Shown here piece by piece: positions 1-47,479 of a stretch of DNA of 47,479 nt. Every line of letters starts with the position of its first letter. Position 1 is the first letter of the stretch. The notes below the pieces were generated by a model that was not told the origin of the DNA, did not search any database, and saw only the letters and a program-made list of their open reading frames with translations. The DNA comes from Bacilli bacterium (GTDB lineage Bacteria > Bacillota_I > Bacilli_A > RF39 > UBA660). The stretch covers positions 1-47,479 of the forward strand of contig JAFRIJ010000006.1 in assembly GCA_017432825.1 (NCBI GenBank), written 5' to 3'. The position numbers and the translations under genes were made by a program.

Positions 1-987
1 AGAAAAATAATAAAATTTAAATACTTAATATTTATAAGTTTTATATATTTATCATTTTCTTATACATTCTATAATATGATAAAAGATAATAACAAAATAT
101 CTAACGAAGAATTTATAAATATACTAGTATCAAGTGGTAACGCTAACATAATAAACAAATATAAAACTACTAACATAGTAAATAACACTATGAAATACCT
201 ATTAAAAATAAATATAAAAAAACCAGAAACATTACTTAATACAAGCATACTTAAATATGGAAAGATAAAAAAAACAGTAAAAACAATTTCTTTAGAATAT
301 AACGATGATTATAGTAATATGGATGATTTAAAAAAAGTAAGTGATTACATAAAAGATCCAAACCCTAAAAAAATAGATAATCCAATAATATATCTATATA
401 ATTCCCATCAATTAGAAAATTATAGTAATGAATCATTAGATATATATGGAATAACCCCAAATGTATTAATGGCAAGCTATTTACTAAAAGAAAAACTAAA
501 TAGCATGAATATCCCAACTATAGTAGAAGAAGCAAATATGAGCGAAATATTAGAAAAAAACAATTGGAATTATTCTTATTCATATAATGCTTCAAGAGAA
601 TTATTAACAGAAAAAATATCAAAATATAAAACATTAAAATATTTTATAGATATTCATAGAGATAGTATAACTAAAAATTATTCTACAATTAAAATAGATG
701 ATAAATCTTATGCTAAAGTATTATTTGTAATTGGATTAGATCATAATAATTGGGAACCAAATTTTAATTTAGCTACTAAATTTAATAATATTATAGAAAA
801 AAAATATCCAGGATTATCTAAAGGAATAATGAAAAAAACAGGTATGAATGTAAATGGAATATATAATCAAGATGTATCCCCTAATTGCATATTAATAGAA
901 ATAGGAGGAGTAGATAATACTATAGAAGAAGTATTTAATACAACTAATGTAATTGCAGAAACAATATCTACTATAATAAAAGAATAA
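1..987 (+). CDS. spoIIP: Stage II sporulation protein P (SpoIIP), 5' end outside window
   Basis: SpoIIP is the amidase/endopeptidase of the DMP complex that degrades septal peptidoglycan during engulfment. The C-terminal half carries the family pattern: an IYLYNSHQLE block with the zinc-type His, a VEE pair, an IDIHRDS block and the terminal ILIEIGG(V)DNT block. The first in-frame ATG is at 76, but the frame stays open to base 1 and the upstream codons encode a hydrophobic stretch (ending FIYLSFSYTF). That is the expected N-terminal membrane anchor, so the true start lies left of the window and 76 is internal. The stop overlaps the start of the next gene by one base (ATGA-type junction), which indicates an operon. 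Confidence 0.9.
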   Translation, partial: RKIIKFKYLIFISFIYLSFSYTFYNMIKDNNKISNEEFINILVSSGNANIINKYKTTNIVNNTMKYLLKINIKKPETLLNTSILKYGKIKKTVKTISLEYNDDYSNMDDLKKVSDYIKDPNPKKIDNPIIYLYNSHQLENYSNESLDIYGITPNVLMASYLLKEKLNSMNIPTIVEEANMSEILEKNNWNYSYSYNASRELLTEKISKYKTLKYFIDIHRDSITKNYSTIKIDDKSYAKVLFVIGLDHNNWEPNFNLATKFNNIIEKKYPGLSKGIMKKTGMNVNGIYNQDVSPNCILIEIGGVDNTIEEVFNTTNVIAETISTIIKE

Positions 988-1307
988 TGAAACATAAAAA
1001 AATATTTAAATTTATTATATATTCAATATTAATACTATTTTTATTCTCTTATATTATTGAAGAATCAGGATATTATGAATATAATCTTAATAATAAAAAG
1101 AATCTAACAGAACAAGAAATAAAACAATTTGAAACAGATGTAAAAGAAGGAAAAGAAATAGATTTAAAAGAATATCTAAAAGATAATAAAATAGATTATT
1201 CAAATAACCTAACAAGAGAAACTTCTAATTTAAGTATTAAATTAAATAAATATATAAAAATAATACTAACTAACTATTTCGATATATTTCAAAAATTAAT
1301 AAAATAA
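987..1307 (+). CDS. Small single-pass membrane protein downstream of spoIIP (YqxA-like position)
   Basis: A 106-residue protein with an N-terminal membrane segment (about residues 8-22, FKFIIYSILILFLFSYI) followed by a charged, mostly helical extracytoplasmic domain. The start shares one base with the SpoIIP stop, so translation is probably coupled. In Bacillus the gene after spoIIP is yqxA, which encodes a similarly short single-pass protein (DUF3679). Position and size match, but I cannot confirm homology from the residues. Function is not assigned. Confidence 0.7.
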   Translation: MKHKKIFKFIIYSILILFLFSYIIEESGYYEYNLNNKKNLTEQEIKQFETDVKEGKEIDLKEYLKDNKIDYSNNLTRETSNLSIKLNKYIKIILTNYFDIFQKLIK

Positions 1308-1364
1308 GCTAGTTAAAAAAAATATATTATGATATACTTATTATAATAAAAGGGTGTGTATATT

Positions 1365-1889
1365 ATGATATTATCAAATATTATTATTGATAAAACAAAG
1401 TATAATACAAATATAAAAGATATAATAAAAGCGTTTAATCAAAATAATACAAAAGAAATAATAATTAATACCATTGATAAAGAAATATTTTTAATTGGTA
1501 ATAAAAATATTAATTATAAATATACAGACTATAAAATATTTGATAATATATATCTGCCAGAAATAATAAATTTTTATTTAATAAATAATATAGTAAAAAT
1601 TGAAAAAGAATACCTAAAAAATAATAACTATATATATAGTATAAATAATAATATTCACCTAATATATAAAGATAAAGAGCAATTATCTAACATTAAATCA
1701 TACATAAAAACAATTAATAATAGAAATAATATAAAATTAGAATTAAAAAATAACATAACTTTAGAAAATGATGTTATAGAATCTAATAGAAAAGAAAAAA
1801 TATATAGTTATGGATATATAAATATACTACTAATATCTCTTTTAATAGCAGTATCTACTATAATTTTTTGTTTAACTAAATTACATTAA
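1365..1889 (+). CDS. Hypothetical tail-anchored protein
   Basis: A 174-residue Asn/Ile/Lys-rich protein. The first 145 or so residues look soluble and cytoplasmic, and the C terminus ends in one hydrophobic helix (YINILLISLLIAVSTIIFCL) with almost nothing after it, the layout of a tail-anchored membrane protein. A GTG lies in frame at 1356. However, the Shine-Dalgarno sequence AGGG at 1351-1354 sits against that GTG and is correctly spaced for ATG 1365, so I chose 1365. No family recognised. Confidence 0.65.
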   Translation: MILSNIIIDKTKYNTNIKDIIKAFNQNNTKEIIINTIDKEIFLIGNKNINYKYTDYKIFDNIYLPEIINFYLINNIVKIEKEYLKNNNYIYSINNNIHLIYKDKEQLSNIKSYIKTINNRNNIKLELKNNITLENDVIESNRKEKIYSYGYINILLISLLIAVSTIIFCLTKLH

Positions 1890-1980
1890 CTTTACATATT
1901 CTTATTAAAAAGTGTAATAAATATAATTATAAATAGACATATTCATATAATTAGTGCTAATATATAAAAAAGGTGATTAT

Positions 1981-3897
1981 ATGGCTAAAAGAGGAAGAAA
2001 AAGTAAGAAAAATAGAATTATCACTAAATTATTAATAATTATATCTGTAATATTTATTATTTCAGTAGTATATGTAGATATATTACCAATAGATTATTTA
2101 CTATATGTAATAGGAGGAGTAATATTACTTGATTTAGTATTAATATTATTAAATAGAAAAAATAAAAAAAGAACTAAAATAATAACATTAATAATAACCT
2201 TATTAATGGGATTATTCTCTTTTTATACATTAAAAACTAATGGATTAATAAATAATCTAAATTTAAACTATAAAACATATAACTATTCAGTAATAGTACT
2301 AAATACTAGCAAATATAAAACAATAAAAGATATAAAAAATAAAGATTTAGGATATTATAAAACAGATAGTAAAGAAACAACTAAATCAATAAATAAAATA
2401 GATAATATTATAAGTACAAATAAAAAAGAATATACAGAAACATCTAGTTTATTAAATAATTTATTAAATAACAAATTAGATGCTATCCTAATAGAAGATA
2501 CATATTTAAATATGTTAGAAGAAAATAATAACGATGAAGAAAATACAAATAAAATAGATAACTTTAAAGATAAAACAAAAGTAATATATAGATTTACCAT
2601 TAGAATAAATACAGAAACAATTTCTAAAGATACGGATGTAACTAAAAAACCATTTAGTATCTATATAAGTGGTATAGATACATACGGAAAAATATCATCA
2701 GTATCTAGAAGTGATGTAAATATGGTAGTAACAGTAAATCCAAATACAAATCAGATATTGCTAACATCAATACCAAGAGATTATTATGTTAAATTACATG
2801 GGAAGACAGGGTATAAAGATAAATTAACTCACGCAGGATTATATGGAGTAGAAACGTCACTTAAAACAATAGAAGATTTATTAGATATAGAAATAAATTA
2901 CTATGTAAAAGTTAACTTTACCAGTGTAATAGATATAGTAGATGCAATTGGTGGAGTAGAAGTATATTCAGATTATAATTTTACCTCTATAGATGGATAT
3001 AATTATAGTAAAGGATATAATAAAGTAAACGGAGAAGAAGCATTATCATTTGCAAGAGAAAGAAAAGCATTTTCTGAAGGAGATAGGCAAAGAATAAAAG
3101 ATCAACAAGCCCTATTAGAAGCTATGTTTAGAAAATGCTTAAATCCAAGTATAATAACAAGATATAATAGTTTGCTAAATTCTATAAATGGAAGTTTTGC
3201 TACAAATATGCCAACTAATAGATTGACATCACTAATTAAAATGCAATTAAAAAATAAAGACAAATGGATTATAACTTCAAATTCTCTTGATGGAAGCAAT
3301 TCATCTAATTATACTTACTCGTATAGTGCATCTAAATTATATGTAATGGAACCTAACACTGAAAGTGTAGAAAATGCCAAGAAATTAATTAATTCAGTAA
3401 TAAATGGAGAAACATTAGAATCATCATATAGTGATAATCCAACAAATATAAACAAAGTAACAAAGAATAAACCAGTAGAATCTAAACCCAAAGAAGAGAA
3501 AAAAGAAGAACAAAAAGAAGGATTAAAAGTAACGCTAGAAAAAGATAAAGTTACTATGACTAAAGGCGAAGAATATATATACTATGGATATAAAGCAACA
3601 TATAATAAAGAAAAAATAGATGATACTAAATATGAATTAATATTAAACGATAAATTATTTACAGATTATAAAGAATTAGTTTCATATATAACCAATAATT
3701 TAGAAAGTGGAGAATATACAATCAAATACAAAATAACATATAAAGAAGAAACTATTATCAAAGAACAAAAATTAACAATAAATAAAAAAGAAGAACCTGA
3801 AATTACCGAAGAAGAACCAACAAATAAAAAAGAACCAGAAGTAAGTAACGAAGAAACAGAAGAAGTATCTGAAGAAAATGATACTATAAATGAATAA
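1981..3897 (+). CDS. LytR-CpsA-Psr (LCP) family cell-wall polymer ligase
   Basis: LCP proteins transfer undecaprenyl-linked glycopolymers such as teichoic acids or capsule onto peptidoglycan outside the membrane. Three hydrophobic segments fill about residues 13-82. A region of about 120 residues resembles the solute-binding-like insert seen in some Firmicute LCP proteins (VIVLNTSKYKTIKDIKNKD). The LCP core starts near residue 223: TSIPRDYYV, the IGGVEVY block, then FARERKAFSEGDRQR with the Arg residues that bind the phosphates. The tail from about residue 487 is Lys/Glu-rich, with a small Ig-like beta segment and an acidic end. ATG 1981 follows AGGTG by five bases, so it is preferred to an in-frame upstream codon at 1954. 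uppP, which recycles the same lipid carrier, lies 1 kb downstream. Confidence 0.93.
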   Translation: MAKRGRKSKKNRIITKLLIIISVIFIISVVYVDILPIDYLLYVIGGVILLDLVLILLNRKNKKRTKIITLIITLLMGLFSFYTLKTNGLINNLNLNYKTYNYSVIVLNTSKYKTIKDIKNKDLGYYKTDSKETTKSINKIDNIISTNKKEYTETSSLLNNLLNNKLDAILIEDTYLNMLEENNNDEENTNKIDNFKDKTKVIYRFTIRINTETISKDTDVTKKPFSIYISGIDTYGKISSVSRSDVNMVVTVNPNTNQILLTSIPRDYYVKLHGKTGYKDKLTHAGLYGVETSLKTIEDLLDIEINYYVKVNFTSVIDIVDAIGGVEVYSDYNFTSIDGYNYSKGYNKVNGEEALSFARERKAFSEGDRQRIKDQQALLEAMFRKCLNPSIITRYNSLLNSINGSFATNMPTNRLTSLIKMQLKNKDKWIITSNSLDGSNSSNYTYSYSASKLYVMEPNTESVENAKKLINSVINGETLESSYSDNPTNINKVTKNKPVESKPKEEKKEEQKEGLKVTLEKDKVTMTKGEEYIYYGYKATYNKEKIDDTKYELILNDKLFTDYKELVSYITNNLESGEYTIKYKITYKEETIIKEQKLTINKKEEPEITEEEPTNKKEPEVSNEETEEVSEENDTINE

Positions 3898-3925
3898 AAG
3901 ATATAGATTTCTCTATATCTTTTTA
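3896..3925. terminator. Bidirectional terminator between LCP gene and def
   Basis: A perfect 12-bp inverted repeat AAAAGATATAGA / TCTATATCTTTT (3896-3907, 3912-3923) with a TTTC loop and T- or A-runs on both sides. It overlaps the stop codons of the two convergent genes and can serve both. Confidence 0.85.
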
Positions 3926-4471
3926 TATTTCTCTCATTAAATCAGCATTCTTAAAAGGATCTTTAGGATCTATATGATCAAAAAATAATATACCATGCAA
4001 ATGATCATATTCATGTTGAAATGCTATAGATAACTCCTCTCTAACACGAAACTTAACTTTCTTGCCATCAACATCATATCCTTCAAAAGTAGCTCTAGCA
4101 TATCTAGGAACAATTCCTTCTATCTCTCTATTAACAGATAAACAACCCTCTCCTCCAGAAGAATAAATAAGTTCTTCAGAATGAGAAACTAATTTAGGAT
4201 TAATAATAACATAATCCTTAAATACTCCCTCATCTTCTTCATAACAAACAACAAAGAAATTCTCATTTATACCAACCTGTGGAGCAGCAAGTCCCATACC
4301 GGGTCTTAAATCATATTTTTCTGCTTCGCTTTCTATTTGTGATAATCTTAGGTGTTCTAACATTTCAAAAATAATTTTTTTATATGAAGGATTAAGAGGA
4401 AAAGTAACATCTTTATTCTTTTTTCTTAATCTCTTGTCTTTTTCGTCTAAAATATCTTTTGTTAAAAGCAT
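3923..4471 (-). CDS. def: Peptide deformylase
   Basis: This enzyme removes the N-formyl group from nascent proteins and is a metalloenzyme of the cytosol. All three signature motifs are present: motif 1 GMGLAAPQ (residues 58-65), motif 2 EGCLS with metal ligand Cys110, and motif 3 QHEYDHLHG with ligands His153 and His157 and catalytic Glu154. The length of 182 residues and the insertion around residues 45-56 (IESEAEKYDLRPG) fit the type 2 deformylases of Gram-positive bacteria. The Shine-Dalgarno AAGGAAGTGA lies just upstream of the ATG on the minus strand. It is probably transcribed alone. Confidence 0.97.
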   Translation of the reverse strand: MLLTKDILDEKDKRLRKKNKDVTFPLNPSYKKIIFEMLEHLRLSQIESEAEKYDLRPGMGLAAPQVGINENFFVVCYEEDEGVFKDYVIINPKLVSHSEELIYSSGGEGCLSVNREIEGIVPRYARATFEGYDVDGKKVKFRVREELSIAFQHEYDHLHGILFFDHIDPKDPFKNADLMREI

Positions 4472-4510
4472 AAAATCACTTCCTTGCGAATATATAATAC
4501 CACAAAATAT

Positions 4511-4537
4511 AAAAAAAAGAAAGGGAAAATTCCCTTT
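4511..4537 (-). terminator. Terminator of the YjcZ-like gene (minus strand)
   Basis: Read on the minus strand, AAGGGAATTTTCCCTT is followed by a T-rich run. It stops transcription of the small gene at 4545-4718 before def. Confidence 0.8.
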
Positions 4538-4544
4538 AAGTAAA

Positions 4545-4718
4545 TTATAAAGATATTCTAGAACCTATTATAATAACAAGTAATATAAATAATACTAAAA
4601 TTATAGCAGCACCATATCCATATCCTCCTGTATAACCATATCCATAACTAGGGTATGAATAATTATTACAACCACAACTATTATTACCGCCGCTATATCC
4701 GCCTCCGTAATAATACAT
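4545..4718 (-). CDS. YjcZ-type Gly/Tyr-rich mini membrane protein
   Basis: A 57-residue gene with a very strong Shine-Dalgarno (GGAGG, six bases before ATG). The protein begins MYYYGGGYSGG, has a CGC pair, then a SYPSYGYGYTGGYGYG stretch, and ends in a hydrophobic helix (AAIILVLFILLVIII) with a short basic tail. This is the layout of the YjcZ family of tiny spore or membrane proteins in Bacilli. A second gene with the same YPSYGYGY core lies at 36699-36842. It has its own terminator on the left. Spore association is inferred from the family. Confidence 0.75.
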   Translation of the reverse strand: MYYYGGGYSGGNNSCGCNNYSYPSYGYGYTGGYGYGAAIILVLFILLVIIIGSRISL

Positions 4719-4791
4719 AAAACTACCTCCTTTACATATCTAATATAGTTTACGCAGAAACAGTTATTTTGCTATTCTTTTTTTCTTTATA

Positions 4792-4820
4792 TTTACAAAT
4801 AAATACTATTTTGTTATAAT
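4792..4820 (+). promoter_or_regulatory. SigA-type promoter of uppP
   Basis: TTTACA at 4792-4797 and TATAAT at 4815-4820 with a 17-base spacer, 26 bases before the uppP start. Confidence 0.75.
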
Positions 4821-4846
4821 TAAAAAAGATTTGGATAGGTGATAAA

Positions 4847-5653
4847 ATGAGTATAATACATAGTATAATTTTAGGAATAGTACAAGGAATAGGAGAATTT
4901 TTACCGATATCTTCTTCAGCACATTTAATATTAGTACCATTCTTATTAGGATGGAATAGTTCTTCAATGGCATTTGATGTGGCATTACACTTTGGAACAT
5001 TAATGGCAGTTTTAGTAATATTTTTTAAAAGTTGGTGGGACTTATTTATAGGTGCTATAAAGAATTTAAATAGAAGTAAAAGAAGAAAAACAAAAGAAGG
5101 AAAATTATTTTGGTATTTAATAATAGCAACAATACCAGCTGCTTTATCAGGATTTTTATTAGATGATATAGTAGAAGATTTTTTTAGAAATCAAATATGG
5201 TTAATAGCACTATTCTTAGCCATAATGGGAGTACTAATTTATGCAGGAGATAAATGGGCTGAAAAACACTATAAAAGAGAAACTAGTTTTGATGATATAA
5301 CATTAAAACAAGCATTAATAGTTGGAATATCACAAGCATTTGCAGTATTACCTGGATTCTCAAGAAGTGGAACAACCATTTTAGCAGGAAGATTAATAGG
5401 AATAGAGAAAGAAGCAATAACAAAATTTACATTCTTATTATCAGTGCCGATTATAGCAGGAGCTACTATATTAAAAGTAAAAGATTTAGAATTAACAAAA
5501 GAAGTAATAATAGGAGTAGTAACATCATTTATAGTAGGTGTAATATGTATAAAATTTTTACTTAAATATATTAAGAAACATGATTTTTCAATATTTGCTT
5601 TTTATAGAGTTATTATGGCTATAATAGTATATATAAAATTAATATGGTTTTAA
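4847..5653 (+). CDS. uppP: Undecaprenyl-diphosphatase (BacA/UppP)
   Basis: An integral membrane phosphatase that converts undecaprenyl diphosphate to the monophosphate, recycling the lipid carrier for peptidoglycan and wall polymers; high activity gives bacitracin tolerance. The two signature loops are intact: GEFLPISSSAHL (from residue 16, catalytic Glu) and PGFSRSGTT (from about residue 169, catalytic Arg). The length of 268 residues and the number of hydrophobic helices are normal. AGGTGAT precedes the ATG. A short inverted repeat (AATATGG/CCATATT, 5641-5662) spans the stop, just before the tRNA gene. Confidence 0.97.
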   Translation: MSIIHSIILGIVQGIGEFLPISSSAHLILVPFLLGWNSSSMAFDVALHFGTLMAVLVIFFKSWWDLFIGAIKNLNRSKRRKTKEGKLFWYLIIATIPAALSGFLLDDIVEDFFRNQIWLIALFLAIMGVLIYAGDKWAEKHYKRETSFDDITLKQALIVGISQAFAVLPGFSRSGTTILAGRLIGIEKEAITKFTFLLSVPIIAGATILKVKDLELTKEVIIGVVTSFIVGVICIKFLLKYIKKHDFSIFAFYRVIMAIIVYIKLIWF

Positions 5654-5665
5654 TACCATATTTAA

Positions 5666-5739
5666 GCCGATTTAGTTCAGTGGTAGAACAGAAGCATGGT
5701 AAGCTTCAGAGGGCAGTTCAATCCTGCCAATCGGCACCA
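5666..5739 (+). tRNA. tRNA-Thr (anticodon GGT), CCA encoded
   Basis: A complete cloverleaf can be read. The acceptor stem is GCCGATT/AATCGGC with discriminator A and encoded CCA. The D arm contains GTTC...GAAC, and the anticodon stem is GAAGC/GCTTC. The loop is ATGGTAA, with T33 and anticodon GGT. The variable loop is AGAG and the T arm is GGCAG-TTCAATC-CTGCC. The gene is 74 bases long and is followed by two terminators. Confidence 0.93.
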
Positions 5740-5748
5740 GAGACACTT

Positions 5749-5780
5749 AAACCCTTATTTTATAAGGGTTTTTGTTTTTT
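5749..5780 (+). terminator. Terminator after tRNA-Thr
   Basis: AAACCCTTA (5749-5757) and TAAGGGTTT (5763-5771) form a stem with a short loop, followed by a T-rich run. Confidence 0.9.
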
Positions 5781-5823
5781 TAGGTCTTGTTTAGGTCTTG
5801 CTTTTAAGACCTAAATTTTTTTT
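5780..5823 (+). repeat. Tandem TTAGGTCTTG repeat with a second terminator-like hairpin
   Basis: TTAGGTCTTG occurs twice in a row (5780-5789, 5791-5800). The second copy pairs with AAGACCTAAA (5806-5815) to form a perfect 10-bp stem followed by eight T residues. It is a back-up terminator, or part of a former integration junction behind the tRNA. Confidence 0.7.
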
Positions 5824-5887
5824 AAAATAAAAACTAAACATCATAAACCATTTATTTATAAGGGATTACAAGAAAAAAACAAAAAAA

Positions 5888-5911
5888 TGGTGCTGAGCAG
5901 AGGAATCGCAC
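5888..5911 (-). other. Remnant of a tRNA 3' end
   Basis: On the minus strand the segment reads as the last part of a tRNA: a T-loop remnant GCGATT, CCTCT, acceptor strand GCTCAGC, A and CCA, followed by a T-run. No 5' half is present upstream, and the sequence differs from the intact tRNA-Thr. tRNA 3' ends of this size are typical attachment-site scars of integrases. This is an inference; no integrase gene is in the window. Confidence 0.45.
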
Positions 5912-5995
5912 TAGATTAAAAAATATTATAAATTCAACCAATGGTTTAGTGATTTTTTATTAAGATTATGGTATTTTAAAATAGAGGTGGATATT

Positions 5996-6883
5996 ATGAA
6001 TCAACAAAAAATAGGTGAGTTTATAAAAGACAAAAGAAAAGAAAAAGGATTAACTCAAATAGAGTTAGCAGATAAGTTAGGTATTACTAATCAAGCAATT
6101 AGTAAATGGGAAAGAGGAAAAAATTGTCCAGACATTTCTTTATTAAAAGATCTATGCAAAATATTAAATATTAATATTAATGAATTATTATCAGGTAAAG
6201 AGCTAGAAAAAGTTTCTAAAGAAGATTCAGAAGATATATTAGTTGAAACTGTTAGAACTTATACTAATATTGAAAAGAAAAAAAACAAAAAGTTATTAAT
6301 ACTTACAATTCTACTATTATTTTTTTATGTATTTTTAGTGATAGCAATGTATTTGACCTATAATCAATTAAATAAAAAAGATGGTTTAACATGGGATACA
6401 ATTGAAAATAAAAGAATTGTAGATAAGCTTTATACAGCATTAGAAAAATACGATTATACTGAAATAAAAAAGATAATGTACGGAAATTATATATTTGGTA
6501 ATACACCTGATACATTCTATAACACTTATGTTGAAGACGAGAATAATTGTAGCAAAAATCATCTTGATTGGGGATTAGTTTGTAGATTAAAAGATTTTGA
6601 AAATAATAAAATAAGATTTAAATCTCACAAATTTGCTAAAAATTATTATGGAGATAATGGTAATTTTGTTGTTGAATATGAGTTAACAGTAGAATATAAT
6701 AACAAAGAATATACCTTCTATAATGGTACTGTAACTCATAATGGAGTTTTAACATATAGTTTTCCTGGCTTAAAAGCAGAAGATGATGAATTACAATTTA
6801 ATGAACCAGTAATATTTAATAAAATAACTAATTTTCTTAAAATAGGAGAATACTGTTTTGAGAAAAATGATAAATGTTATTAA
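5996..6883 (+). CDS. XRE-family regulator with a membrane segment and sensor-like domain
   Basis: The N-terminal 60-70 residues are a lambda-repressor-type helix-turn-helix (IGEFIKDKRKEKGLTQ, then LGITNQAISKWERG). A linker follows, then one strong transmembrane helix (about residues 102-123, LLILTILLLFFYVFLVIAMY). The rest is an extracytoplasmic domain of about 165 residues of unknown fold, with cysteines in its middle and at the C terminus. The layout is a one-component membrane-bound regulator that reads an external signal. GTG 5987 is in frame but lies inside the Shine-Dalgarno GAGGTGG, so ATG 5996 is chosen. Its targets cannot be read from the sequence; nearest are the toxin-like peptide locus and the collagen-like gene. 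Confidence 0.82.
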   Translation: MNQQKIGEFIKDKRKEKGLTQIELADKLGITNQAISKWERGKNCPDISLLKDLCKILNININELLSGKELEKVSKEDSEDILVETVRTYTNIEKKKNKKLLILTILLLFFYVFLVIAMYLTYNQLNKKDGLTWDTIENKRIVDKLYTALEKYDYTEIKKIMYGNYIFGNTPDTFYNTYVEDENNCSKNHLDWGLVCRLKDFENNKIRFKSHKFAKNYYGDNGNFVVEYELTVEYNNKEYTFYNGTVTHNGVLTYSFPGLKAEDDELQFNEPVIFNKITNFLKIGEYCFEKNDKCY

Positions 6884-7032
6884 TAATTCTGAATACATAT
6901 ATAAATAATGTTAAATAAATATTATTTCTAGTTTATATCTTGTATTTACAAATATAAAGTGCAATATTCATTTTAGGAACATTTAATGTGAGTGTCGCCT
7001 CCAATCTTTTAAAAGAAGGGAGGTAGATAATA

Positions 7033-7125
7033 ATGAAAACTAAGACTTTTATAATAAAAGTCCTAAAGCTCATTACTATAATTTTATTACTTTCTACCTT
7101 ACTGGTATTAGCAATAAAAAAATAG
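7033..7125 (+). CDS. 30-residue hydrophobic peptide, candidate type I toxin
   Basis: GGGAGGT (7018-7024) lies eight bases before ATG 7033. The peptide starts MKTKTF, continues as one membrane helix (residues 6-28) and ends with two Lys before TAG. Basic ends around a single helix, about 30 residues in length, a strong ribosome site and long-range pairing of the flanking arms are features of type I toxin mRNAs such as Fst/TxpA-type genes. A TATAAT on the opposite strand at 7225-7230 could start an antisense RNA across the 3' end, but its -35 is poor. No sequence family is recognised, so the toxin role is inference. Confidence 0.5.
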   Translation: MKTKTFIIKVLKLITIILLLSTLLVLAIKK

Positions 7126-7150
7126 ACACTCATCAGCATTGATGGTGTCT
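7124..7150 (+). other. Strong hairpin overlapping the peptide stop
   Basis: AGACAC and CATCA pair with TGATG and GTGTCT (7124-7135 with 7140-7150), with one bulged T and a GCAT loop. No T-run follows, so it is more likely an mRNA structure than a terminator. The outer GACAC/GTGTC pair recurs in the hairpin at 7307-7328. Confidence 0.6.
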
Positions 7151-7306
7151 AATCCTTGATAGAGTCTAAGAACTCTTTTCATAGAGGCGACATTCACTTG
7201 CGAATTAAATGTTCCTCTTTTTTTATTATATGCAATATCTCTTGCTACATACATAATAGCATATTTTTAATTTTTTTGCAATATTTATATGAAATAATAA
7301 AATTGT

Positions 7307-7329
7307 AAAGACACTATATGGTGTCTTTT
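7307..7329. terminator. Terminator-like hairpin before the collagen-like gene
   Basis: AAAGACAC (7307-7314) and GTGTCTTT (7321-7328) with a six-base loop. It would close any transcript leaving the peptide locus. The rest of 7218-7402 holds nothing else I can assign. Confidence 0.7.
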
Positions 7330-7413
7330 GTTAATTAATAAAAAATGCGCTTCTTAATTATACATATAATAATCATCAATATATAATACTAATGAAAAAA
7401 GAAAGGAGGAAAT

Positions 7414-7437
7414 ATGAATCAAAAATTAATTCATTAA
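7414..7437 (+). other. Seven-codon leader ORF with a strong ribosome site
   Basis: AAGGAGGA (7403-7410) is correctly placed for ATG 7414, but the frame (MNQKLIH) ends after seven codons. The collagen-like ORF begins 37 bases later in another frame without a visible Shine-Dalgarno. It may be a translated leader, or the trace of a damaged start. Confidence 0.45.
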
Positions 7438-7474
7438 TTAGACAAAATTGTGATGGCAAAAAAAAGAATAACAA

Positions 7475-8038
7475 ATGTCTTATCAGTGTTGTTGGTGTAC
7501 CAGCCCTCGAGGCCCACAAGGACTACCAGGTTCTCAAGGAGTTCCAGGGACAATTGGCCCAGTAGGACCAGTAGGGCCACAAGGATTACAAGGAGAAACA
7601 GGACCAGCAGGGGAAATAGCAAATTATGCTGATTTTTACGCATTAATGCCACCAGATAATACAGCAACAGTTGCACCAGGTGCGGATGTAAGCTTTCCAG
7701 AAGATGGCCCAAGTGCAGGTGGAACAATAACAAGGACTTCACCAAATACATTTAATTTATCAGAAACTGGCACATATCAAATCTATTTTAACGTTCCTGT
7801 GACAGAAGCAGGACAATTAGAAATAACACTTAATGATACAGCAGTAGACTATACAGTTGTTGGAAGAGCAACAGGTACTAGTGATATTTCTGGAATGTTT
7901 TTTGTAACAACGGATACAGCAAATTCAATAATAACAGTAAGAAATCCAGCAGGAAATGCGGCAGCGCTAACTATAACACCATTAGCAGGAGGAACTAGTC
8001 AAGTTTCTGCTCATTTAACAATTATACAACTTTCATAA
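7475..8038 (+). CDS. Short collagen-like protein with BclA-type C-terminal domain
   Basis: A 187-residue protein. After a Cys-rich start (MSYQCCWC) come about 11 Gly-X-Y triplets (GPQGLPGSQGVPG to GPAG), then a domain of about 140 residues rich in beta strands, Gly, Thr and Ala, ending HLTIIQLS. That is the usual layout of BclA-like filament proteins, where a collagen stalk is trimerised by a TNF-like C-terminal head. In Bacilli these coat spores or cells. ATG 7475 is the only ATG that keeps the triplets in frame; in-frame stops lie at 7451 and 7469. It lacks a ribosome site, which is odd given the good one at 7403. Confidence 0.8.
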   Translation: MSYQCCWCTSPRGPQGLPGSQGVPGTIGPVGPVGPQGLQGETGPAGEIANYADFYALMPPDNTATVAPGADVSFPEDGPSAGGTITRTSPNTFNLSETGTYQIYFNVPVTEAGQLEITLNDTAVDYTVVGRATGTSDISGMFFVTTDTANSIITVRNPAGNAAALTITPLAGGTSQVSAHLTIIQLS

Positions 8039-8047
8039 AATACAATT

Positions 8048-8074
8048 AATAGTCCTATTATTAGGGCTATTTTT
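8048..8074 (+). terminator. Terminator of the collagen-like gene
   Basis: AATAGTCC (8048-8055) pairs with GGGCTATT (8064-8071), including one G-T pair, followed by T residues. Confidence 0.8.
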
Positions 8075-8121
8075 CATCACTAAAAGCCTAGTATTCCATA
8101 GAATATTATAGGAGTGATTTT

Positions 8122-9042
8122 ATGAATTATGATTATAACTTTGGAAATAATTATTATAAGTACTTTGATACCAAAGGAGTAAAAAGTACAATTTATAACA
8201 TACTAGCACCAGAACAAGAACAAAATGTTCAACCTGGTATGGAATATTTAATGAAACCATTACCAATATTTGATAATCCAAATTATAAAGGTAGTGGCAA
8301 ACTAAAAGATAAAGTTGCAATAATTACAGGTGGAGATAGTGGATTAGGTAGAGCTTGTTCTATCGCATTTGTAAAAGAAGGAGCAAAGGTAGTAATAGTA
8401 TATCTAAATGAAGATAAAGATGCTAAAGATACAAAAGAATATATTGAAAAAATGGGTGGAGAATGTAGCCTAATAAAAGGAGACATAACAGAACATAATT
8501 TTTGTAAAAAAATAGTTAGTGATACAATTAATAAATATGGAAAAATAGATGTATTAGTAAATAATGCAGGGGTACAATATCAACAAGATACTTTAGAAAA
8601 TATAACTGACGAGCAATTTGATTGGACTATGAAAGTAAATATATACGGAATGTTTTATTTAACTAAAGAAGCACTACCATATTTAAAAAGTGGATCATCG
8701 ATAATAAATTTATCATCTGTAACAACTTTTTATGGAGAACCACAGTTAATTGACTATGTTACAACAAAAGGAGGAATAGTAGGGTTTACTAGAGCTTTAG
8801 CAAGAAACTTAGCATTAAAGAATATAAGAGTTAATGCCATAGCTCCAGGATATTTTTGGACACCATTACAACCGGCATGTTGGGTAAAAGAAAAAATACC
8901 ATCATTAGGAGCAGATGCCGCTATGGCAAGAGGAGCAATGCCATATGAATTAGCTCCAACATTTGTATATTTAGCTTCTAACGATTCTAGCTATGTAACA
9001 GGTCAAGTATTTCATGTTAATGGAGGAGAAGTAATGGGATAA
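8122..9042 (+). CDS. Short-chain dehydrogenase/reductase (GSP39/YhdF-type)
   Basis: A 306-residue NAD(P)-dependent oxidoreductase with a Rossmann fold. The cofactor motif ITGGDSGLGRA is near residue 69, NNAGVQ near residue 147, and the catalytic Ser and YVTTK (YxxxK) near residues 199 and 212. The C-terminal GQVFHVNGGE is typical of the glucose-1-dehydrogenase-like branch. An N-terminal extension of about 60 residues that includes MEYLMKPLP matches the general-stress SDRs of Bacillus (YhdF/YdaD type), whose substrate is uncertain. AGGAGTG precedes the ATG. It has its own terminator and is followed by another redox enzyme. Confidence 0.92.
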   Translation: MNYDYNFGNNYYKYFDTKGVKSTIYNILAPEQEQNVQPGMEYLMKPLPIFDNPNYKGSGKLKDKVAIITGGDSGLGRACSIAFVKEGAKVVIVYLNEDKDAKDTKEYIEKMGGECSLIKGDITEHNFCKKIVSDTINKYGKIDVLVNNAGVQYQQDTLENITDEQFDWTMKVNIYGMFYLTKEALPYLKSGSSIINLSSVTTFYGEPQLIDYVTTKGGIVGFTRALARNLALKNIRVNAIAPGYFWTPLQPACWVKEKIPSLGADAAMARGAMPYELAPTFVYLASNDSSYVTGQVFHVNGGEVMG

Positions 9043-9055
9043 CATTACTTTTTTT
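9029..9055 (+). terminator. Terminator overlapping the SDR stop codon
   Basis: AAGTAATG (9029-9036) and CATTACTT (9043-9050) flank a loop that contains the TAA stop, followed by T residues. The same stop-in-loop design is seen at 22698-22724. Confidence 0.85.
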
Positions 9056-9100
9056 GTTATAAAAATAATATATATTACCAAAATAATAATAGGTGATAAT

Positions 9101-10444
9101 ATGAAAAAAATAAGTATTTGGGAAGATTCAATAAAATTAGATAGTTATAATAAATTAAATCATAATATTAAAACAGATATATTAATAATAGGTGGAGGAA
9201 TAACAGGTATAAGTACAATGTATTATTTAGAAGAAACTAAGTATAAAGTAACACTAGTTGAACAAAATAAAATAGGTATGGCTACAACATCTAAATCAAC
9301 AGGTAAATTAACATATATGCAAAATGATTTATTATATAAAATAAAAAAAATACATGGAGATAAAGTATTATTAGATTACATTAATAGTCAAAAGGATGCC
9401 ATAAAAATGACAAAAGAAATAGTAAAAAAACTAGATATAGATTGTAATTTAGAAAAAGTATCTTCAGAAATATTTACTAATAAAGATAATGAAATACCAA
9501 AATTAAAAGAAATAGAAGAGTTTTTAATAAATAATAATATCAAAGTATCATCTTCTAAAAATAATATAGTAAATAGTAAATATATAATTAAAGCAAATGA
9601 CACTTATATTTATAATCCACTAAAATTTATAAATGGACTAACTAAAAATATAAAAAATAATATATATGAAAATACAAGCATAATAAAAATAACAAAAGAA
9701 CATGATTATTATAAATGCATAACTAATGATAATAAAGAAATTAAAACTAAATATATAGTACTAGCGTCACATTATCCATATTTTAATATACCATATATGT
9801 TCCCAATTAAAGGATATATAGAGAAATCATATCTAAGTGCATCACCATATAAAAGTAAAAATAATATATCTTTAATTAGCTATTCTAATCCATTTATATC
9901 AATTAGAACATATGAAAATTACTTAATATATCTAAGTAATTCCCATTCAACTAATAAAAGTATTAACGATAATAAAAATTATCAAGAATTAATTAAAAAG
10001 ATAAATAATCTAAAATTAAATCCAGAATACTTATGGAGTAATAGTGATATTATTACTAATGATTATTTACCATATATAGGAGTATTAAAAGATAATATTA
10101 TAATAGGAACAGGATATAATACATGGGGACTAACAAACGGATTTTTAGCAGGTTCTATTATTAAAGATATAATATTAAAAAAAGATAATAAATATATTAA
10201 TCTATTTAATCCAAATAGAATAAACATAAATACTATTACTAAATCAATAACAAATGGATATAAAAATATAGACAGTTTTATAAAAAGTTACAAAGAAAAG
10301 CCCAAAATAAAATGCCCTCACATGGGATGCAACCTAATATATAACGATATAGAAAATACCTGGGATTGTCCATGTCATGGTTCTAGATTTAATGAACATG
10401 GAAAAAGTATTTCTTCTCCAGCAAATAAAGATATAGATATTTAA
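9101..10444 (+). CDS. FAD-dependent oxidoreductase with C-terminal Rieske [2Fe-2S] domain
   Basis: A 447-residue two-domain redox enzyme. The N-terminal part is a DAO-type flavoprotein with the dinucleotide motif IIGGGITGIS (about residues 30-38) and a KSTGKLT segment typical of the family. The C-terminal 45 residues are a Rieske centre: CPHMGC near residue 404 and CPCHGSRF near residue 422 supply the Cys-His pairs for the cluster. The same fusion is found in Bacillus YhfW and related proteins of unknown substrate. The 3' end is compact, and the usual Rieske strands after the second Cys-His box are short. AGGTGATAAT precedes the ATG. Confidence 0.92.
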   Translation: MKKISIWEDSIKLDSYNKLNHNIKTDILIIGGGITGISTMYYLEETKYKVTLVEQNKIGMATTSKSTGKLTYMQNDLLYKIKKIHGDKVLLDYINSQKDAIKMTKEIVKKLDIDCNLEKVSSEIFTNKDNEIPKLKEIEEFLINNNIKVSSSKNNIVNSKYIIKANDTYIYNPLKFINGLTKNIKNNIYENTSIIKITKEHDYYKCITNDNKEIKTKYIVLASHYPYFNIPYMFPIKGYIEKSYLSASPYKSKNNISLISYSNPFISIRTYENYLIYLSNSHSTNKSINDNKNYQELIKKINNLKLNPEYLWSNSDIITNDYLPYIGVLKDNIIIGTGYNTWGLTNGFLAGSIIKDIILKKDNKYINLFNPNRININTITKSITNGYKNIDSFIKSYKEKPKIKCPHMGCNLIYNDIENTWDCPCHGSRFNEHGKSISSPANKDIDI

Positions 10445-10454
10445 TAATTAGTAG

Positions 10455-10483
10455 TTGTAAAACACTAAAAAAAATTATATAAT
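10455..10483 (+). promoter_or_regulatory. SigA-type promoter for the gene at 10509
   Basis: TTGTAA (10455-10460), 17-base spacer, TATAAT (10478-10483), 26 bases before the ATG. Confidence 0.7.
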
Positions 10484-10508
10484 AAAACCTATATTTAGGA
10501 GGTTTATT

Positions 10509-11375
10509 ATGAGTGTTACAACTATTTTTTTATACATAATATCAAGTGTTATATTATTTATATTATTAGAAATAATAAACAATAAATATCATATTAATAA
10601 ACTAAATTATATTATAATTTCACTAATATATATAATAATTATAAGCGGTTTATTTAAAGAAATAAAAGATAATATATTTATAATAGTAATAATAGAATTG
10701 TTAATAAGAATATTTTATATAAGTAATATAGAAGAACATAACTTTTTCAAAATACATAAAGATCTATTAATAACCTATATAATATTAATAATATCATCTT
10801 ATGTTTTAAATATAAATTATATTAATAAAGTTGATAGTGTTTTTCCCAATCCAAATGAATTAAAAATAATTATATGGATAAGCATAATTTACTATTTATA
10901 TAGTGGTATAAAAAACAATATAAATAATAATATAGACATAAACAAGTATATAGATAAAGAAAAAATAAATAGATATAAAAAAGAAGATATAATAATAGAA
11001 TATGCTAAATATAAAAATAAATATTACAATATTATAAATACAAAGTATAATGAACTAATACAAGTAATATATTCAATCATTATATATGAAAGTAATAATA
11101 GAAGTAAAACATTAAGAAAAATAGATAATCTAATATTTAGAATAAATCATAAAGAAAAGAAATTAGGTATAGCAGGAATACTAAGTAATAAATTAATAAC
11201 AGATGAAGAATCAATAATAATTTTAATTGCTAAATTAGAAGAATTATATAATAAAATATCAAAGAAAAAGAATATAAATAATAAACAAATAGAATTAATA
11301 AAAGAGTATTATACTGAGAATTATGATAATATAATAAATATTTATAACGAAATAATAGACTTTGATAATAAATAA
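10509..11375 (+). CDS. Multi-pass membrane protein with a possible transglycosylase-like C-terminal domain
   Basis: A 288-residue protein with its own promoter and a strong AGGAGG site. The N-terminal 140 or so residues form about four or five hydrophobic helices. The C-terminal half is soluble. Within it, IIIYESNNRSKTLRKID followed some residues later by LGIAGI and ITDEESI recalls the ES-xx-N ... GLMQ pattern of lytic transglycosylases, with Glu of YES as the candidate catalytic residue. I do not recognise the family and this reading is weak; a plain membrane protein of unknown role is the safe call. Confidence 0.7.
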   Translation: MSVTTIFLYIISSVILFILLEIINNKYHINKLNYIIISLIYIIIISGLFKEIKDNIFIIVIIELLIRIFYISNIEEHNFFKIHKDLLITYIILIISSYVLNINYINKVDSVFPNPNELKIIIWISIIYYLYSGIKNNINNNIDINKYIDKEKINRYKKEDIIIEYAKYKNKYYNIINTKYNELIQVIYSIIIYESNNRSKTLRKIDNLIFRINHKEKKLGIAGILSNKLITDEESIIILIAKLEELYNKISKKKNINNKQIELIKEYYTENYDNIINIYNEIIDFDNK

Positions 11376-11395
11376 TAATAAATACCATATTTTAT

Positions 11396-11424
11396 TTGAC
11401 TTTAAACCAATAATATGGTAAAAT
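11396..11424 (+). promoter_or_regulatory. Promoter of the rplU operon, inside an inverted repeat
   Basis: TTGACT (11396-11401), 17-base spacer, TAAAAT (11419-11424). The inverted repeat ACCATATT (11384-11391) / AATATGGT (11412-11419) brackets the -35 and touches the -10. Confidence 0.8.
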
Positions 11425-11435
11425 CTAATATGTTT

Positions 11436-11512
11436 TAAAGACCTCGAGTTGTTAACTCAACCGCACTAAAAAGGTTATAAATCATCATGATACCTTAAAG
11501 GCGAGTCTTAAT
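11436..11512 (+). ncRNA. L21 ribosomal-protein leader RNA
   Basis: The 5' UTR of rplU folds into a three-way junction that I can trace by hand. The closing stem is TTAAAGACCTCG with CGAGTCTTAA (about 11436-11447 with 11502-11511), and hairpin one is GAGTT-GTT-AACTC. Hairpin two is AAGGT...ACCTT (11471-11496). Position, size and the GAGTTGTTAACTCAACCGCAC core fit the L21 leader of Firmicutes, thought to provide autogenous control by L21. Confidence 0.75.
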
Positions 11513-11538
11513 CCAAATATATTTAAGGAGGTAAAAAA

Positions 11539-11838
11539 ATGAAAGCTATTATTGAAACAGGTGGAAAACAATACACAGTTGCTGAAAAAGATGTAATCTA
11601 CATTGAAAAATTAGATGTAGAGGAAGGAAAAAAAGTAGTATTTGATAAAGTACTTATGGCAAATGGTGTTGCAGGAAATCCTTATGTAAAAGGTGCTAGC
11701 GTAGAAGGTAAAGTGCTTAAAAATGGTAAAGGTAAAAAAATAAATATATTTACTTACAAACCAAATAAAACTAGTACAAGAAAAAGACAAGGTCATCGCC
11801 AACCATACACTAAAGTTGAAATTACAAGTATAAAGTAA
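11539..11838 (+). CDS. rplU: 50S ribosomal protein L21
   Basis: Large-subunit protein bL21 of 99 residues, normal length, with the hallmark start [12 protein letters not shown] and the C-terminal [14 protein letters not shown] block that binds 23S rRNA. AAGGAGG precedes the ATG. It is the first gene of the rplU-prp-rpmA operon and is preceded by a leader RNA. Confidence 0.98.
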
Positions 11839-11848
11839 GGTGACCAAT

Positions 11849-12163
11849 ATGCTTAGGATTGAAATTATTGAGAAAGATAATGAAATAAAACAAGTTAAAT
11901 TTTTAGGACACACAAATTATGACGATTATGGAAAAGATATAGTATGTGCTGCTGCTAGTGCTACAATGTTATGTACAGCAAATGCGATAATATCTTTAAA
12001 CAAAGATGCTATAGAAGTGATACAGCAAAAAGATAAACAAATAATAAATATCTTAAAAAATGATAAAACTATAGAAGCCCTAATTAATAATATGATAAAT
12101 TGTCTTAAAAGTTTAGAAAACGACTATCCTAAAAATATAAAAATAAATAAGGAGGAAATATAA
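11849..12163 (+). CDS. prp: Ribosomal-processing cysteine protease Prp
   Basis: Prp (YsxB family) removes the N-terminal extension of L27. The catalytic pair is visible as [16 protein letters not shown] with His21 and Cys33. The length of 104 residues is normal. GTG 11840 is in frame but lies within the ribosome site (AAGGTGA, overlapping the rplU stop), so ATG 11849 is the start. The stop shares a base with the rpmA start. The substrate L27, encoded next, has the matching extension. Confidence 0.95.
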
Positions 12164-12450
12164 TGATAGAATTTTTAAGTTTTAACATTCAAACTTTTGC
12201 TCATAAAAAAGGACAATCATCTACATCAAATGGTAGAGACTCTGCTGGTAGAAGACTAGGAGCAAAAGCTAGTGATGGAGAATATATAACTGCAGGATCA
12301 ATTATCTATCGTCAAAGAGGAACAAAGATTCACCCAGGAAAAAATGTTGATAGAGGAACTGATGATACATTATTTGCAACTGCAAATGGATATGTAAAAT
12401 ATGAACACTTAGGAAAAAGTAAAAAACAAGTAAGTGTAATAGAAAAATAA
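12163..12450 (+). CDS. rpmA: 50S ribosomal protein L27 with cleavable N-terminal extension
   Basis: bL27 of 95 residues. The body [20 protein letters not shown] is typical and places the N-terminal tail in the peptidyl-transferase centre. Twelve extra residues ([12 protein letters not shown]) come before AHKKG; the site after Phe12 matches the Firmicute Prp cleavage site (LQFF-A type, here IQTF-A). GGAGG lies inside the end of prp. Confidence 0.97.
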
Positions 12451-12478
12451 AAATTATAGGAAAACCTATAATTTTTTT
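12451..12478. terminator. Bidirectional terminator between rpmA and rarA
   Basis: AAATTATAGG (12451-12460) and CCTATAATTT (12465-12474) with a four-A loop and T-run, located between convergent genes. Confidence 0.88.
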
Positions 12479-13671
12479 AATTTATCAATTACTTCCTTAT
12501 ATAATTTTTCATTTTTATTATCTTTAGGAGCATAATATATAGCACCCTTTATAGAATCAGGAAGATATTGTTGCCTAACATAGTCGTGAGGAAAATCATG
12601 AGGATATATATAATTAGGGCTATTTGTAGTTATATGACTAGGAACTTTACCAATATTTTTTGTTCTAATATCATTAAGAGCCTTATCAATAGCCATTACT
12701 GCCGAATTACTCTTAGGAGACAAAGCCAACTCAATAACAATTTCTGCTAAGGGAATTCTTGCTTCTGGCATACCTAATCTTAACGCACTATTAATAGCAG
12801 CATCAACTTTAATACCCATAATAGGGTTAGCAAGTCCAATATCTTCATACACAATAACAGATAATCTTCTAGTAATAATATCAATATCACCAGCTTCTAA
12901 TAAAACTGCTAAATAATATAAACTAGCGTTAACATCACTACCACGAATAGATTTTTGAAAAGCACTAATAGTATCATAATATCCATCGCCATTTTTATCA
13001 ATATATATTGAAGAATTAGTAGCAATATTCTTTAAGAAATCTAATGTAATATGCTTATCTTTAGAAGCATAATAAGAAACCTCAATTAAATTATATACAT
13101 ACCTTAAATCATTATTAGAACAACTAATAATATATTTAATACCATCTTTATCGATAGATAGACCATCTAGAACATTTAACTTAATAACTTTCTTAATAGC
13201 AGTTTCTATATCTTTATCATCTAAAGCTTTTAATTCAAATATTTGACATCTACTTCTTATAGCAGGATTTATAGCATGATATGGATTAGCAGTAGTCATA
13301 CCAATTAATGTAATTAAACCATTTTCTAAATAAGGAAGTAATAAATCCTGTTTATCTTTATTTAATCTATGAATTTCATCCATAATAAGAACAATGCCAT
13401 TATATAATTTTGCCTCTTCAACAACAACATCAAAGTCTTTTTTATTATTAATAACAGCATTCAACATTCTATATCTAACACCAAGTTCATTAACAATAGC
13501 ATTAGCAATAGATGTTTTTCCAATACCAGGAGTACCATATAAAATCATAGAAAATAATTTTTTATTTTTTACTAAATTACTAATAATTTTATCCTTACCG
13601 ATCAAATGACTTTGACCAATAACATCACTTAATTTATTAGGTCTTAATTTAATAGATAAAAGCTCATTCAT
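12466..13671 (-). CDS. rarA: Replication-associated recombination protein RarA (MgsA), AAA+ ATPase
   Basis: A clamp-loader-like AAA+ protein that acts at stalled forks. Features: LRPNKLSDVIGQ at the N terminus, Walker A GTPGIGKT near residue 46, Walker B LIMDEIHR near residue 95, sensor 1 MTTANP, and Arg box AIRSRC. The C-terminal tetramerisation domain contains YYDTISAFQKSIRGSD and the SYEDIGLAN-like VYEDIGLANP. A longer ORF reaches 13722, but GGAGG is six bases before the ATG at 13671, giving 401 residues as usual for RarA. Confidence 0.96.
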   Translation of the reverse strand: MNELLSIKLRPNKLSDVIGQSHLIGKDKIISNLVKNKKLFSMILYGTPGIGKTSIANAIVNELGVRYRMLNAVINNKKDFDVVVEEAKLYNGIVLIMDEIHRLNKDKQDLLLPYLENGLITLIGMTTANPYHAINPAIRSRCQIFELKALDDKDIETAIKKVIKLNVLDGLSIDKDGIKYIISCSNNDLRYVYNLIEVSYYASKDKHITLDFLKNIATNSSIYIDKNGDGYYDTISAFQKSIRGSDVNASLYYLAVLLEAGDIDIITRRLSVIVYEDIGLANPIMGIKVDAAINSALRLGMPEARIPLAEIVIELALSPKSNSAVMAIDKALNDIRTKNIGKVPSHITTNSPNYIYPHDFPHDYVRQQYLPDSIKGAIYYAPKDNKNEKLYKEVIDKLKKL

Positions 13672-13748
13672 TCCATACCTCCAAAGCATATTTAGTATAA
13701 CAAGAAATAATATAAAATGCAATTAATAAATATTTTATAATTAAATTA

Positions 13749-13778
13749 TTTACAATAATAAATATTTTATGATATAAT
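13749..13778 (+). promoter_or_regulatory. Promoter of the first surface-locus operon (13806-20176)
   Basis: TTTACA (13749-13754), 18-base spacer, TATAAT (13773-13778) with an upstream TTATGA extended element. Six tightly packed genes follow before a seventh that ends in a terminator at 20177. Confidence 0.75.
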
Positions 13779-13805
13779 TAATAAGAATAAAGTGAGGTAG
13801 AGAAA

Positions 13806-14312
13806 ATGAAAGATTTATTGTGGAGATTGGTTTTGGTTATATTTGTTATAGTAGCAGTATTTGTTACTATGTGTACACTTTCAAAGAATGATTACAACGT
13901 AATGCAATTTGGGGATAAGATTTGGTTGATATCAAATAAAAAAATGGGAAATTATCCTGAAAACAAACTTTTAATTATTAAAGAAGATAAAAAAAATGTT
14001 AAACTAAACGACGAAGTGTTTTATTATCACGAAAGTAATGATGGGAATAATGTTGAATATGGGAAAATAACTGCTATAAACAATAATAGTTATACAATAG
14101 ATAATGAAGAAATAGAAAAAAGTATGGTAATATCATCTAATAATAACATAAAAGAAGTAGCAGTATTAGGAACAATATTATCCGTATTAACTTCTAGAAC
14201 AGGTTATCTATGTTTAATAATTTTACCAATTTTATTAGCATTTGTTTATCAAATAGTACTAATAATAAAAGAATTAAACAAAGATACCAAAACATCTAAA
14301 AAAACAAAATAA
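13806..14312 (+). CDS. Degenerate SipW/S26-like signal peptidase (no catalytic dyad)
   Basis: A 168-residue protein with membrane helices near both ends (residues 5-25 and about 131-155) and a small beta domain between. The layout and the paired blocks LLIIKEDKKNVKLNDEVFYY and VLGTILSVLTS match the SipW-type signal peptidase at 18945 (MILAKK..IKVGDDVVYL). It is a paralogue of the product of 32626, which shares NDYNV...G. The Ser-Met-x-Pro and the His of the active enzyme are not present; aligned positions read Asn/Lys and Gly/Lys. I infer a non-catalytic chaperone or adaptor. The next gene starts one base after its stop with no ribosome site. GAGGT precedes ATG. Confidence 0.72.
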   Translation: MKDLLWRLVLVIFVIVAVFVTMCTLSKNDYNVMQFGDKIWLISNKKMGNYPENKLLIIKEDKKNVKLNDEVFYYHESNDGNNVEYGKITAINNNSYTIDNEEIEKSMVISSNNNIKEVAVLGTILSVLTSRTGYLCLIILPILLAFVYQIVLIIKELNKDTKTSKKTK

Positions 14313-14313
14313 A

Positions 14314-15258
14314 ATGAATAATAAAAAAATAAAAATAACAGACAGCATACCAAAAAATAGAATTTTTTTGGTATGTCTGTTATTAATATTGTTTCTAATA
14401 GGAAGTAGTTTTGGAAGATATGTATATCAAGGATTAAGAAACTTTTACTTACAAACAAAAAGGTTTTATTTTAATAGTGATAAATTAACTGAATCAGGAG
14501 CAATATTTAGAATTGAAAACTGGTCTGGTGTAGGTAGTTATTCTGTAACATTTAATATGAATAGTTTTGATAATAACATGCTAGTAAGTGATGATAATAT
14601 CGATTACACAATTGAATATAGCTGCTCAGAAGAAATAACATGCAATTTAGTAGATAGCAATACAACAAGACAGATACCTTCATCAACAAATACAGATACT
14701 TTTACAATAATAATGTCTGTACCAACTAATACAGTATTTAATAGAGGAGATTCAGTAACATTAAATGTAAAAACGACTTCAACATCGCCATACGCTAAAG
14801 AATTAACAGGAAGATTTACACTAGTAGTAGGTCATTATGGGTTAAGTCATGAAATAGAAGATTCAGCTAATAGTCCTTATTTAAATGTTAGAATAACAAA
14901 CACACTAGATTATTATACAGTTAATCAAAATATAACAGGACATAATGCAGGAACACAAATAAGTATAGAAGATTATTTAGCACTTTCTAATACTGATAAA
15001 GAAAAATGTTCTTCATCCATAATAACATTAACATATAATCCGCAAGTAGTTTTACTAGATATGACTAGTGAAGCATATCAAGAAGCCGTAAATATAACAA
15101 CACAAGTGATAAACGGTTATAATTATGTTAACTCTATATCTTTTAAAATCGATGCTTTATCCAGTAAAATGATAAAATTTTATAAAATAGATACAACGCA
15201 AAATTATACATACCCAATAGTAAATAATAGTTCAATAATAGGGGTAAGTTACAGTTAG
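14314..15258 (+). CDS. Exported TasA/SipW-substrate-like protein
   Basis: A 314-residue protein. A short basic N terminus precedes a hydrophobic signal (about residues 18-33) that ends GSSFGRYVY. This parallels the TY-S-R/K-Y exits of the other SipW-type substrates here. The rest is Ser/Thr/Asn-rich beta structure with a CSEEITC pair, and looks extracellular. There is no Shine-Dalgarno: the ATG follows the upstream stop by one base, so synthesis should depend on translation of the pseudo-peptidase gene. A long hairpin covers codons 9-23. Confidence 0.65.
   Translation: MNNKKIKITDSIPKNRIFLVCLLLILFLIGSSFGRYVYQGLRNFYLQTKRFYFNSDKLTESGAIFRIENWSGVGSYSVTFNMNSFDNNMLVSDDNIDYTIEYSCSEEITCNLVDSNTTRQIPSSTNTDTFTIIMSVPTNTVFNRGDSVTLNVKTTSTSPYAKELTGRFTLVVGHYGLSHEIEDSANSPYLNVRITNTLDYYTVNQNITGHNAGTQISIEDYLALSNTDKEKCSSSIITLTYNPQVVLLDMTSEAYQEAVNITTQVINGYNYVNSISFKIDALSSKMIKFYKIDTTQNYTYPIVNNSSIIGVSYS
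14337..14381 (+). promoter_or_regulatory. Strong hairpin inside the start of the exported-protein gene
   Basis: AACAGACA-GC-TACCAAAAAA-type left arm (14337-14357) pairs with TTTTTTGGTATGTCTGTT (14364-14381). Only the GC dinucleotide is bulged and the loop is about five bases. It resembles an attenuator or a translational block at codons 9-23. Confidence 0.6.
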
Positions 15259-15269
15259 CAGGTGATATT

Positions 15270-16238
15270 TTGAGTATAAACGTTATAAAAGAATATGCTG
15301 AATTTTCTAAAAAAAGTATAAGTAAATATTATGAATTAATAATGGGTAAATTCTACGATAAAAACTTAGTAGATAAGTTTTTAAATGAATATATAAACAT
15401 AAGGTACTACGATTTAGATACTGATAAATATAGCAGAAATATTACTAAAATAAATAAAAAATTAAACGAAGTATATAATAATATTGAAGAAAAACAAAAA
15501 GAAGCAAAATTTATCCATATCATGTTTGATATAATGTTATATTTGGATGATGTATTAGAAATAGATAATATAGAAAATATATTTAGCTTAATAAATCAAA
15601 TAAGAAAAGAAAAACTAGGTATTAACGAAAAAGATTTTATTTCAAAATTTAAAGAAAATTATGAAAAAAATATAGAGAGAAAAAACAAATTTATTGAATC
15701 AATTACCTGTGAAGAATTTCCGGTAGAATATGACTATATTTATGAACAAGACGTTTATAACGTAACAATAACACACGATATAGCCATACCAAAACTATAT
15801 AGTAAATTTGCTATAGATAAAGTATTCAACGACGGATTAATAGCGGAAGATAAATTGTTTATAGAATATTATATTGTAAGTAATAAAATATTAAATAACA
15901 TAATTAAAGGTGATTATAATAATAAATACTTATTAGAATTTAACCTAAATATTTTAAAGAAAAAAGATAAGTTATCCAGATTATTAAATATTATAGATAA
16001 CGATCTAACTAAAGATGTAACAAGCATGAAACTAGAATATAAAGGTTTTATTGCTAATAAAGAAAAAATATATGAATTAATAAAAGAAGGATTTAAATTT
16101 TCTATTATAATAGACAATACTTATGATAATGTAGAAAAAATAGAAACAGATTTATTTAAAGTATTTGAATATATAATAATAAATAATAAAGAGAAATATA
16201 AAGAATTTGATGACTATAATAATATAATTAGTTATTAA
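15270..16238 (+). CDS. Hypothetical cytoplasmic helical protein
   Basis: A 322-residue, Lys/Glu/Asn/Ile-rich protein without signal or membrane segments, predicted mainly helical. It begins at a TTG (15270) supported by AGGTGAT six bases upstream. Gaps of 11 and 12 bases separate it from the neighbours, so it belongs to the same operon as the SipW and McrB-like genes. A conserved-looking middle region is EYDYIYEQDVYNVTITHDIA. No family recognised; a cytosolic partner of the AAA+ ATPase is a guess from position. Confidence 0.75.
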   Translation: MSINVIKEYAEFSKKSISKYYELIMGKFYDKNLVDKFLNEYINIRYYDLDTDKYSRNITKINKKLNEVYNNIEEKQKEAKFIHIMFDIMLYLDDVLEIDNIENIFSLINQIRKEKLGINEKDFISKFKENYEKNIERKNKFIESITCEEFPVEYDYIYEQDVYNVTITHDIAIPKLYSKFAIDKVFNDGLIAEDKLFIEYYIVSNKILNNIIKGDYNNKYLLEFNLNILKKKDKLSRLLNIIDNDLTKDVTSMKLEYKGFIANKEKIYELIKEGFKFSIIIDNTYDNVEKIETDLFKVFEYIIINNKEKYKEFDDYNNIISY

Positions 16239-16250
16239 GTGGGTGATTAA

Positions 16251-17780
16251 ATGGATACATACATGAGATTTTTATACGAATTTCTATCCCAGTTTTTTAA
16301 AGGAATAGAATTAGCAATTGTTGGGATTTTTAATGGAATAAAACAAATATTTAACATTAAAGGATATGCCAAAGTAGTAGAATTTTATAGAGAAGATTTT
16401 AACGGACCAGAATGGGTATTTGTTCTAATTGCCATAATCCTAATAGCTCTTTTATTAGGACTAATTATATTCTTAGCAGTTTTTTTAATAAGAAAGTATA
16501 TTAGATTTAGGAAAACGATTGTAGAACAAGAAGAATTATTAAATGAAGTATCCGATCTTAATAATGAAGTATCATCATTACTAAAAGAAAAAGAAGATAT
16601 ACTTGCAATGAAAGTTTCACATCTTGGATTAAAACCAGGAGAAAGTGAAACTGAAGAATCATCTAGTGATGCAAAAGATGATGCAGTAGCAGATGGCGAA
16701 GGTATAAGATTCCCTAAACTACATTTGCTAGATGAAGAATTTGAGGGATATAAAGTAGTTAATTATGGCAATACGTTTAGTTTACCAGAATTAGTTGATA
16801 ATTTTAGAAACTTTGCTGCATCACAATTAAAATTATATTATAAAGAAGAAATGATAAGATTATTTATATCAGCTTTAGCATCAACAAAACTAGTTATCTT
16901 ACAAGGTATTTCTGGTACCGGTAAAACATCCTTAGCATATGCATGGGGAAAATTTTTAAAACATGACTCCTGCGTCGCATCGGTACAACCCTCATGGCGT
17001 GATCGTACTGAATTGTTCGGTTATTTTAATGAGTTTACTAAAAAATTTAATGAAACAGAAGTATTAAAAGAAATGTATTTAGCAGGTTATACTGATGATG
17101 TTTATACAGTAATATTGGATGAAATGAACATCTCTCGTGTTGAGTATTATTTTGCCGAAATGTTATCAATACTAGAGATGCCTAATAAAGATGAATGGAT
17201 AGTAGAATTAGTTAGTGCGCCTTGGAAATCAGATCCTAAACACATAGTCGATGGTAAATTAAGAATACCACCTAATATGTGGTATATAGGAACAATAAAT
17301 AACGATGATTCAACATTCATGGTAACAGATAAGGTGTATGACCGTGCTATGCCTATAGATATAAATGATAAAGGACAAGTATTTGAACCAAAAGATATAC
17401 CGGCTCAAGATATAAATTATACATACTTAGATCAAAAATTCCAAGAAGCAATTGCAGCAAACCCAGTAACTCAAGACACACTAGATAAAATAGAAAAAAT
17501 GGATGATTACGTAATTCAACATTTTAGAATTGCTTTTGGTAACCGTATCGTAGCACACATGAAAAAATTTGTACCAGTATATGTTGCATGTGGTGGTGAC
17601 GAAGTCGATGGTGTAGACTACTTTTTAGCAAGAAAAGTATTAAGAAAATTTGAACAATTAAATGTATCATATATAAGAGACGAAATAGATGGATATATAG
17701 ATTTCTTAGATCAAACATTTGGAAAAGGAAAAATGAAAGAGTGTGAAGAATACTTATTAAGACTTAAGAAATTAACATAA
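16251..17780 (+). CDS. Membrane-anchored McrB-like AAA+ ATPase
   Basis: A 509-residue protein. The N terminus is hydrophobic, with a clear membrane helix at about residues 56-82, then a coiled-coil-like Glu-rich linker. The AAA+ core resembles McrB/dynein-related ATPases: Walker A GISGTGKTS (residues 219-227), Walker B VILDEMN (about 287-293) and sensor 1 IGTINNDDS (about 346). A likely arginine finger sits in VYDRAMPI (about 364). Classical McrB is soluble and has an N-terminal DNA-recognition domain; here a membrane anchor takes its place. The gene lies 15 bases before a DUF2357-like gene, as in McrBC-like pairs. The membrane anchor and the SipW neighbours suggest work at the cell surface rather than restriction. 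Confidence 0.85.
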   Translation: MDTYMRFLYEFLSQFFKGIELAIVGIFNGIKQIFNIKGYAKVVEFYREDFNGPEWVFVLIAIILIALLLGLIIFLAVFLIRKYIRFRKTIVEQEELLNEVSDLNNEVSSLLKEKEDILAMKVSHLGLKPGESETEESSSDAKDDAVADGEGIRFPKLHLLDEEFEGYKVVNYGNTFSLPELVDNFRNFAASQLKLYYKEEMIRLFISALASTKLVILQGISGTGKTSLAYAWGKFLKHDSCVASVQPSWRDRTELFGYFNEFTKKFNETEVLKEMYLAGYTDDVYTVILDEMNISRVEYYFAEMLSILEMPNKDEWIVELVSAPWKSDPKHIVDGKLRIPPNMWYIGTINNDDSTFMVTDKVYDRAMPIDINDKGQVFEPKDIPAQDINYTYLDQKFQEAIAANPVTQDTLDKIEKMDDYVIQHFRIAFGNRIVAHMKKFVPVYVACGGDEVDGVDYFLARKVLRKFEQLNVSYIRDEIDGYIDFLDQTFGKGKMKECEEYLLRLKKLT

Positions 17781-17795
17781 TAGGAGTGTATCAAA

Positions 17796-18932
17796 ATGGA
17801 TAGATTAAAAATATTAGATTTATATAATAATTCATCAGATAAAACCAAAGAAAAATTTGCAAGTAAAGTAGATTCAACATTAGAAGTAAAACTAGATTAT
17901 GACAAAGTAGATTGCGATTATGAATGGTTAGATATTATGGAAGATACAATTAGATACCTTGATAATATCTTAAGAAACCCCAATCGTTTTATTGTTAATG
18001 AAGAAGAAGTAATAAAAATAGAATTAGCAAGAAGAGTAACCGTTGAAAGTATAAAGCATTTATCTAGAAATACTAATCTAATCCAGGATTATGATAAGGA
18101 AACAGGAGATGTTAAACCTTCTAAAATACTAAATATAAATAAAGAAGAAAGCTTTAATACATATGAAAATAGATTTATTTATAGTTTAATTCAAAATATG
18201 AAATCATTTATTGCAAGAAAAAAATCAATGAATCAAACTACAGACTCATCTACTTTAAAGGATAATAAATTATTAAATTATAGTGCTAAAACAAAAGTAG
18301 GAGAAGAGGAAGTTAATATAAGCATGCAACTAGATTCAAAAATAAATAATAATAATCCTATAAAAGATGAATCAGGATTATCTATAAATGATAGAATAGA
18401 GAAGTTAGAATTACAAATTGCAGATTTAACAAATTCAGATGTATATAAAAATCTAGCTAAACTACATGTAGCTTTAGTAACATCGCCTATAAAAAAGACA
18501 AATGTTATTCTTAAAAATGTTAATTTCCAATATGCAGTAAAACTTTGGAATTATATGCAAGAAAATATAGATGGCAAAAATAAAAGAATTCAAGATAATA
18601 GAACATATAAAGATACAGGAGAATTAAAAAATTATATAGATGAATCATTTTTATTAAATTATTTAGCAATGGATACACTAAATAAAAAAACAACAACAGA
18701 AGAAGAAAAAAAAGAAATTAAAGAAGAAGCAAGCCAAAGAATAGTTAGTACTATGTTAGATCAAATGCTAACGATAGATGAAAATCTAACGGAAGATGAA
18801 TTAAAAAATATTGTTATAAAGCAATATGAAGTAATTAAATATAAAAATATAACAAATATAAAATCATTATACAATATCTTTAATAAGCAGATAGATAAAT
18901 ATTTAAATAAATTTAATAATCTAAAAATATAA
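17796..18932 (+). CDS. DUF2357-like partner of the McrB-like ATPase
   Basis: A 378-residue soluble protein. ESFNTYENRFIYSLIQNMK (about residues 118-136) is the characteristic DUF2357 motif found in proteins encoded next to McrB-like ATPases, where it normally precedes a PD-(D/E)xK nuclease. I see no PD-(D/E)xK pattern in the remaining part, which is helical and Lys/Glu-rich. So this may be the ATPase-binding part without the nuclease. TAGGAGTG precedes the ATG. It is followed 12 bases later by sipW. Confidence 0.72.
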   Translation: MDRLKILDLYNNSSDKTKEKFASKVDSTLEVKLDYDKVDCDYEWLDIMEDTIRYLDNILRNPNRFIVNEEEVIKIELARRVTVESIKHLSRNTNLIQDYDKETGDVKPSKILNINKEESFNTYENRFIYSLIQNMKSFIARKKSMNQTTDSSTLKDNKLLNYSAKTKVGEEEVNISMQLDSKINNNNPIKDESGLSINDRIEKLELQIADLTNSDVYKNLAKLHVALVTSPIKKTNVILKNVNFQYAVKLWNYMQENIDGKNKRIQDNRTYKDTGELKNYIDESFLLNYLAMDTLNKKTTTEEEKKEIKEEASQRIVSTMLDQMLTIDENLTEDELKNIVIKQYEVIKYKNITNIKSLYNIFNKQIDKYLNKFNNLKI

Positions 18933-18944
18933 AGTGGTGATAGT

Positions 18945-19502
18945 ATGATAAATAAAATAAAGAATAATAAACCATTAAAAATAATTACATCAATAGTAAA
19001 ATTTATAATATCAATAATTATTATTTTAGTAGTAGCAGTTATTATAGTACAAAGAGTAACAAATAATAAATTAAACTTAGGTGGATATGGATTATATACA
19101 GTAGTAACAACCAGTATGGTACCTAAATATAATGTAGGAGACATGATTCTCGCTAAAAAAGTAGATACGAATACAATTAAAGTAGGAGATGATGTTGTAT
19201 ATTTAGGGGAAGTAGATACATATAAAGATAAAATTATAACCCACCAAGTAATTCAAATAGAAAATACCAATGAAGGAAAAATATTTCATACTAAAGGTAT
19301 AGCAAATCCATTAGAAGATCCAGTTGTAAAAGAAAGTCAAATATATGGAGTAGTAGTATTTAAATCAGCAATATTAAGCTTTTTATCAGGACTAATTAAT
19401 AGTCCATATGGATTTTATTTCCTAATATTTGTACCAATAGTATTAATAGTATTTTTAGAAGTAATAGACGTAATAGGGGCTAGAAAAAAGAAACAGGGGT
19501 GA
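18945..19502 (+). CDS. sipW: SipW-type signal peptidase I
   Basis: A membrane signal peptidase of the archaeal/ER-like S26B branch, 185 residues. It has helices near the N terminus (residues 11-33) and C terminus (about 150-172). The catalytic Ser lies in TTSMVPKYNVGDMI (near residue 57) and the catalytic His in IITHQV (near residue 100), the Ser-His dyad of SipW rather than Ser-Lys. In Bacillus, SipW releases TasA and TapA to form matrix fibres; the exported proteins around it are the likely substrates. The TGA stop overlaps the ribosome site of the next gene. Confidence 0.93.
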   Translation: MINKIKNNKPLKIITSIVKFIISIIIILVVAVIIVQRVTNNKLNLGGYGLYTVVTTSMVPKYNVGDMILAKKVDTNTIKVGDDVVYLGEVDTYKDKIITHQVIQIENTNEGKIFHTKGIANPLEDPVVKESQIYGVVVFKSAILSFLSGLINSPYGFYFLIFVPIVLIVFLEVIDVIGARKKKQG

Positions 19503-19507
19503 TATTA

Positions 19508-20176
19508 ATGGAGGAAAAAGAATCCTTATTAAAAACCATCTTTAAAGTAATAAAAAGAAGATTTAAAATATGGCATTTACTTTTCTTTGCCTTATTAATA
19601 TCGGTAAATACTTACGCTTGGTTTATTTATATGAACAAAGTATCTAGTGATATTTCTGTTAGAGTAAAATCCTGGAATGTATCTTTTCAGTTCAACAACC
19701 AAACAATGACAGACTACGTTAATTTTGATGTTGAAGAAATATATCCTGGAATGGAAACAAGAACACAGTCACTAAAAGTATCAAATGATGGAGAAACAGA
19801 TGCTCAGCTAAGTTATGAAGTAGTATATGCTAATATTTTTGGTACGGAATATGACACAGGAGAAATAACAATGACTCCAGAAGAATTAACCAATAAACTA
19901 GCTAATGATTACCCATTTAAAATAACGTTATCATCGACAAATAACATATTATCAAGAAATGGAACTAATGAATTTTTTACCGTACAAATAGTATGGCCAT
20001 ATGAAACTACATCCAATGGAGTATTACAAGATGATCAAGATACATATTGGGGAAATTTAGCATATACGTTTCAAGAACAAAACCCTGGTATACCATGTAT
20101 ACAAATAAGAGTGAAAATAACAGCAATTCAAATACAAAATCAAGAAAGTCAAAATACAGAACCTGCAAGTCCATAA
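19508..20176 (+). CDS. TasA/camelysin-like exported protein with NTYAWF exit
   Basis: A 222-residue protein with a basic N terminus, a hydrophobic signal (about residues 20-35) and NTYAWF at its end, typical of SipW-processed matrix proteins. The mature part starts VRVKSWNVSFQFNN, shares the W-x-x-x-x-NN pattern with the products at 20198 and 33161, and includes a YPGM turn. GTG 19499 is in frame but lies inside GGGGTGAT, so ATG 19508 is used. The gene ends the SipW operon and faces a terminator. Confidence 0.82.
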   Translation: MEEKESLLKTIFKVIKRRFKIWHLLFFALLISVNTYAWFIYMNKVSSDISVRVKSWNVSFQFNNQTMTDYVNFDVEEIYPGMETRTQSLKVSNDGETDAQLSYEVVYANIFGTEYDTGEITMTPEELTNKLANDYPFKITLSSTNNILSRNGTNEFFTVQIVWPYETTSNGVLQDDQDTYWGNLAYTFQEQNPGIPCIQIRVKITAIQIQNQESQNTEPASP

Positions 20177-20200
20177 AAAAAAGAACCAGGTTCTTTTTTA
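20177..20200. terminator. Bidirectional terminator at the end of the SipW operon
   Basis: AAAAAAGAAC (20177-20186) and GTTCTTTTTT with a CAG loop, shared by the convergent genes at 19508 and 20198. Confidence 0.85.
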
Positions 20201-20857
20201 TGGTTCATTATTATCTGGTTCATTATTTTGTACTGGGGTATTTGCTAACTGAACAAAAGTAACATTAACATTTAACAAAGCTCTATTACTACTATTTTTA
20301 GTAGCATCAGTATCGTCATCATTATCCATTTCTGCCCCGTTAGTACTATCATCATTCCACATAAAATATATTCTTAATGAAACATCTTTATCTACATCAT
20401 TATATAAAATTGAATCAGTAATAGATAATTGGCCATTAGCACTCGATACTGTTTGCCTAGTACCACCATCTATAGAATAACCAGATAAAATTAAATCGCT
20501 AACAGCACTATTAACATTGTCACTAGTAGTAATTGTATAACTAAATGAAACATCAGTACCAGTACCATCTATTAAAATATCAAAATATCCTTCAGCAGTA
20601 GGAGCAATAACACCAGAAGCAATATTACTATTTCCTGGAAAAACAGGTTCAATAACAGAAGAAAAATTACTATTATTAACAATATCTTGATTGTTTACAG
20701 CTAAATTCCATCTAGCAACCCTAACACTAGCATTTCCACTTGTACCAGTAACGTATTTAGAATATGTATATGTAAGCACACCAATACCCACACAAGATAG
20801 AACGGCACCTACAATAATAAATACTTTTTCTATCCCAAATTTATATAAAAACTTCAT
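20198..20857 (-). CDS. TasA/camelysin-like exported protein (minus strand)
   Basis: A 219-residue protein with a signal helix (about residues 11-31) that ends LTYTYSKYVTG. The mature start has VRVARWNLAVNNQD, closely matching SVRVKSWNV in the product at 19508 and LATWEIKVNNTD in that at 33161. It ends with an Asp/Asn/Pro-rich tail. It is the only gene of this family on the minus strand and has its own promoter placed back to back with the promoter of 20964. GGGAGGT precedes the ATG. Probably a SipW substrate and matrix subunit. Confidence 0.85.
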   Translation of the reverse strand: MKFLYKFGIEKVFIIVGAVLSCVGIGVLTYTYSKYVTGTSGNASVRVARWNLAVNNQDIVNNSNFSSVIEPVFPGNSNIASGVIAPTAEGYFDILIDGTGTDVSFSYTITTSDNVNSAVSDLILSGYSIDGGTRQTVSSANGQLSITDSILYNDVDKDVSLRIYFMWNDDSTNGAEMDNDDDTDATKNSSNRALLNVNVTFVQLANTPVQNNEPDNNEP

Positions 20858-20879
20858 AAATACCTCCCGTATTTCCTAA

Positions 20880-20908
20880 ATTATATCATAATTAATATTC
20901 AATATCAA
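20880..20908 (-). promoter_or_regulatory. Promoter for the minus-strand TasA-like gene
   Basis: Minus strand: TTGATA (20908-20903), 17-base spacer, TATAAT (20885-20880). Confidence 0.75.
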
Positions 20909-20914
20909 TTATTA

Positions 20915-20943
20915 TTGCATATAAAAATTTAATGTGCTAAAAT
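20915..20943 (+). promoter_or_regulatory. Promoter for the operon at 20964
   Basis: TTGCAT (20915-20920), 17-base spacer, TAAAAT (20938-20943). Its -35 lies only six bases from the -35 of the divergent minus-strand promoter. Confidence 0.72.
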
Positions 20944-20963
20944 TATTATAGTAGGTGAGAGAT

Positions 20964-21668
20964 ATGCCAGAAATAAAAGTAACAGCCAAAAAATTAGAAA
21001 GAAGAAAAAAGAGAACAAAATTTGCAAAAATAACACTATTAATACTATTAGTATTATTTGTTTTAATATATATAGTGTTAGGTATTATATATAAAGGTGG
21101 AAGGTTTACTATAACATTAGATCCAAATTTTTCATTAGAAAGCGGAATAACACTATATGAAAGCTTAAATAATAGAAGTAAAACTAATAAACTATATGCA
21201 TCTGATATAGATTTTATGGATAACATAGCCTTAGAATGGATACCAGATACAGTTGATAGTGGATCAGATGGAGGCCCTCATAATGATAACAATTATATAG
21301 CATATACATTTTACTTAGCAAACGAAGGGAAAGAAATATTAAACTACTGGCAAGAAGTACATATAGATGATGTAATAAAAGGCGTAGATGAAGCTATAAG
21401 AATAGTAATATATCAAAATGGTGAAAGAACAGTATATGCCAAAAAAAATGCTTTAACTAATACAAATGAACCAAATACAGAAGCATTTTATTCAGATGAT
21501 TTACCAGTGCTAAGAGGAAGAAAAGATTTTAAGCCAGGTGATATAGACAAATATACTATAGTAATCTTTATTGAAGGAAATGATCCAGATTGTGTAAATG
21601 AATTATTAGGTGGCGAAATAAAAATGCATATGGATATACGTGAAGAACATAAAGAACAAAAAAAGTAG
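20964..21668 (+). CDS. Exported or membrane-tethered surface protein, divergent member
   Basis: A 234-residue protein. A Lys/Arg-rich N terminus (KKLERRKKRTKF) precedes one membrane helix (about residues 24-45). The exit lacks the TYA motif, so the protein may stay anchored. The extracellular part has YIAYTFYLANEGKE and, near the end, IEGNDPDCVNELLGG. This matches the EGQDVDCEN...GG motif of the large subunits at 21676 and 35040. GTG 20955 is in frame but ATG 20964 follows AGGTGAGA. It lies eight bases before 21676 and so may act as tether or assembly factor for that protein. Confidence 0.75.
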   Translation: MPEIKVTAKKLERRKKRTKFAKITLLILLVLFVLIYIVLGIIYKGGRFTITLDPNFSLESGITLYESLNNRSKTNKLYASDIDFMDNIALEWIPDTVDSGSDGGPHNDNNYIAYTFYLANEGKEILNYWQEVHIDDVIKGVDEAIRIVIYQNGERTVYAKKNALTNTNEPNTEAFYSDDLPVLRGRKDFKPGDIDKYTIVIFIEGNDPDCVNELLGGEIKMHMDIREEHKEQKK

Positions 21669-21675
21669 GTGAATT

Positions 21676-22710
21676 ATGGGAAAAAGAATAAGAAAAGTAT
21701 ATTATTATGTAGAAGATGACGAAGAAGTAAAAGATAATAGAAGACTATTTTATCTACTAATAATATTAGCGTTTACTGGAATAATGCTATCAACAACAAC
21801 CTACGCATGGTTTACCACTAATAGAATAGTTACAATAGGTAACATTGATGTTAAAGTACAAACAGAAGGCAGTTTAGAAATATCAGCAGATGGGCAAGAC
21901 TGGAAAGCATTAGTAGACTATAATAATATAATAAGTGTTCATGATACAAGTTATAGAACAAGTGTAAATCAATTACCTACATATATAAAACCAGTATCTA
22001 CTGTCGGTGGATTAGATGCTAATGGATTTATGGAAATGTATTTAGGAATTATAACAGATGACAAAGATGCTAATTATAATTTAACATCAACAAAAGAAAC
22101 AGATAAAGAAGAAAATGGCGATGAAGGAGAAGGAACATACATTGCTTTTGATGTTTTTTTAAGAACGACCGCCACTAAAGATTTATATTTAACAAATGAT
22201 TCTCAAATATTTTACAATGGAAATTCCACTGGTACCGAGAACGCTACTAGAGTAGCATTTGTAGTTGAAGGAAATGTCCCAGATGGTACTAATTTAGGGA
22301 CTATACAAGGATTATTTACAACCAATACAAATAATGTATATATTTGGGAACCAAATTACGATACTCATACAGAAAATGGAATAGAAAATGCTAGAGAAGT
22401 ATACGGAATCACAACAACAGCAACTGGAGCTGAAGCATTATCGTACGATGGAATTAAAACATCGTTTACAGAACAAATTAGAATAGAGAATGCCAAAAGT
22501 ACACTTTACCCTAATTATTTTGGAGAAGTAAATCCAAGAATAAAAACAATAAAAAATAACACAGCATATCAACCATTATTCACACTTGAAAGTGGAATAA
22601 CAAAAGTAAGGATATATATGTGGCTAGAAGGGCAAGATGTAGATTGTGAAAATAAAGCCTCAGTAGGAAATTTAACCCTAGCACTACAATTTAGTACAAA
22701 TCCATCATAA
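21676..22710 (+). CDS. Large TYAWF-type surface subunit
   Basis: A 344-residue protein. The signal helix (about residues 25-41) ends STTTYAWFTTNR. The mature region starts GNIDVKVQTEGSLEIS and holds WEPNYDTHTENG with VYGIT after it, and it ends MWLEGQDVDCEN. All three blocks recur in the product at 35040, so these are paralogous subunits. The two conserved acidic/Cys positions in EGQDVDCEN may bind metal or form a bond. It has a terminator whose loop contains its stop codon. SipW processing is inferred from the motif and neighbours. Confidence 0.85.
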   Translation: MGKRIRKVYYYVEDDEEVKDNRRLFYLLIILAFTGIMLSTTTYAWFTTNRIVTIGNIDVKVQTEGSLEISADGQDWKALVDYNNIISVHDTSYRTSVNQLPTYIKPVSTVGGLDANGFMEMYLGIITDDKDANYNLTSTKETDKEENGDEGEGTYIAFDVFLRTTATKDLYLTNDSQIFYNGNSTGTENATRVAFVVEGNVPDGTNLGTIQGLFTTNTNNVYIWEPNYDTHTENGIENAREVYGITTTATGAEALSYDGIKTSFTEQIRIENAKSTLYPNYFGEVNPRIKTIKNNTAYQPLFTLESGITKVRIYMWLEGQDVDCENKASVGNLTLALQFSTNPS

Positions 22711-22724
22711 AGATGGATTTTTTT
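22698..22724 (+). terminator. Terminator overlapping the stop of the 21676 gene
   Basis: AAATCCATC (22698-22706), loop with TAA stop, GATGGATTT (22712-22720) and T-run. An extended -10 TATGATATAAT for the next gene follows at 22744-22754, with a poor -35. Confidence 0.85.
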
Positions 22725-22784
22725 CTTTTAATAATTAACATATTATGATATAATTAAAATAATGGATAGTAAGGCGGTGATTCT

Positions 22785-25700
22785 ATGAATATATCTAAAA
22801 AAATAGGTAAATTTGTAAAAGATAATAAAATAGAATTACGTGCCTTATTTTGCCTTGTTATAGCACTTTTATTAGCAATAAGTATTGAAATATTTACAAC
22901 AACTTATAGTAGAGTTGTTAATACAGCAAGTACCAGTAGAATAGAGGGAAATACAGCATATATAGATGATTTAACAGCAGATTCCAACTATTTAGAAGGA
23001 CTAAATTATACAGAAATACGAAGCACAAGTATACCAAGCGGAGCAAGTACTGGTTACTACGATGACGCCAATCTAGTAAGGGTAGAATTAACTTATGACG
23101 GAAGGGACTATAATAATTCTAACTTAGTAGGAGCAGTATCACCAATTAATAATGAAAACGTTAATAAATATGTATATTATAAATACTATCCCTTAGAAAG
23201 AAACTCTAATGGAACACTAGCAACAGATAGTAATAATCACAATTACATACATATAGAATTAATAGATAATCCATTTAGTAAAAGACCATATGTTAATTCT
23301 GTTGAATATGGTTTTAATGGTTGGGTATGCAACCCTGATAGCAGTACAACATCTGGATTATGTAATAGCATATCATTTAAATACAGTAAAGCAGATTATA
23401 CAAGATATATGGATGTTCCCGTAACAGGAGGAAGCCAAATAAAAGTGCATCTAAATGCAAGTTGGATTCCAGCAGACGTTGTAACAACAGCTGGTGATAT
23501 AAGCGACTTTAATTCTATGACTATGGTACCAGCACCAAGCCATATTGAAACAGAAACAATAACCCATTACTATAACTATCGTTGGAAAAATAACTATACG
23601 ACCATGGAATTTCAACGAACATATGTAAATTCAGATGGAAATATGCCAAACGGATATTATTATAAAACAAGTGAATCATCAACTACATATACTAGAATTA
23701 GAAATTCTAATACAAAGTGTCCAACTTCCTGGTTTAGCACCACAACATGTTATGTTTACGAACCAAATACAGCAGGCATAACAGCAAATTCTATATATGA
23801 TGGATCAAGTATTCATATATTTCCTAGCTTTAATAATAACAATACTGTTTATGCCACTAATATCACAGGATATAATGCAACATATATGAATAAAGTAGAA
23901 GAAGCAGGCGGGTCAATTACTGAAACAGAAACAATAAATAAAAATGTCTCTGACTTAGAAGAAGGAACAACGGTTGGAGGATATTACTACAAAGTATCAA
24001 ATCCAACAGCAGCTATGTTAAATACAAAAGAATACTATACATCTAATGGAACACTTTGTACTAGCACTTCAAGCTGTACCACAGCCTATAAACTAATTCA
24101 ATATGAAGATGTTAGAACTAATACAGACGGAACATCAATTTATTACATTCATAAAGGAAATGATAACTTAGTTATAGATCAAGATAATTATTATTATTTA
24201 GTAACAAGAGACTTAAATATCTTTAGATATACAAGCACTACAAGATTAAATATGTCAAACTTTGAAGTAAATAGACCTTTTACAGTAACCGGAACAGCAA
24301 TAAATGGAACTACCACTTCTGGAGTATTAAGCCTAAATGGCTATGATTTTACCGCTGCTAATGATATTGTTATCGAAAATATTAAGATATATGGACCAAA
24401 TACATCAGGTACTGAAAATATAGCAGCAGGTAATGACAGTAAAACAAACAACGTAATATATGCTAATTCCCATAACTTAAAAATTGGAAGAAATGTTACA
24501 AGTAGTAGGGCTGATAACTACCTAGTTGCTGAATCAATATTAAGTGGAACAACAAGTGCTCTTTCTGGAACGTTCAAGGTAATTGTAGAAAGTGGAAAAT
24601 ACTACTCTTACCACAGTGGAACAATGAATGGTAGTAGTAACTATACATTTAACCAAACTACTATTTTAGGTAACGATTATGACCGTATTATACCTGAGAA
24701 TAAAAGTAAATTAAAATTCTTAATAGGTTTAGATGGATATACGGGTGGAAGATATACCGCGGGAAGTGATTCATTGTTTGCTTCTTACACAGTATTTAAA
24801 AGTGGTTTATATGGATACAATGATGATGGAACGCCAAATAACGATACCACAGCAGGTATGTATATTGGTGGATATAACGGATTAATTGTTAACTCCTTAA
24901 CAGGAGTAAAAATAGAGGGGGGAGATATCAGCTATGCCACTGGAGGATACGGATATAATGGCGGTGAAACAACCAATGCAACCTATATAGGTATGAGTGG
25001 TGGAACCATAAGAAGTATCTATGGTGGAGCAGGATATTCAACAACAAAAGGAAATCGTATAATAAATGTAACAGGTGGAACAGTTAGCTACAGTATTCTA
25101 GGTGGATCAGATAGTTTTAGTTCTAGTAGTACGACTGATGGTGTTGTTAATGGTGATACATTAATCTATGTTGGTGGAACAGCATATGTTGGTGGTGGAA
25201 CTGATACAGTTCAAGGAGTTGAAGCTGGTTCCGTATTTGGTGCTGGTGGAGGTAATACAAGTTCTACCCAAAAAGGAACAGTAAGCAATTCACACATAAT
25301 AATTAATGGTGGAACAATTGCTAATTCAGTCTATGGTGGAGGTAACTATGGATCAACAGGAACACAAAGTTCATCAGCAGCTACAACAAAAATTGATATA
25401 TATGCAGGAACAATAGGAAATGTTTTCGGAGGATCTAAATCAGCTGGATTTAGTAAATCAAACTATGCAGGAACAAGTACCATCGATATAAACGTAATGG
25501 GAGGAACAATAGGAAATGTTTATGGAGGATCAAATACAAAAGGTGATGTATACGGATCAATAGACATCGATATAACAGGAGGAAATATAACAAATAACGT
25601 ATACGGCGGTGGTCAAGGTTCACAAACAGTTGTATCAAACAATATAGATATAACAATTGGTACGCAAGGTGGAGGAAGCACAACTCCAACAATAGGTGGA

Positions 25701-28700
25701 AGTGTCTACGGAGGAAGTGCTCTTGGGACTGTTAATGGAGCAGCTGGTTGTACAACCGTATCTTCAAGTAATACTCATGTAATAGTAAATTCAGGAACCA
25801 ATGCCAATATATTTGGCGGAGGACAAGGAGACGCAAATGATTCAGCTATACCACGTGTTTGTGGTAATGTAACCGTAGATATAAACGGAGGAACTAATAC
25901 TAATATTTATGGAGGCAACGACTTAAAAGGAACACCAAATGGAAGAGTAACAGTAAGTATAAATGGTGGAACTAATACTAGTGCTTATGCTGGAGGTAAT
26001 CAAACAACAGTAACAGAGCCCTACATAAACGTAACTGGAGGAACTACAACAAACGCTTTTGGTGGAGGAAATAATGCAACAGTAACAACCAGCCATATCA
26101 CAGTAAGCGGTGGAACAGTAACCAACGCTTATGGCGGTGGTAACAATGCAGGAGTAACAACAAGTAATATGTCATTAACTGGAGGAACAGTAACTAACGC
26201 TTATGGAGGAGGTAATAACGCAGGAGTAACAACAACAAATGTAACCTTAAATGGAAGCTCTTGTACTAAAGTATTTGGAGGATCTAACGCTAGTGGAAAC
26301 GTAACAACATCAAATGTAACATGTACAAGCGGTTCCGCAACAAGCGTTTATGGAGGAAATAATCAAGGAGGAACAACTGCAACAACAAACGTAATAGTAA
26401 ATGGTGGAACCATAACTAATGCCTTTGGTGGTGGAGAAAAAACCAATGTAACTACAAAAGCAAACGTAACAATAAATGGTAATACATCCTATGTTTACGG
26501 AGGCTCAAACACAAGTGGAACAGTAACTGAAACAAACGTTAGATTAAATGGTAGTGCAACTGATGTATATGGAGGAAACAACCTAGGAGGAACCTCAACG
26601 ACTACCTTAGTAACAGTAGCAGGTAATGCAACAAACGTCTATGGTGGAGGTAACCAAGCAACAACTACAACTTCAACAATTAATTATAATTCAGGAACAG
26701 TAACTAATGTCTATGGTGGAGGAAATCAAGCAGGTGTAACCACAACAAACGTAAACTTAGGTTCAGGAAGCATAACTAATGTATTTGGAGGATCTAATAC
26801 AAGTGGTAATGTAACAACAACTAACGTTACAACAGTAACTTCAGCATCAAATTTAACAGTGTCTAACGTCTTTGGTGGAAATAACCAAGGAGGTACAACT
26901 ACAACATCTCATGTTACATTATCAAGAGGAACAATAAATAATGTCTATGGTGGTGGAGAACGAGCTGGAACCAACGCCACAAATGTAACAATAAATGGCG
27001 CAACAATTAACCAAACCGTTTTTGGTGGAGGAGATAATGCTCAAGTAACCACCGACACTAGCGTAAATATAACTAATAATTCTAGAATAATAGGAAACGT
27101 TTTTGGTGGTGGAAATAATGGAGCTGTATTAGGAAATACAGTTGTAAATACAAATTCATCAACAATAGATTCTAATGTATATGGTGGAGGAAACCAAGCA
27201 GATGTAGAAGGAACTACAACCGTAACAATAGCAAATAATTCACTAATAAAGCAAAGTGTTTTTGGTGGCGGAAATGTTGGTGAAGTGGATAGTGAAACAA
27301 CAGTTGAAATAAATAATTCTACCGTTAAACAAAATGTTTATGGTGGAGGAAATCAAGCAACTGTAAACGATGATACCAATGTAACAATAAATAATTCAAC
27401 AACTATAGAAGGAAATGTCTATGGTGGCGGAAATGCTGGAGAAGTAGAGGGAATAACAAATGTTGAAGTAAATAATGCGACAGTAGAACAAAACGTTTAC
27501 GGAGGAGGAAACTTAGCAAGTGCTAATGACGATACCAATGTAATAATAAATAATTCAGCAGCCATAGAAGGAAATGTCTATGGTGGTGGAAATGCTGCAG
27601 CAGTAGAAGCAAGTACTAACGTAACAGTCGATTCAGCAACCATAGAAGGAAATATCTTCGGCGGTGGAAATAATGGAATGGTATTTGAAGGCACTATAGT
27701 AAAAGTAAAAAATGCTACCATACTAGAAAGTGTTTATGCTGGTGGAAACGGAGCAACAGCAATCGTCATGGGAGATACCTTATTAAATATAGAAGGAACC
27801 ACAAGCGTAACCCATCACGTCTTTGGCGGAGGTAATGCTGCCGCTACAGGATGTGCTCAAGACATAGAAGATATCGGCGGAAATGTAATAGCAATATGTA
27901 CAAATCCTAGCAATTCATCAAGTGAAGTAAATATAGCAGGAGCAACCATTGGAGGAAACGTTTACGGGGGAGCAAATACATCTGTGTTATACGGAGAAAC
28001 AACCGTAAACATTGGTAAAGATGTAACACCTCAAGCTTATAACTTAACTAAAGGAAATATTACAATAAACGGGACAGTTTTTGGTGGTGGAGAAGCAAAT
28101 GCATCAGGTAGTGAAGATTATGATTATAGCTTTATAAGTGTAACAAAAGGAATAAATATAAATATTGATGCAAATGGTCATAACACATATTTAATAAATG
28201 GATCAATATTCGGAAGTGGTAATGCTTCATCTTCAGGTGGATATAGTTACATATATATTAAAAATTATGGTAACTCTACAAATTATAAAAGCAATATATC
28301 CATACAAAGAACAGATATAGTAACATTAGATAATAGTGCTATAAAACTATCAGGAGCAACTGATAGAACAAACAAATATAAAGCTGAATTATTTACATTT
28401 AGTAGAATAGGAGAATTAAAACTAAAAAATAATTCAACAGTCTACCTAGAGAAGGGAGCTAATTTATTAGAATCATTATCTAGCTTAAAAGATCAAAATA
28501 ATAGTGAAGTATATGAAACAGTAACAATTAATGAAAACACAGGAGTAGTTACTAAAAATGTAGATAATAGAGTATACATGATAGAAGGTAAAAATTTAAA
28601 TATTTCCGATGATGAATCATTAGGTTCATACGGAGATGTTAATGGAATGGCTTTCTTTGGAATGTTTACTTTAGATAGAAATGGTAATGTAGCAACAGCA

Positions 28701-30836
28701 ATGTATTCTCCACAATATGATTCAGGAGATGAAGTTCCAAGTTCAGAGCTATACTATTTCTCAAGTGGTAGTTATGTAGTAGGAAAGCATAAATCAAATC
28801 ACGATTATTACGTAGATGGTTTCTATACTAACTACGTTAACGAAGATGGAGAAACAATAAAAACAGATTACATAATTCCAACACCAGATAATGCAACATT
28901 CTATCGTTGGGTAGTAGGAGAACAAGTAGATAATATAGAATTTACTCTTACAGCATCTAAGTACTCAACACTAGGTACATATGAATTACAACTATTAGAT
29001 TATTATGAACCAAACACAGAAATAGATATAATTGGTGTAAATTTTGATGGATTAAATAGTAATATTAACCTATTACAATCGCACCAAATTCCAAGACATG
29101 CTGCATCGACAACTGATGCTAATAAAAACTTTGGATTACAAATGGAAACGGGTACAACAGCATGGATTACGGAAGGTAATACTCAATTCCTAACAACAGG
29201 ATCAAGAGATATAGTTGGAACTACAATATATAAAAGTGAAAACTCAAATGCAATACCAAGTTTTATCTTCTATTTGCATCATTCTAAAAACCTAGATATA
29301 ACACAAGATTTAGGATTTGTAACAATATCATTAATGATAGTAACACCAATAAATGATTTAAGTAATAAAATTCAAAGAATAAATATTGTAGCTAATTTAA
29401 AAACAGTATTATATGAAGGAGATTATTATGAAGCTACTATAACTCCAGGACCTAAGTATCAAATGTTTGCTAATAATGCAGTTAATATAACTAATAGGAG
29501 TACATTTAGTGCCTATTATTCATTGTATTCAGCAAGTGCAACTACAATTTATCAAACAGGTGATTATAGAACTCTAGTATCAAGCTATGCATTACCAGAA
29601 AACACAAAAATAACCATGATAGATCTTGCAACATCAGGTAATCCCGACTATTATTATTACGTAATTAATCAAGCTGATTATAATGCAAGTATTCAAGAGT
29701 TACAAACACAAGGTGAAATAAGTTACAAATTGTCAAAATTTATAAAAATGGATAGCTCGAGCCCGGGTAATATATATAACGATGCAGCTGCAAACAATAG
29801 ATATTATGATTCAGTAAATCATGTAGCAGAAGAAGAATTTATCTTTATCATTGATCTTAAAGATACAAATCTAAATGCAGATGTTATAGATCAATCATTA
29901 TTATTTGAATTAAGAAAACCAAGTACTAGTAAGATAATGCCAGTACTTGATGTTGAACAAGTAAGAATGAGATATAACCTATATAATAATAAAGGTGGCA
30001 TAATTAACTTAAATGCAAGTTTAAGTAATACTAATTTATATATAGGAAAATCAACAAATTTAAATGTAATAACTGATTTTGCACAACAACAGATAAATGA
30101 TACCAAAATAATTGATACCAATTTCTATGATCAAAAACTAGGTATAAAAATAACCATATTAGATTCTAATAATAATATAGTTAACGGTGTTAGCCTTTTA
30201 GGTTTAAACTATGAATATAATGGTGTAACGTATTACCCTAGAGTAGATGGAACAACTAGATTTAATATAGCAGAAAGAGTAGCTAATGTATCATCTAGAA
30301 TAAAAATAAATGCTCAAAATGCTAATATAGCAACAGGTAACTATAAAATAAAAATAGATACGTTTGGATCATCTGACGGAATATATTATGGATTGGAATC
30401 ATCAAGACAAGAAATATTAAATATTAGAATAGTAAATGAAATATATGGATTAGAAGTAGATTTAGCAGATAATGATGTTTTGATTGATTACAAAACAGGA
30501 AAAAGTCAGGATGGAGATAACAACCTAAGATTTAATGTTAAATATTCATCTGGATTAACATCTCCAACAATAAGATTAGCTGTATTAAGAAGAACATATG
30601 ATTCAGTATTTAATTACACATACACATTATTTGACTATACAGAAATATTTAGTACTGAATTACAAAGTAGTGGAAATCAACATGAATATATAGTAGCACC
30701 AATTCCAAATAGTGAAAATTTATTAACACTAACAACAAAAGATAATCTAAAAACAGGAACATATAGATTAGAATTTAGATTATATGATTATGATACATAT
30801 ATAGGAAGTGCTTATAGAGATATAATAATAGAATAA
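22785..30836 (+). CDS. Giant surface protein with about 38 solenoid repeats
   Basis: A protein of 2683 residues. The N-terminal signal/anchor (about residues 18-38) ends FTTTYSRVVNT, like the SipW-type exits of its neighbours. Residues 40-480 are Tyr/Asn/Thr-rich with a few Cys (WVCNP, TKCPTSW). Residues 480-735 look like a parallel beta-helix lead-in. From about 739 to 1818, roughly 38 copies of a 20-30-residue unit with the core (V/A)(Y/F)GG(G/S)N follow. The remaining 850 residues are mixed beta domains without Gly-rich repeats, and no LPXTG or other sorting signal is present. I read it as a long adhesin-like or scaffold fibre. It is monocistronic; GGCGGTGAT precedes the ATG. Function is not known. 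Confidence 0.88.
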   Translation: MNISKKIGKFVKDNKIELRALFCLVIALLLAISIEIFTTTYSRVVNTASTSRIEGNTAYIDDLTADSNYLEGLNYTEIRSTSIPSGASTGYYDDANLVRVELTYDGRDYNNSNLVGAVSPINNENVNKYVYYKYYPLERNSNGTLATDSNNHNYIHIELIDNPFSKRPYVNSVEYGFNGWVCNPDSSTTSGLCNSISFKYSKADYTRYMDVPVTGGSQIKVHLNASWIPADVVTTAGDISDFNSMTMVPAPSHIETETITHYYNYRWKNNYTTMEFQRTYVNSDGNMPNGYYYKTSESSTTYTRIRNSNTKCPTSWFSTTTCYVYEPNTAGITANSIYDGSSIHIFPSFNNNNTVYATNITGYNATYMNKVEEAGGSITETETINKNVSDLEEGTTVGGYYYKVSNPTAAMLNTKEYYTSNGTLCTSTSSCTTAYKLIQYEDVRTNTDGTSIYYIHKGNDNLVIDQDNYYYLVTRDLNIFRYTSTTRLNMSNFEVNRPFTVTGTAINGTTTSGVLSLNGYDFTAANDIVIENIKIYGPNTSGTENIAAGNDSKTNNVIYANSHNLKIGRNVTSSRADNYLVAESILSGTTSALSGTFKVIVESGKYYSYHSGTMNGSSNYTFNQTTILGNDYDRIIPENKSKLKFLIGLDGYTGGRYTAGSDSLFASYTVFKSGLYGYNDDGTPNNDTTAGMYIGGYNGLIVNSLTGVKIEGGDISYATGGYGYNGGETTNATYIGMSGGTIRSIYGGAGYSTTKGNRIINVTGGTVSYSILGGSDSFSSSSTTDGVVNGDTLIYVGGTAYVGGGTDTVQGVEAGSVFGAGGGNTSSTQKGTVSNSHIIINGGTIANSVYGGGNYGSTGTQSSSAATTKIDIYAGTIGNVFGGSKSAGFSKSNYAGTSTIDINVMGGTIGNVYGGSNTKGDVYGSIDIDITGGNITNNVYGGGQGSQTVVSNNIDITIGTQGGGSTTPTIGGSVYGGSALGTVNGAAGCTTVSSSNTHVIVNSGTNANIFGGGQGDANDSAIPRVCGNVTVDINGGTNTNIYGGNDLKGTPNGRVTVSINGGTNTSAYAGGNQTTVTEPYINVTGGTTTNAFGGGNNATVTTSHITVSGGTVTNAYGGGNNAGVTTSNMSLTGGTVTNAYGGGNNAGVTTTNVTLNGSSCTKVFGGSNASGNVTTSNVTCTSGSATSVYGGNNQGGTTATTNVIVNGGTITNAFGGGEKTNVTTKANVTINGNTSYVYGGSNTSGTVTETNVRLNGSATDVYGGNNLGGTSTTTLVTVAGNATNVYGGGNQATTTTSTINYNSGTVTNVYGGGNQAGVTTTNVNLGSGSITNVFGGSNTSGNVTTTNVTTVTSASNLTVSNVFGGNNQGGTTTTSHVTLSRGTINNVYGGGERAGTNATNVTINGATINQTVFGGGDNAQVTTDTSVNITNNSRIIGNVFGGGNNGAVLGNTVVNTNSSTIDSNVYGGGNQADVEGTTTVTIANNSLIKQSVFGGGNVGEVDSETTVEINNSTVKQNVYGGGNQATVNDDTNVTINNSTTIEGNVYGGGNAGEVEGITNVEVNNATVEQNVYGGGNLASANDDTNVIINNSAAIEGNVYGGGNAAAVEASTNVTVDSATIEGNIFGGGNNGMVFEGTIVKVKNATILESVYAGGNGATAIVMGDTLLNIEGTTSVTHHVFGGGNAAATGCAQDIEDIGGNVIAICTNPSNSSSEVNIAGATIGGNVYGGANTSVLYGETTVNIGKDVTPQAYNLTKGNITINGTVFGGGEANASGSEDYDYSFISVTKGININIDANGHNTYLINGSIFGSGNASSSGGYSYIYIKNYGNSTNYKSNISIQRTDIVTLDNSAIKLSGATDRTNKYKAELFTFSRIGELKLKNNSTVYLEKGANLLESLSSLKDQNNSEVYETVTINENTGVVTKNVDNRVYMIEGKNLNISDDESLGSYGDVNGMAFFGMFTLDRNGNVATAMYSPQYDSGDEVPSSELYYFSSGSYVVGKHKSNHDYYVDGFYTNYVNEDGETIKTDYIIPTPDNATFYRWVVGEQVDNIEFTLTASKYSTLGTYELQLLDYYEPNTEIDIIGVNFDGLNSNINLLQSHQIPRHAASTTDANKNFGLQMETGTTAWITEGNTQFLTTGSRDIVGTTIYKSENSNAIPSFIFYLHHSKNLDITQDLGFVTISLMIVTPINDLSNKIQRINIVANLKTVLYEGDYYEATITPGPKYQMFANNAVNITNRSTFSAYYSLYSASATTIYQTGDYRTLVSSYALPENTKITMIDLATSGNPDYYYYVINQADYNASIQELQTQGEISYKLSKFIKMDSSSPGNIYNDAAANNRYYDSVNHVAEEEFIFIIDLKDTNLNADVIDQSLLFELRKPSTSKIMPVLDVEQVRMRYNLYNNKGGIINLNASLSNTNLYIGKSTNLNVITDFAQQQINDTKIIDTNFYDQKLGIKITILDSNNNIVNGVSLLGLNYEYNGVTYYPRVDGTTRFNIAERVANVSSRIKINAQNANIATGNYKIKIDTFGSSDGIYYGLESSRQEILNIRIVNEIYGLEVDLADNDVLIDYKTGKSQDGDNNLRFNVKYSSGLTSPTIRLAVLRRTYDSVFNYTYTLFDYTEIFSTELQSSGNQHEYIVAPIPNSENLLTLTTKDNLKTGTYRLEFRLYDYDTYIGSAYRDIIIE
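25000..28240 (+). repeat. In-frame VYGGGN solenoid repeats
   Basis: I count about 38 copies of (V/A)(Y/F)(G/A)GG/S-type units, such as GGTVTNAYGGGNNAG and ATVEQNVYGGGN. Spacing is 20-35 residues and is tighter (20-27) from about 25990 on. Many units have TTxNVTxN between the Gly blocks. At DNA level the repeats are diverged, with different codons, so they are old or selected to vary. Confidence 0.85.
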
Positions 30837-30862
30837 GAAGTATAAAAACTACTTCTTATTCT
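30830..30862 (+). terminator. Hairpin after the giant gene
   Basis: AGAATAAGAAGTA (30830-30842) and TACTTCTTATTCT (30850-30862) form a perfect 13-bp stem with a short loop. No clear T-run follows, so termination may be partial. Confidence 0.6.
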
Positions 30863-30873
30863 AAATTATATAG

Positions 30874-30902
30874 TAGACTTTAAAGAAAAAATTAGATATA
30901 AT
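30874..30902 (+). promoter_or_regulatory. Promoter for the 30926/31035 pair
   Basis: TAGACT (30874-30879), 17-base spacer, TATAAT (30897-30902). Confidence 0.6.
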
Positions 30903-30925
30903 TATCTTAATAGGGTGGTGATAAA

Positions 30926-31042
30926 ATGAATAATATTGATGTAAAAAATCTATCATATGAGGAACTGTTACGAATAAATAAAACAGTAAATGAATTTATT
31001 AGCTATTTAGAAAAAGAAAAGGAAACGATAGATAATGAATAA
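30926..31042 (+). CDS. 38-residue helical mini-protein
   Basis: AGGGTGGTGAT precedes ATG 30926. The product has an acidic and basic helix pattern (LSYEELLRINKTVNEFISYL) with a Glu/Lys-rich end, and no membrane segment. The stop overlaps the next start by eight bases, so the two proteins are probably made together. It may be a small subunit that binds the coiled-coil protein. No family recognised. Confidence 0.7.
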   Translation: MNNIDVKNLSYEELLRINKTVNEFISYLEKEKETIDNE

Positions 31043-32573
31043 TGAATTAGAAACAAGAATAAATTCAATTAAAGAAGCTATGGGAAACATGCCAAAGAAC
31101 AATGTAAAAAATAAAAATAAGTATAAAGAATACATTGAAAGTCTATTAATTGAATTAACAGAATTAAAAGAAAAAATAAATAAAGAAATAAATGATAGAT
31201 ATCAAAGTATTATTACCAAAAGCAAAAATAACAATGAATTAGATGTAGATCCAAGAATAGAAAAATACAAGGAATATATAAATTTATCTAATATTTATAA
31301 CACACCGTATGAAAAAAGCAAACTAGATAGAATAATAGACGAAATAAAAAGATTCAATCAAGATGATTTAAACAAGGTCAATGAAGATATAAAAAAAAGT
31401 ATAGAAATTTTCAATATAGTAGGAGTAAGATTAACTAAAGATAGCTTTAATTATTCAATCTACGTTAATAAATATATGTCTCTATTTTTAGAAGAATTAA
31501 AAAATAATAATTTAGAAATAGAAAAATTAAAAAGATGCTTTGAAGAAATATACTGGAAGTGTCCAGATCTAATAACAGAAATAGCATTTAATCTAAGCAA
31601 TTTATATTATCAAAACAAAAAATTATTTGATAAATATTACAATAATGAGAAAAATAAATTATTAAATGAATTAAACCTAACAGCAAAAGAAATATATAAT
31701 AACATAAAAGAATCTACAAAAAAAAATTATTTAAATGAAAAAAACAATCTAAATAATATAGTAAATAACTTTATTAATAAAATATATAATATAAATGATT
31801 TTAGCCAAGATAAAATAAGTAATTATTATAACCAAATAGGAAGTAAAGAAGGTAATATAGAAATAGTTGATAATTTACTTACTACATTAAAAGAATATAA
31901 ATATTATAAAGAATATACTTATATAATTGATGATATAAAGAATATATATAAAGAAAAAGCAAAATATAAAGACATATTTAAAAATAAATTAAAAGAAATA
32001 AATAAAGCAAATAGTAAAATAATTGGATTAACCAAAAAGTATTTTTCAAAGGAAAAAAGCAAATTTTTTAATAATAAAGATAAATTAGAAAAAATATTAT
32101 TAGATAGTGAAAATGAAATCATTAATATAAAGAAATCATACGAAGAGTTAGAATTGGATAAATTTAATGAATTAATTTTTACCTTAAATGATTCAATTTC
32201 ATTATATGATTTACTTAAAATAGCAAGTTCTTATTTTATTTATCTAAAGAATTTAATAGAAAAATTAAATGAAGGAATATCTATTGAAGAAACAAATAAA
32301 AAAATAGAAGAATTAGAAATGTTTGTTAATAGTTTTGATATAAATATAATAAGTAATATTAGTATAAATGAAGAAAGAGATATACCTACAATAATCAGTG
32401 ATAAATACAAATTATTAGGAATAAATATAACAAGTGACGCTATAGAAAATAGTTTAGATACAACAATAGAAACATTAGAAAAAATATTATTAAAAAATGT
32501 TATAGATAAAAGTAGCATAAAATATGAAGATATTGAATTTCTATGTAATTCAAATGAAATAATTAACAAATAA
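31035..32573 (+). CDS. Large cytoplasmic coiled-coil protein of unknown function
   Basis: A 512-residue Lys/Glu/Asn/Ile-rich protein with no signal or membrane helix. Long helical heptad-like stretches fill most of it, with a likely globular part around residues 130-190 (VGVRLTKDSFNYSIYVNKY, CFEEIYWKCPDL). The start overlaps the end of the preceding mini-gene; AAGGAA lies a little far upstream. It is flanked by the giant protein and the second pseudo-peptidase gene. A cytosolic scaffold for the surface system is possible but not shown. Confidence 0.75.
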   Translation: MNNELETRINSIKEAMGNMPKNNVKNKNKYKEYIESLLIELTELKEKINKEINDRYQSIITKSKNNNELDVDPRIEKYKEYINLSNIYNTPYEKSKLDRIIDEIKRFNQDDLNKVNEDIKKSIEIFNIVGVRLTKDSFNYSIYVNKYMSLFLEELKNNNLEIEKLKRCFEEIYWKCPDLITEIAFNLSNLYYQNKKLFDKYYNNEKNKLLNELNLTAKEIYNNIKESTKKNYLNEKNNLNNIVNNFINKIYNINDFSQDKISNYYNQIGSKEGNIEIVDNLLTTLKEYKYYKEYTYIIDDIKNIYKEKAKYKDIFKNKLKEINKANSKIIGLTKKYFSKEKSKFFNNKDKLEKILLDSENEIINIKKSYEELELDKFNELIFTLNDSISLYDLLKIASSYFIYLKNLIEKLNEGISIEETNKKIEELEMFVNSFDINIISNISINEERDIPTIISDKYKLLGINITSDAIENSLDTTIETLEKILLKNVIDKSSIKYEDIEFLCNSNEIINK

Positions 32574-32576
32574 TAA

Positions 32577-32605
32577 TTGCACTTAAAAATATAATATGAT
32601 ATACT
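32577..32605 (+). promoter_or_regulatory. Promoter for the operon at 32626
   Basis: TTGCAC (32577-32582), 17-base spacer, TATACT (32600-32605), with a TATGA extended element. Confidence 0.65.
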
Positions 32606-32625
32606 TTAAAATAGAAGGTGGTAAG

Positions 32626-33156
32626 ATGAAAGGATTTTTAAAATTCTTCGGGGGTATTATGGTAACAATTTATTTAATAATAGTTATTATTTTAACAGTA
32701 TTTATGTTAAATTTTAACGATTATAATGTTACTGTACTTGGAAATAAAACATATATTTTGATGACAGACGAGAAACTTGAAGGGTACAAAAAAGGGGATT
32801 TATTAGTTGTTGAAAAAAAATCAAATGACGAGATAAATATAGGAGATATGATCTTTTTCTATGAAACTGACACAGTAAAAAAAGAAGTAAACATAAATTT
32901 AGGAAAAGTAATAAATAAGCGAAGAATTACTGATACAGAAACAACATTCACAATGGAAGGAAATGTAGATTTTTCAAGCGAATACGTAATAGGATCAACA
33001 AAAGATACAAAAGCTTATAACGGAATAGGTGGAGTATTATCAGTACTAGAATCAAGATGGGTATTCTTATTACTAGTTGTATTACCAATATTGTTCATAT
33101 TCTTATATGAAATATACGCTATTGCATTAGAAGTAAAAAAACAATTAAAAAACTAA
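32626..33156 (+). CDS. Second degenerate SipW/S26-like signal peptidase
   Basis: A 176-residue paralogue of the product of 13806. Both have helices at both ends, NDYNV near the first helix, a GDLLVVEK...INIGDMIFFY beta block that aligns with GDMILAKK...IKVGDDVVYL of the active SipW, and GVLSVLESR before the last helix. The Ser of the catalytic box is replaced (region reads LMTDEKLEGYKKGDLL) and the ITHQV His is replaced within INLGKVIN. The gene is followed four bases after its stop by an exported protein with no ribosome site, as in the first copy. ATG 32626 follows GGTGG; an in-frame upstream ATG at 32596 is less likely. Confidence 0.75.
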   Translation: MKGFLKFFGGIMVTIYLIIVIILTVFMLNFNDYNVTVLGNKTYILMTDEKLEGYKKGDLLVVEKKSNDEINIGDMIFFYETDTVKKEVNINLGKVINKRRITDTETTFTMEGNVDFSSEYVIGSTKDTKAYNGIGGVLSVLESRWVFLLLVVLPILFIFLYEIYAIALEVKKQLKN

Positions 33157-33160
33157 ATAA

Positions 33161-33808
33161 ATGAATAAAAAAATATTATTAATTATTATATGCTTAATAT
33201 CTGTATCTATATTAACTTTTGTTACAATAAAAACATATGCCTTATTTGAAAGTAGAGCAAGTGGAGAAGCATCATCCAAACTAGCAACGTGGGAAATTAA
33301 GGTTAACAATACTGATATAACAAGACTAACACAAGCAAATAGAAATTTTAATCTTGGGCAAATAAGTTGGAGTAACGGCAATCATGTTAAACCAGGAAAA
33401 GGAGCACCAGGAAGCATAGGGACACTAAATATAAGTATTGTACCAACAGATACTGAAGTATCATTTACTTATGAGCTTACCTTTGATTTAAGCAATTTAG
33501 ATAATACAGAATTTCAAATATATCAAATAAGAGAAACAAATGGAGATACAATAATAAGAACTGGCGAAAATAGTTATACAGGTATAGCATATCTTAATGA
33601 TATTGAAAATGATAGAGAATATGACATAGAAGTACAATTTGTATGGAATAATAGTGCAGAAAATGATGATAATGATTATAGATTAGGATCAAGATCAAAC
33701 GAAAATATTGAAATCCCAATAACATTTAGAGTAATGCAATATACGGGCGAAACGATAGAAGAATATCAAGAAAATAATGAAGAAGAAAATAACGAAGAAT
33801 CAGGATAG
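33161..33808 (+). CDS. TasA/camelysin-like exported protein with KTYALF exit
   Basis: A 215-residue protein. The signal helix (about residues 4-24) ends IKTYALFESRASG. The mature start SSKLATWEIKVNNTDI matches the products at 19508 and 20198, and it has a WNNSAENDDNDY block like WNDDSTNGAEMDNDDD of 20198. The tail is Glu/Asn-rich. No Shine-Dalgarno precedes the ATG; it depends on the upstream pseudo-peptidase reading frame. Its 3' end overlaps the next gene by 32 bases. Confidence 0.82.
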   Translation: MNKKILLIIICLISVSILTFVTIKTYALFESRASGEASSKLATWEIKVNNTDITRLTQANRNFNLGQISWSNGNHVKPGKGAPGSIGTLNISIVPTDTEVSFTYELTFDLSNLDNTEFQIYQIRETNGDTIIRTGENSYTGIAYLNDIENDREYDIEVQFVWNNSAENDDNDYRLGSRSNENIEIPITFRVMQYTGETIEEYQENNEEENNEESG

Positions 33809-34940
33809 TTTAAGTAGAAAAATATCAAGAATACTAATATTGATAATAATATTAATATTAGTATTTATAACGTATAGTTTCATTAAAACAAAATATTATA
33901 AAAAGGGATATACTTCTATCTTTGGTTATGCATATTTTATAGTTGATAGTGGCAGTATGTCGCCAAAGATTAAAAAAAATGATTTAATAATAGTAAAAGA
34001 AAAAAGTAAATATAAAGAAAAAGATATAATTACATATAAAGAAAATAATAATTATATTACACACAGAATAACTAGAATAGATGATAATAGATTAGTAACA
34101 AAAGGAGACGCTAATAATAATCTAGATCAAGTAGTATATAAAAAAGATGTAATAGGGAAATTAGCATTAATAATTCCAAGCGGAGGATTAATAAAAAAAA
34201 TATTTGTGTTACCAAAAGTACTAATTATATTACTAATGACATTATTAATAATAAGCATAACCATTTCGTACAAAACTAAAAATGTTAGATCTAAAGTAAA
34301 AAAACCTATTAAAGGATTAAATCCTAATATATACATAAAAAAAGATATAACAAAAAATATAGATAAAAAAAGATTCAAAGGAATGCTTAAGGTAGATTTA
34401 TTAGTTATAATATTATTATTACTAATAAGTAGTATTCCAATTACATTATCTAGGTATGATTCATTAGCCATAGGTAAAACTAGCACAAATATTGCTTTTT
34501 ACTTATTAAAGCCAGATTATGTAACAAACAACATAAAATTAACAACACTAACACCAAGCGATACACCATATGTATATACATTTTCAATAAGCAATTATGA
34601 TGCTGTATCAACAAGTGAAGTTGATTTAGAGTATACATTAAAAATAGTAACTACAACAAATCTACCACTAACATATAAATTGTATAAAAATGAAGATTAT
34701 ACATCTAATTCATCAACTAACTTAGTAACAAATAATAATACAACAATAGAACAAGATGATGATGGGACATATTTCAAATATATAACATTAAATAAAGAAG
34801 AAATGTATTATACGACACCGCAAAAAAACAACTACACACTTTTAATATACTATACAAGAGAAAGTGCAAATGCTAAATATCAAAACACGATAGAAAGCAT
34901 AAGGATAATAATTGATTCAAATCAAATAGTGGATACATAA
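33777..34940 (+). CDS. SipW-type peptidase fused to a TasA-like substrate domain
   Basis: A 387-residue fusion. The N-terminal half is an S26B signal peptidase: a membrane helix (about residues 15-36), catalytic Ser in VDSGSMSPKIKKNDLI (near residue 60), His in YITHRIT (near residue 96), then TKGDANNNLD and a helix around 140-165. After a basic linker comes a second signal-like helix (about 206-224) that ends ITLSRYDSLAIG. This is followed by an extracellular beta domain of about 160 residues resembling the other matrix proteins (LEYTLKI, LLIYYTRESANAKYQNT). So enzyme and substrate are in one chain. The start lies inside the previous gene with a weak ribosome site. Confidence 0.85.
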   Translation: MKKKITKNQDSLSRKISRILILIIILILVFITYSFIKTKYYKKGYTSIFGYAYFIVDSGSMSPKIKKNDLIIVKEKSKYKEKDIITYKENNNYITHRITRIDDNRLVTKGDANNNLDQVVYKKDVIGKLALIIPSGGLIKKIFVLPKVLIILLMTLLIISITISYKTKNVRSKVKKPIKGLNPNIYIKKDITKNIDKKRFKGMLKVDLLVIILLLLISSIPITLSRYDSLAIGKTSTNIAFYLLKPDYVTNNIKLTTLTPSDTPYVYTFSISNYDAVSTSEVDLEYTLKIVTTTNLPLTYKLYKNEDYTSNSSTNLVTNNNTTIEQDDDGTYFKYITLNKEEMYYTTPQKNNYTLLIYYTRESANAKYQNTIESIRIIIDSNQIVDT

Positions 34941-34956
34941 AAAAATTAAAAAAATA

Positions 34957-34985
34957 TTGCATTCTAAAAAATAATATGTTATATT
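34957..34985 (+). promoter_or_regulatory. Promoter for the large subunit gene at 35040
   Basis: TTGCAT (34957-34962), 17-base spacer, TATATT (34980-34985) with TATG extension. Confidence 0.65.
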
Positions 34986-35039
34986 ATATATATAGAGTAG
35001 AAGAGGGTTAGTTGATAAATAAAAATAAGGAGAGAAGTT

Positions 35040-36311
35040 ATGGACGAAAAAGAATTAAATAATGAAGCAGTTGTGGGAGAAAACGTTAGTGAGGTAAATA
35101 GTCAACAAACAGAGCAAGTTGAAAGAAACGTAATTCCACCAACTGAAACGCCTAAGGAAGAAAAGCCAAAAAACAAAAGAAGAATATTACTATTATTACT
35201 GCTACTAATTGCAACTGGATTTTTATTAACAACTACAACATATGCGTGGTTTACATCAAATAGAACAGTAACAGTAGGAGATATTGATGTAAATGTTGCT
35301 ACTAGTGGTGGTATTCAAATATCAGTAGATGGTGCTAACTGGAAATCATTAGTTTCAACAGCAGAATTAAACGCTGCAAATACAACATATGCTGCAGCTA
35401 CTAATCAAATACCAGCAACATCATCAGCATTACAGCCTGTATCTACAGCATTGACATCTTTAACAAAAGATACAACAACACTTGAAGATCCTGAAAATTC
35501 AGAATCTCCATTACTTGATAAAAGAAATGATAATGGGTATTTGTCAATGTGGCATGGAATTGTAGAATCAAATACTGGTGGACAATATATTTTAACAACT
35601 AATGATATAAGTAATGTAACACATACACAATCATCAGGATATTTTGTATGTTTTGATTTGTTCTTTAAAGTAGATGCTGAAACGGCAGCAGAAACAACTG
35701 GAACACAAAAACAAATATATTTAACAACTACATCAGATGTAATTGCAAATGGATCAGATTCAGGAATTAAAAATGCAGCTCGTGTTGCATTTATAAAAGA
35801 AGGAGCAGCAGAAAGTGGTACTGATTTAGCAACTATACAAGCATTAAAAACAACTACAGTAACGGATAATATAGTATTATGGGAACCAAACTACGATAAA
35901 CATACATCAAGTGGTGTAAATAATGCAGTGAATGTATATGGTGTAACTCCAAGTACAATAAGTACAGACACAACAGAAAGTGGGAAGAATGCAGCATTAC
36001 CTTACTCAGGAGTAATATCAAAAGTAACAGCAACTGATAACATTACTTTAGGAAGTGCAACAGCAGCACTACATTCAACACAATTTGCAGCAGTTCCTCC
36101 AACAGGAGTAACAATGTTTAGAACTAAAGAAGATTGGACAACAGCTGCTAGTGGAACATATGAGACAATATTTACTTTAGGAGCAAATCAAATAACAAAA
36201 ATGAAGATTTACTTCTGGGTTGAAGGACAAGACGTAGACTGTGAAAATAATGCATCAGGAGGAGCAATTACATTAAAATTACAATTTAGCTTAAATAGTC
36301 AAGCAGAATAA
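35040..36311 (+). CDS. Large TYAWF-type surface subunit, possible major subunit
   Basis: A 423-residue paralogue of the 21676 product. A Glu/Pro/Lys-rich cytosolic leader (residues 1-48) precedes the signal helix that ends TTTTYAWFTSNR. The mature part has GDIDVNVATSGGIQIS, WEPNYDKHTSSG with VYGVT, and the end FWVEGQDVDCEN. It is monocistronic with its own promoter, a strong AAGGAGAG site and a strong terminator. The sequence uses Ala and Thr codons more evenly than its neighbours, which may point to high expression. SipW processing is inferred. Confidence 0.86.
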   Translation: MDEKELNNEAVVGENVSEVNSQQTEQVERNVIPPTETPKEEKPKNKRRILLLLLLLIATGFLLTTTTYAWFTSNRTVTVGDIDVNVATSGGIQISVDGANWKSLVSTAELNAANTTYAAATNQIPATSSALQPVSTALTSLTKDTTTLEDPENSESPLLDKRNDNGYLSMWHGIVESNTGGQYILTTNDISNVTHTQSSGYFVCFDLFFKVDAETAAETTGTQKQIYLTTTSDVIANGSDSGIKNAARVAFIKEGAAESGTDLATIQALKTTTVTDNIVLWEPNYDKHTSSGVNNAVNVYGVTPSTISTDTTESGKNAALPYSGVISKVTATDNITLGSATAALHSTQFAAVPPTGVTMFRTKEDWTTAASGTYETIFTLGANQITKMKIYFWVEGQDVDCENNASGGAITLKLQFSLNSQAE

Positions 36312-36337
36312 AAGTGATTTGATTAAATCACTTTTTT
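36310..36337 (+). terminator. Terminator of the 35040 gene
   Basis: AAAAGTGATTT (36310-36320), GATT loop, AAATCACTTTT (36325-36335) and T-run. Confidence 0.9.
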
Positions 36338-36338
36338 A

Positions 36339-36367
36339 TTGTATAAAAATATATAATATGATAAAAT
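36339..36367 (+). promoter_or_regulatory. Promoter for the 36392 gene
   Basis: TTGTAT (36339-36344), 17-base spacer, TAAAAT (36362-36367) with TATG extension. Confidence 0.65.
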
Positions 36368-36391
36368 AAATACAAATGGAGGTAAAGTATA

Positions 36392-36685
36392 ATGAAAGAT
36401 AATAAAGTTGGATTAGCAAGCAATGAAACTAGATTGGATGAAATTGAATATATAAATAAATATAGTAATTATAGCAATGAACAAAAAATGGAATTATTTA
36501 ATATATTAGACCAATTTGAAAAAGTTTTAAAAAGAATAGAAGAAATAAATTTTGACAATGGATTAGCTTATGATAGCAAACAAAAATTATTACATGATTT
36601 AGATAAAATTTATACTAATTTAGAAATAAAATATAAAAACAAAAGAGCTGAATTTGATGGAGAAAAGAAAAAGATGACAAAATAA
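36392..36685 (+). CDS. Small helical protein of unknown function
   Basis: A 97-residue charged helical protein (MELFNILDQFEKVLKRIEEI) without signal or membrane segment. TGGAGG precedes the ATG. It is monocistronic with its own promoter and a terminator shared with the minus-strand YjcZ-type gene. No family recognised. Confidence 0.72.
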   Translation: MKDNKVGLASNETRLDEIEYINKYSNYSNEQKMELFNILDQFEKVLKRIEEINFDNGLAYDSKQKLLHDLDKIYTNLEIKYKNKRAEFDGEKKKMTK

Positions 36686-36700
36686 ATTGTCATCTTTTTT
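36669..36700. terminator. Bidirectional terminator after the 36392 gene
   Basis: AAAGATGACAA and TTGTCATCTTT flank a short A-rich loop that includes the TAA stop, followed by T residues. It serves both convergent genes. Confidence 0.85.
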
Positions 36701-36842
36701 ATCTACAATTACCATGGTTGTTGCCACAATTATTATTTCCCCAGAATAAAACGAAGAAAATAATTAAAACAATTATTATAATCCAAAGTCCTCCATTCAT
36801 ACCATCGTAACCATATCCATAAGATGGATATCCATAATACAT
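36699..36842 (-). CDS. Second YjcZ-type mini membrane protein
   Basis: 47 residues: MYYGYPSYGYGYDGMNGG, then a hydrophobic helix (LWIIIIVLIIFFVLFW), then an Asn/Gly/His/Cys tail with two Cys (NNNCGNNHGNC). GGAGTGA lies upstream of this ATG, so the longer frame from 36893 is not used. The YPSYGYGY core matches the gene at 4545. The family is spore- or membrane-associated in Bacilli, and the Cys/His tail could bind metal. Confidence 0.75.
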   Translation of the reverse strand: MYYGYPSYGYGYDGMNGGLWIIIIVLIIFFVLFWGNNNCGNNHGNCR

Positions 36843-36936
36843 AAGAGTCACTCCTTTCAATTTATTATATTTTGTATATAAAAATATAGACATAACTTAT
36901 ACCCAATAAATAAACTTAATTAATACTTCAATAATC

Positions 36937-36965
36937 TTGTAAAAGATATATTTTTGTGCTATATT
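36937..36965 (+). promoter_or_regulatory. Promoter for the VWA-XpaC-TelA operon
   Basis: TTGTAA (36937-36942), 17-base spacer, TATATT (36960-36965), preceded by TGTGC. Confidence 0.6.
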
Positions 36966-36988
36966 AATAATAAGTAAGAGGTGCTATA

Positions 36989-38599
36989 ATGAATAAAAAA
37001 AATAACAAATCAAATATCTTTTTATATGTAATTGCAGCAATATTAATAATAAGTTTTCTAAGAGATTGTAATTTTGAAAATAACATAAATATAGAAAATA
37101 TAATATATGATAATACATTTAAAATTATATCAACAACATCTACAAAAAGTATGGATGAAGAAATAATTTCCTATGGTAAAAAAAATAATATTAATATCGA
37201 AATAGAACATCATGGAGATTTGGAGATAGTAGATATATTAAACAATAATAGTAGAGAATATGATGCAGTATGGATATCTAATTCATTATGGTTATATATG
37301 TTAGATAATAGTTATTTAACTATAGATAGTAAATCAATAGTAATAGATCCAGTAGTATTTGGAATTACTAAAAATAAAGCTGAAGAGTTAGGATTTGTAA
37401 ATAAAGAAGTATATAACAAAGACATATTAAATGCAATAAAAGATAATAAATTAAAATATATAATGTCTTCTGTAACGAAAACAAATACAGGAGCAACAAG
37501 TTATCTAACATTTTTAAATAGTCTGGCAGGAAGTCCAGAAATATTAACAGAAAATATGCTAAAAGATGAAAAATTAATAAATGATTTAAAAAATTTATTT
37601 AAAGGTGTTGAAAGAGTATCCGGAGATGAAGAATACTTAAAAACAATATTTTTAAAAGGCAATTATAATGCAATGATAAATTATGAAAGCACTTTAATAA
37701 ATATAAATAAAGAATTAATAAAAAAGAAAAAAGAACCTTTATATTTAATATATCCTAAAGATGGAGTAGCAATAAACGATATGCCATTTGCTTATATAAA
37801 TAATGAAAAAACAGATGAATCAAATAAAGAAAAATTCTTACTAATTCAAAGTTTTTTAACAAGTAAAAATATGCAAAAGAAATTAGAAGAAAACGGTTTT
37901 AGATCGTGGTATGGCGGAATTAATGAAAAAGCAGATTCTGAAACATTTAATAAAGAATGGGGAATAGATACAACAAAATACTTAAAAGATATGAAATATC
38001 CAAGTAAAACAGTGATAACAAAATCATTTGATTTATTCATAGAAGCATTAAGAAAACCAACTCATGTAGTATTTTGTTTAGATGTATCAGGAAGTATGTA
38101 TGGTGAAGGTTTAAAAGAATTAAAAGACGCTATGAATTATATATTAGATAATGAAGAAGCAAGTAAAGATAGATTGCAATTTTCAGATAAAGATAAGATT
38201 ACAATAATAAGCTTTAATGAAAAATACAAAGTATATGATACAAAATATGGAACAGAAACTAACGAAGTAATAAAAAATATAAATGAACTAGATGCTGGTG
38301 GTGGAACAAATATATATGACTCTAGTAAAGAAGGCTTAAAAATATTAAAAAATGATAGTAATGATGAATATACCAAAACAGTAATACTAATGACAGATGG
38401 ATACTCAAATAGTGGTAATTATAATAATTTAAGAAAATATTACGAAACGAATAAATTAAATATTCCAATTTATAGTATAACATTTGGTTCATCTTCAGAA
38501 AGTCAATTAGAGATGTTAGCAGAACTATCTAATGGTAAAGTATTTAATGGTAAAAATGGATTAAAAGAAGCATTTACTGAAGTAAGGAGTTATAACTAA
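36989..38599 (+). CDS. Membrane-anchored solute-binding-like protein with VWA domain
   Basis: A 536-residue protein. One N-terminal membrane helix (about residues 10-25) is followed by a type 2 solute-binding-like region (about 45-350) with YDAVWISNS, the GATSYLTFLNSLAG segment and PLYLIYPKDGV. A VWA domain follows with a full MIDAS: DVSGSM (364-369), AGGGTN and TDGYSNSG (about 470). There is no ABC permease nearby, so it is not a transporter component. It heads an operon with an XpaC-like and a TelA-like gene; proteins of this type are linked to stress or metal responses. AGAGGTG precedes the ATG. Confidence 0.85.
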   Translation: MNKKNNKSNIFLYVIAAILIISFLRDCNFENNINIENIIYDNTFKIISTTSTKSMDEEIISYGKKNNINIEIEHHGDLEIVDILNNNSREYDAVWISNSLWLYMLDNSYLTIDSKSIVIDPVVFGITKNKAEELGFVNKEVYNKDILNAIKDNKLKYIMSSVTKTNTGATSYLTFLNSLAGSPEILTENMLKDEKLINDLKNLFKGVERVSGDEEYLKTIFLKGNYNAMINYESTLININKELIKKKKEPLYLIYPKDGVAINDMPFAYINNEKTDESNKEKFLLIQSFLTSKNMQKKLEENGFRSWYGGINEKADSETFNKEWGIDTTKYLKDMKYPSKTVITKSFDLFIEALRKPTHVVFCLDVSGSMYGEGLKELKDAMNYILDNEEASKDRLQFSDKDKITIISFNEKYKVYDTKYGTETNEVIKNINELDAGGGTNIYDSSKEGLKILKNDSNDEYTKTVILMTDGYSNSGNYNNLRKYYETNKLNIPIYSITFGSSSESQLEMLAELSNGKVFNGKNGLKEAFTEVRSYN

Positions 38600-38600
38600 G

Positions 38601-39233
38601 ATGAGAAATAAAGAAATAATATCTGCTCTTCTTGGTGGAACATTTTTTGCAATACCATATCTAGGATTATCGATTGCTATAGCGCCTTCTTTAGTAATTG
38701 GTTGCGCAGCATACGGAGCAAGCGAATTAGTATTATCTGGAATAAAAAATAAAGAATCATTAAAAGATACAAATATAAGTTTATATAATAAAATAAATAA
38801 AGCAAAAAAACAAAATAAAGAAATTTTTAATTTAATAAATAAAGTAGAATCAAAAGAAACAAAAGATAATTTAAGAGAAATACATAGTATAGTAAACAAA
38901 ATATTAGAAGTAGTAGAGAATAATCCAAATAAGGCAAATAAAATAGATAATTTTTTTGATTATTATTTACCAGTATTAATAAAAATAGTAAATCGGTATG
39001 ATGAAATAGAAGACAAGAAAATGAATTCATCTGAAAGCAAGATATTTATGAAAAAAGCAGATGAAATGATTGCAGAAACAAAAGATGCTTTTGAAATAAT
39101 TCTCTCTAATTTGTACAAAAAAGATATAGTAGATGCTGATGCAGAAATGAAAGTATATGAAATGATGCTAAAAGCCGATGGAATAGTAAAAGATAAATTA
39201 ATAATGAAAGGTGAAGATGTAAATGAAAAATAA
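38601..39233 (+). CDS. XpaC-like protein (5-bromo-4-chloroindolyl phosphate hydrolysis family)
   Basis: A 210-residue protein with a hydrophobic N terminus (about residues 9-45, two short helices) and a helical cytosolic part. LREIHSIVNKILEVVENNP and IDNFFDYYLPVLIKIVNRYD are the XpaC family hallmarks. In Bacillus, xpaC (yaaN operon) precedes a TelA-like gene; here the order XpaC, solute-binding-like protein, TelA is similar. The ATG is one base after the previous stop, with AAGGAG somewhat far upstream. Biochemical role unknown. Confidence 0.85.
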   Translation: MRNKEIISALLGGTFFAIPYLGLSIAIAPSLVIGCAAYGASELVLSGIKNKESLKDTNISLYNKINKAKKQNKEIFNLINKVESKETKDNLREIHSIVNKILEVVENNPNKANKIDNFFDYYLPVLIKIVNRYDEIEDKKMNSSESKIFMKKADEMIAETKDAFEIILSNLYKKDIVDADAEMKVYEMMLKADGIVKDKLIMKGEDVNEK

Positions 39234-40425
39234 AAAAACTATACTTGGATTATTAATATTTGCCTTCATAATAATAGCAATAATAGTAATTAAAAATATT
39301 AAAAAAGATGACACAAATATATTTACAACTAATCTAACAACAGTTTATGTAGCAACAGGTGGAGGAAAAGAAGATTTCTTAAAAGATAAAAGAGTAAATA
39401 AAATATTAAAATCAAAATATAAAATAAATCCAATATATGATACATGGAGTAATGGAAAGACAGTATTATGGCCATTGATAAGAGAAAAAGTTGGATTAGG
39501 TAATGTAAGTGCTATAGATAGAATAAATGCTGGAGAAGAAATAGATATAAATAGTAAAGGAATTACTAAATATGACGCTCTATTTACATCAGATCAAAGA
39601 TTTTATGATTACTATAAATTACAACCAAATAAAGAATTAAAAGAAGCAGATAGATATACAGTATTAGATGGAGGGCTAACACTAAATACACCAATTGTAA
39701 TATATAGTTGGAAAGGTGTAGTAGAAGCCCTAATAAAAGAAAATATAGTAACTGAAAAAGATGGAGTATACTATATTAGTGATATGAGTAAATTAATTAA
39801 TTACATACTAGATGGAAAAAAATGGTCTGATATTGGATTAAGTAATTTATATGGAACAATTAATATTGCTTCAACAGATCCAGTCTCATCTTCACCAGGA
39901 GCAACTTATTATGGTTTATTATTATCAATATTATCAAACGGACAAGTTACAGATGAAAACGTAAACGATAATTTGCCAAAATTAAAACAATTCTACATAA
40001 AGTCAGGTTATATGAATAACACACCAGCGGATTTATTTGAAAGGTATTTAAAAACCGGAATGGGTGGAGAACCTATGATAGTAGATTATGAAAAAAGTAT
40101 GATAGATTTTGCTAATTCGAGTCCAGAAGCATTTGAACAAGTAAAAGATGAAATAAGAGTATTATATCCAACTCCTACAATTTGGAATTCTCATTGCTTT
40201 GCAGTATTTACGGAAAAAGGAAATAAATTATATAAAGCCTTAGAAGATAAAGAAATAAGTCAAATAGCATGGGAAAAATATGGATTTAGAACAGGCGTAA
40301 CAGGTGGAAGTTATGATGTATCCAAAATAGGTATAGGAGTGCCACAAACTATTACTAGTACAGTAACTAGTTTAAAAATGGATACTTATAATAAATTAAT
40401 AGAATATTTAAAAAACAATCAATAA
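39223..40425 (+). CDS. Membrane-anchored solute-binding-like protein without permease
   Basis: A 400-residue protein. An N-terminal helix (about residues 6-24) without lipobox Cys tethers an extracellular solute-binding-like domain (TTVYVATGGGKEDFL, then DPVSSSPGATYYGLLLS, and MGGEPMIVDYEKSM). The PGATYYGLLLS segment parallels GATSYLTFLNS in the VWA protein, so the two are distant relatives. The start lies in the end of the xpaC-like gene (11-base overlap) with AAGGTGA. It may bind a ligand and signal to XpaC/TelA. Confidence 0.8.
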   Translation: MKNKKTILGLLIFAFIIIAIIVIKNIKKDDTNIFTTNLTTVYVATGGGKEDFLKDKRVNKILKSKYKINPIYDTWSNGKTVLWPLIREKVGLGNVSAIDRINAGEEIDINSKGITKYDALFTSDQRFYDYYKLQPNKELKEADRYTVLDGGLTLNTPIVIYSWKGVVEALIKENIVTEKDGVYYISDMSKLINYILDGKKWSDIGLSNLYGTINIASTDPVSSSPGATYYGLLLSILSNGQVTDENVNDNLPKLKQFYIKSGYMNNTPADLFERYLKTGMGGEPMIVDYEKSMIDFANSSPEAFEQVKDEIRVLYPTPTIWNSHCFAVFTEKGNKLYKALEDKEISQIAWEKYGFRTGVTGGSYDVSKIGIGVPQTITSTVTSLKMDTYNKLIEYLKNNQ

Positions 40426-40441
40426 TAAAGGAGAGATAAAT

Positions 40442-41587
40442 ATGATGGAATTAAAAGTTGAAAAACAAATGGATGAAAAAAAATTAGATAAGTTATCAGA
40501 GGAAAAAGAAGTAACTGAAGAAAAAATAGAAGAATCATTAAATTATGATTTGCTATCAAAAGAAGAAAAAGAAGCTATAGATGAATTCAATAATAAAATA
40601 GATATTAATGATACAACACAAGTATTACAATTTGGAGCAGCAGCTCAAGCAAAAATAAGTGAATTTTCTGATAGTATACTAGAAGATGTAAAAACAAAAA
40701 ATATAGGAGAAACAGGAGATTTATTATCAGATTTAGTAAGCCAAATAAAATCATTTGATAGAGATATATCAAATAGCGAGAAGAAAGGATTAATAGAAAA
40801 ACTATTCAATAATGCAAAAAAAGAATTAGATAAAATAATTGCCAAATATAGTAAAATAGAAAAAAATATTGATACAATTGAAAAAGGACTAGAAAAAGAT
40901 AAATTACAAATGCTAAAAGATATAACTATCTTTGATACAATGTATGAAAAAAATCTTGAATATTTTAAAGAAATATCTTTATATATAATAGCAGGTGAAA
41001 AGAAATTAGAAGAATTAAGGAACGTAACCTTAAAGGAATTAAAAGACAAAGCAGAAAAAACAGGAGAACAATTAGATATTCAAAAAGTACATGATATGGA
41101 AAATATGATAAATAGATTTGAAAAGAAAATATATGATTTAAAGACAACAAGAATTATTTCAATTCAAATGGCACCACAAATAAGATTACTACAAAACAAT
41201 GAAGCTGAATTAGTAGAAAAAATACAAAGTTCTATTACCAATACAATACCACTTTGGAAAAATCAAATGGTTTTAGCGTTAGGAATAAATAATGCAAAAC
41301 AAGCATTAAAAGGTCAACAAGCAGTATCTAAATTAACAAATGAAATGCTAGTAAAAAATAGTGAAACATTAAAACAAGGTTCAATTCAAATAGCAGAAGA
41401 AAGCGAGAAAGCTATTGTAAATATTGAGACGTTACAAAAAACTAACAAAGATCTAATTGAAACTTTAGACAAAGTAATAGAAATACATGAGAACGGTAGA
41501 GTAAAAAGACAAGAAGCAGAAAAAGTATTAGAAGAAATTGAAAAAGAATTAAAAGACAAAATGTTAGAAATAAAAGTAAAAAAATAA
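40442..41587 (+). CDS. TelA/YaaN-like toxic-anion resistance family protein
   Basis: A 381-residue cytosolic, almost wholly helical protein. The family core is visible: VLQFGAAAQAKISEFSDSIL, KIEKNIDTIEKGLEKDK-like coiled coil, ELKDKAEKTGEQLDIQ, and QMAPQIRLLQNNEAELVEKI followed by IPLWKNQMVLALG. Length is normal. TelA is linked to tellurite and cell-envelope stress, but the mechanism is unknown. AAGGAGAG precedes ATG 40442. It ends the operon, followed by a hairpin. Confidence 0.93.
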   Translation: MMELKVEKQMDEKKLDKLSEEKEVTEEKIEESLNYDLLSKEEKEAIDEFNNKIDINDTTQVLQFGAAAQAKISEFSDSILEDVKTKNIGETGDLLSDLVSQIKSFDRDISNSEKKGLIEKLFNNAKKELDKIIAKYSKIEKNIDTIEKGLEKDKLQMLKDITIFDTMYEKNLEYFKEISLYIIAGEKKLEELRNVTLKELKDKAEKTGEQLDIQKVHDMENMINRFEKKIYDLKTTRIISIQMAPQIRLLQNNEAELVEKIQSSITNTIPLWKNQMVLALGINNAKQALKGQQAVSKLTNEMLVKNSETLKQGSIQIAEESEKAIVNIETLQKTNKDLIETLDKVIEIHENGRVKRQEAEKVLEEIEKELKDKMLEIKVKK

Positions 41588-41618
41588 TAAATTTGTTCAG
41601 TTAAGCTGAACAAATTTA
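41588..41618 (+). terminator. Hairpin after telA-like gene
   Basis: TAAATTTGTTCAG (41588-41600) and CTGAACAAATTTA (41606-41618) form a perfect stem with a TTAAG loop. The T-run is part of the stem, so strength is uncertain. Confidence 0.65.
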
Positions 41619-41636
41619 TCATATAAGAGGTGAATT

Positions 41637-43208
41637 ATGAATAGCAAGGATTACTTTAAAGATATATATAATGATTTTTTTAATATAGAAATAAATATAG
41701 AAACCAAAGAAGAAGAAGAAAACACATCAAAAGAAGATTATATTGAAAGCGTAAATAATCTATATATAACAGATGAATCAAAGAATATGTTAAATAAAAT
41801 GATAGAATACATAAAAAAATACAATAATAAAGAAGAAAAGAACTATATTCCGTTTAGAATAATTTTAGAAATAGATAATGACGAAGAACGAAAAAAAGTA
41901 GAAAATATTATATTTGAACTATGTAAAAATCTATCATATATAAAATCAAATGAAAAAACTAATATATCACTTTATAATATTAATAAAGAAAAAATAGAAG
42001 TAACAGGTTCTTTTATAACTATAACAAATCTAAATGGATTAGACTTATTAGATAATAATGATAAAGAAAAGTTTTATTTTAATTTAGAAGAATCATTAAA
42101 AACAGCAAATAACATTATTTTAATATCAGATAAAGAAAATAATCTATATAAATTTTTTCTAGGGAAAGAATATTTAAAAAATAAATATATACTCTTTAAA
42201 ATAAAAGGTACTAGTCCAGATAATCAAGATATATATAATCAAATAAATGAGAAGTTAGATTTAAAAGATGAAGATAAAATAAAACTATTAGATTATATAA
42301 ATGAAACATATAATAGTGATTTAGATTATACTTTATATATTAATAAAATAATTAGAGAAATATCTTTTAATAAAGAAATACCTAAAGCAGAAGAAGAAAA
42401 ATCAATAGATGAAATATTTAAAGAATTAAATGAATTAGTAGGATTAAATAAAGTAAAGAAAGTATTATATGACCTAGTAGATGTAATAAATCTAAAAAAG
42501 AAAGCTAAAGACGATTTAAATATTAAAGATATAAATCTACATATGGTATTTCTAGGTAATCCAGGAACAGGTAAAACAACAATAGCAAGAATAATATCTG
42601 GAATTTTATATAATTTAAAACTAATAAAAGAAGATAAATTAGTAGAAGTATCTAGTAAAGATTTAGTAGCAGAATATGTAGGACAAACAGCTCCTAAAAC
42701 AATGAGTGTAATAGAAAAAAGTTTAAATGGAGTGCTATTTATTGATGAAGCATATAGTTTAGCAGTAAAAAATGATAATTCATATAATGCTGAAGCTATT
42801 GCGACTTTAATACAAGCAATGGAAAACTATAGAGATAAATTAGTTGTAATTTTTGCAGGTTATACAAAAGAAATGCAAGATTTTTTAAATTCAAACTCCG
42901 GAATAGTATCTAGAATAGGATATACACTAGAATTTGATGACTATACAACAGAAGAATTAATTCAAATTTTTCTAGGAATGATGAAAAAATCAGGATTTAT
43001 AGTTAAAGATGATGCTGTAGACTATTTAAGAACAATAATAGATGAAAATAGAAATATGAAGAATTTTGGTAATGCCAGATTTATAAGAAATATATATGAA
43101 AAATCAATAATAAAGCATGCTAGTAATACTAAAAATAAAAAAAGAAAAGATATATTAAAAACAATAACAAAAGAAGATATAAGTATAGAGAACTTAAATT
43201 TAAAATAA
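41637..43208 (+). CDS. CbbX/SpoVK-type AAA+ ATPase
   Basis: A 523-residue protein. The N-terminal 250 residues are an acidic, Lys-rich region that includes a weak AAA-like fold (IITNLNGLDLL). The C-terminal AAA+ core is clear: LVGLNKVKKVLYDLV entry, Walker A GNPGTGKTT (about residues 306-314), VGQTAPKT pore region, Walker B LFIDEAYSL (about 367-375), sensor 1 VIFAGYTKEM, and sensor 2 FGNARFIRN. SpoVK acts in spores, while CbbX remodels rubisco; the client here is unknown. GAGGTGA precedes the ATG. The downstream neighbours are a pilin-like membrane protein and a serine hydrolase. Confidence 0.9.
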   Translation: MNSKDYFKDIYNDFFNIEINIETKEEEENTSKEDYIESVNNLYITDESKNMLNKMIEYIKKYNNKEEKNYIPFRIILEIDNDEERKKVENIIFELCKNLSYIKSNEKTNISLYNINKEKIEVTGSFITITNLNGLDLLDNNDKEKFYFNLEESLKTANNIILISDKENNLYKFFLGKEYLKNKYILFKIKGTSPDNQDIYNQINEKLDLKDEDKIKLLDYINETYNSDLDYTLYINKIIREISFNKEIPKAEEEKSIDEIFKELNELVGLNKVKKVLYDLVDVINLKKKAKDDLNIKDINLHMVFLGNPGTGKTTIARIISGILYNLKLIKEDKLVEVSSKDLVAEYVGQTAPKTMSVIEKSLNGVLFIDEAYSLAVKNDNSYNAEAIATLIQAMENYRDKLVVIFAGYTKEMQDFLNSNSGIVSRIGYTLEFDDYTTEELIQIFLGMMKKSGFIVKDDAVDYLRTIIDENRNMKNFGNARFIRNIYEKSIIKHASNTKNKKRKDILKTITKEDISIENLNLK

Positions 43209-43237
43209 TTGTTATATACTAAATAATATGTTATAAT
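43209..43237 (+). promoter_or_regulatory. Promoter for the 43256 gene
   Basis: TTGTTA (43209-43214), 17-base spacer, TATAAT (43232-43237) with TATG extension. Confidence 0.72.
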
Positions 43238-43255
43238 AAACAAGTAGGTGATAGT

Positions 43256-43804
43256 ATGATTAATTTATTTCATTTAATTGAAGTATGTAATGAACCAGGT
43301 ACACTTAGAGTAGTATTATTTATAAAAAAAATATTAAATGTAGTTTTTACAGCAATACCTATTGGATTAATAATAATAATATCAATAGATATGTTTAAAA
43401 ATATAATAGCATCTAATGATGAAGCAAAAAAAAATATAACCAAATCTATCAAAAGAATAATTTATTGTGCTATAGTATTTTTAGTACCAACAATAATAAA
43501 TTTAATGGTATATTTAATAACGGAATTAGACATAAATATACCATATACAGAATGTTGGAAAAATGCAGATGAAATAATTATAAAAGAAAAAGAAATATCA
43601 AATGCTGAAGAACTAGTAAAAAAAGCAGAAACAGATCAAACATATCAAAGTGTTTCAGAAGCTCAAACCGCTGTTAGTCAAATAACAGATAATACAAAAA
43701 AAGAAGAATTTCAAAAGAAACTAAATGAATTAAGAGAAAAAATAGATAAAAAGTACAACGGAGCCATTAATCAAGATGAAAAAACTGGGGGAGCAGGAAG
43801 ATAA
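43256..43804 (+). CDS. VirB2/TrbC-like two-helix membrane protein with helical tail
   Basis: A 182-residue protein. Two membrane helices (about residues 22-43 and 66-88) are joined by a charged loop (FKNIIASNDEAKKNITKSIKR). This is the layout of VirB2/TrbC-type or Mbov_0395-like pilin proteins, though no other type IV secretion gene is present. The C-terminal 80 residues are soluble, with QTAVSQITDNTKKEEFQKKL, a three-helix FIVAR-like pattern. The end is Gly-rich (KTGGAGR). AGGTGAT precedes the ATG. Monocistronic. Confidence 0.7.
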   Translation: MINLFHLIEVCNEPGTLRVVLFIKKILNVVFTAIPIGLIIIISIDMFKNIIASNDEAKKNITKSIKRIIYCAIVFLVPTIINLMVYLITELDINIPYTECWKNADEIIIKEKEISNAEELVKKAETDQTYQSVSEAQTAVSQITDNTKKEEFQKKLNELREKIDKKYNGAINQDEKTGGAGR

Positions 43805-43833
43805 AAATTAGTATTAAAAAGATACTATTTTTT
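43804..43833 (+). terminator. Terminator of the 43256 gene
   Basis: AAAAATTAGTAT with one bulged T pairs with ATACTATTTTT, followed by T residues. Confidence 0.75.
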
Positions 43834-43835
43834 AA

Positions 43836-43864
43836 TTGAATAAAGAAACATTGTATGCTAAAAT
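43836..43864 (+). promoter_or_regulatory. Promoter for the 43890/45149 operon
   Basis: TTGAAT (43836-43841), 17-base spacer, TAAAAT (43859-43864) with TATG extension. Confidence 0.7.
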
Positions 43865-43889
43865 TATAATAGAAGAGTAGTGTGATAAT

Positions 43890-45134
43890 ATGAATAATAA
43901 TGATCCATTAAATATATTTAGTCCTATTAAAGAAAAAGAGATAGATGAAAATCCATTATTTCACATGAACGAAGATACTATAAAAACAAATATAGAACAA
44001 ATACAAACAGATAATATCAATACATATAAAGAGACACAATCAATAATATCACTAGATAATGAAGATAATAAAAAAGAGAAAATAGGGATAAACAAAAAGA
44101 AAAAAAATATATTAAAATTTATTCTTCCAATATTAATATTTGTAGCGGTTTGTTTACTATCCGCTAAAACTTTTTTCTATGGGAAAAAAATAAATGAATA
44201 TGAAAAATCAATATTTAAAATAGAAAAAAAGAATGAGGAAAGTATACTAATACAAGAAGGAAAAGAAGTAGATAGTAACATATTAAAGAATATTGCTGCT
44301 TCAGAATTAGTAAAGTGTTTAAATTCTAAAACAGATATGAATAAATTACCAGATAGTGTAAAAAATGTAATTAACGAAATAAATAATTATTATAATAGTT
44401 CAATTAATTATTTTGCTTATACATATAAAGATATATATACTGGATTTACAGTAAGTTATAATGCAAATCAAAATATATTTTCTGCAAGTTCAATTAAAGC
44501 ACCAAAAGATATATATTTATATGAAATGGCAAGTCTTGGTAAAATAGATTTAAATGAAGAATTAACATATACATCAGCATATTATAATACAGGAAGTGGA
44601 ATACTAAAAAATAAGCCATTAAATGTAAAATATAACGTAAAAACATTACTTGAGTATTCAACAGTTCATAGTGATAATGCAGCTCATAACATGCTTATGG
44701 ATAGATTTGGAAGAGTTAATATGTTAAAATTTTGGCAAGAAAAAGGAACAATAGGAATATTTACTCAAAATACAAATTGGGGTGTGACAAATGCCCATGA
44801 TGCAACAATTTATATGGAAGAATTATATCGTTTTTATACTGAAAATGAAGAATATGGGACACCATTAATGAATAATTTCTTAAAATCACATCCTAAATTC
44901 ATAAAAGGAAAGAATAACTATAAAGTAGCAAGTAAAAGTGGCTGGGCAGGTTCTGCATTACACGATATGGCGATAATATTTGCAGATAATCCGTATATAG
45001 TAATTGGATTATCAAATTTAGGAGATAAAGAATATCAATCATATTTTAATAAAATAAATGAATTATCGTATAACTTACACGAAGAATATTGGAAATATAA
45101 AGTAGAAAAATGTAAAGATATAAAATTATATTAG
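43890..45134 (+). CDS. Membrane-anchored class A beta-lactamase-like serine hydrolase
   Basis: A 414-residue protein. An acidic cytosolic leader (about 70 residues, two Asn/Asp-rich segments), one membrane helix (about 72-97), then a linker and the serine hydrolase domain. The motifs are SASSIKAP (SxxK, Ser near residue 200), HSDNAAHN (SDN, about 261) and KSGW (K-S/T-G, about 349), which is the full set of the class A family. The long leader and membrane anchor are unlike secreted beta-lactamases, so peptidoglycan-related activity is more likely than drug resistance. It is followed 14 bases later by a deacetylase. Confidence 0.88.
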   Translation: MNNNDPLNIFSPIKEKEIDENPLFHMNEDTIKTNIEQIQTDNINTYKETQSIISLDNEDNKKEKIGINKKKKNILKFILPILIFVAVCLLSAKTFFYGKKINEYEKSIFKIEKKNEESILIQEGKEVDSNILKNIAASELVKCLNSKTDMNKLPDSVKNVINEINNYYNSSINYFAYTYKDIYTGFTVSYNANQNIFSASSIKAPKDIYLYEMASLGKIDLNEELTYTSAYYNTGSGILKNKPLNVKYNVKTLLEYSTVHSDNAAHNMLMDRFGRVNMLKFWQEKGTIGIFTQNTNWGVTNAHDATIYMEELYRFYTENEEYGTPLMNNFLKSHPKFIKGKNNYKVASKSGWAGSALHDMAIIFADNPYIVIGLSNLGDKEYQSYFNKINELSYNLHEEYWKYKVEKCKDIKLY

Positions 45135-45148
45135 TTAGAAGTGGTAGT

Positions 45149-46639
45149 ATGAGTAGTAAAATCGTAAACAAAAGTATAAAAACACATGAAAAAAAAGATA
45201 ATAAAAATGAAATAACAAATGATATTAACAGAAAAAAACTAAATGTTACAAATACATTATTAATTATAATATTTAGTTTAACAGTAGCATTAATAATATC
45301 CATGATAACAATACCATATATACAATTTAAAAATAAGGATATAGAAATAAACTATAATACAGAATTTAATAATAATGATTATACAGCTAAAAATTTGTTT
45401 AAAAATTATACAAAAGAAGTAATAGTAAAAGATAATATTAATAATAAAAAAATTGGAACATATGAAATAGAATACAAATTAAAATTTGGTTTAATAAATA
45501 TAATTAAAAAAAGAAAAGTAAAAGTAATTGATAATATAAAACCAGATATAAAATTAAAAGGTAATAATGTAGAATATGTATGTCCAAATAAAGAATATAT
45601 AGAATTAGGATATAGTGCTACAGACGAATATGATGGAGATTTAACTAATAAAGTAGAAATAAAGAATTATAAAGATAATATAACTTATAAAGTAAGTGAT
45701 TCTTCAGGAAATGTGAGTACAATAACAAGAAATATTAAATATGAAGATATAGAAAAACCTACTATAACATTAAAGGGGAGTGACAATATAACATTATATG
45801 TAGGAAATAAATACAACGAAGATGGTTATACTGCTACTGATAATTGCGATGGAGATTTAACTAATAAAGTTAAAGTCACTAATAATATAGACATAAACAC
45901 ACCAGGAACATATAAAGTTACATATAAAGTAATTGATAATAGCAATAACGAAATAACAAAAGAAAGAAACATAACTGTGAAAAAGTGGTCAATAATTAGA
46001 CCTTCAAGTGGAGGAAATGGAAAAGGAATAGTATATTTAACATTTGATGATGGACCAAACGAAGGAACAACAAATATAATATTGGATATTCTAAAAGAAG
46101 AAGGAGTACAAGCAACATTCTTTGTAACAAATTATGGACCAGATTATTTAATAAAAAGAGAATATGATGAAGGACATACAGTTGCATTACATACAGCATC
46201 ACATCAATACGGAATAGTATATGCATCAGTAGATAATTATTTTAATGATTTAAATCAAGTCAGTAATAGAGTAGAAAGAATAACAGGTGAAAAAAGCATG
46301 ATATCACGTTTTCCTGGAGGAAGTTCAAATACAGTAAGTAGCAGATATAGCAAAGGCATAATGACAACATTAACAAGCGAAGTAAAGAAAAGAGGATATC
46401 ATTACTTTGATTGGAATGTAGACTCTGGAGATGCAGCAGGAGCTAGTATAGATGGTGTATATGCTAATGTAATAAATAATATATCTCCAAATAGAGAAAA
46501 CGTTGTCCTAATGCATGATGTAAAATATACAACAACAAACGCACTAAGAAGTATAATTAGATATGGAAAGCAAAATGGATACACATTTAAAAAAATAACT
46601 TATGATACAGTAATGGTAACGCATGGAGTAAATAATTAA
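45149..46639 (+). CDS. Polysaccharide deacetylase with two Ig-like domains
   Basis: A 496-residue protein. A short cytosolic leader, one membrane helix (about residues 35-55), an N-terminal beta part, then two Ig-like DUF5011-type repeats (about 130-200 and 205-279, both with the core YxATDxxDGDLTNKV). The NodB domain follows: TFDDGP (about 297-302), HTASH (about 348-352), RFPGG (about 387), DWNVDSGD and LMHD (about 454). These are the metal and catalytic residues of peptidoglycan or chitin-type deacetylases. It shares an operon with the serine hydrolase, so the pair should modify the wall. GAAGTGG precedes the ATG. Confidence 0.93.
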   Translation: MSSKIVNKSIKTHEKKDNKNEITNDINRKKLNVTNTLLIIIFSLTVALIISMITIPYIQFKNKDIEINYNTEFNNNDYTAKNLFKNYTKEVIVKDNINNKKIGTYEIEYKLKFGLINIIKKRKVKVIDNIKPDIKLKGNNVEYVCPNKEYIELGYSATDEYDGDLTNKVEIKNYKDNITYKVSDSSGNVSTITRNIKYEDIEKPTITLKGSDNITLYVGNKYNEDGYTATDNCDGDLTNKVKVTNNIDINTPGTYKVTYKVIDNSNNEITKERNITVKKWSIIRPSSGGNGKGIVYLTFDDGPNEGTTNIILDILKEEGVQATFFVTNYGPDYLIKREYDEGHTVALHTASHQYGIVYASVDNYFNDLNQVSNRVERITGEKSMISRFPGGSSNTVSSRYSKGIMTTLTSEVKKRGYHYFDWNVDSGDAAGASIDGVYANVINNISPNRENVVLMHDVKYTTTNALRSIIRYGKQNGYTFKKITYDTVMVTHGVNN

Positions 46640-46657
46640 AACAAAGGAGGTTTAAAA

Positions 46658-47479
46658 ATGAATAGAGATATAATATCCCAAAATGTAGATAACATTTATA
46701 AAACAAAGAAGGAATTAGAAACTATACCAATACCAGAATTATATAATTTGTCCCATGATATATTTCAAAGTCCAACATATAAATTTAAAGGGTTTAAAGG
46801 AATAAACGGATTACAATTAATAACATCTAAACAAACTATAATGGCATCAAGCCCTGACACAGAAGCAACACGCCATGCAGTATTATATTATGAAATATGC
46901 AAAAAAATATATGATGAAGAAAAAGTAAAAATCTTTAATGGAATTGTTTCAAATGGAATTGTAAGCTATCAAGACAGCAATATAAATCATATTACCATAG
47001 CACACATAAACTCTATTTTTGAAAAAAATAAGGAAATAAATGTACATAATTTCTGTGTAATCTATGGCAATTTAAATAAAATAAATAATTATCAGAAAAG
47101 AATATTAATAGAAACAATAAATTCAATTATAAAAAAGGATTCTAACATTGAAATATATCATTATGATAGTCATAAAGAAATTGGTATAAAAGAAATAGAA
47201 TCTATCATTCCTAAAGATGAAATAGTAATCGATGATGGAGAAAAGATTTTGTCAGATAAAGAATCAGATTATGTAATAGATTTATCTAAATATCACAATA
47301 AAAATAAAATAGAGTATATTTATCAATACATAGAAGACGAAAAAAAGATATATCAAATAGAAAAAACAGATAGTATAGAGTTTGAAAATAAAAGTGATTA
47401 TTTAGATCCCAAATCTTTAAATATAATGCTTATTAACAAGGTAAAAGTTGAATCTAGTGAATTAAACTTAACAAAAGAA
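46658..47479 (+). CDS. Hypothetical protein, 3' end outside window
   Basis: AAAGGAGG lies eight bases before ATG 46658, and the frame stays open for 274 codons to the window edge. The product is soluble and mixed alpha/beta with no signal peptide. It has a segment of regular alternation (ATRHAVLYYEICKKIYDEEK, then IFNGIVSNGIVSYQD) and an acidic C-terminal part. It is 18 bases after the deacetylase stop and may be in the same transcript. No family recognised. Confidence 0.75.
   Translation, partial: MNRDIISQNVDNIYKTKKELETIPIPELYNLSHDIFQSPTYKFKGFKGINGLQLITSKQTIMASSPDTEATRHAVLYYEICKKIYDEEKVKIFNGIVSNGIVSYQDSNINHITIAHINSIFEKNKEINVHNFCVIYGNLNKINNYQKRILIETINSIIKKDSNIEIYHYDSHKEIGIKEIESIIPKDEIVIDDGEKILSDKESDYVIDLSKYHNKNKIEYIYQYIEDEKKIYQIEKTDSIEFENKSDYLDPKSLNIMLINKVKVESSELNLTKE

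Follow-up and report, generated by a model that had tools for sequence, protein, structure and literature searches.

A candidate CoCoPALM-kind surface-fibre system joining SipW-type peptidases to a McrB-type AAA+ protein

Related systems and the gene block

On the usual view, the signal peptidase SipW and a helper protein are nearly all that TasA-type fibres require. SipW substrates are TasA-type fibre proteins with an aromatic residue at P2′ (PMC10269814, PMC13082335, PMC7395162; the P2′ rule comes from PMC10269814), and the fibres of Bacillus and Clostridium perfringens have been described without a AAA+ motor of the kind found here (PMC7395162, PMC13082335). The CoCoPALM class was named by Bell et al. 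(Makarova, Koonin and co-workers; eLife 2024) for McrB fused to a transmembrane segment or coiled coil and accompanied by a signal peptidase. Pilus assembly was guessed as its function in a few sentences that defer to a later paper, and neither substrates nor a giant protein, dead peptidases or EAL proteins appear in the main text (PMC11090510).

Our analysis concerns a 22-kb cluster in a gut bacterium, contained in a window of 47,479 nucleotides (the whole stretch of DNA analysed). Sixteen genes at 13806–36311 form the block, their open reading frames present at the coordinates given below and on the forward strand except where stated. The block resembles CoCoPALM in its NxD-type McrB GTPase domain, an adjoining McrC homologue with DUF2357, and signal peptidases as neighbours (SipW-like in 77 of 78 closer copies of the motor gene), and may also share the N-terminal fusion of an FtsB-like transmembrane segment with a coiled coil. 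The sequence-only reading had called the system undescribed; its general kind already has a name (PMC11090510), and what is new beyond that description is the full anatomy of the block. With tapA-sipW-tasA of Bacillus subtilis, sipW-tasA/calY of B. cereus and sipW-bsaA of C. perfringens the block shares SipW and exported proteins with aromatic P2′ sites, whereas those operons are not reported to contain a McrB-like motor, a DUF2357 protein or a dead SipW, and the exported proteins of the window fall outside the camelysin/TasA Pfam model. The AAA+ and DUF2357 domains are homologous to those of McrBC type IV restriction, from which the block differs in showing no nuclease or DNA-binding domain match and in having a membrane anchor and exported partners.

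We consider it probable that the block encodes a dedicated surface-fibre or adhesin biogenesis system of the CoCoPALM kind, in which an NTP-driven, membrane-anchored machine would assemble, anchor or release a SipW-processed fibre or adhesin. Its composition suggests that an old defence motor has found a new use in the making or control of surface fibres.

The McrB-type motor and its neighbours

The motor gene (16251–17780) encodes a 509-residue McrB-type AAA+ protein that is membrane-anchored, as proposed earlier: McrB is the nearest solved protein (PDB, E 2e-6), and one strong transmembrane helix lies near residues 59–80. The protein has the motif N-N-D-D and carries the NxD signature (N350-x-D352-D353) of CoCoPALM McrB-type AAA+ proteins, in which D or E usually comes next; the Walker A and B motifs, N350, D352, D353 and R365 are invariant among 16 homologues. 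A HMMER alignment to Escherichia coli McrB is ungapped at the NxD signature, with the deletion itself invisible there. Residues 64–116 are FtsL-like in two matches below the model cut-offs (TIGR02209 E 0.002, PF04999 E 0.03).

The next gene (17796–18932) encodes a 378-residue DUF2357 protein (McrC N-domain; PF09823 E 5e-14) with a conserved YENRFIY..LI block. It had been read as a DUF2357-like partner without a nuclease, and Pfam indeed matches no nuclease domain in it. The longer DUF2357 proteins of relatives show only DUF2357 and a POLO-box match in Pfam, with no PilZ domain and no nuclease. Family matching, which may miss a degenerate nuclease fold, finds no nuclease of the PD-(D/E)xK or HEPN type in or beside the McrC homologue, and a PDB sequence search with the DUF2357 alignment returned no meaningful match.

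Restriction systems are where the McrB and DUF2357 families come from, the AAA protein is recognized by PDC-M26A, a PADLOC model for a candidate defence system (E 2e-33), and the AAA gene is patchily distributed, as defence genes often are (present in 12 genomes of its own family and missing from many others among those listed). These points could speak for an anti-phage system, tethered to the membrane and descended from McrBC, that merely happens to lie next to surface proteins or employs them, for example as decoy receptors or as sensors; we regard this reading as improbable. PDC-M26A is a candidate label from 2023 that carries no test, and we traced no described system for it in the literature searched. 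No nuclease domain is matched in the DUF2357 protein, profile family searches matched no nuclease, HEPN, methylase or toxin family in the block, and the motor is constantly accompanied by SipW and exported proteins, joined in other lineages by EAL proteins. The unmatched nuclease, methylase and toxin families are one reason for preferring a fibre system.

A second reason is linkage. We surveyed 99 AAA copies with readable flanks, of which 93 neighbour a DUF2357 gene, 84 a SipW-like gene and 80 a TasA-like gene; for the 78 closer copies, mostly from the window's own clade, the counts are 76, 77 and 77. Gaps between the AAA, DUF2357 and SipW genes are 12–16 bp, an operon-like packing. Locus comparison found the block again in about 75 loci that do not keep the flanking genes, so its recurrence goes beyond chance. 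The gene set also stays together in distant species, being common to many families of Bacilli, where the gene order is the same, and to a second, Clostridia-like class (AAA in 21 of 291 genomes), where synteny is seen as well. TIGR02228 matches adjoin the motor independently (for example G051:C5:23808, G119:C1:429152 and G201:C2:40167), and SipW is absent beside some related AAA/DUF2357 pairs (L131, L133, L134, L146, L149–L151). This near-constant linkage of AAA, DUF2357, SipW and TasA-like genes, which extends to distant lineages, argues for the fibre-system reading.

AAA and SipW also co-occur at the level of genomes, which again favours the fibre-system reading: of 296 genomes, 100 have both, 5 AAA only, 102 SipW only and 89 neither; the host genome itself has two further SipW loci, both without AAA. 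SipW without the AAA gene, which the sequence-only reading had counted against itself, is therefore common; AAA and DUF2357 genes lying mainly in defence islands, its other point, was not borne out. Both genes are integral to the SipW/TasA-like block and are not a defence island next to it. Given the AAA-free loci of the same genome and the fibres of Bacillus and C. perfringens, the motor is not generally needed for SipW export or polymerization. Those same AAA-free loci could be taken to mean that the block is an ordinary SipW/TasA-like biofilm-matrix locus, in which AAA–DUF2357 is inherited along with the other genes and does housekeeping or membrane quality control with no specific role there, and members of the McrB family have been recruited to quite different functions, such as cell division by PcdA of Staphylococcus aureus (PMC10602043). 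We regard this as very improbable: genes with no functional connection would hardly show near-constant linkage in 77 of the 78 closer copies and again in distant lineages. PcdA is equally a precedent for co-option from restriction to a cell-envelope task, although neither its McrC partner nor its active site has survived (PMC10602043), whereas the AAA protein of the window keeps both its motifs and its partner.

Peptidases and exported proteins

The one canonical SipW-type signal peptidase of the earlier reading (18945–19502; TIGR02228 E 9e-22, above cut-off) has an intact Ser–His dyad, and in the window's clade S and H are kept in 70 of 70 copies of this downstream orthologue. A SipW–substrate fusion (33777–34940; TIGR02228 3e-21), also noticed before, carries TLSRY after a later transmembrane helix. 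One point is corrected here: its SipW half retains both catalytic residues, Ser and His, in the alignment, and the protein therefore resembles a second working peptidase and no degenerate copy. The two parts are fused in L013, L014, L033 and L155 and are separate genes in 39 loci, and such a fusion of SipW to a substrate domain that elsewhere has its own gene again favours the fibre-system reading.

Both proposed pseudo-SipWs held up as degenerate homologues. They are pS1 (13806–14312; 168 residues, two transmembrane helices, K/G at the Ser/His columns) and pS2 (32596–33156; profile match to SipW, E/G at these columns), members of a single family that is homologous to SipW (profile–profile probability 98.9, E 1.1e-17) and in which the catalytic His is found in 0 of 60 homologues. 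Degenerate proteases as a feature of the system proved true of the window's clade and not of others: beyond it, Ser and His are usually kept in both SipW genes, the motor in other clades has a peptidase on either side, and dead SipWs were rejected as a general part of the system. The pseudo-peptidase fixed in the window's clade is, as judged from sequence, new with respect to the CoCoPALM description, and would offer a clear case for a non-catalytic role of signal peptidases.

We defined a SipW-type site as an N-terminal transmembrane helix followed by [ST]x[ASG]x[FY]. Six exported proteins have one: 14314–15258 (314 residues, SFGRY; homologue in 67 of 77 loci), 19499–20176 (TYAWF; [ST]xAWF in 55 of 68 homologues), 20198–20857 on the reverse strand (TYSKY; such a site kept in 55 of 64 homologues, and the opposite orientation in nearly all loci among those listed), TasL at 21676–22710 (TYAWF, with Y43, A44, W45 and F46 invariant among 26 homologues, and a C-terminal EGQDVDC motif), 33161–33808 (TYALF; 65 of 77 loci) and a second TasL-type protein at 35040–36311 (TYAWF; 42% identity to TasL). 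The giant protein carries TYSRV and the fusion TLSRY, and outside the block the pattern gives a single weak match, at 38601. That these sites are conserved and confined to the block is further support for a fibre system.

At least six TasA/camelysin-type proteins had been claimed, and the number stands for proteins with a SipW-type site; the camelysin label does not, as no exported protein matches the camelysin/TasA Pfam models at E 0.1, and TIGR04088 gives a weak match (E 0.034). A further protein (20955–21668) is predicted to be a membrane-anchored TasA-like domain and lacks the site, as do 61 of 67 homologues; we consider it a candidate base or anchor subunit. Its AF2 model (pLDDT 87) resembles the TasA fibre subunit (Foldseek 8aur, E 1.1e-3, prob 0.97; VIA, Z 6.1) and that of TasL (pLDDT 86) reaches Z 4.8 to 8aur, with glycosidase β-sandwiches scoring equally well. 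The modelled resemblance of the exported proteins to TasA is thus weak to moderate, and that of the anchor protein lends the fibre reading some support. Among solved structures, none shares the fold of TasL convincingly over its full length (best Z 5.0), and a PDB sequence search with its alignment gave no meaningful match.

The 2,683-residue protein at 22785–30836 is a candidate giant adhesin with an N-terminal transmembrane helix ahead of its TYSRV sequence. Its size and 21 GGN-type repeats ([VIA][YFM][GA]GG[NSDE], residues 849–1770, mostly 24–29 residues apart) agree with the earlier description and make it a candidate solenoid. Giant exported proteins are present again in related loci, in SipW-containing and SipW-lacking subtypes alike.

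EAL proteins and a proposed mechanism

In 20 genomes, 31 EAL genes are found no more than 10 kb from the motor against 1.5 expected, an association seen in 18 of the 20. In the second class EAL genes adjoin the motor in 7 of 9 loci, and two genomes have their sole EAL gene there. This enrichment in both classes is another argument for the fibre-system reading. The EAL proteins beside the motor are a new element with respect to the CoCoPALM description as far as their domains can be read, and the linkage provides a concrete handle on a class named but unstudied.

These proteins have no recognizable GGDEF motif, and AAA–DUF2357 might be a c-di-GMP-read gate and no assembly motor, controlling retention or release of giant adhesins and their processing by two SipWs, much as LapD and LapG operate in Gram-negative bacteria. 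Giant proteins in both subtypes and the motor's place between two peptidases in other clades would fit. However, the EAL motif is intact in many of the motor-linked domains, which may be nothing more than phosphodiesterases, and no EAL gene was found in the four genomes tested of the window's family, where EAL-based c-di-GMP control therefore cannot hold. We consider such a gate unlikely, if less so than an anti-phage role.

The larger assembly apparatus proposed earlier is still the best reading of the conserved linkage and the SipW-type sites, with the fibre itself predicted from the genes. From gene content, conservation, catalytic residues, cleavage-site motifs and EAL linkage, we infer how its parts might act. 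SipW-type peptidases would mature several TasA-like subunits at the aromatic-P2′ site, and probably the giant repeat protein too, while the uncleaved 20955 protein may be the fibre's anchor or cap at the membrane. The McrB-type protein would form a AAA+ ring tethered by its N-terminal helix, with the DUF2357 partner as NTPase activator, and NTP hydrolysis on the cytoplasmic side would drive or gate the assembly, anchoring or release of membrane-held subunits. Catalytically dead SipW copies could hold substrates without cutting in the window's clade, and motor-linked c-di-GMP (EAL) proteins could set the switch in most other lineages. Taken whole, with a McrB–DUF2357 NTPase as engine or gate of a Gram-positive fibre or adhesin machine, paired SipWs processing TasA-like subunits under c-di-GMP control and dead SipWs holding substrates in one clade, the scheme is tentative. 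If true, some TasA-type fibres are actively assembled or released, and a defence module has been turned to cell-surface work in two bacterial classes.

Two cytoplasmic proteins also belong to the block. The 512-residue product of 31035–32573 has no family match and occurs in 25 of 77 loci. U15270 (15270–16238; 322 residues) has no Pfam match, and was rejected as a relative of the DUF2357 or 31035 proteins (profile comparison probability 0.1); it lies beside the AAA gene in the window's clade, in 68 of 77 loci.

Block organization and relation to CoCoPALM

The window comprises the first 47,479 bases of its contig in a 1.16 Mb genome of 17 contigs, whose nearest named relatives are uncultured Bacilli, 'Tenericutes' and 'Clostridia' MAGs, several of which derive from gut samples, including rumen. 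All genes listed in the sequence-only reading are present as ORFs at their window coordinates, and the limits it drew for the block (13806-36311) are borne out: homologues of block genes recur in related loci, whereas those of the tested flanking genes, RarA, VWA and TelA among them, do not. Seven genes at 13806-20176 run head to tail, a few bases apart or overlapping. The exported-protein gene at 20198-20857 lies on the opposite strand, an orientation shared by almost all of the related loci listed. Base composition is uneven, with 17.8% GC in a 512-aa gene (31035-32573) versus 32.7% in the giant gene (22785-30836) and about 24% in the flanks.

The membrane-anchored AAA+ protein (16251-17780), whose nearest solved relative is McrB, has one N-terminal transmembrane helix, intact Walker motifs, and an N-x-D-D motif and arginine finger that are invariant across 16 homologues; it would act as a motor. 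Its partner (17796-18932) matches DUF2357 (PF09823, E 5e-14), with no nuclease domain visible to Pfam. CoCoPALM, a class named by Bell et al. 2024 (PMC11090510), combines an NxD-type McrB GTPase, joined to an FtsB-like transmembrane/coiled-coil segment, with a DUF2357 partner and a signal peptidase; its authors guessed at pilus assembly and deferred details. The window shows each testable feature of that class except the FtsB-like part, for which support is weak, and the system is therefore a form of a named, uncharacterized kind. Two more SipW loci in the same genome (L179, contig C16, 64001-76291; L180, contig C17, 10001-30000) encode SipW proteins of 380-415 aa and exported proteins with GATFAFF/GATFAYF-type sites; both lack AAA and DUF2357 genes, which argues that the motor serves this system and not SipW export generally. 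A defence function is possible, as the PADLOC-DB defence-candidate model PDC-M26A matches the AAA protein (E 2e-33), but the gene content of the block gives it no support, and that candidate may be mislabelled as defence if it rests on this AAA family.

Peptidases and exported proteins

Both SipW (gene 18945) and the SipW-substrate fusion (33777-34940) pass the curated TIGR02228 cut-off and keep the catalytic Ser and His. The fusion, which is split into separate genes in 39 other loci, indicates a functional tie between peptidase and substrate. The proteins of genes 13806 and 32596, previously read as 'pseudo-SipWs', indeed form one SipW-homologous family (hhalign probability 98.9, E 1.1e-17) that lacks the dyad, its His being kept in 0 of 60 homologues; these dead peptidases may have a role in the system.

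Six block proteins carry an N-terminal transmembrane helix followed by [ST]x[ASG]x[FY], a site with only one weak match outside the block. TasA, which is cleaved by SipW, has an aromatic P2′ residue (PMC10269814). In the exported protein TasL (21676-22710), YAWF is invariant in 26 homologues; among homologues of 19499, 55 of 68 keep their own version of the site, as do 55 of 64 for 20198. The TasA-like protein U20955 (20955-21668), in which the site is absent from 61 of 67 homologues, shares a C-terminal EGxDxDC motif with TasL. Its model resembles the fibre subunit TasA (Foldseek E 1.1e-3, probability 0.97; Z 6.1), with glycosidase beta-sandwiches scoring equally high; matches of TasL to the Sulfolobus 0406 filament, FimA and TasA are weaker (Z about 5). 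These predicted folds are consistent with fibre subunits, short of proof, and the block products may form fibres.

Conservation and linkage to EAL proteins

The AAA protein is present in seventy-six loci of the named genome collection. By profile search, 105 of 296 genomes in the window's class encode a member of the AAA family, as do 21 of 291 in a second class, probably Clostridia, around a 'Eubacteriales' MAG. In loci taken with wider flanks, genes usually follow the order U20955, TasL, SipW, AAA, DUF2357, SipW, exported proteins. Because the AAA gene served to find the loci, every linkage count presupposes it: 99 copies with readable flanks neighbour DUF2357 (93), SipW-like (84) and TasA-like (80) genes, as detected with gene models built from these very loci. 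Among 78 closer copies, mostly from the window's own clade, the counts are 76, 77 and 77. In other families, SipW genes next to the motor are picked up by TIGR02228, which does not depend on those models. Counted per genome, AAA and SipW occur together in 100, AAA alone in 5, SipW alone in 102 and neither in 89; as the genomes are mutually related, the p-value of this association should not be read literally.

In many lineages EAL-domain proteins, some with degenerate GGDEF, adjoin the motor. Across 20 genomes, whose loci had been collected before EAL came to attention, 31 of 89 EAL genes (in 18 genomes) are found no more than 10 kb from the motor versus 1.5 expected; the second class, examined afterwards, has EAL beside the motor in 7 of 9 loci, and in two genomes (G485, G421) this is the sole EAL gene. 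This suggests control by c-di-GMP. EAL is absent from four genomes tested in the window's family, and GGDEF has no match in the window's genome. A literature search found no paper tying SipW to DUF2357, and the papers it returned on SipW, EAL and c-di-GMP concern no such cluster, judging by their titles and abstracts.

Variant arrangements and neighbouring genes

More distant AAA-DUF2357 pairs without SipW adjoin giant exported proteins matching adhesin-type domains (MBG, AgI/II C2) or a transglutaminase; another such pair (L131) lies beside EAL proteins. Exported proteins, rather than nucleases, are the common denominator of the subtypes. Six SipW-free loci (L133, L134, L135, L146, L149 and L151) are arranged AAA-DUF2357-AAA with giant exported proteins bearing MBG, AgI/II and transglutaminase domains. 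In four further loci, with SipW-like genes (L136, L139, L140 and L141), the AAA protein, of about 600 aa, has several transmembrane helices and a SipW-like protein upstream, with an ABC transporter downstream in L136. Outside the block, the window holds a neighbouring cluster (36989-43208) with a VWA plus solute-binding protein, a Halogen_Hydrol-family protein, TelA and an AAA protein, and a small collagen-repeat protein (7475-8038) that also has a BclA C-terminal domain.
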